A stretch of 32,236 nucleotides of DNA, from the NCBI GenBank assembly GCA_903878265.1, contig CAIRHD010000142.1, forward strand, positions 1 to 32,236. The letters run 5' to 3'. The translations under genes were made by a program, and so were the position numbers. Source of the stretch: an uncultured Bacteroidales bacterium. Lineage in GTDB: Bacteria > Bacteroidota > Bacteroidia > Bacteroidales > UBA4417. Shown piece after piece: positions 1 through 32,236 of the stretch (positions within the stretch are counted from its first letter, which is position 1; each line of letters opens with the position of its first letter). The notes beneath the pieces were generated by a model, which did not search any database, was not told the origin of the DNA, and worked only from the letters and a program-made list of their open reading frames with translations.

Positions 1-1010
1 GCATCGGAACGGTTTTCCTTGATTGCTTTGTAGTTTTTTATACACACTTCGGTTAATAAAGCCAATGTTTGCTGGCAAATCCCCGGTTCATCCGAATCAA
101 ATTTGAGCTTTACAAGGTCGCTACTCGAAATCCGTTGTACATTTACAGATGATATGGCTTTGATAGAATAATGTGGATGGCTGAAATAGAGCAATTTGTA
201 AACATAATTGGTATCGCTGCTCCCCATATAAGCTTCTAAATTTAAAACAGTATGTTCAAAATCTTCGCGGTTGACTGATGCTGGTATTGTAATTGGTAAA
301 TCGCTGGAATTAAGGTCGGAAAAAGAAAATGAGGTTACAGTATCATTTTCTATTTCTGTAGTATCCGAAGATGAAGGGGCTGTATTTTCCGCAAATTGTT
401 TGCCAACTATAAGTTCCTGCCCTACTTCCAGGTTGTTGCCTTCTAATTGGTTCATTTTGGTGATTTCGTCTACTGACAAACCATACTGTTGAGAAATTGA
501 AAATAGAGTTTCCTTTACTTTTACAGTGTGCGTTTGGTTTAGGGAGTTTTTATTTGGGGGCGAAAGATTTGTTTTTTGTTTGGCAGCAGGATGGCTTTTA
601 TCCTGCTTGCTTTCATTGTTGATATGCCTGTTAACTACCAACGACTTTACATAATTTGGAGTTGTTTTCTGCAATTTTATATACGATTCCTTCGAAATAT
701 AACGGGCATCGTACTGAGGCAGCATCAAGTGCTGAGCCAACAAGCGGATAGCAACTTCTTGCTGTGTTTCACGCGATTTTATAACATTTATCAGGTTGTC
801 GAACGCGGTGTTGGTAGCAAAAAAGCTCAATGTCTTATCCATTTCCACGCTTGATCCTGATGCAATCCCCGTATAAAGTGTTGTTTCGGAAGAATAAGTA
901 TAGGTAGGTTTTCGGGTCATGTAGGCAACCAAAGTTGCAAGCACCAAAGGCGTAAACAAGAGGATTACAAGGTTTTTCTTAACCAGCTTAATGATTTCAA
1001 TTACCTTCAT
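1..1010 (-). CDS. Wzz/GumC-like polysaccharide chain-length protein with embedded LysM domain (3' end outside window)
   Basis: The first 336 codons are visible; the gene runs off the left edge. I translated it from the minus strand starting at the ATG at 1010. Residues about 12-31 form a hydrophobic segment after a short basic start, as in Wzz-type polysaccharide co-polymerases of the inner membrane. Residues about 160-203 read as a LysM domain (HTVKVKETLFSISQQYG, then an NQLEGNNLEVGQELIVGK core), flanked by polar linkers rich in Ser, Asn and Lys. From about 250 the sequence returns to a Wzz/GumC-like fold, with a segment of the type SSSDLVKLKFDSDEPGICQQ. The family sets polymer length or links polymerisation to export; LysM binds peptidoglycan or chitin-like glycans. 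The start overlaps the end of the TolC-like gene by 14 nt, suggesting coupled translation. Any C-terminal second membrane segment or kinase domain is not visible. Confidence 0.85.
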   Translation of the reverse strand, partial: MKVIEIIKLVKKNLVILLFTPLVLATLVAYMTRKPTYTYSSETTLYTGIASGSSVEMDKTLSFFATNTAFDNLINVIKSRETQQEVAIRLLAQHLMLPQYDARYISKESYIKLQKTTPNYVKSLVVNRHINNESKQDKSHPAAKQKTNLSPPNKNSLNQTHTVKVKETLFSISQQYGLSVDEITKMNQLEGNNLEVGQELIVGKQFAENTAPSSSDTTEIENDTVTSFSFSDLNSSDLPITIPASVNREDFEHTVLNLEAYMGSSDTNYVYKLLYFSHPHYSIKAISSVNVQRISSSDLVKLKFDSDEPGICQQTLALLTEVCIKNYKAIKENRSD

Positions 1011-1773
1011 CTGTCGTAGATATTTGGTTAGTTAATTGAAAATCAATACCTACAATTTCCTCCAACACCAAATATGCGGTAAGAAAATCAGTCCGTGAAA
1101 CTTCATAATCAACCGCGGTGCGCGATGCTGCTTCCGAAAGGCGGGTGTACTCGGTTAATGGTATTACGCCATTTAAAAATTCCGTTTCCACTAATTGCAT
1201 ACTGATTTTGGAAGTTTCAAAAAATTTGGATTTTATCTTCAGCAGCCGTTGTTTTAACACCAATTCGTTGTATTGGCGTATCACCAATTGCCGTACTTCG
1301 TCGCGCTGCACTTCGGCCATTTTTTGAGCCTGTTCAACTTCAATGCCAGCCATTTTAAGTTGGTTTTTCCTGTTGACCAATTCATAAACAGGAAATTTGA
1401 AATAAACGGCACCGCCCCATTTCGTTTCAGCACGGGTAGTGGCAACAGCAGGAGGCTGAACACCACCGACATCATTTTGCGAATAATTATAGAAATTGCC
1501 ATACCGCACATCGGCAGAAAAGCCGATATTCCGCATCCATTCTATCTGGTTGGATTTCAGTTTGCAATTGTTCACTATTATCTGCAAATCCCTGAACTGT
1601 ATGTATGGGTTGTTGGCTATGGCCGAATCCATTAGCGAAGCCAAGGATGGAAGGATGCTGCCGATATCGTCCTTTAACGGATCGAAGCGCTTTTGCTGTT
1701 GTGGATGCAACCGTCCGGCAAAACCAAGTTGGAAAAGAATCAGAAGGGAAAGAATGGCTATACTTCTCGTCAT
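997..1773 (-). CDS. Short TolC-like outer-membrane protein of the polysaccharide export locus
   Basis: The 258-residue product begins with a clear signal peptide (residues 1 to about 19, MTRSIAILSLLILFQLGFA). The rest is mostly long amphipathic helix of the outer-membrane efflux (OEP/TolC) type, with segments such as LASLMDSAIANNPYIQFRDL near the front and VEQAQKMAEVQRDEVRQLV in the middle. TolC proteins are usually about 420-500 residues and contain two OEP repeats; this one has room for about one. It lies 26 nt after the sugar transferase and overlaps the Wzz-like start by 14 nt, so it is part of that operon and probably helps form the trans-envelope path for the polymer. Assignment to the TolC family is good; the exact role is inferred from context. 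Confidence 0.75.
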   Translation of the reverse strand: MTRSIAILSLLILFQLGFAGRLHPQQQKRFDPLKDDIGSILPSLASLMDSAIANNPYIQFRDLQIIVNNCKLKSNQIEWMRNIGFSADVRYGNFYNYSQNDVGGVQPPAVATTRAETKWGGAVYFKFPVYELVNRKNQLKMAGIEVEQAQKMAEVQRDEVRQLVIRQYNELVLKQRLLKIKSKFFETSKISMQLVETEFLNGVIPLTEYTRLSEAASRTAVDYEVSRTDFLTAYLVLEEIVGIDFQLTNQISTTDEGN

Positions 1774-1799
1774 ACCTGCAAAATTACAGAATTTTTGAG

Positions 1800-3068
1800 T
1801 TATACCGTATCTTTCTGGAAAAGTGCTTTAAAAGTGCGGAGTACCAGCCAGAAGTCGTACCAGAAGGAATAAGCATCCCCGATAAAGTGATCTGAATAAT
1901 CAATATCATACTTTTTGCGTTCTTCTTCCGACATATCGCCACCTTTCCCTCGGAGTTCAACCTGCCAGAGACCAGTTATTCCAGCAGGGGCTAAAAACCT
2001 CTTTGGGTTGTCCAGCCTTTCTTTTTTCTCTACTTCGTTGGCCTTATCTAAGCTATTGCTGTTACTACGGATTGGCACCCCACCGATAGTTAGTGTCTCA
2101 GCTTCATAAACTGGCAATGGGCGGTTTCCAACAACAGACATATCCCCTTTTATCACATTAATTAATTGTGGAAGTTCATCGATACTGGTATTGCGTATAA
2201 TCTTCCCGACTTTGGTAATTCGCGGGTCATTTACAATTTTTATAAATGCAGACTTCGATTTTTTAATTTCATTGTTTTGAACCGAAAACCAATATTCACA
2301 AATTGTATATGTGCCAATATGCATCAGGGGCGAACATGTTTTACCATCACTCAATTTCTCGCATTTAGGACAAGGTTTATCAAAGGCTATTTCAGTTTTT
2401 GTAGAAACAGTTGTATATTGATTTTTATCTTTCGCCAGTTTTGCCAAATCGGCATCGGCATTGATACGCATAGAACGGAGTTTATAAAAATCGAAGGTGG
2501 TTTTTCCAACCCGTTTTGATGAGTAGTAAACTTTCCCTTTAAAACCCGATTCCACCCAAATTGCTAAACAAACAATTGCTAAAAGCGGTGATAGGAAGAG
2601 TAAAGCTCCAATAGCTAATACGAGATCAAAAATGCGTTTCGTTTTGGGCATCTTGTAATCAGTACGGATTTCAGTCTCAACCGGAATTATTTTCGACCGG
2701 TAGTCTTTTAAGTACTCAATACGCCCAACTATTTGTTCTGCCGATGGTTGTGGCAGGATATAAAAATCGTCCACATGTTTCTCAAAGGCTTCTTTAATCA
2801 GTTCTTCTTTAAACTCAAAAGCCAAAAGTATAAAGCAAACCGGGTTTAATGATGGGAGATTTCTGACCCACTCAAACATCTTTGCCCATTCCCCTCCCGA
2901 AAAAATAGCCTCACAGAGAATTGCATCAGGTATTGAATCTGATTTAAGACGATTCTCGGCAGCAAGAATATTGCCCTTTACTTCTAATGATATTTTATTG
3001 TTGGCCTGCAATGCAGCAACCGTTTCGGCAGAATTGCCAATATATACTATTTTAAGTGCGTTTTCCAT
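1800..3068 (-). CDS. Polyprenyl-phosphate sugar-phosphate transferase with N-terminal pseudo-receiver and four-Cys insert (copy 1)
   Basis: This 422-residue initiating transferase (PF02397-type, WcaJ/PglC superfamily) moves a sugar phosphate from a UDP-sugar to undecaprenyl phosphate at the inner membrane. Family landmarks: a hydrophobic re-entrant or membrane segment at about 146-172 after KRIFD, KLRSM (196-200), DPRITKVGK (281-289), the catalytic DELPQ (297-301) with GDMSVVGNRPL (308-318), and PAGITGLWQV (361-370). Residues 1 to about 125 resemble a receiver domain, but the phospho-Asp position reads Glu (PDAILCE, E53), the acidic pair is absent (IVYIGNS) and the conserved Lys is lost (FYILPQP). 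Between KLRSM and DPR lies an insert with Cys 233, 236, 245 and 257 (C-x2-C-x8-C-x11-C), resembling a metal-binding ribbon. It sits 64 nt after a stand-alone receiver gene. A close paralogue lies at 3843-5024. Confidence 0.9.
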   Translation of the reverse strand: MENALKIVYIGNSAETVAALQANNKISLEVKGNILAAENRLKSDSIPDAILCEAIFSGGEWAKMFEWVRNLPSLNPVCFILLAFEFKEELIKEAFEKHVDDFYILPQPSAEQIVGRIEYLKDYRSKIIPVETEIRTDYKMPKTKRIFDLVLAIGALLFLSPLLAIVCLAIWVESGFKGKVYYSSKRVGKTTFDFYKLRSMRINADADLAKLAKDKNQYTTVSTKTEIAFDKPCPKCEKLSDGKTCSPLMHIGTYTICEYWFSVQNNEIKKSKSAFIKIVNDPRITKVGKIIRNTSIDELPQLINVIKGDMSVVGNRPLPVYEAETLTIGGVPIRSNSNSLDKANEVEKKERLDNPKRFLAPAGITGLWQVELRGKGGDMSEEERKKYDIDYSDHFIGDAYSFWYDFWLVLRTFKALFQKDTV

Positions 3069-3132
3069 AATTTATTTGGTTAACGATTTGTTGTAGAAAA
3101 AAACAGGGGTAATCGGTTTGAGAGCTATCAAT

Positions 3133-3525
3133 TTACCATTTTTTTGCAAAATGTATTGGTTCCAAGTTCTTTTTTAAAATCTCATCCAGTTCTTCTGGAT
3201 TGAACGGTTTGGTTAAAAAGTCCTGTGCGCCATTTTTATAACAATCTATGCGGGCCTTAGTACTTTCAACGCCCGATAGCATAACAACGGGAGTATGTTT
3301 GGTGTAACCACGCTCACGTAACTTTTTAACAAACTCGAACCCATCCATTTTAGGCATTTGAATGTCGCAAATAATCAAATCGGGAGGCAGATTGGTTTCA
3401 AGCCAGTCTAGTGCTTCCAAACCATCACTTTTGGTAAAAACGTCGTATTTTTTTGAAAGGAAACTTTCTAAAAGAAGCCGGATACTTCTTTCATCGTCTA
3501 TGGCCAGAATTCTACTTTTACTCAT
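3133..3525 (-). CDS. Stand-alone receiver-domain response regulator (copy 1)
   Basis: The 130 residues form a single CheY-type receiver with no output domain. All key residues are present: acidic pair D10/D11, phospho-acceptor D54 in PDLIICDIQMPKMDG, Ser84 at the switch position and Lys106 in FLTKPFNPEEL. A short tail after the domain, EPIHFAKKW, resembles NPIHYNIKW in the second copy, so the tail may be a docking element specific to this pair. The gene is first in the minus-strand unit that continues into transferase copy 1, the TolC-like protein and the Wzz-like protein. A perfect Bacteroidota -7 element lies 61 nt before the start. Regulation by protein contact, possibly with the adjacent transferase, is inferred from the lack of a DNA-binding domain and from gene order. 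Confidence 0.93.
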   Translation of the reverse strand: MSKSRILAIDDERSIRLLLESFLSKKYDVFTKSDGLEALDWLETNLPPDLIICDIQMPKMDGFEFVKKLRERGYTKHTPVVMLSGVESTKARIDCYKNGAQDFLTKPFNPEELDEILKKNLEPIHFAKKW

Positions 3526-3842
3526 TGATTTGATATTTAGAGTTATTGTATTTTGTTATTTATTTTTTCTCTTAGGTTCAGGGTCGCAAAAGTAATCTGT
3601 CATATAACTTATTGCTTTTCTAAAGCCCATTGCTCAACATTCGTATCACAAAACTTGTTTTCGCTTTACAAATTTTAGCATTTTGCATATCTTAATTTGA
3701 TTACTATGGAACATTTTAGAAATAAAATTTGATTAGCATTTTTAATTTTCTGTTGGTTTTCAACAGTTTGTCAAGTAATTCCATCCAACATTGTAAGGAG
3801 TAAATATACAACATTCTGCAATATGGTTCTGATAATTTTATT
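3526..3842. other. Intergenic spacer between the two receiver-transferase cassettes
   Basis: This 317-nt AT-rich spacer lies after transferase copy 2 and before receiver copy 1, both on the minus strand. It contains a candidate promoter at 3587-3594. A small perfect inverted repeat, CTGTTG (3750-3755) and CAACAG (3761-3766), has no strong T-run and is at best a weak terminator for copy 2. I see no gene. Confidence 0.6.
3587..3594 (-). promoter_or_regulatory. Candidate Bacteroidota -7 promoter element (TACTTTTG) for the receiver-1 operon
   Basis: On the minus strand the sequence reads TACTTTTGC, a perfect match to TAnnTTTG, about 61 nt before the receiver start. I did not find a TTTG -33 box at 19-22 nt spacing, so this is a half-match. 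Confidence 0.45.
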
Positions 3843-5024
3843 TCACTTTACTGAAAAACGCCTTAAAAGCAGCCGGAAATCGTACCAAAAGGAGTAGTTG
3901 TTGCCTATAAAGTGGTCAGAATAAGTAACATCAATCATGTTGCGATCAGCTTCCGTAACATCTCCTTGGCGAAATAAAACCTGATAAAGCCCGGTCATAC
4001 CAGCCGGGGCAAGAAAACGCCTAGACATTTCACCCATCGAAAGCTGTTCTGCTTTGTAGATTGGCAGTGGTAAGTTGCCGACAATAGACATATCGCCTTT
4101 TAACACATTGATTAATTGCGGTAGCCTGTCGATTCCTGTTTGGCGGATAATCTTGCCTACTTTGGTAACACGCGGATCATTGGTGTTTTTAAGTAAGTCA
4201 AGCCTTGCATTAGATGCTTCCTTGGTTTGTACCGAGTACCAATACTCACAAATTCTGTTTGTTCCTACAAATATCAGAGGAGAACAGAACGTGTTGGCCC
4301 GCAACTGACTGCATTTTGGGCAGGTTCTTTCAAAGTCAATTTGCAAATTCTCCGATCTGTATTTATTCCCGTTACTAGGTGCTGAAGGCCGGGCTGATTG
4401 GGAATCGGCATCTTGGCGCATAGAACGGAATTTGAGATAATCAAAGATTCGACTACCAGTGCCAATACGTCTTGTAACAAACAAAACGCTTCCCTTCGAT
4501 TCGAGCTTTATGGCCACTGCAATAAGCAGCAACAAAGGTGAAAGTGCCATCAAAGCTACCAAAGCTACAATTATATCAAAAATCCGTTTCGATCCCGGCA
4601 TTGAGTAGGAAATTTCGCGGCTTAGCTCCGGCTCAATAGGTTTTAGCTTCTTACGGTATTCCCGTAAAAACAGGATCCTGTTAATCAAGCCGTCAAGTGG
4701 AGGCAACGGAATCAGATAAAAATCATCAATACGTTTGCCTATTGCTTCTTTATACAATTCTTCCTTAAATACAGTATCCAAAAGCAAAAAGCAAATGCTG
4801 TCCAAATCACGCCTCTTCCGCACCCATTCGTGCATGGCAAGTCCATCGCCTCCCGATATTGTCATTTCACAAAGTATGGCATCAGGCATTTGGCCTGATT
4901 TAAGGTAGTTTTCGGCAGCAAGCACATTGCCCTGCACGGTAAGCGATATCCATTTTTCGGATCGCAAAGCAGTTATTGCTTCGGTCGAATTTCCAATATA
5001 AACTATCCTAAGCGCATTTTCCAT
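3843..5024 (-). CDS. Divergent polyprenyl-phosphate sugar-phosphate transferase paralogue with pseudo-receiver and four-Cys insert (copy 2)
   Basis: The 393-residue paralogue of the 1800-3068 product has the same three-part build. The N-terminal receiver-like domain again has Glu at the phospho-site (PDAILCE, E53). A hydrophobic segment lies at about 148-172, and the insert has Cys 235, 238, 247 and 259 with spacing identical to copy 1. KFRSM, DPRVTKVGK, LPQLINVLKGDMS and PAGMTGLYQV are kept. Two catalytic-site positions differ: DELPQ is DRLPQ (D299, R300), and the Arg of VGxRPL is Leu (VGNLPL). In PglC-type enzymes the Asp-Glu dyad is catalytic, so copy 2 may be inactive, altered or regulatory. 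I chose the ATG at 5024 because it aligns with MENAL of copy 1; an in-frame ATG five codons upstream (5039) is possible. It sits 62 nt after its own receiver gene. Confidence 0.88.
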   Translation of the reverse strand: MENALRIVYIGNSTEAITALRSEKWISLTVQGNVLAAENYLKSGQMPDAILCEMTISGGDGLAMHEWVRKRRDLDSICFLLLDTVFKEELYKEAIGKRIDDFYLIPLPPLDGLINRILFLREYRKKLKPIEPELSREISYSMPGSKRIFDIIVALVALMALSPLLLLIAVAIKLESKGSVLFVTRRIGTGSRIFDYLKFRSMRQDADSQSARPSAPSNGNKYRSENLQIDFERTCPKCSQLRANTFCSPLIFVGTNRICEYWYSVQTKEASNARLDLLKNTNDPRVTKVGKIIRQTGIDRLPQLINVLKGDMSIVGNLPLPIYKAEQLSMGEMSRRFLAPAGMTGLYQVLFRQGDVTEADRNMIDVTYSDHFIGNNYSFWYDFRLLLRRFSVK

Positions 5025-5086
5025 AAACAGTAAGCTCAATCAGGTTCAAGTGTAAACCATTTTAGTTAAGCAAATTAACCAAACAG

Positions 5087-5482
5087 CTACCATTTTATGT
5101 TGTAATGGATTGGGTTTAAGTTCTTTTTTATTATTTCGTGCAATTCCTCGGGATTGAATGGCTTTACCAGAAAATCCTGTGCACCAAGTTTGTAACATTT
5201 CACCCGCTCCTTGCTGTTTTCAACACCTGAAAGCATCACAACGGGAGTATTTTTGGTATGGACACGTTCGCGTACCTTTTGCACAAAGGTATATCCATCC
5301 ATATTTGGCATCTGCACATCACAAATAATAAGGTCGGGCAAATTGGTTTCAAGCTCTTCCAGGGCTTTTACCCCATCCTCCATTGAAACAACTTCATAAC
5401 CAATCTTTTCACTACCAAGAAAACTTGACAAAAGGAGTCGGATGCTTTTTTCATCATCTATAATCAGGATTTTTGGCTTCAT
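5087..5482 (-). CDS. Stand-alone receiver-domain response regulator (copy 2)
   Basis: This 131-residue single-domain receiver is closely similar to the product of 3133-3525. Visible landmarks are D9/D10, phospho-acceptor D55 in PDLIICDVQMPNMDG, Ser85 and Lys107 in FLVKPFNPEEL, so it should be phosphorylatable. It ends in NPIHYNIKW, matching the tail of copy 1. It is followed after 62 nt by transferase copy 2, repeating the receiver-then-transferase order. The upstream region is a 585-nt divergent spacer shared with the plus-strand biosynthetic genes. There is no DNA-binding domain, so output is likely protein-protein, perhaps on the adjacent transferase (inference). Confidence 0.93.
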   Translation of the reverse strand: MKPKILIIDDEKSIRLLLSSFLGSEKIGYEVVSMEDGVKALEELETNLPDLIICDVQMPNMDGYTFVQKVRERVHTKNTPVVMLSGVENSKERVKCYKLGAQDFLVKPFNPEELHEIIKKNLNPIHYNIKW

Positions 5483-6067
5483 ATTTTTAGTGTTATTGTT
5501 TTAGGATTATTGTTTAACTCTCTTTTTTAAAATGACCATTGACTTTCGTTAGCCGGAATAATTATTTTAGCTGTAAAGTTCCATTTTTTTCTGAACAACA
5601 CAATTTAATCTGAGATTTTATCTGAAAAAAAATTAGGCCACGACAAGCTGTTTTGGCCCAAGCTCATCTTTTATTCATTTATATTTTCGGAAAATGTAAT
5701 ACAAATCGACCAAAAAATTTCGATATTCTATGATAATCAGCTGATTATCTTCAGGTGAGTGTATCAAAATTTAGAATGATAAATATATGGAATTTTTTGA
5801 AAAAAATAATATTTATTTTGTTGGTTGATTTTAAAATTGAATTAGTTTAGCACCTTACTTTTTTAGTCAAATGCAATAGACTAATGAAAAAAACTCGGGC
5901 ATTTTTTATACCAATTTGCACCTAACAATTCTCCAATAAGCAGATTTCTTGACCCTACGGTTACAGTCGCTGCAAATATAATACAAGCCTTTTTTCAAGC
6001 GGATACAAAGTGTATTACCTTCATAATCGAAATTCTCGGTCAAATTTAACTTTAAAAAAAAACAAGT
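5483..6067. other. Divergent AT-rich regulatory spacer
   Basis: This 585-nt spacer separates the minus-strand receiver-2 gene from the plus-strand asparagine-synthetase-like gene. It is AT-rich, contains no convincing gene, and holds an 18-bp perfect palindrome at 5732-5749. On the minus strand a TATATTTG sequence (5973-5980) matches the -7 consensus, but no -33 box sits at the right distance and it lies about 490 nt from the receiver start. Promoters for both directions should be here, but I cannot fix them. Confidence 0.6.
5732..5749. promoter_or_regulatory. Perfect 18-bp palindrome, candidate operator
   Basis: The sequence is GATAATCAGCTGATTATC, two 9-nt half-sites with no spacer and a perfect dyad. 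Its place in the divergent spacer fits a dimeric regulator site. I saw no second copy in the window. Confidence 0.45.
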
Positions 6068-7936
6068 ATGGAAACAGAAACAAGCTTGAACACAGGTGCA
6101 ATTTATGGGATGTTTTCGCAAAATGCTGAAATAAAGGATTTGCTGAAAACCGAACCCGGAAATTATACCGTAAATGGCAACATTTACAACAAAGCCTACT
6201 TAATGGCAAAGCGTGGCGGGAAAACGCTTTTCCTGTCCGAAAAGATCTATAACAAAGAAGAAATCCGGCAAAGGCTGAACTTTACTGCCGGGAATGCCGC
6301 CGAACTTATATTTGAACTTATTGAACGCGAGGGGGTTATGGGCTGTAGATTGCTGAATGGCAAATTCACCATTATTTTGACCGAAAACGAAAAGACAACT
6401 TTCATCCGCGACCGCAACGGCGAAGGCAAGATGATATATTTTACCAAGGATTTTTTTACCGATTCGTACCATGGCTTGTTCCAGTTTAAAAACTTTAAAG
6501 CAGAACCTGACATGACCGGGATTGCAACTTTTTTGAAAATCGGTTACATCCCAGCACCAGTTACATCGTTGGCGGGCGTTAGCAAGGTGCCGGCAGGCGA
6601 GATACTTTATGCAACTAAAGAAGGATTCAGGTTCGAGAAACTTTTTGGATACGATGAAATCATACATGCCGAACGCAAAGCGATTCCGCTTCAGGAAGCT
6701 ATTGAAACGTATAGCGACCTATTGAAAAAATCGCTGAACATGCGCATCGGCGATGTTGACACTGTTGGTGTTTTGTTGAGTGGAGGCTACGATTCGGGCG
6801 GGAACATTGCCATGACCCGCAATGTTTTTCCAGGCAAAATAAAAACGTATTCCATTGGATTTAAAGATAATCCAGCCTCAGAACTTCCGTATGCCCGAAT
6901 GATGGCCGAACAGTACGGGGCAGATCATCATGAATATGTGATGGATGGCACCGAAATTGAGTTTATGCCCGAAATTATAGATGCTTTAGGCGATCCGTTC
7001 TCCGAATCGGGTTTCATGCTGAACCATTCGGTGATGAAAATGGTAAGCAACGAAAATCTACCCGTTACCATTGGTGGCGATGGCAACGACCAATATTTTG
7101 GCGCTGGCATACGCGAAACGGCCTTGCATTATAAAATGAAAAAATATGGGATCGCGCCTTTTTCTACCCTTTTCGACAATTTGAGCAGCAACAGTTTTTT
7201 CGACAAGGACGATTTGGCTTTCAGGGTCAGGTATCAAAACCAGAAAATCCTGAAGGTGATGGAACCCGAAACATTTGGTTTCCCCGATTTTCAATTAAAA
7301 AAGATAATTCCGCTAAAGTCCATCGCACCGCACAGCTACTTAAGTGTTATTCCTGATAAATACAGCAGCTACGAAGAGCTTTTCCTGCAGCGCAATTATT
7401 ACCTCCACCTGCAACATTCGGTGAACGAGGTTATCCTTTTCAAGGCATCACGAATGTCTGAGTATTTCAATGTGAACCTCACTTTTTCCTATACCGACCT
7501 TGAAATTTATAATTTCCTGCAACATATACCAATAAACCTGCGTGCCAAAGGAACTGTTGACGAATGTGTTAAAGGAAAAGGCGTTGCCAAATTCATACAC
7601 AAGCAATTGGTAAAACCTATGCTTCCCGATGCCGTTACCAACCGCCCAAAACAAGGTGGGTTTTCCCCACTCGAAATCTTTTTTAATACAGTCGAACGCA
7701 GAAAAGCTATCTATAAATATATAAAGAACTCGGCTTTTGCCAATACGCTCAACAAGAACAATTTCCTCAACGAGTTCTTTGATCAGTACGAAGCTCTTGC
7801 AAGCGGAAAATCATATTGGTTCTGGTACAAACAAGTAAAATCGAACCAGCTCATCAACTTGCTTATCATCGCACTCTGGTGGGATAGGATAATTGAAAAC
7901 AAGAAATCATCCTACCTCTCAGACTATCTGGCTTAA
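6068..7936 (+). CDS. Asparagine-synthetase-like amide ligase lacking the glutaminase cysteine
   Basis: The 622-residue protein has the AsnB layout. A degenerate N-terminal Ntn-type domain occupies roughly residues 10-195. An ATP-pyrophosphatase synthetase domain follows, with the PP-loop SGGYDS (238-243) and GGDGND (336-341). AsnB enzymes need Cys2 as the glutaminase nucleophile; here the start is METETSLN and no equivalent Cys follows, so glutamine hydrolysis is not expected. It may use free ammonia or another amine. AsnB-like proteins of this kind occur in polysaccharide clusters and could amidate a uronic acid or other sugar carboxylate, which would fit the neighbouring UDP-glucuronate genes (inference). 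The gene starts 585 nt from the divergent receiver gene and ends 153 nt before ugd. Confidence 0.82.
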   Translation: METETSLNTGAIYGMFSQNAEIKDLLKTEPGNYTVNGNIYNKAYLMAKRGGKTLFLSEKIYNKEEIRQRLNFTAGNAAELIFELIEREGVMGCRLLNGKFTIILTENEKTTFIRDRNGEGKMIYFTKDFFTDSYHGLFQFKNFKAEPDMTGIATFLKIGYIPAPVTSLAGVSKVPAGEILYATKEGFRFEKLFGYDEIIHAERKAIPLQEAIETYSDLLKKSLNMRIGDVDTVGVLLSGGYDSGGNIAMTRNVFPGKIKTYSIGFKDNPASELPYARMMAEQYGADHHEYVMDGTEIEFMPEIIDALGDPFSESGFMLNHSVMKMVSNENLPVTIGGDGNDQYFGAGIRETALHYKMKKYGIAPFSTLFDNLSSNSFFDKDDLAFRVRYQNQKILKVMEPETFGFPDFQLKKIIPLKSIAPHSYLSVIPDKYSSYEELFLQRNYYLHLQHSVNEVILFKASRMSEYFNVNLTFSYTDLEIYNFLQHIPINLRAKGTVDECVKGKGVAKFIHKQLVKPMLPDAVTNRPKQGGFSPLEIFFNTVERRKAIYKYIKNSAFANTLNKNNFLNEFFDQYEALASGKSYWFWYKQVKSNQLINLLIIALWWDRIIENKKSSYLSDYLA

Positions 7937-8089
7937 CATGCATTTGATCGCAGAAATAGTTATGATGAAAAGCGGAAAAAAATATTAAAAAAATTGTTTG
8001 CCTATAATTCCTAAAGGAAACATTACTACATTTACAAAAAATATAGATCATTAGAGTTCAAACTTTATACTAACTAAAATCAATAACCA

Positions 8090-9415
8090 ATGAAAGTAGC
8101 AATTGTTGGCAGTGGGTACGTCGGTTTGGTAACCGGTACATGTTTTGCCGAAGTAGGTATTGATGTTGTTTGTGTTGACATCGACAAAAAAAAGATTGAA
8201 AATCTCAAAAACGGGATTATACCAATCTATGAGCCAGGCCTTGAAGAAATGGTTCACCGTAACACAAAAAAAGGAAAATTGCAGTTTACAACCAGCATTG
8301 CCGAAGCCCTCGAAGATTGCGAGGTTCTGTTCAGTGCTGTGGGCACTCCTCCGGGCGAAGATGGCAGTGCCGATTTGCAGTATGTATTGAGTGTTGCCCG
8401 CGATTGCGGAAAACACATGAAAGATTATGTCCTAGTAGTTACCAAGAGCACTGTACCTGTCGGCACAGCGCTGAAAGTAAAAAATGCCATTCAAGGTGAA
8501 CTCGACAAACGTGGTGTGAATATCCCATTCGATGTAGCTTCAAACCCTGAATTCCTGAAAGAAGGTGCTGCCATCAGCGATTTCCTGAAACCAGACCGTA
8601 TTGTAGTTGGGCTTGATTCGTCAAGGGCCGAAGATTTGATGAAAAGCCTTTACAAACCTTTCACCCTGAACGGGCATCCGGTAATTTTCATGGATATTGT
8701 TTCGGCCGAAATGACCAAGTATGCCGCTAACTCCATGCTTGCCACCAAAATCAGTTTTATGAACGATATTGCCAACCTTTGCGAAATAGTGGGCGCCGAC
8801 ATAAATATGGTTCGTAAGGGAATTGGTTCCGATTCGCGTATCGGCAACAAATTCATTTACCCAGGTATTGGTTATGGCGGTTCGTGTTTCCCAAAAGACG
8901 TAAAAGCGCTGATTCATACTGCCGAAGATTTTGGGTATGAACTCAAAGTGCTGAAAGCGGTGGAAGCGGTAAACCACGACCAAAAATCGGTACTATATAA
9001 TAAGGTAATGAAATTCTTTAATGGCGAGATTAAAGGTAAGACTATGGCTATTTGGGGATTATCATTCAAACCTCAAACCGATGATATGCGCGAAGCACCT
9101 GCACTTGTTATTATCCAGAAACTGCTTGATGCCGGGGCAAAAGTAAAAGTTTACGATCCAGTGGCCATGCCGGAAGCCAAGCACACGTTGGGCGATACCG
9201 TTGTTTATGCCGACGATCAATATGATGCTTTAATCGATGCAGATTGCCTGCTTTTGGTTACAGAATGGTCGGAATTTAAGTTCCCGAATTTCAAGATTAT
9301 GCGCAAACTGTTGACCCAGCCGGTGGTTTTCGATGGGCGTAATATCTACGAAGCCTCCGAAATGAAACGCAACAATTTTACCTATTTCTGTATAGGTATC
9401 GATACAACAAAATAA
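8090..9415 (+). CDS. ugd: UDP-glucose 6-dehydrogenase
   Basis: The 441-residue enzyme oxidises UDP-glucose to UDP-glucuronate with two NAD+ in the cytoplasm. It has the N-terminal Rossmann motif GSGYVG (7-12), the VGTPP motif (84-88), TKSTVPVG (118-125), a SNPEFLKEG loop (151-159), and the catalytic cysteine C266 in GGSCFPKD. Length is normal for the family. It supplies the substrate for the next gene, the UDP-glucuronate decarboxylase, 76 nt downstream. A TACATTTA sequence at 8027-8034 resembles a -7 element, but the nearest TTTG (7997-8000) is too far away for a confident promoter. GDP-mannose dehydrogenase has a similar fold but is less likely next to a decarboxylase. Confidence 0.94.
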
Positions 9416-9420
9416 TTTTT

Positions 9421-9470
9421 AACCCTAAAAGTAAAGCCTATCTGCCTCAAGTATGGCATTTAGGTTTTAT
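9421..9470 (+). terminator. Weak terminator-like or attenuator hairpin after ugd
   Basis: AACCCTAAA (9421-9429) can pair with TTTAGGTT (9459-9466) with one bulged C, and inner GCC/GGC pairing is possible. A T-rich run follows. It could partly separate ugd from the next gene, though the two probably share a transcript. Confidence 0.3.
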
Positions 9471-9491
9471 TTTAATTTTAAAACAACGATT

Positions 9492-10448
9492 ATGCTAAAG
9501 AAAAAGGTTTTGGTTACCGGTGGGGCAGGGTTTGTAGGGTCGCAATTGTGCGAACGCCTTCTAAACGATGGCCACGAAGTAGTTTGTCTCGACAACTATT
9601 TTACCGGACAGAAAGCAAACATTGTCCATTTGATCGACAATCCATTCTTTGAATTGATACGCCACGATGTAACCATGCCATTTTTTATCGAAGTGGACGA
9701 AATTTACAACCTGGCATGCCCAGCTTCGCCAATCCATTACCAGTACAATGCGATTAAAACGATGAAAACATCGGTAATGGGAGCAGTAAACATGCTTGGG
9801 CTGGCAAAGCGCATAAAGGCAAAAATCCTTCAGGCTTCAACCAGCGAAGTTTATGGCGATCCGCAGGTTCACCCCCAGGTTGAAACGTATTGGGGACATG
9901 TAAACCCAATTGGCGAACGTTCGTGTTATGACGAAGGCAAGCGCGCAGCCGAAACTTTGTTTGTCAATTACCACAAACAAAACAACGTGAGGATTAAAAT
10001 CATTCGTATTTTTAATACGTATGGGCCTAATATGCACCCTCACGATGGTAGGGTAGTCTCCAATTTCATCATGCAAGCCCTTAAAAACGAAGATATTACC
10101 ATTTATGGCGATGGACAGCAAACACGCAGTTTTCAATATGTTGACGATTTGCTGGAAGGCATGGTGCGCATGATGGCTTCGCGCGATGATTTTACCGGGC
10201 CTGTAAATATTGGCAACCCAAACGAATTTACGATTCTGGAACTCGCAAACAAGGTAATTGAACTTACCAATGCAAAATCAAAAATAAAGAGGATGCCACT
10301 TCCTTCGGACGATCCAATGCAGCGCCAACCCAATATTGATTTAGCAAAAAAGGAATTGGGTTGGTCGCCAAAAATTCAGCTCGAAGAGGGTCTAACTAAG
10401 ACCATTGCCTATTTCGACGGCTTGCTTAAAATTAATCCTACGCTATGA
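9492..10448 (+). CDS. uxs: UDP-glucuronate decarboxylase (UDP-xylose synthase), extended SDR family
   Basis: The 318-residue NAD-dependent short-chain dehydrogenase converts UDP-glucuronate to UDP-xylose. Landmarks: TGGAGFVG (9-16), LDNYFTGQK after the second strand, the [13 protein letters not shown] segment typical of [12 protein letters not shown] (116-124), and the catalytic YDEGK (146-150). Similar proteins are often mislabelled as dTDP-glucose dehydratases, but the ACPASPxHYQ and [11 protein letters not shown] blocks favour UXS. I chose the ATG at 9492 ([11 protein letters not shown]) because it puts the nucleotide-binding strand at the usual distance; an in-frame ATG at 9453 would add 13 unconserved residues. 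It directly follows ugd, its substrate supplier, and overlaps the next gene by 4 nt (ATGA). Confidence 0.9.
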
Positions 10449-11302
10449 AAATACTGATTACAGGTTCGAACGGGCAACTTGGGAACGAAATCAGGGAACT
10501 TGCAAGCTCTTATCCGCACCACCATTTCCAATATACCGATGTAGGTGAACTGGATATTGCAGATGCAGTAAAAGTAAGCCAGTATTTTTCCTTACACAGT
10601 CCGGATGCGATTATAAATTGTGCCGCATATACAGCAGTTGATAAAGCTGAAACCGACAAGGATTTAGCTTACCTTGTTAACGCCGTGGCTCCTGGCAACC
10701 TTGCTTTTGCAGCCGCCCAGTCAGGGGCTTTTATGGTTCACATTTCGACCGATTATGTGTATAGTGGTAAAAATTACTGTCCATATAGCGAAACTGACCA
10801 ACTGAACCCTGTTTCGGTATATGCCAAAAGCAAAGCCGCTGGCGAAGATGCGGTGAAAAAATCGGGTGCCAACGCATTGATAATCCGTACATCGTGGCTT
10901 TATTCGGCTTTTGGAAACAATTTCATAAAAACTATGATGAAATATGGTGCCGAACGAGGCAAGCTCAATGTGGTTTTCGACCAAATAGGCTCACCGACTT
11001 ATGCACACGATTTAGCCAAAACCTTACTCGATATTTTACCTAAGGCAATGGATGCCGATGGTGCGAAAATTTACCATTACTCCAACGAGGGCGTGGCCAG
11101 TTGGTACGATTTTGCCAAAGCCATTATCGAAATTTCCGGAATTGATTGCATCATAAACCCAATCCCGACCAAGGATTATCCATTGCCCGCCGAAAGGCCG
11201 TTTTACAGCGTATTGGACAAAGCGAAAATCAAAAAGGATTTTGCAATTGAAATTCCGTATTGGAGGGATAGCGTAAAGCTATGCATACAAAGGCTGAAAT
11301 AA
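10445..11302 (+). CDS. rfbD: RfbD-like dTDP-4-dehydrorhamnose reductase
   Basis: The 285-residue SDR protein has the length and motifs of RfbD: GSNGQLG (7-13), [11 protein letters not shown] (59-69), STDYVYSG (101-108) with the catalytic pair in YAKSK (126-130), and [12 protein letters not shown]. RfbD makes dTDP-L-rhamnose in the final step of that pathway using NAD(P)H. The start overlaps the uxs stop (ATGA), so the two are translationally coupled. None of the other rhamnose genes (rfbA, rfbB, rfbC) is in this window, so they must be elsewhere, or this enzyme acts on a different 4-keto sugar. The family call is firm; the substrate is inferred. Confidence 0.85.
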
Positions 11303-11335
11303 CCTTGGGAAATTCGCTCTGAAAAAATTTGCCAA

Positions 11336-11710
11336 ATGATAAACTGGGAAGAGTTTAATGCCGTTTACGGGGTTTATGGTAATGTCCTTGTTATCGAAAT
11401 CATAAATTCAATTTTAGAAGGAGATAAAAATGAAAACCCTCCAGTCCTTTCCTGCGAAGAGCGAATGATAAAGTTAAAAAAGAATGTTGATCAAAAGGAT
11501 TTCCATCAGATTTTATTAATTGCCCACTGGATGAAAGGAAATTTTGATATTTTTTATGACTGGGAGTCGAGTCAAATTGCCCGCAATTTACGTGAAATGG
11601 CTAGGAATGAAACCGATACGGGGCTTGAAGCAGAATTTGAAAAACTTAAATTAGTTGCCGACAAACTTGTAATCGAACTCCGGGAATACCGTAAAACTCT
11701 CACTGCCTGA
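11336..11710 (+). CDS. Stand-alone HPt (histidine phosphotransfer) protein, copy 1
   Basis: The 124-residue helical protein shows the HPt signature: the likely phospho-histidine H64 in AHWMKGN, matching the family pattern (A/H)HxxKGxxxx. Helices fill the rest, including LEAEFEKLKLVADKLVIELREY near the end. It opens with MINWEEFNAVYGVYG, almost the same as the second HPt downstream (MINWEEFNEIYLQYG), so the two are paralogues. HPt proteins pass phosphate between receivers or from hybrid kinases to receivers in the cytoplasm. It lies 33 nt after rfbD, so it is probably in the sugar-nucleotide operon. Its likely partners are the two free receivers at 3133-5482 and the receiver of the GH130 fusion (inference). 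The residues after KG are less typical than in copy 2. Confidence 0.75.
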   Translation: MINWEEFNAVYGVYGNVLVIEIINSILEGDKNENPPVLSCEERMIKLKKNVDQKDFHQILLIAHWMKGNFDIFYDWESSQIARNLREMARNETDTGLEAEFEKLKLVADKLVIELREYRKTLTA

Positions 11711-11849
11711 TAAGCCAAACTTGGCTTACATCCTTGTAAACATAGAATAGATGCTGTTTTTATAATGGCATTTGTTGCTCTTGTCTATTAATGTCAACAA
11801 TCATTTTATACAAGGGACTTTTATCCATGATGGGAATTGGAGATTTGAG

Positions 11850-11857
11850 TACTTTTG
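11850..11857 (+). promoter_or_regulatory. Candidate -7 promoter element (TACTTTTG) for HPt copy 2
   Basis: TACTTTTGC is a perfect TAnnTTTG match 65 nt before the HPt-2 start, within a 212-nt spacer. I found no TTTG box at the usual 19-22 nt spacing, so it is only a half-match. Confidence 0.4.
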
Positions 11858-11922
11858 CTTAACACCAGAAAAACTCAGGCACTCAAGCTGCCATAAAAGA
11901 AGAACAAAACAAGTAATAAAAC

Positions 11923-12264
11923 ATGATAAACTGGGAAGAATTCAATGAAATATACCTTCAATATGGAAGTGACATTGTCCTAACAATAATTGAAGAATTA
12001 GAAATTCAATATAAAGAGATTCCGCCAATTCTTAAGAAGAGCATTCTTGAAAAAGATTTTGCAGGAATAAAGTTCTATGCTCATAAAATAAAAGGTAGTG
12101 TTGCAAATTTCTACGATCCAGAACCTGTAAATTATGCGGGGATCTTAGAGAAAATGGGAAATGATGAAATCGGCGAGGGCCTATTAGATGTTTATGATAA
12201 GTTCATTGTTGCAACCGATAATCTTATGATTCAGCTACTTAAGTATCGCGAGGAACAATCCTGA
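11923..12264 (+). CDS. Stand-alone HPt (histidine phosphotransfer) protein, copy 2
   Basis: The 113-residue protein carries a clearer HPt motif than its neighbour: H54 in YAHKIKGSVANFYDP, close to the family pattern HxxKGSxxN. The N-terminal MINWEEFNEIYLQYG block is shared with copy 1, so a duplication is likely. The sequence is helical, with no membrane segment and no kinase or receiver domain. It has its own possible promoter element in the 212-nt gap from copy 1 and is followed by a 538-nt spacer. It should be a cytoplasmic phosphate carrier. The kinase that feeds it is not in the window. Confidence 0.82.
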   Translation: MINWEEFNEIYLQYGSDIVLTIIEELEIQYKEIPPILKKSILEKDFAGIKFYAHKIKGSVANFYDPEPVNYAGILEKMGNDEIGEGLLDVYDKFIVATDNLMIQLLKYREEQS

Positions 12265-12634
12265 AAAGAAAGTAATACTACCTTTTGTAAAACAGAATTA
12301 GCAAATAATTCTATTTTAAATGATCACCTTCAAACTGATGTTTTAAAAGTTAGCATAGCATATGGCTTTTCGTCTCAATTCTTTGAAATAGAAGCCCTAA
12401 CTCATTGAATAACTGGATGAACAATCCACAATTAGGGACCAGTAATAGTGGATTGCTAAAATTGATAAAAAAATCTGGTTTAATAACACCAAATTCCCCG
12501 TCCGGCAGACGTTTTTTTACTTAATCCACCTTTTCCTGCCGATCCTGCCCTGCATTACTGTCTGTAAGTGGTTAACATGCAACGTTTCTATGTTAAAGAC
12601 ACATGCTCCTCCTCTAATCTACTTTTAGCTAACG

Positions 12635-12659
12635 ATCCTATCATACCGATAGGATTTTT
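12635..12659 (+). terminator. Hairpin with T-run, possible terminator or operator
   Basis: ATCCTATC (12635-12642) and GATAGGAT (12648-12655) form a perfect 8-bp stem with a 5-nt loop, followed by TTTT. The stem is AT-rich and lies about 370 nt after HPt-2 and 55 nt before the -33 box of the next gene, so an operator role is equally possible. Confidence 0.4.
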
Positions 12660-12709
12660 GAAAATCATTTCCCTACTTTCGCTTTGTTTTACAGAATTCA
12701 CACGATATT

Positions 12710-12740
12710 TTTGGTTTCGTGATTTGAGGGATTATTTTTG
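12710..12740 (+). promoter_or_regulatory. Bacteroidota housekeeping promoter for the GT4 gene
   Basis: A TTTG -33 box (12710-12713), a 19-nt spacer and TATTTTTG (12733-12740) match TTTG-N19-TAnnTTTG completely. Transcription would start near 12747, giving a leader of about 55 nt before the ATG at 12803. Confidence 0.65.
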
Positions 12741-12802
12741 AGCCAAATACAAAACCATCTATCAATCAACTAAATAGTAATAGCTTACTAAAATTTGGTA
12801 GC

Positions 12803-15016
12803 ATGAAAATTATTTGTTTGGGCAACTACCCTCCAAGGCAATGTGGTATTGCTACTTTTACCGAAAATTTGGTAAATGCCATATTAAATGCTTCCAACCT
12901 CCATTCCCATCCCATTGAAATAGAGGTAATTGCCATGAACGACGGCAACAAATCGTATCCCTATCCCGAAATTGTGAAGCATGTAATCCGCGATAGGGTT
13001 ATGGGTGATTACATCCAAATGGCTGAGCATATCAACAACTCAGGAGCCGAGATCTTACTGTTGCAGCACGAATACGGTATTTTTGGTGGCGAAAGTGGGA
13101 TTTTGTTGCTGGCATTGCTGCGCCGTATAAAAATTCCGGTGGTTACCACTTTGCATACGGTTTTGCAAAAGCCAAGTTTCCATCAACTTGAAGTGATGAA
13201 AAAAATTACTGCCTATTCGTCGCGAATTGTTGTGATGAACGGGCTGGCAATCAATTTTTTAGCAAATATTTATAATGTCCCTTTCGAAAAGATAATCCGT
13301 ATCGAGCATGGAGTTCCCGACTTTGAAATCTATAAAGATAGCTTGTTGCCCAAACCGAAAATCTGGGAAAACCGAAAAGTGATGCTCACTTTTGGTTTGA
13401 TTGGCCGTAGCAAAGGCATTGAAATTGCAATAAGGGCTTTGCCTGCCATTGTCAACAAACATCCCGAATTGCTATATGTTGTGCTTGGCAAAACGCATCC
13501 AACTATTGTAAACTATGCAGGCGAAGAGTATCGCGAATTTTTGTATAAGTTAGTAAAGCAATTAGAATTGGAAGCAAATGTGCAATTTATAAACGAATAT
13601 GTGAGCGAATTGGAGTTGATGTCGCACCTGAAAAATGCGGATATTTACGTTACGCCTTACCTTAATAAAGCCCAGATAACAAGCGGCACTTTAAGCTATG
13701 CGGTTAGTGGAGGCTGCGCCGTAATTTCAACCCCTTATTGGCATGCTGAAGAATTGCTTGACAATGGGCGTGGGCATCTTTTCGATTTTGGGAACCACAA
13801 ACAGCTTTCGGGAATCGTAAACCAATTGCTTGATAACCCCGAATTGTTGGAAAAGCAGCAGCAAAAAGCATATTCGTACGGAAAAAGCATTTCGTGGCCT
13901 ATAATCGGCAAACATTACCTAAATTTATTCGGCGATACTGCTTTGCAAAATGGTTTTGCAAACAAACATAAACAGGTAGGTTCGCCAATCAGTTATCCCG
14001 ATTTTGATATTTCACACCTTAAACGCCTTACCGACGATACAGGTTTGTTGCAACATGCCCGAACCTGTGTGCCGTATTACAAAGCAGGGTACAGCCTCGA
14101 CGACAATGCGCGTGCCATTGTGGTTTGCCTTGCAGCCTGGAACCAATCGAAGGAGCAGGTTTACCTCGATCTTCTGGACAACTATCTGGCCTACACATCC
14201 TATATGCAGCAAAAGGATGGTAGTTTTAAAAACTACATGACTTTCGACCGGAATGTACTCAACGATACTTCGGACGATGCATTTGGAAGGGTATTTTGGG
14301 CACTTGGCTATCTAATTCAATATGTACCTTTAAATTCCGTTTTTCAATTAGGCCATGAATTGTTTGAGCTTTCGTTGCCACAAATCGACAATTTGAGCTA
14401 TGCACGGGGTTACGCCAACTGTATATTCGGTTTGTACCATTATGTGAAACGCTTTCCTGACCAGGAAAAATTTCTGAAATTATTGCAAGTACTTTCGGAT
14501 CAATTGTGCGAAAAATTCGCCTTGCATAAGCATGAAAACTGGAGTTGGTTCGAAGATAGATTGACGTACGACAACGGTTTGCTGCCTGCTGCTTTGTTCA
14601 AGGCTTTTGAGATTTTGGGAAATGAAAAATATTTGGATGTTGCTAACGAAAGTATGGCTTTTTTGGAATCGAAATGCTTTAAGGAAGATTGGCTCTCGCT
14701 GATTGGAAACCAAAAATGGCTGCATATGGATCAGGATTATAAAATGTTCGCCCAACAGCCCGTGGATGCCATGGCTATGGTGTTGCTTTACGAAAGTGCA
14801 TGGGAAGCAACTGGTAAGCAGGAATATATTGATAAGCTCCTGCTTTCGTTTGATTGGTTTTTCGGAAAAAACGACCTCGACATTACCTTATTCGATTCGG
14901 AAACCAAAGGATGCAACGATGGAATCGAAGATTTCAACATCAACCGCAACCAAGGCGCCGAAAGCAATATTGCGTATCTTTTGTCATGGCTTGTTGCCAA
15001 ACCATTCTTCCGCTAA
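12803..15016 (+). CDS. GT4-type glycosyltransferase fused to a C-terminal helical toroid-like domain
   Basis: In this 737-residue protein, residues 1 to about 370 look like a GT-B glycosyltransferase of family GT4: an N-terminal PPRQCGIATFTENL loop, LLQHEYGIFGG, an HGVPDFE segment, and FGLIGRSKGIEIAIRALP opening the second Rossmann half. The usual EX7E motif is not visible at the expected place (TSGTLSYAVSGGCAVIS), so the donor site is unusual. Residues about 395-737 form a separate all-helical region with repeated W, Y and D motifs (AGYSLDDNARAI, DTSDDAFGRVFWALGY, TYDNGLLPAALFKAFEI), like an alpha/alpha toroid of glycoside hydrolases or epimerases. There is no signal peptide, so it is cytoplasmic. 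It converges with a 4-nt overlap on the GH130-receiver gene, a likely functional partner. The glycan it acts on is unknown; beta-mannan-type is one guess. Confidence 0.8.
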   Translation: MKIICLGNYPPRQCGIATFTENLVNAILNASNLHSHPIEIEVIAMNDGNKSYPYPEIVKHVIRDRVMGDYIQMAEHINNSGAEILLLQHEYGIFGGESGILLLALLRRIKIPVVTTLHTVLQKPSFHQLEVMKKITAYSSRIVVMNGLAINFLANIYNVPFEKIIRIEHGVPDFEIYKDSLLPKPKIWENRKVMLTFGLIGRSKGIEIAIRALPAIVNKHPELLYVVLGKTHPTIVNYAGEEYREFLYKLVKQLELEANVQFINEYVSELELMSHLKNADIYVTPYLNKAQITSGTLSYAVSGGCAVISTPYWHAEELLDNGRGHLFDFGNHKQLSGIVNQLLDNPELLEKQQQKAYSYGKSISWPIIGKHYLNLFGDTALQNGFANKHKQVGSPISYPDFDISHLKRLTDDTGLLQHARTCVPYYKAGYSLDDNARAIVVCLAAWNQSKEQVYLDLLDNYLAYTSYMQQKDGSFKNYMTFDRNVLNDTSDDAFGRVFWALGYLIQYVPLNSVFQLGHELFELSLPQIDNLSYARGYANCIFGLYHYVKRFPDQEKFLKLLQVLSDQLCEKFALHKHENWSWFEDRLTYDNGLLPAALFKAFEILGNEKYLDVANESMAFLESKCFKEDWLSLIGNQKWLHMDQDYKMFAQQPVDAMAMVLLYESAWEATGKQEYIDKLLLSFDWFFGKNDLDITLFDSETKGCNDGIEDFNINRNQGAESNIAYLLSWLVAKPFFR

Positions 15017-16896
15017 CGTTGCTGGGCCAATATTTTGGCGATGCGGATGAGCAGCAATTTCGGGTCAACAGGCTTTTTGATGTATTCGGATGCTCCCATT
15101 TTCAAGCCTCTTTCCTCGTGTTCGGAACTTGTATGCCCCGACAGGAAAATCAGCGGGATATTGATATTGTGCTGTTTCATATATTCGAGCATCTGATAGC
15201 CATCCAGGTTGGGCATGGCAATATCCGAAAGTACCAAATCGTATTTCTCCTTTGCTATTTGCATCAGTGCAATAACCCCATCAGATGCAATATCCACATC
15301 ATACCCAGCCGATTTCAAGATGCTGCCGATGATTTTTTGGTTAATAACCTCATCATCAACAACGAGTATCCTTATATTGCTGCTATCAAGATTTGGGCGG
15401 CCACGCTTTATATCGGAAGGGAGTAGGTTAGTGAGCAATTCCTTCAACGACAGAGTTGCATAAGTTGACGATGTGTCCGACATGGCGTAAGGAATAACAA
15501 GTTCATCGTTGTTGATGATCGACCCACACGAATAAACCACATTAGGCACATAACCTTCGCGTTCTTCCTCATTTGGTAAAATCAAAGGCTCATTTAACTG
15601 CCCGATAACTTTGGTAGGGTCGTCTAAATCGAGTAGGATTGCGCCAATCACATACTTGCGCATCGGTCCCACGCCGTGCGTTATCACCAACCAGCCAAAT
15701 TCGGTTTCGATTGGCGAGCCACAGTTGCCAACTTGGATAAATTCCCAAGGAAATTTAGGCATTTGGAGTTTTACCGCATCGTGCCATAGGTTGATGGTAT
15801 CAGAAAACATAACGTAGTTGTTTATGCCATCGAGGCGCGAAAGCATGGCATATTTGCCTTTGATTTTTCGTGGAAACAAAGCCATCCCTTTATTTTGGGC
15901 GTTTTCGCCATGTATGGGCATTACCTCGAACTGGTAGAAACTTCGTGTTGTTATCATCATTGGCATGATGCTTACGCCATTGTATGCGGTATAAGTGGCA
16001 TAATAGCGTTCCAAACCGTCGTCTTCGGTAAATTTCACAAACCGCGCATCTTCGATACCGTTGCTTTCGGCTGCTGAAATGGGGAATATGACACGATCGG
16101 AAATACTTGTGTCTAACGAAAATGATATTTTATAGTGCGAATCGCCTAACCAACTGATTATTTGCAACATTTTGCGCTGCTGCTCATCGGGTTGCAACTC
16201 CCTTTTTGTTTCGTCAATGGCCCTGTATAGTTCATTATAATCGAATTCGGCCCTTAGTTTTTGCAAAACGAGGGTCAAAACGGCATTTTCTCCCAGCAAT
16301 TCGCCAACGCCATACACTTCGCAAAGTTTTTTATAAAAAATATCTTTTTTATAAGTGAAATTATACACATTTTCGGCTTCGTCGATAAGCCGTCCTGTTG
16401 GGATCATTTCCAGGTTGTTGTTGGCATCGAGTATCCCACCCCTGAAAGCGATTGACGAAATATGCCCTTCGCCGGTTGCCCTAAAACTTATTATAACCCG
16501 TTTCTGCCCTTCCTGTAGGCCCGATTGGTCGGGATCTTCAACCATGGACGGGTTGAAAAATGCCGCCGATTCTATTGAATATTCCGAGGAAAAAAAAGCG
16601 CCAATGAGAAGTTTTTTGTACACTGACAAGGTGGTAAGGTCTTCGACTTTGCCGTTCATTATATCGCGGGTACGGTCGAAGTGTTTTTGGAATAAGCGGG
16701 AAATATTGCGGTGCCGTGCCGAAAAGTCGCGCAAAACCTGGTTCAAACTAAGCATGGCAGCTTCTTCCGGCATTTCAACAACCTTACGGATGATGGTTTG
16801 CACCCGGGATTCAGGACCAGGGAAGAAGAATCTCACAATTACCCTTTTGGGGTCGCTATAAAAGCGTATCGGCTTGCGATTTATCGAAGTGCTCAT
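15013..16896 (-). CDS. GH130-type glycoside hydrolase/phosphorylase fused to a C-terminal receiver domain
   Basis: The 627-residue protein has two parts. Residues about 100-490 match GH130 (beta-mannoside phosphorylases and related enzymes): the catalytic Asp is probably D283 in GIEDARF, followed by YYATYTAYNG, ALFPRKIKGKYAMLSR and GNCGSPIETEFGWLVITHGVG. The N-terminal RFYSDPKRVIVRFF extension is seen in larger GH130 members. Residues about 507-627 form a complete CheY-like receiver: D514/D515, D558 in DLVLSDIAMPNLDG, Ser586 and K608. There is no signal peptide, so it is cytoplasmic and accessible to an HPt. Phosphorylation could therefore control a carbohydrate-active enzyme directly (inference). 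GH130 joined to a receiver is a combination I do not recognise as standard. The gene is convergent with GT4 and preceded by a 470-nt spacer. Confidence 0.88.
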   Translation of the reverse strand: MSTSINRKPIRFYSDPKRVIVRFFFPGPESRVQTIIRKVVEMPEEAAMLSLNQVLRDFSARHRNISRLFQKHFDRTRDIMNGKVEDLTTLSVYKKLLIGAFFSSEYSIESAAFFNPSMVEDPDQSGLQEGQKRVIISFRATGEGHISSIAFRGGILDANNNLEMIPTGRLIDEAENVYNFTYKKDIFYKKLCEVYGVGELLGENAVLTLVLQKLRAEFDYNELYRAIDETKRELQPDEQQRKMLQIISWLGDSHYKISFSLDTSISDRVIFPISAAESNGIEDARFVKFTEDDGLERYYATYTAYNGVSIMPMMITTRSFYQFEVMPIHGENAQNKGMALFPRKIKGKYAMLSRLDGINNYVMFSDTINLWHDAVKLQMPKFPWEFIQVGNCGSPIETEFGWLVITHGVGPMRKYVIGAILLDLDDPTKVIGQLNEPLILPNEEEREGYVPNVVYSCGSIINNDELVIPYAMSDTSSTYATLSLKELLTNLLPSDIKRGRPNLDSSNIRILVVDDEVINQKIIGSILKSAGYDVDIASDGVIALMQIAKEKYDLVLSDIAMPNLDGYQMLEYMKQHNINIPLIFLSGHTSSEHEERGLKMGASEYIKKPVDPKLLLIRIAKILAQQR

Positions 16897-17085
16897 AAAA
16901 CTAAATTTTCGATAAATATACTAAACAATATTTGAACACTGATTTATTTGATGTTTTTTTTTGTTTTTGCCTTACTGCAATCCAAAAAGGCTTTCTTTTT
17001 TCCTCAAATGTTCATTTGCTGACATTTTCAAATACCATTATTTTTTAAAGTCGTTAGTTTGAACGAGATAAAAGCTTTGGCAACA

Positions 17086-17118
17086 AACTCGTCCAAAGTT
17101 TGGAACTTTGGACGAGTT
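17086..17118. repeat. Perfect 15-bp inverted repeat with 3-nt loop
   Basis: AACTCGTCCAAAGTT and AACTTTGGACGAGTT flank TGG. No T-run follows on either strand, so it is not a normal intrinsic terminator. It resembles a REP-like palindromic unit or the stem of a small structured RNA. Confidence 0.7.
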
Positions 17119-17136
17119 CAGCAAGGCATTTCGAGC

Positions 17137-17176
17137 TTACAGTCGATTTCTATGAGGTTACAGTCGATTTCTATGA
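17137..17176. repeat. Two exact 19-nt direct repeats at 21-nt period
   Basis: TTACAGTCGATTTCTATGA occurs at 17137-17155 and 17158-17176. The following bases keep only weak similarity (GTCG at 17184-17187), suggesting a decayed third copy. Confidence 0.75.
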
Positions 17177-17334
17177 ACTCCCGGTCGTTCCTGTCAAGTG
17201 GAGATAGATTTCCAATAGGCAAAGAACAAAATAGCGCTTCTGCTATTACCAATCGTTTTTCATAGGTGCTTTCGCAACATCAATACCTTCAAATTTTATT
17301 CAAATCCAATAACTTTTCCGAAGAGTATTGGCAT

Positions 17335-17360
17335 AAAAAAAGCCCCTGAGCGGGGCTTTT
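17335..17360 (-). terminator. Strong intrinsic terminator of the DUF349 gene
   Basis: Read on the minus strand, AAAAGCCCC, a 5-nt loop and GGGGCTTTT form a 9-bp stem (17338-17360) continuing into a T-run (17335-17341). It starts 6 nt after the DUF349-gene stop. Confidence 0.9.
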
Positions 17361-17366
17361 AATCAA

Positions 17367-19730
17367 TTATTGTTGCTCGCGGGCAACATTTTTAAGGATT
17401 TTCGATTTGGCTTCGAGAGAAGCGAGTTCCTCTTTTGCTTGGGCTATCTTGGCTTCAAATTCGGCTTTCAGCAGATTTGCTTGCTTCGAGCGTGCGAAAA
17501 AACCAATGTTGTTTTCCCAAAGCAGGATTTCTTCTTTGAGGCTGTCGATTTTGGTTTGCAAACCTGTACGCTCACGGTTTATGATGCGCCCGGCATCGGG
17601 CTGGTCTTTCACGTTTTCGTAACGCGCACGATAATTATTTTGGTTTGCCTCCTGCGAATCAACTTTGAGCTTATCGTAAATCTTATTCACAGCAGCTTTA
17701 AACTCAGCCTGGATGCGATCCTTTTCCTTGATTGGCACATGGCCGGTCTCCATCCATACGCGCTGCAACTCTTTAACCTTGGAAAGGCTTTCCTGCCTGC
17801 TTTCGTTGAACTCGAAATTGTTTACTTTGTCGAGGATATCCAGTTTGATCTGCAAGTTGCCGCCTTCGCTGGCCTGCATATTTTTGAAATACTCGTTTTT
17901 GGTGTTAAAAAACTCATCACAAGCAGTCCTGAAGCGTTTCCATATTTTTTCGCTATGCTTGCGAGGGGTTGGGCCAATTTTTTTCCATTCTTCCTGCATT
18001 TTTACAAGTTCGCGCGAAGCATTTTTCCAATCGGTACTCAACTTATGCGATTCGGCTTGTAGGCAAAGCTCAACTTTTAGGTTGTAATTATGTAGCTGCT
18101 GATCCTTTAGCTTCCCAAAATAATCCTTCTTATTCGAAAAATACAAATCGAGCTGCACTTTGAAACGGTTCCAGATTTCGTTGTTTACTTTTTGTGGCGC
18201 CTGTCCAACAGATTTCCACATTTTAAGCAATTCGTTAACCTGATGTGTGCTGTCCTGCCATTGTTTTATGGAGTTGAACTCGGTAGCCACAAGCTGTTCG
18301 GCTTTTTCGCACAGCAGTTCTTTGGCTGCAAAGTTCGCATCGAGGTCGCCCTGGATTTTCTTGTAGAAATCGTGGCGGCGGTCGTTTATTTTTTCGGTTG
18401 CCGTTTTAAAACGATCCCAAACTTCTTCGCGCTTGTCCTGGGCCACAGGGCCAACTTCTTTCCACTCTTCGTGAATCTCCTGTAAGCGTTTAAAGGATTG
18501 TGAAATGGATGATTCAAGCACCAATTCCTCGGCTTTTTCGCATAGCTCCATTTTTCGCTCTAGGTTCTTGCGCAAATCGAGGTCTTTTAACTCCTTGTTG
18601 ATCTTTACCTTATCGAAAAATTTCTCGATAAGGAAATGATAGTTTTGCCATAAGCCTTGGGCTTCAGCCTTGGGCACCATGCCAATGCTTTTCCAAAGAT
18701 CCTGCAATGCCTTAAACTCATCATAGGTTTTTTTCAGCGTTTCTTCCGAGTTGATCAGCACTTTCAGCTCGTTAAGGATTTTTGTTTTGGCCTCCAGGTT
18801 TTGGATTTTTATCTTTTCCTGGTCTTCGGTAAAGCGGAATTTATTGTGTTTATATATGCCGAAAGCTACTTTGAAACGATCTTCCAACGGATCGACAACC
18901 TCAAAATTTTCAGCCTCTTCGCTGGCGGCCGCATTTTGATATAATTCCTGTCGTTCCTTGTTGGCTAGTGCCAAATATGCCACTTTAATAAGGGCAACTT
19001 TCGATTTAATTTCGTTTACATCCTCCGATTTTACGGTCTCTTCGAGCAGTGCGACCAATTGTTCGCGGGTCATGTGGGCAAAATCCACTACAGATTCGGC
19101 GGCAGCAACTTCTGCTTCAATTGCTTCATCCATCGATTCAGCTTCATCCGCATGTTCGATTTCAGTGGCTTTTACTTCTGAAACAGGTTCAACAATCACA
19201 TCTGGCGTTGCAACTTCTTCCACTGCAAGCACTGCTTCAACAGCAACTGCTTCTTCAACAGCAGTTGTTTCTTCAACAGCAACTGCCTCTTCAATAGCAA
19301 TTGGTTCTTCAACAGCAACCGCCTCTTCAATTGCAATTGGTTCTTCAACAGCAACCGCCTCTTCAATTGCAATTGGTTCTGCAACTGCTTCTGTTTCAAC
19401 TTCCATTAATGGTTCTGCAACCACATCGGGTTGCAAATCAGCTTCAGCGGCAATTTCGCGCTGAACGGCGGTTTCTGCCATGGGTTCAACTTCTGGTTCT
19501 GAAATCTCTTCAGATTGCACCGGATCTTCTATTCCGGCTGGTTCCGACTCCGTAAGTACTTCTGCTTCAACTTCGGCAGAAATATCGGTATCAGGTTCTG
19601 CTACAGCAATTTCGACAAGCGATGCTGAATCTTCTACATTGTTTACAGTATCTTCCAACTGTGAATTCTCCTCCTGGTTGAGCATTGGAGCTTCTTCAGG
19701 ATTTTGATCGGGATGTTTGGTAGGTTCCAT
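17367..19730 (-). CDS. DUF349-repeat protein with acidic repetitive N-terminus
   Basis: In this 787-residue protein, residues 1 to about 215 are dominated by Glu, Ala and Val, including a 12-residue repeat of the form EEAVAVEEPIAI encoded by a 36-bp DNA repeat. Five DUF349-type units follow between about 335 and 690, each with a W..(I/V/T)G..P core: LWKSIGMVP, EWKEVGPVA, MWKSVGQAP, EWKKIGPTP and VWMETGHVP, mostly followed by a (V/I)W-R-F segment. The last 80 residues are a probable coiled coil. DUF349 proteins are common in Bacteroidota; I do not know a settled function. There is no signal peptide or membrane segment. A terminator-like hairpin lies in the leader (19774-19801) and a strong terminator follows the stop. 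Confidence 0.88.
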   Translation of the reverse strand: MEPTKHPDQNPEEAPMLNQEENSQLEDTVNNVEDSASLVEIAVAEPDTDISAEVEAEVLTESEPAGIEDPVQSEEISEPEVEPMAETAVQREIAAEADLQPDVVAEPLMEVETEAVAEPIAIEEAVAVEEPIAIEEAVAVEEPIAIEEAVAVEETTAVEEAVAVEAVLAVEEVATPDVIVEPVSEVKATEIEHADEAESMDEAIEAEVAAAESVVDFAHMTREQLVALLEETVKSEDVNEIKSKVALIKVAYLALANKERQELYQNAAASEEAENFEVVDPLEDRFKVAFGIYKHNKFRFTEDQEKIKIQNLEAKTKILNELKVLINSEETLKKTYDEFKALQDLWKSIGMVPKAEAQGLWQNYHFLIEKFFDKVKINKELKDLDLRKNLERKMELCEKAEELVLESSISQSFKRLQEIHEEWKEVGPVAQDKREEVWDRFKTATEKINDRRHDFYKKIQGDLDANFAAKELLCEKAEQLVATEFNSIKQWQDSTHQVNELLKMWKSVGQAPQKVNNEIWNRFKVQLDLYFSNKKDYFGKLKDQQLHNYNLKVELCLQAESHKLSTDWKNASRELVKMQEEWKKIGPTPRKHSEKIWKRFRTACDEFFNTKNEYFKNMQASEGGNLQIKLDILDKVNNFEFNESRQESLSKVKELQRVWMETGHVPIKEKDRIQAEFKAAVNKIYDKLKVDSQEANQNNYRARYENVKDQPDAGRIINRERTGLQTKIDSLKEEILLWENNIGFFARSKQANLLKAEFEAKIAQAKEELASLEAKSKILKNVAREQQ
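19261..19380. repeat. In-frame 36-bp tandem repeats coding for acidic 12-residue units
   Basis: Units start at 19285, 19321 and 19357 (the last partial); the first two differ by one base. A more diverged stretch precedes them. All lie inside the DUF349 gene and keep the frame, so copy number could vary without frameshift. Confidence 0.85.
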
Positions 19731-19773
19731 CTTTTGATGAGTTAGTAATTAAACTATTGATCAGTGTTAAATA

Positions 19774-19801
19774 AAAACCGCTATTTCAATGAAATGGCGG
19801 C
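19774..19801 (-). promoter_or_regulatory. Terminator-like leader hairpin before the DUF349 gene, possible attenuator
   Basis: On the minus strand CCGCCATTTC, loop ATT and GAAATAGCGG form a 10-bp stem (one G-U pair), followed by TTTTTATTT. It ends about 44 nt before the start codon, in the right orientation to stop transcription before the gene. Confidence 0.5.
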
Positions 19802-20235
19802 TGTATGTGTATTTCTCTTTCGAAAAAAATTACAAAGCAAATACCTTCAGTTCCCTAAAAAGGAATGCAAATTTAACAACATTTCTTTAAGTTCGTCATT
19901 TTATTGATTAATTCTTATCTGAGATATTTGAAAAAATAATTCTGATAACACTGGGCGAACAGTTATTAGGCTATCAGCCGTAAGCATAATTTCCTTTTTG
20001 CGCTCAGGATGCAGGTTTTGGTTTGGCATTACACTTTTTCCTGGTTCCTGATGGAATTGGCATTGAAACAACAAGAGTGAGAATAGATAGTGCTTGTTTG
20101 AGAGTTGAAAGTAAGAATGTTACTAATAATTTTTTGCTTGACAATTATCCTTTTCCCTTTTTCGAACCTCGGCCTTCCAACCTCTAACTTCAAGCCTCAT
20201 GAAAATGCTATTAATATCAAGCTAAAGTCATAAAC

Positions 20236-20273
20236 AAAAATAACACCTATCCTCAGTAAGGCAGGTGTTATTT
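20236..20273 (-). terminator. Intrinsic terminator of gcvH
   Basis: On the minus strand AAATAACACCT (20273-20263) pairs with AGGTGTTATTT (20248-20238) around a 14-nt loop, and T residues follow. It lies about 43 nt after the gcvH stop. Confidence 0.8.
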
Positions 20274-20315
20274 GATTAGTTGGTAGGATTTCTGATGCTT
20301 GTGGCAGTAATAATA

Positions 20316-20696
20316 TTACGCTTCTACCAATGCTTTGTATTGCTCATGATTAAGCAATGCCGACAGTTTCGACAAATCGGCAATCGTTACTTTTACGATC
20401 CAGCCTTGTCCATAAGGATCTTTGTTGATAAGCTCCGGCTCATTGTTAAGGGCATCGTTAAATTCAACAACCTCACAATCAATAGGCATAAACAGGTCAG
20501 ATACTGTTTTAACAGCTTCGATTGTACCAAATGTTTCGCCCTCGGCCAAGGTTTCGCCTACAGAATCAACATCAACAAAAACAATGTCGCCTAACTGGTG
20601 CTGTGCAAAATCGGTAACGCCAACAATGCCGGTATTGCCATCAACTTTGATCCATTCGTGATCATTAGTGTAATAAAGGTTTTCAGGGATATTCAT
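20316..20696 (-). CDS. gcvH: Glycine cleavage system H protein
   Basis: This 126-residue lipoyl carrier of the glycine cleavage complex shuttles the methylamine group between the P and T proteins in the cytoplasm. Landmarks: YTNDHEWI (9-16), [19 protein letters not shown] (26-44) and the lipoyl-lysine K63 in [13 protein letters not shown], with the usual length. I chose the ATG at 20696 ([10 protein letters not shown]) because H proteins begin this way; an upstream in-frame ATG at 20750 would add 18 atypical residues and lie over the promoter. It stands 422 nt downstream of sprA, with its own promoter (20718-20751) and terminator (20236-20273), so it can be transcribed alone. Confidence 0.96.
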
Positions 20697-20717
20697 GGTT
20701 TTTATTTTTTTCGATGC

Positions 20718-20751
20718 CAAAATTACACATTGTCTGCAACCTGCAACCAAA
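20718..20751 (-). promoter_or_regulatory. Bacteroidota promoter for gcvH
   Basis: On the minus strand TTTG (20751-20748), a 22-nt spacer and TAATTTTG (20725-20718) match TTTG-N-TAnnTTTG. The leader to the ATG at 20696 would be about 15 nt. Confidence 0.6.
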
Positions 20752-20913
20752 ACTTTTCAAATTAGAATGATTCTGAATAGTGGTCAGGGAAAGGGGAGAA
20801 TTGGCGAGGAGAGAAAGAGAGAAGCGAGAAGTGAGACAAAAAGAGTTAAAAGATGTATGGCTGAAGGTGGTGAATAGTTAAAAGATAGAAATTGCAACTG
20901 ATGTGTTTAATAT

Positions 20914-20997
20914 ACTAAGCAATTACAGGAGTGTAAACGATGGATTTGCCATTGTAAGCGATTGCAGTGGGGTGTTAACGATGGATGTGGGATGGCG
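20914..20997. repeat. Degenerate tandem repeat with ~20-nt period
   Basis: Three to four units share a TAA-C-ATgGA-type core: TAAGCAATT (20916), TAAACGATGG (20934), TAAGCGATTG (20955) and TAACGATGG (20976). Spacing is 18-21 nt. Homology is visible but loose. Confidence 0.5.
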
Positions 20998-21118
20998 GAG
21001 AATTTAAAGCCCCAAGTGCAGGGTTTCGGTGTTTTCTCTCTGTCTCCACTCTCTTTGTTGCCCTTCGTACCTCTTACTTCACACAATAAATTTAATCAAT
21101 TGGCACCAAACGAGACTG

Positions 21119-24100
21119 CTACTGCGCTAAGGTGAACCTTAACGAAAGGCCTGCGTTGGTATTCGAAGTAGGTATTTGGGCCGAAACGTGTGGTTTGCTG
21201 ATGGTTTGGTCGTAAAACAACCGTATGTTTACTTTTGAACTTACCATATAATCCGCTGAAACATTGATGGATATTTGCCTAGTTCCAGTCGAAATCTGGT
21301 TGTTGTTTTCTTCGATTCGGCGCAGCACCGTCCTGTTGTCGCGGATGGAAAAGTCGAGTTTTACGTTAAGGTCGCTTTTCATCTTCACGGTTTTTCCGGT
21401 AGCCAGCGATCGTACTTTGAAAGGCACACTTTTGAACCTATAACCTGTTCCAATTACAAATTCGTTTATCCTTATTTCGGTAAGTTGGTTGTTCACAAAA
21501 CTCAGAGAAAGGTTACGCGTTTTCTTGTACTCCAACCGTGCGAGCATACTGTTTTTCATGGTAACATCAAATCCGATAAAAGGGCCAAACTGTTCGGTAA
21601 CCGAAATAACGTCCATACGCTTTTCGGGAATGAAATTCTTTGCATTATCCAAAGCGGCAGGAAAACCGCCAAGGCTTTCGTAATTGATATCTGTAAGGAA
21701 ACCACCCACCGAATAAACAGAACGATAGGAATGTGAAATATTGAACGACTGGAAATACTGCCGCAGGGCTTTTATGCCTTGGCTGGCATTGTATGTTATG
21801 CGCCAGTTTGGATAGGGGATTTTAGGGAATGCGTTGAACTTTATCTTGTTCGGGTCTTTTCCACCGTAAGCTGCCATGAAAGCGGCCATAAGCACCTGTG
21901 GTTGCGTTGGGCCGTAACCCTTGGGATAGCCTAATGAATCCCGGCCAACCGAATTGCTGTTTTCGTTTGCCATCCGCTCTGCAATTGGCAACCTATACGA
22001 GAGCATCTGTTCAAAAACAGGGCTAACATTTTCGCTGTTGTCTTTCTTGAAAGCGGTGGGCCACATAAAATACGACATGCTGAAAGTTCCCCTATCCTGC
22101 GATGCGGTTTCGAGGAAACTACCTGAGCCATTCGCTTTATAATAGGCTTGGTGCGAAGTTGAAAAATCCCTTTCGGCGGTAACATCTATTTTAAGGTTGC
22201 GCACGGGTTCGAGTGTTGACCTAAAGGTGATTTTTTCTGTTTCCCTTACCATATAAGGATTGTTCAACAAGGTATCGGCAGTAATCCAGCCAGAGCTTGC
22301 AGCAAGGTATTTTATATCCTTCTGGCTACCAAATATAAACCCTAACCCGGGAGCATTCTGTCCCCAATTATTGCCCAATGGGCCAGGCTCAGGAATAAAA
22401 CCAGGCAATAAGGTTCCATTGGAGCGCGAATAGGTAAGCGTTGCTTCTTTAACCGACATCAAAACACCTAAAGTATAAGTGCCGGCAATTTTCAGGTAGT
22501 CTTTTTTTGGTTTGTCGAGGCTATCGGCAGCAGCGGTTTTAGTTTGGTCGTCGGCAGGTTTTTTCTTTGGGTCTTTTCCCTTATCCTTTTCTTTAGATTT
22601 ATCGTCTTCGCGGCCAGGCATTTTTCCGGGCTGGGTTTGGCCCATGCTTTGCAAGTCTGTCCGCGCTTTTTTAAGGAAAGGCACTTTATCGTACAACGTG
22701 GTGAAGCGGAACGAATTGGTAATTTGGATATCGCGCGAATTGTCGATGACATTGCCAAACCTTTTCTGCAAAGAGCGAGGTGCGGCTTCCCAACGGTATT
22801 TTACGCCATAACGCACATTCATGGTAACCCAATTCAAAACCGGGACCTTATTGAAAGGGACAGCATAATTGACATTTGCCATTTGGTTAAAACGGTTTAT
22901 AGTGCCCAAACCTTTTATGGAGTTCCAAACGGTATCGCGGTAGCTTTCGTAGTTGCTGTTTTGTTTTTCGAAGCCTCCGGAAGGTTCATAGATGTAACTG
23001 TTTACATTGGCACTGTAATCCAACTTTAGCGATTGCGAAAAGTCGTATTTTAAATCATAAATACGGTTCCAATCCCATTGCTTGGTATAATTGGGTTCGA
23101 GGATAATGAGTGCCGCACTTTTGTTCCTGAGCAACCTACGCTCGTAATCGCGGTTCATATCGGTACGGAACGAAAGCAATTTCGGAAGGAAATAAAAATT
23201 AAAATCACGCACCAAAGCCAAAGATTTTGACCTTATAACTTTTTGAAATGGTTTAACATTCTTGGGGTTAACGGCAAAATTGTAACCCAGCCCGGCCCGA
23301 TGGGATTTTTTTCTATCCGACTCAACATCGTTGTTATGACGGCTGATTTCGGAATACGCATAAGAAAGGTCGAAGTTTTCGACATCCCAGAGTTGTGGTT
23401 TTTGGGTTGCCCCTACCCTATCCTTGCGCACGTTCATAAAGTTCAGGTTCTGCCTTTTGATTACGTCTGTGGTCAGCTGTTTCAACGAGTCGCGCTCAGT
23501 TTTGCTCATGCCATTGGATTGATCGGAGTAAAGCACGTCAGGATCCAAAGGGTTGTATTGTGGGTTGGCAATGGTTTGGGAATAGTCGTAATGCACCGGG
23601 ATACGGATACCTGATTTTTCGGGAAGGAATTTGCCAAACTCAAGGTTGGTAGCAACATCAAATTGGCTAATGGATTCTTTCTGCCTTTCGTTCACTTTCT
23701 TTTCAATGCTTCCAAATCCAGGCGAACTGTAGGCACCCGATAGCATTATGTTTCCAAGGTCAGCCAGGTTTGTGGCAACCCTGGCATTGGCCGCCCAGCC
23801 CGATTTTTCGTTAAAATCGGTAAGCCGCAATTCGTTTACCCATATTTCGGCACATTTCGCCTGCCCGTCGTCGTTATTCTGTTTATTAGGGTTTCGTTTA
23901 GGGTTTCGCACACCTACCATCATGGCCCGCACATCGCTCATGCTTGGCGAACCAACAATCGTCATTTTATTAAGCCCATCTGGAATACTGAAAGGTGTGG
24001 TAATGCTAATAACTGAACCCGGACGGTTCAACTCATCGTTTCGGACTTTCTTTATGTTTACCAGCTTGGCCAATTCAATATCCAGCATATTCACTTCTGG

Positions 24101-27100
24101 CCATATCCCATTTTTATCCACTGCCGAAATGCCCCAGGGAGTAAACGAGAGTGGTATTTCATATTCGTAATAGTTATCAGTAAAATCGGATCCCAAACGT
24201 ACAAAAGCCGTCAGGTCGCCAGTTTGGAGTTCCTGTTCTTCAAGACCTTTTTCAGCATGTATGTACATTTTTAGGTTTTTGTAATCGCGGAAATCGAAGT
24301 CGGTGGTTTTAAATGAGCCTCTGGCATCGCCGTCAAGCAAGTTACAGATTTTCAGAACCATCGCTTGTTCGTTCATCTGCATGTAATTTGTGCTTGCCTG
24401 GTTTATTTCGCGCTCGATGCCAGGAGGCGTTACATACGGAATGGGTGTTCTGTTTCCATTTTCTTCCACACTTAAAGTGGAAATATCGAAGGTAGTGGCA
24501 TCCTGGTTTGGGTCCGGTACATATTCGCCCGGCGTAAGCAAGCTGTTGTAATATTTCCTCCATTCGCCACGTTCGAGTTCCAAGGATGCAAACCTGCAAA
24601 CCACGGCAGTATCGAAATTTTTAAAGAACATCCGCATAAAACGAATAGATTTAAAATCCTGGATGCCACCAATAACCTTATCGGGTTTTTGCACAGGGAT
24701 TTTAAACTGATACCATTTCACACCGCCCTTTTTATCATTATCAAGATTGATGACCGTAGCGTTTGGATCGGTTGCCAAAGTACCGGAGGCATACATATCG
24801 GTGATATAATTTTCACCAACCACCATGTTTTCGGGGCGAAGAATAACCTTATATTGGAAATACCTTTCCTGGTCGCTCAGGGTATTGTCGTTGTTCAAAT
24901 CTTCGACATTTGGGTTGCGCTGGCCTATATCATTACTGCTGTTATTATTGTTTTCGGGCGAATTGCCGTCAGGGCCGTTGTACTTTTTGTATTTGGTCAC
25001 CAAACTCCCATACTTGGGTTCGGTATCATATTCGCCACCAACAAATGAATGGAAATTATCGGTCGAAGGGTCGGTATAGGCATTGGTATAAGCTTCGGAT
25101 GTTCCACCATATCGATCAAAAATCTTTTGCAGGAAATTTTTATAAAAGAAAGTTTGTTCGTCAGTACTTGGCAATCCATCAAATCCCACATCCTGAAAAG
25201 CCCTCGAATTTGGCTTGCTGTCGAACATTACCGTGATAGCTTGCTTTGTTGGCACCCTGCCCCAAATAGTAGTATCCACATCGGTAACAATTTCTGATGT
25301 TGGCAATCCGTTTTCATACGATTTGCGTCCATCGCGCAAAATATCTTCCGAAATATCGCCGAGGTTAAAATACAATTCCCCTCCTTTTTGGCCTAATGAC
25401 GTTGACGATTCCGAGAAAGGATCCATCATCCAGAATGTAATATATTCGATATTTGCCGCTTCAAAATCGGAAGTTTCCATTTTGCGCATGATTCCGCCCC
25501 AACGCGAGGATGGTTCTTTTAGCAAACCCAGGCCGTTATCGTCGAGGCCTCGTGAATATGCTCCGGGAAGTACATCAAAATTATAAGGACCACGCTCTTC
25601 GGGGAAATATGCAATGTTGAAAATATTCATCGGCAAAGCCTGATTGCCGTATTGGTTTTCGCGGTTTGGAAACAACTCATTTTCGTAGATCACACGGGTC
25701 GAATTTCGCGATAGCTCATCGGAACTGATGTTGTCGGGCCTATAGTTTTTCGATTTGCCATAAAATACAGTCGGGTCAACCGTGTACCAGGCCGTATTTG
25801 CCCTGTTGTAGCCGTAAGCCAAACCAGTATTGGGCGCAGCTTCGGGAAACATATTAATGGTTGTTTGCCCTTGTGGCGTACTGGCAATTGACCACGAAGA
25901 AATGTTGATGAGTGTGATAGTTGATTTTGCGCCTTCAAAATCATCGATATAGGAAGTTCCAGCCTTGCCGATAGCCTTCGAATGGCCTGGGATAAATTGG
26001 GCAAATTCGGCATCTATCCTCAATTTCGATGGGGCTTTGGTACTAAAGAACGGCAATTTATCCACCATTTTGGTGATAAACCCTGAGTTTTTTTGGTAAT
26101 TTATGCTCGCGCCCCAAATGGTATTGGAAATAGGCTCGTCGCCATAATTGGTTTTTTGGGTAATCGGCCTTTCGTAAAGGTTAAGTAAAGTTGCACCTAA
26201 CAGCAGGTCTTTATTTACCTTATAATCAACATGTGTCCCCATCAATGTCTGGCTGAAAACATTGAACATGGAATTGTTTTCGAGTTGGATATTGATTGGT
26301 GTGCCCGAATTCAAAACCCCTTCGTTAATGATTTTTACGCGGCCCAGGGTGTAGTCAACCGTGTAATCCGAATTTTCGACAAGCTGCACCCCACCGGCGG
26401 TTACTTTTACCGAGCCTTGTGGCACATTGAGGGCATTGAGCGAGATTTCGGAACCCGATTCCGATTTATATTGCCCTTCCATAAGGTATTTATTCTTGTC
26501 GGGAAACTGCTCCGCACCCGTTTTCGTCATGGTATAAAGCGAATCGTAGCAATACTTGTCAGCAAAAGTTTTATCGTTGATTTTATTGCGCAAATAACTC
26601 CCAAAAGGCTCAAGCACAGGGAAAAATATCCTTCCATTCGATGCTTGAATGGTTCCTCCTTCGCGTGCGGCATTGTCGATAAAATCAAAAATCCCATCGT
26701 GTGGTGGGTTCATTTGTGGGTCGAGGTTATCGAAACCAAACAATTGGATAAGCGGAACACCTTTTATCCCTTCGGGGCCAGTGGTGAAAAATCCTGTAGG
26801 AACGGCACTGCTGTTTCCCGAATAAAGGATGTTCAGAATAAAATCTTCTTTGTTGATGTTGTATGCACCAAGGTTGTAAACATTTTTGAGCATCAGGTTC
26901 CACAAGGGGATTCGCGTGTTTACGGCCGTACTTTTCAACAACTTTACCATCAAACAACTCGCGGTTGGAATACCCTGATCGGAAAATTCACCGACCTGAT
27001 ACACTTTATCGTCGCCAAGAACCGTGTATTGATAAGCAACGGCAAGGGTTTGGTCGGGATTAATGGTAGTGTTTAACGAAATAAACCCTAAACGGCTATT

Positions 27101-28435
27101 GTACATAAATTCAGAAGCGTTGAGCTTGCGGGCACTCTCAACTTTTTCGAAATCAATGCCTGGGGTAAAGCCCTTTTGTTGAGTCAGATAATTGGTAGCC
27201 GTATTGATATTCCTTACTTGGGATGTATCCAATAAATACATCAGATCATTGGAGCCATTATCGGGATAAGGATATTGAACCGAGGGGTGTACGTTTTGAT
27301 TATATGGATTTTTTTCGCCAATATCCTGAAAAGCAACAAGGTTACGGTTTTCGGTAACTGCTGCACCTATATTGGTTATCCAGACCTCAATTTTTGTGAT
27401 GTTGATATTTGATGTGATTACAGGCAAGGTTTTTAGCGCATCCTGGTATTGGCCCCTGAAATATTGGCCCATAAAAAAGTGCCTGTTTTCTTCGTAGTCG
27501 AGTGCCCGTGTTGAAAATTTTTGTGTTTGTGCGCCACCTTGAACTGTAATGTTCTCAACTTGGCTCTGCTGCTGCGAAAATACGCCAGTAACAGTGGCTT
27601 TGCCAAACTGTAATTGGGTTTTAAGCCCAAAAAGGCTCTGGCTTCCGGTTATCAGGGAACTGTTTACGGGCATGTTCACATTGCCGGCTTCAATAACTTT
27701 GATAATTTCGTCTTCTTTGCCTTCGTATTTCAGTTTTAATGTATTCTCAAAATCGAAGGTTGCTTCAGTATTGTAGTTGGTATTAAACTCAATTTTATCG
27801 CCAATTTTCGCCATCAGGCTCAATTGGATTTTCATATCGAAATCGAAATTGGTAGTGCGGCGCAGGCTTTGGCTGATAAAAGGGTCGTCGCGGCGGTTCG
27901 AAATTACCCCAAAAATAAGCTCTGCACTCCCTTGTGGCCTGACATCAATGGTGTTTCCACCAAAAATCCGGTCGAAAACCGCGCCGCCAATACGCAATTT
28001 CGGGATAACGCCCAGCCTTGTGGCATCTGATGATGCGTTGGCTCTTTCTTTCCAATAATTATCCAATGCTTTGCGGGTATCCCATTTCCGGTATTCATCG
28101 AACGACATGGAAGCAGGGTTCCGGTAATCAAAACTTCCAATTTTATCGGTAATGGTATATTCGTTGTTTACTGGATCATAGATAACATCCTGTTTTTGAT
28201 TGGATGGGTTTTCGAGGTATAATCCTCCTGAAGGGTTTATGTCGTAAGGGTTTTGGCTTTCGGGTATTGGAAATCGCAGGGTGGTATCGGGGCCTGTCAA
28301 GTCAGGTGTTGCGATAAAATGGCCTTGTTCAAGTTTATCAGGCGAAATGCCAAGCGACGAACTTACACCCCAAACAAGGGATATAAGTACCGTGAAAAAA
28401 GAAAACCTGAATGTATATTTGATATATCTCTTCAA
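21119..28435 (-). CDS. sprA: SprA, outer-membrane translocon channel of the type IX secretion system
   Basis: The 2438-residue protein has the very large size typical of SprA/Sov (about 2400-2500 residues). A signal peptide covers residues 1 to about 29 (MKRYIKYTFRFSFFTVLISL, then VWGVSSSLG). Early blocks such as YDPVNNEYTITDKIG, DNYWKERANASSDATR, IGGAVFDRIFGG and SQSLFGLKTQLQFGKATVTG are characteristic. The body alternates beta-rich stretches, and the C-terminus ends in a beta-strand-like segment (NTNAGLSLRFTLAQ). SprA forms the giant barrel through which T9SS cargo crosses the outer membrane; it is needed for gliding in some species. A Lys/Asp-rich hydrophilic insert lies at about residues 1930-1980. 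ruvA lies 98 nt upstream and gcvH downstream, an order I recall from other Bacteroidota. Confidence 0.97.
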   Translation of the reverse strand: MKRYIKYTFRFSFFTVLISLVWGVSSSLGISPDKLEQGHFIATPDLTGPDTTLRFPIPESQNPYDINPSGGLYLENPSNQKQDVIYDPVNNEYTITDKIGSFDYRNPASMSFDEYRKWDTRKALDNYWKERANASSDATRLGVIPKLRIGGAVFDRIFGGNTIDVRPQGSAELIFGVISNRRDDPFISQSLRRTTNFDFDMKIQLSLMAKIGDKIEFNTNYNTEATFDFENTLKLKYEGKEDEIIKVIEAGNVNMPVNSSLITGSQSLFGLKTQLQFGKATVTGVFSQQQSQVENITVQGGAQTQKFSTRALDYEENRHFFMGQYFRGQYQDALKTLPVITSNINITKIEVWITNIGAAVTENRNLVAFQDIGEKNPYNQNVHPSVQYPYPDNGSNDLMYLLDTSQVRNINTATNYLTQQKGFTPGIDFEKVESARKLNASEFMYNSRLGFISLNTTINPDQTLAVAYQYTVLGDDKVYQVGEFSDQGIPTASCLMVKLLKSTAVNTRIPLWNLMLKNVYNLGAYNINKEDFILNILYSGNSSAVPTGFFTTGPEGIKGVPLIQLFGFDNLDPQMNPPHDGIFDFIDNAAREGGTIQASNGRIFFPVLEPFGSYLRNKINDKTFADKYCYDSLYTMTKTGAEQFPDKNKYLMEGQYKSESGSEISLNALNVPQGSVKVTAGGVQLVENSDYTVDYTLGRVKIINEGVLNSGTPINIQLENNSMFNVFSQTLMGTHVDYKVNKDLLLGATLLNLYERPITQKTNYGDEPISNTIWGASINYQKNSGFITKMVDKLPFFSTKAPSKLRIDAEFAQFIPGHSKAIGKAGTSYIDDFEGAKSTITLINISSWSIASTPQGQTTINMFPEAAPNTGLAYGYNRANTAWYTVDPTVFYGKSKNYRPDNISSDELSRNSTRVIYENELFPNRENQYGNQALPMNIFNIAYFPEERGPYNFDVLPGAYSRGLDDNGLGLLKEPSSRWGGIMRKMETSDFEAANIEYITFWMMDPFSESSTSLGQKGGELYFNLGDISEDILRDGRKSYENGLPTSEIVTDVDTTIWGRVPTKQAITVMFDSKPNSRAFQDVGFDGLPSTDEQTFFYKNFLQKIFDRYGGTSEAYTNAYTDPSTDNFHSFVGGEYDTEPKYGSLVTKYKKYNGPDGNSPENNNNSSNDIGQRNPNVEDLNNDNTLSDQERYFQYKVILRPENMVVGENYITDMYASGTLATDPNATVINLDNDKKGGVKWYQFKIPVQKPDKVIGGIQDFKSIRFMRMFFKNFDTAVVCRFASLELERGEWRKYYNSLLTPGEYVPDPNQDATTFDISTLSVEENGNRTPIPYVTPPGIEREINQASTNYMQMNEQAMVLKICNLLDGDARGSFKTTDFDFRDYKNLKMYIHAEKGLEEQELQTGDLTAFVRLGSDFTDNYYEYEIPLSFTPWGISAVDKNGIWPEVNMLDIELAKLVNIKKVRNDELNRPGSVISITTPFSIPDGLNKMTIVGSPSMSDVRAMMVGVRNPKRNPNKQNNDDGQAKCAEIWVNELRLTDFNEKSGWAANARVATNLADLGNIMLSGAYSSPGFGSIEKKVNERQKESISQFDVATNLEFGKFLPEKSGIRIPVHYDYSQTIANPQYNPLDPDVLYSDQSNGMSKTERDSLKQLTTDVIKRQNLNFMNVRKDRVGATQKPQLWDVENFDLSYAYSEISRHNNDVESDRKKSHRAGLGYNFAVNPKNVKPFQKVIRSKSLALVRDFNFYFLPKLLSFRTDMNRDYERRLLRNKSAALIILEPNYTKQWDWNRIYDLKYDFSQSLKLDYSANVNSYIYEPSGGFEKQNSNYESYRDTVWNSIKGLGTINRFNQMANVNYAVPFNKVPVLNWVTMNVRYGVKYRWEAAPRSLQKRFGNVIDNSRDIQITNSFRFTTLYDKVPFLKKARTDLQSMGQTQPGKMPGREDDKSKEKDKGKDPKKKPADDQTKTAAADSLDKPKKDYLKIAGTYTLGVLMSVKEATLTYSRSNGTLLPGFIPEPGPLGNNWGQNAPGLGFIFGSQKDIKYLAASSGWITADTLLNNPYMVRETEKITFRSTLEPVRNLKIDVTAERDFSTSHQAYYKANGSGSFLETASQDRGTFSMSYFMWPTAFKKDNSENVSPVFEQMLSYRLPIAERMANENSNSVGRDSLGYPKGYGPTQPQVLMAAFMAAYGGKDPNKIKFNAFPKIPYPNWRITYNASQGIKALRQYFQSFNISHSYRSVYSVGGFLTDINYESLGGFPAALDNAKNFIPEKRMDVISVTEQFGPFIGFDVTMKNSMLARLEYKKTRNLSLSFVNNQLTEIRINEFVIGTGYRFKSVPFKVRSLATGKTVKMKSDLNVKLDFSIRDNRTVLRRIEENNNQISTGTRQISINVSADYMVSSKVNIRLFYDQTISKPHVSAQIPTSNTNAGLSLRFTLAQ

Positions 28436-28533
28436 ACCGATGATTTCTTTATCATTATGTAGCCATCAAATTAAGTTTGGCCGTTGAGTTAGCATTTCCT
28501 GGATGACAATAAAAGCACTAAATAAATCAATAT

Positions 28534-29118
28534 TTAAAGGACTTTCAAAGCATTTTTTATCAACTGGTCAACTGGTAAGGAGCCTCCGTTGGCTTTCAGG
28601 ATCTGATCCAGGGCTTTCTCGGCTACCGGCCTATTAAAGCCAAGCATTACCAATGCAGATAACGCTTCATGTTTGCCTGTATTGTGCTGACTAATTAAAT
28701 TTTCGCCGGCAGGCAAATCCTTCATTATTTTATCTTTAAGGTCGATAATGATACGCAATGCTGATTTTCCCCCTATACCTTTAATAGATTGAAGCAATTT
28801 TACATTTTCGGTAGCTATGGCATCGGCCACTTCACTAGAGGTGAGCGACGAAAGTATGAGCCTTGCTGTGTTCGGTCCAACTCCCGAAACCGATATAAGC
28901 TGTTGAAATACATGCCTTTCGCTTGTGTCGGCAAAACCATAAAGTATTAATGCGTCTTCGCGAACAATGAGGTGGGTGTGTAACCGGCAGGATTCCTTCC
29001 CGTTAATCTGGGTAAAAGTATTGAGCGAAATATTAATACTATAGCCAATCCCCTGACAAGCTATTACGGCCATGGTTGGGTTTAGGTCGGCAATTTTTCC
29101 TTCAATAAATGAATACAT
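28534..29118 (-). CDS. ruvA: Holliday junction branch-migration protein RuvA
   Basis: The 194-residue protein binds Holliday junctions as a tetramer and loads the RuvB motor in DNA repair and recombination. Domain I begins MYSFIEGKIADLNP. Two helix-hairpin-helix motifs are visible: ISVSGVGPNTA (75-85) and SIKGIGGKSA (111-120). A C-terminal RuvB-binding domain ends in VDQLIKNALKVL. I chose the ATG at 29118, which gives the normal RuvA length and the usual start; the frame stays open upstream to 29292 but those residues are unlike the family. A promoter candidate at 29244-29274 supports the shorter form. It is 98 nt upstream of sprA, on the same strand and possibly the same transcript. Confidence 0.96.
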   Translation of the reverse strand: MYSFIEGKIADLNPTMAVIACQGIGYSINISLNTFTQINGKESCRLHTHLIVREDALILYGFADTSERHVFQQLISVSGVGPNTARLILSSLTSSEVADAIATENVKLLQSIKGIGGKSALRIIIDLKDKIMKDLPAGENLISQHNTGKHEALSALVMLGFNRPVAEKALDQILKANGGSLPVDQLIKNALKVL

Positions 29119-29641
29119 ACAGCAAACGATTGTTGGGTTGAAGTTAAGGTGAAAAGTGTGGAAAAGCAGATTGAAATTGAGTGAACCGAAAATCAGGATT
29201 GCCACCTGTAAAAAAATCGGCAGCATCGCCCGAAAAAGGCTTGCAAAAGTAACAATTTGAGGGCAATTATGAAACATGGATTTATAATGCATCCATAAAA
29301 CAACCCAGCTAGGAAATATGTGTCCTTTATCATTGATGCTTCACTAAGGACGCAAAACCAAATTGAAAATATCATTGATTTTTAAGTAATGTTTTAGTTC
29401 TGATACTCCAAAAATCTTTATCGATTTCAGGGAAAATTATTCCAAACATTGAAAATCAACACTTCGACTTCTCTCAATGTCCTTCTATCAGCCCATCAAC
29501 CAATAACTAATTTAGACACAATTCAAATAGCACGTTTATAAATATATTTTAGGGAAATATTAGAATTAAACCACACTTTTGTTTGTTACTTTGTAGCATA
29601 AAAGAAATTTTTTTTAATGTTTTGATAAACAATAAGTTGCC
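29119..29641. other. Divergent spacer between ruvA and maeB
   Basis: This 523-nt AT-rich spacer between divergent genes holds the ruvA promoter candidate (29244-29274). For maeB, TTACTTTG at 29586-29593 is a near match to the -7 consensus without a visible -33 box. I see no gene. Confidence 0.55.
29244..29274 (-). promoter_or_regulatory. Candidate promoter for ruvA (and possibly sprA)
   Basis: On the minus strand TTTC (29274-29271), a 19-nt spacer and TACTTTTG (29251-29244) match the Bacteroidota consensus except for one -33 base. The ATG at 29118 is about 125 nt downstream. Confidence 0.5.
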
Positions 29642-31924
29642 ATGAAAACTCTCATTCAAAAAAATGCACTTTCCTATCATTCCGAAGGACGGCCAGGAAA
29701 AATTGAAGTAATCCCAACCAAACCCCACAGCACACAGCGCGATCTTTCGCTCGCGTATTCGCCTGGAGTTGCTGAACCCTGCCTCGAAATACAGGCTCAT
29801 CCCGAAGATGTGTATAAATATACAGCCAAAGGCAACCTTGTGGCTGTAATCTCAAACGGTACCGCAGTGCTTGGCCTTGGCGATATTGGGGCAGAAGCAG
29901 GCAAACCGGTAATGGAAGGCAAAGGTTTGTTGTTCAAAATTTTTGCCGACATCGATGTTTTCGATATTGAAATTAATGAGAAAGATGTTGAAAAAATTAT
30001 TGCAACCGTAAAAGCTATTTCCCCAACTTTTGGTGGCATTAACCTCGAAGACATAAAAGCCCCGGAATGTTTCGAAATTGAAGAACGCCTCAAAGCGGAA
30101 CTCGATATACCCTTGATGCACGACGACCAACATGGCACGGCAATTATTACTTCGGCCGGTTTGCTAAATGCCCTGGTGCTAAATGGCAAAAAAATTGAAG
30201 ACCTGAAAATTGTTATCAGTGGGGCGGGAGCTGCAGCCATTTCATGTACAAAATTGTATTTGAAGTTAGGCGCCCGCAAGGAGAATATTATCATGCTCGA
30301 CAGCAAAGGGGTAATTAACCGTAAACGCACAGACCTAAATAAATACAAGGCTGAATTTGTTACCGATCTCGATATAGATACTCTTGAGCAAGCTATGGAT
30401 GGTTCCGACATGTTCCTAGGGTTATCCGTTGCTGGCGCTGTGAAACCAGAATACCTGTTAAAGATGACTATAAACCCAATTGTTTTTGCATTAGCCAATC
30501 CGGTGCCCGAAATATCATATAACGAAGCAACTGCTATCAGACCTGATGTTATTATGGGTACAGGACGCAGCGACTTCCCCAACCAGGTAAACAATGTGCT
30601 TGGGTTTCCTTATGTTTTCCGTGGTGCTTTGGATGTGAGGGCCAAGGCTATAAACGAGGAAATGAAATTGGCCGCAGCGTATGCTCTGGCCGATCTTGCC
30701 AAAATGCCGGTCCCCGAAGAAGTGAACATTGCCTACAACACGCGGAACCTGAAATTCGGAAACGAGTATATCATCCCAAAACCAAGCGATCCACGATTGA
30801 TAGTGTATGTGGCCACCGCTGTGGCTCGGGCCGCAATGGAAACCGGAATTGCCCGCAAACCTATTACCGACTGGCCTGCTTATGAGGCTGAACTCAGCAA
30901 AAGGCTGGGGCTTACAAATCCGCTGATAAAACAGATTAAAGCCCGCGCAAAAGCAAACCCCAAACGAGTGGTATTTGCCGAAGCAGAAAATTACAAAGTG
31001 CTGAAAGCTGCAGAAATTGTATTGGACGAAGGAATTGCAATACCTATTCTTTTAGGAAACAAAAATAACATCAACCAGCTTATTGCACAGTACGACCTTG
31101 AGTTGCCCGATGTTCAAATTATTGACCCCACGGCTGTGGAACAATTGGAGATGCGCGAATTATTTGCCGGCCAATATTACAAAAAACGTCAGCGCAGGGG
31201 TGTAAATGCTCAGTTGGCACTCGATTTTATGGGCCATCGTAACTTTTTTGCACCAAGCATGGTCGAAAATGGCTATGCCGATGCCATGATTTCTGGGTTA
31301 ACCACCAGTTATCCCGAAACAATCCGCCCGGCTTTGCGTATAATTGGCAAAAAGAAAAATGCAAATGTGATTTCAGCCATGTATATCATGCTTACCAAAA
31401 AAGGGCCTTTCTTTTTTGCTGATACCACGGTGAATATGAACCCATCGGCAGAAATCCTTGTTGAAATAGCTTTACAAACTGCTGAGGCTGTCCGCGCATT
31501 CAATATCGAACCACGGATTGCCATGCTTTCCTACTCTAATTTTGGTTCGGTAGAGGGGAATATTCCAATTAAAGTGCGGGATGCTGTGGCAAAATTGCAC
31601 CGCGAACACCCTGAATTGATAGTTGATGGAGATATGCAGGCCAACTTCGCAATAAATAACGAAATGCTCACCGAACATTTCCCTTTCAGCAAGTTGGCCG
31701 GAGGCGCTGCCAACACTTTAATATTCCCATACCTCACAGCCGGGAATATTGCCTATAAACTAATCCAGGAATTGGCCGGTGCCGAAGCGATTGGGCCAAT
31801 TTTAATGGGCCTCGACAAATCGATTCATGTGCTGCAAATGGGTTCGAGTGTGAGTGAAATAGTAAATATGACTACCATCGCAGTTATAGATGCACAAACA
31901 CATGAGACAACTGTGGTTAAATAA
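29642..31924 (+). CDS. maeB: NADP-dependent malic enzyme with C-terminal phosphotransacetylase-like domain
   Basis: The 760-residue protein has the MaeB architecture. The N-terminal malic domain has HSTQRDLSLAYSPGVAEPCL (29-48), GDIGAEAGKPVMEGK (80-94) and DDQHGTAI (161-168). The NAD(P)-binding domain has GAGAAAI (194-200) and ALANPVPEI. From about 430 on, a phosphotransacetylase-like domain is seen (RVVFAEAENYKVLKAAEIVL, ILLGNKNNI, DGDMQANFAIN, NTLIFPYLTAGNIAYKL). The enzyme decarboxylates malate to pyruvate; in MaeB proteins the C-terminal domain is usually regulatory and binds acetyl-CoA rather than catalysing transfer. Length is normal. It is divergent from ruvA, and malate dehydrogenase follows 142 nt downstream on the same strand, so malate-metabolising genes are adjacent. 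Confidence 0.96.
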   Translation: MKTLIQKNALSYHSEGRPGKIEVIPTKPHSTQRDLSLAYSPGVAEPCLEIQAHPEDVYKYTAKGNLVAVISNGTAVLGLGDIGAEAGKPVMEGKGLLFKIFADIDVFDIEINEKDVEKIIATVKAISPTFGGINLEDIKAPECFEIEERLKAELDIPLMHDDQHGTAIITSAGLLNALVLNGKKIEDLKIVISGAGAAAISCTKLYLKLGARKENIIMLDSKGVINRKRTDLNKYKAEFVTDLDIDTLEQAMDGSDMFLGLSVAGAVKPEYLLKMTINPIVFALANPVPEISYNEATAIRPDVIMGTGRSDFPNQVNNVLGFPYVFRGALDVRAKAINEEMKLAAAYALADLAKMPVPEEVNIAYNTRNLKFGNEYIIPKPSDPRLIVYVATAVARAAMETGIARKPITDWPAYEAELSKRLGLTNPLIKQIKARAKANPKRVVFAEAENYKVLKAAEIVLDEGIAIPILLGNKNNINQLIAQYDLELPDVQIIDPTAVEQLEMRELFAGQYYKKRQRRGVNAQLALDFMGHRNFFAPSMVENGYADAMISGLTTSYPETIRPALRIIGKKKNANVISAMYIMLTKKGPFFFADTTVNMNPSAEILVEIALQTAEAVRAFNIEPRIAMLSYSNFGSVEGNIPIKVRDAVAKLHREHPELIVDGDMQANFAINNEMLTEHFPFSKLAGGAANTLIFPYLTAGNIAYKLIQELAGAEAIGPILMGLDKSIHVLQMGSSVSEIVNMTTIAVIDAQTHETTVVK

Positions 31925-32066
31925 AGACTTTAACAAGCTGTTAGAATGAATGTTAGACAAGGAATAAATAATGCTAAAATATTTTCTCTCAATATATTTA
32001 GCTATATAAATGTTTATTACTTTAGCAGTCGGTCATTTGTAAAATTTATAACATAATTCAAAACCA

Positions 32067-32236
32067 ATGAAAAAAATAACTGTAATCGGAGCCGGGAACG
32101 TAGGCGCCACTGTAGCTAATGTTGTTGCGCATAAAGACCTTGCGCGCGAAGTTGTTTTGGTCGATATAAAAGAAGGCACCGCTGAAGGAAAAGCCCTCGA
32201 TATTTGGCAAACTTCGTCAATCAACAATTTTAACAC
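32067..32236 (+). CDS. mdh: Malate dehydrogenase, N-terminal fragment (continues past window)
   Basis: The first 56 codons are visible. The translation starts MKKITVIGAGNVGATVANVV, with the Rossmann motif GAGNVG (8-13), then VLVDIKEGTAEGKALDI with the NAD-selective Asp at the end of the second strand. This is the N-terminus of the LDH-like malate dehydrogenase family, which interconverts malate and oxaloacetate. A lactate dehydrogenase cannot be fully excluded because the substrate loop is outside the window, but EGKALDI and the malic enzyme next door favour Mdh. It lies 142 nt after maeB; TTACTTTA at 32017-32024 is a weak -7 candidate. Confidence 0.85.
   Translation, partial: MKKITVIGAGNVGATVANVVAHKDLAREVVLVDIKEGTAEGKALDIWQTSSINNFN

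Follow-up and report, generated by a model that had tools for sequence, protein, structure and literature searches.

The window, the whole 32,236-nt stretch of DNA analyzed from an uncultured Bacteroidales genome (G000), contains part of an exopolysaccharide (EPS) locus, which is probably of the Wzx/Wzy type. Open reading frames were found at every position given in the initial annotation, and the domains were as it had described them. The features are given by coordinates and strand, with Pfam matches in parentheses:

3..1010, minus strand: LysM-containing chain-length determinant (PCP; LysM, 2.7e-13), truncated at the contig end
997..1773, minus strand: outer-membrane efflux-type (OEP) protein (PF02321, 2.8e-16), the next gene after TR1
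1800..3068, minus strand: TR1, monotopic phosphoglycosyl transferase (monoPGT) with an N-terminal pseudo-receiver at about residues 1-126 (PF02397, 4.4e-47)
3133..3525, minus strand: RR1, single-domain response regulator (SDRR; PF00072, 1.8e-29), 64 bp upstream of TR1
3843..5024, minus strand: TR2, paralogous pseudo-receiver transferase with a broken catalytic dyad (PF02397, 2.2e-47)
5087..5482, minus strand: RR2, SDRR (PF00072, 3e-32), 62 bp upstream of TR2
8090-9415, plus strand: UGD (Pfam)
9453-10448, plus strand: UXS-like protein (Pfam)
10445-11302, plus strand: RmlD (Pfam)
11336..11710, plus strand: HPT1, stand-alone HPt-like protein with its His kept (Hpt, 17.4 bits; AHWMKG motif)
11923..12264, plus strand: HPT2, stand-alone HPt protein that is better conserved than HPT1 (Hpt, 16.3 bits; AHKIKG motif)
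15013..16896, minus strand: GH130 family protein with a C-terminal receiver (PF04041, 3.3e-27; PF00072, 2.5e-28)

The Wzz match of the truncated chain-length protein (0.0078) was below the Pfam cut-off; a homologue (L067:7771-10494) is 907 amino acids long and has the LysM domain together with a weak AAA_31 match. The sugar-nucleotide genes UGD, UXS-like and RmlD (8090..11302) are positioned upstream of the HPt genes, and this order was found to be repeated before an HPt gene in G001, G002, G008, G010, and G011.

The SDRRs next to the pseudo-receiver transferases are, judging by their key residues, phosphorylatable. All five of these residues were intact in RR1 (D10, D11, D54, S84, and K106), and the set was complete in 99 of 106 SDRRs. 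Among 101 N-domains of the transferases, four or five of the phosphorylation residues were kept in none and three were kept in four, such that the phospho-chemistry of a receiver (acidic pair, phospho-Asp, Thr/Ser, and Lys) is missing from these domains. Pfam missed the N-domain of TR1 and scarcely detected that of TR2 (E 0.087). Alignment of 86 N-domains with the SDRR profile by hhalign gave a probability of 99.6 over 131 columns, and the AlphaFold2 model of TR1 (pLDDT 85.5) was composed of a (beta-alpha)5 domain at residues 5-126 and a catalytic part from residue 142, with no transmembrane (TM) bundle; Foldseek matched this model to PglC, WbaP, and PhoB receivers. By profile alignment and predicted structure, the N-domain is a receiver fold. 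TR1 also displayed the features of the monoPGT superfamily, including (i) the PF02397 match; (ii) the DX12P motif (D148 and P161); and (iii) the Asp-Glu dyad (D297 and E298), and its sequence suggests that it is a probable active initiator.

Residues of the N-domain, numbered as in PhoB, were counted in 123 usable SDRR/N-domain pairs of 128, with five pairs (L107, L163, L166, L168, and L218) left out, both here and in the count of 101 N-domains above, as they lack the motif by which the N-domain was delimited. Column 9 was mostly Gly, column 10 was mixed, position 53 was Glu in 75/123 pairs, and K105 was present in 13/123. The two most conserved charged columns of the N-domain were D101 (105/123) and R115 (96/123), while Arg was found at position 115 in only 75/123 of the SDRRs, and both RR1 and RR2 have Ile at this position (counted from the Lys). 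The matching residues of KdpE, Asp97 and Arg111, are described as an intermolecular dimer contact (PMC4773095). Asp101 and Arg115 are the receiver-dimer salt-bridge residues of the alpha4-beta5-alpha5 face, and most N-domains have kept them; the two residues may, however, have structural roles.

An SDRR encoded directly upstream of an initiating monoPGT with a pseudo-receiver N-domain emerged as the key unit. In the close set, an SDRR adjoined all 16 transferases of 13 genomes (G000 included). At the named loci (the best 80 of at least 592), the pair was present on the same strand at 76, with a median gap of 15 bp (90th percentile 66, maximum 620). The four misses were L097, which has 100 unknown bases within the gene; L156, which has no N-domain; L165, which has the N-domain without an SDRR; and L170, an unrelated actinobacterial transferase. 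In the phylum draw, an SDRR was found beside 14/14 non-window transferases with the N-domain versus 4/10 without it (Fisher p 0.0016). In the order draw, the corresponding values were 47/50 non-window matches with the N-domain versus 0/11 without it, with L275 and L280 of the latter having only 114 and 236 bp of upstream sequence. Two of the three order-draw misses (L227 and L228) were at contig ends and the third (L285) was genuine; thus, L165 and L285 were the two N-domain transferases with enough upstream sequence that were not accompanied by an SDRR. L302 was counted as an N-domain transferase despite a broken frame (match from profile position 11), and its SDRR was present. When both draws were considered, clade members without the N-domain had an SDRR in 4/21 cases, and the more distant Bac_transf control loci in 0/17, nine of which had an upstream stretch of about 390-490 bp, barely longer than a single SDRR gene. 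Overlap between the samples was slight (the L099 sequence equals that of L075 in the 12-relative set, and G278 is in both draws); five order-draw loci are from genomes also in the 13-genome set, and other close species were kept in the counts. These counts, biased toward the pseudo-receiver architecture by the use of pseudo-receiver transferase alignments to collect the loci, suggest that the presence of an SDRR tracks the N-domain, and they bear out the co-occurrence of SDRRs and pseudo-receiver transferases in other Bacteroidota anticipated by the initial annotation. As only 11 of the 98 receiver matches of G000 were in open frames of less than 200 codons, an SDRR beside any given gene is rare.

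The N-domain transferase was of modest prevalence, being detected (E <= 1e-80) in 13/296 phylum-draw genomes, G000 included. Among the matches listed, the genomes with this arrangement were spread over the phylum and included those of Bacteroides, Prevotella, Pedobacter, Mucilaginibacter, Flavobacterium, and others. The gene order SDRR-TR-OEP-PCP was common to the loci of 12/12 relatives (with L075 running into a contig end) and to many other loci.

The proteins that may feed phosphate to the SDRRs were less uniform. Both HPt matches of the window were below the Pfam Hpt gathering cut-off of 24.6 bits, and both proteins have the AHxxKG motif. HPT2 has the helical fold and phospho-His motif of an HPt protein; its model (pLDDT 92.4) was matched by Foldseek most closely to Pseudomonas aeruginosa HptB (7c1i, TM 0.89), with no match at E 0.001 or better. 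The phospho-His of HPT1, though kept in the window, was lost from the orthologue in G011, and no HPT1 orthologue was found among the open reading frames of G010; the pairing of the HPts was for this reason dropped as a defining feature. Hybrid kinases with two C-terminal receivers were identified in or beside the EPS cluster of G002, G010, G011, G013, and G015, so the kinase need not be encoded elsewhere, as had been supposed. Hybrid kinase, HPt, and SDRR are thus encoded together in relatives, and in G000 the kinase orthologue, 81% identical to that of G010, is on a separate contig (C39). The open reading frames around this kinase match G011 in order and nearly in length (a length-only comparison). 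A direct join of C39 to the window was considered but is not supported, with the wzy-like gene and following open reading frames of G011 not found there. The six neighboring kinases run through Pfam were HisKA hybrid kinases, of which five were HK-REC-HPt proteins (four of these above the Hpt cut-off) and the sixth (L219) had three receivers and no HPt. In addition, a free HPt-like open reading frame was directly upstream of the SDRR at L112, L271, and L289. Overall, a kinase or HPt neighbor was recognized in only part of the loci.

The receiver of the GH130 protein has the key residues by eye, and the fusion was also detected in G010, G011, and eight other genomes of the 295 drawn. HMM searches of about 9 kb around the eight other fusions (less at contig ends) revealed no HPt and no SDRR-TR pair, while a GT4 gene was adjacent in four. 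The fusion is real and recurrent, but its link to the relay was restricted to three close relatives, and the GH130-receiver protein was set aside as a relay member. Its membership in the EPS relay is uncertain; the protein is probably an enzyme in its own right under phospho-regulation, and it may draw on the same phosphate supply. Of the earlier interpretation as a whole, the pairing of SDRR with pseudo-receiver transferase was retained, while the HPt pairing and the GH130 link beyond the three close relatives were not.

Based on the sequence patterns and on analogy with Myxococcus xanthus, we favor, with moderate confidence, a model in which polysaccharide initiation is controlled at the protein level by phosphorylated SDRR (SDRR~P) acting on the pseudo-receiver transferase. 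Phosphate would be transferred from a hybrid kinase to its own receiver, then to an HPt and on to the SDRR; SDRR~P would dock on the pseudo-receiver via the alpha4-beta5-alpha5 face in a manner similar to an OmpR/PhoB dimer; and docking would alter transferase activity, most likely turning on sugar-1-phosphate transfer to undecaprenyl phosphate. This suggests that the polymer may be switched on or off by direct SDRR-transferase contact rather than by gene expression. A more complete version, which we put forward tentatively and consider possible rather than probable, is a 'split receiver' switch of Bacteroidota in which the transferase would be the frozen half of a PhoB-like receiver dimer and the phosphorylated free receiver the other half; a kinase-HPt relay would gate the transfer of sugar-1-phosphate to undecaprenyl phosphate without transcription, and in one clade the unit would be duplicated, with the second transferase as a dead regulatory subunit. 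Undecaprenyl phosphate and nucleotide sugars are also drawn on by peptidoglycan and other glycans, and therefore the point at which capsule or EPS initiation is gated matters.

Experimental precedent for an SDRR that sets initiation at the protein level, as the initial annotation had proposed, is provided by EpsW, an SDRR whose phosphorylated form is reported to stimulate EpsZ, the initiating monoPGT of M. xanthus, based on proximity labeling and heterologous activity (PMC12802240). In both systems the polysaccharide locus with the initiating monoPGT gene also encodes a phosphorylatable SDRR, and activation rather than inhibition by the SDRR is our guess from EpsW/EpsZ. The Bacteroidota arrangement is related to, but not identical with, the myxobacterial mechanism: (i) EpsZ is a large monoPGT with a four-TMH bundle and a DUF without the beta-hairpin, whereas the TR1 model shows a pseudo-domain of receiver fold and lacks a TM bundle; (ii) EpsW receives its phosphate from the Dif chemosensory kinase, whereas the neighbors recognized at the loci described here are hybrid kinases and HPts; and (iii) a dead paralogue such as TR2 is not mentioned for EpsW/EpsZ in the available portion of PMC12802240. 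Receiver domains on small monoPGTs, as on the transferases of this study, were noted in a sequence survey (O'Toole et al. 2021 PNAS, as cited in PMC12802240). In the open-licence literature searched, we found no SDRR-monoPGT mechanism outside myxobacteria, and nothing on receiver-regulated GH130, Bacteroidota SDRRs with EPS or capsule, or pseudo-receiver glycosyltransferases. The likeness to OmpR/PhoB dimers lies in the Asp101/Arg115 pair of most pseudo-receivers and in the match of the TR1 model to 2jb9, a PhoB D10A/D53E variant titled constitutively active, with Glu likewise common at position 53 of the N-domains; here, however, one member of the proposed dimer would be an enzyme-borne pseudo-receiver, and the output differs from DNA binding. 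Several lineages likewise have neighboring genes for kinase, receiver, HPt, and SDRR, the components of known multistep phosphorelays, but the relay proposed here would end at a membrane enzyme that initiates the polysaccharide.

The SDRR may instead govern another step (for example, the chain-length protein or exporter, or an assembly complex) or act on the catalytic domain directly, with the pseudo-receiver serving transferase dimerization or localization in place of the cytoplasmic DUF of large monoPGTs. The conserved OEP and PCP genes after the transferase are consistent with this explanation, as is the WbaP dimer, which is described as using its cytoplasmic domain (PMC12802240). Moreover, three of the five confirmed HK-REC-HPt kinases (L206, L208, and L222) neighbor transferases without the N-domain, at loci that are among the four SDRR-bearing members of the 21 without a pseudo-receiver (the 4/10 of the phylum draw); therefore, a relay-fed SDRR can evidently serve a transferase without a docking domain. 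Nonetheless, we judge this explanation unlikely, given that the SDRR tracks the N-domain in both draws and that the SDRR-TR pair is kept at L211, L213, and L214 without an OEP or PCP recognized by phmmer with the window proteins. Even less probable is a role of the SDRR as a phosphate sink or as a shared Spo0F-like relay intermediate that passes phosphate on, in which case the adjoining transferase would not be its target. SDRRs often serve as relay intermediates, His-bearing HPts are present, and the sequence matches of RR2 include Spo0F and CheY; however, the kinase or HPt neighbor is found at part of the loci, whereas the transferase neighbor is near constant, though by search design. The preferred model, SDRR~P acting on the pseudo-receiver, is open to direct test, as the residues involved can be named (the phospho-Asp of the SDRR and Asp101/Arg115 of the pseudo-receiver) and a paralogue whose dyad is broken occurs naturally.

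This paralogue, TR2, keeps the re-entrant DX12P motif but not the Asp-Glu dyad of an active monoPGT, which is described as catalytic (PMC12802240; PMC10653937; PMC10519829). In the window, the Glu is replaced by R and GNRP is changed to GNLP. The dyad reads DR in G000 and G010 and EK in G011, such that R or K occupies the Glu position in all three genomes that carry TR2 and the Asp is also gone in G011. The dyad was intact in 89/92 aligned transferases, and the three losses were all TR2. RR2 was 84-93% identical among G000, G010, and G011, with dN/dS of 0.02-0.04 in the two pairs where calculable, and TR2 had dN/dS of 0.14-0.20, indicative of purifying selection, although the near-saturation of synonymous sites makes all of these values approximate. 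The selection on TR2, its intact DX12P motif, and the dyad Asp still present in G000 and G010 would also be compatible with TR2 being active with a changed chemistry or specificity, the locus then starting two different polymers; with the Glu replaced in all three TR2 sequences and the dyad intact in the other aligned transferases, we regard this as quite improbable. TR2 is instead a probable pseudoenzyme by sequence, and the RR2-TR2 pair has probably been maintained as a regulatory copy that is catalytically dead and either binds or titrates SDRR~P or acts as a partner of TR1. The missing dyad of the second transferase had been overlooked in the initial annotation.

The window makes up the entire contig C142 of a draft assembly (5.78 Mb, 629 contigs), and all of the genes named in the initial annotation were found among its ORFs at the coordinates claimed for them. 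Those relevant to the signalling proposal are as follows.

1800-3068: TR1, monotopic phosphoglycosyl transferase (monoPGT, Bac_transf) with an N-terminal pseudo-receiver (N-domain)
3133-3525: RR1, single-domain response regulator (SDRR) paired with TR1
3843-5024: TR2, transferase of the second pair
5087-5482: RR2, SDRR of the second pair
11336-11710: HPT1, candidate HPt protein
11923-12264: HPT2, candidate HPt protein
15013-16896: GH130 enzyme carrying a receiver

Pfam searches confirmed the two free receivers, the two Bac_transf proteins and the GH130 protein with its receiver. They also identified UGD, a UXS-like epimerase and RmlD, an asparagine-synthase-like amidotransferase, an outer-membrane efflux-type protein (OEP) and a protein with a LysM domain whose Wzz match stays below the threshold. 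The exopolysaccharide (EPS) locus is probably of the Wzx/Wzy type, as a Wzy_C (O-antigen ligase) match sits in the cluster of the close relative G011, next to an ORF without a Pfam match. A LysM domain on a chain-length-type protein was observed at window 3-1010 and in locus L067 (7771-10494). The protein at 17367-19730, which we take to be DUF349-like, has an acidic tandem repeat (AVEEPIAIEE) at its N-terminus.

The pairing of SDRR and transferase was examined across Bacteroidota. In 13 genomes including that of the window, an SDRR was found directly upstream and on the same strand at 16 of 16 pseudo-receiver transferases, with the OEP and chain-length genes following the transferase, contig ends apart. 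Among the named genomes, from which the best 80 of at least 592 loci were taken, a same-strand SDRR was present at 76 of the 80, separated from the transferase by a median of 15 bp (90th percentile 66, maximum 620); these loci included Bacteroides fragilis S82, B. stercorirosoris, Prevotella, Pedobacter, Mucilaginibacter, Flavobacterium, Algibacter, Rufibacter and Marivirga. Since the queries were pseudo-receiver transferases, the samples, which overlap slightly among the 13-genome, named, phylum and order sets, lean towards that architecture, and the comparison least dependent on this bias is that between matches with and without the N-domain. When 296 genomes were drawn from the phylum, 23 had transferase matches at E <= 1e-80, and outside the window an SDRR accompanied 14/14 of those with an N-domain compared with 4/10 of those without (Fisher p 0.0016). 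N-domain transferases occurred in 13 of the 296 genomes, the window's genome counted, and are therefore scattered over the phylum rather than universal. Of 295 genomes drawn from the order, 53 had matches and 51 of these held an N-domain match; the SDRR was detected at 47/50 non-window N-domain matches (two of the three misses being contig ends) and at 0/11 matches without the domain, two of which had little upstream room. More distant Bac_transf loci had an SDRR at 0/17, nine with only about 390-490 bp upstream. Of the co-occurrences in related genomes on which the initial annotation had staked its relay, that of free receivers with pseudo-receiver transferases was borne out in the named (best 80 of at least 592 loci), phylum and order sets. 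A UvrB gene adjoins the pair in two order genomes (L075:1998-4067 and L076:10739-12763), and DUF4842 proteins lie near it in L078 and L206.

The N-domain was found to resemble a receiver that has lost its chemistry. Its profile (86 sequences) aligned with that of the SDRRs at 99.6% probability over 131 columns, and residues 5-126 of the TR1 model alternate five strands with five helices. Foldseek matched the catalytic part of this model to PglC and WbaP and the N-part to PhoB receivers, including 2jb9, a PhoB D10A/D53E mutant 'constitutively active' according to its title. TR1 has Glu in place of the phospho-Asp and lacks the acidic pair, the Thr and the Lys. All five key residues were intact in 99 SDRRs (106 pairs compared), and the N-domains never kept more than three (n = 101). 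By PhoB numbering, across the 123 usable pairs out of 128, position 9 of the N-domain is Gly in 97 and position 53 is Glu in 75, and Lys105 survives in just 13. Judged from sequence and model, the N-domains are receivers predicted to be without phosphorylation chemistry. Two charged residues remain: Asp101 (105/123) and Arg115 (96/123, with Lys in 13 more) ranked first and third in conservation once two gap-filled columns were left out. The SDRRs of the same pairs have Asp101 in 110/123 and Arg115 in 75/123, with Ile at position 115 in RR1 and RR2. Because the two numberings differ by a constant four, we equate these positions with KdpE Asp97 and Arg111, for which PMC4773095 describes an intermolecular contact in the receiver dimer and reports monomers upon mutation of the corresponding residues in PhoB and PhoP. 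According to PMC2586830, the centre of the dimer interface holds two charged residues that show absolute conservation among OmpR/PhoB members of E. coli and are crucial to the dimerisation of PhoB. The pattern of residues kept and lost favours, without proving, a receiver/pseudo-receiver heterodimer of SDRR and N-domain.

A precedent is provided by Myxococcus xanthus, where the SDRR EpsW stimulates the monoPGT EpsZ post-translationally (PMC12802240); the discussion of that paper also recounts a 2021 survey that saw receiver domains on small monoPGTs. Compared with EpsW/EpsZ as presented there, the principle of an SDRR acting on an initiating monoPGT would be the same and already known, whereas the transferase architecture, pseudo-receiver, relay and a paralogue with a broken dyad differ; the Bacteroidota system may thus be a variant of EpsW/EpsZ-type control.

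This paralogue is TR2. A tandem second pair was found in three genomes (the window's genome G000 and its close relatives G010 and G011), and the Asp-Glu dyad, intact in 89 of 92 aligned sequences, was lost only in their TR2s (DR, DR and EK, respectively). In TR2 the re-entrant DX12P motif is conserved, as are the other substrate residues that were checked, apart from a GNRP to GNLP change in the window. With synonymous sites near saturation, dN/dS was 0.14-0.20 for TR2, similar to TR1 (0.14-0.15), which indicates that the gene is maintained; RR2 appeared more constrained (0.02-0.04, two calculable pairs, likewise near saturation). The simplest reading of these sequences would be that TR2 is a dead regulatory copy, its rival being an enzyme with altered catalysis. 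The middle of the transferase domain (1800-3068 and 3843-5024) carries a four-cysteine insertion, CPxC...C...C, which looks like a metal-binding knob and was seen in 14 of 16 aligned transferases but not in G017 or G038.

Candidate kinases were also located. Inside the same cluster, G010 and G011 encode a CHASE4-GAF hybrid kinase that carries two receivers at its C-terminus; in G002, G013 and G015 the kinases found near the pair are PAS/GAF or GAF hybrids, again with two receivers. The orthologue in G000 lies on another contig (C39:18981-22115, 81% identity to that of G010), flanked on one side by ORFs in the order of G011 and of nearly equal length; the wzy-like ORF is not there. In other lineages the neighbouring kinase ends in a receiver plus HPt. 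Among six such kinases, Pfam gave a C-terminal Hpt match in five, above the cut-off in L205, L206, L208 and L222 and below it in L213 (E 1.5e-4), and found three receivers without an Hpt match in L219. The kinases of L205 and L213 accompany transferases with an N-domain, those of L206, L208 and L222 transferases without. Putative HPt tails were detected by our own HMM in L207, L214 and 8 of the 80 named loci (best 80 of at least 592). In L112, L271 and L289, of which L271 and L289 share a genus, a free HPt-like ORF immediately precedes the SDRR. An HPt fused in some lineages and adjoining in others is the trace expected of a working HPt-to-SDRR step.

Within the window, the Pfam Hpt matches were weak (17.4 and 16.3 bits; cut-off 24.6). 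HPT2 is confidently predicted to be an HPt-like bundle (model pLDDT 92.4; top Foldseek match HptB 7c1i, TM 0.89, E 2.2e-3). HPT1 proved not to be a stable partner, as its G011 orthologue lacks the His and no orthologue was found in G010; the HPt pairing of the initial annotation was therefore not supported.

The GH130 receiver had been counted as another phosphate acceptor of the relay. The fusion itself is real and recurrent, occurring also in G010, G011 and 8 further genomes of the 295 drawn from the order (L252-L259), with the receiver residues in place by eye; receiver-less GH130 was commoner in the same list. A link to the relay was supported in G000, G010 and G011 alone, the three genomes in which the fusion lies beside it; within about 9 kb of the 8 other fusions, or less where a contig ended, neither an HPt nor an SDRR-TR pair was found. 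The GH130-receiver protein is thus probably a fusion separate from the EPS relay. It may be a mannoside phosphorylase under the control of phosphorylation, with a history of its own apart from EPS. The GT4 glycosyltransferase at 12803-15016, whose C-terminal half weakly resembles GH88 and C5-epimerase models in Pfam, has counterparts near GH130 in L080, L081, L082 and L084.
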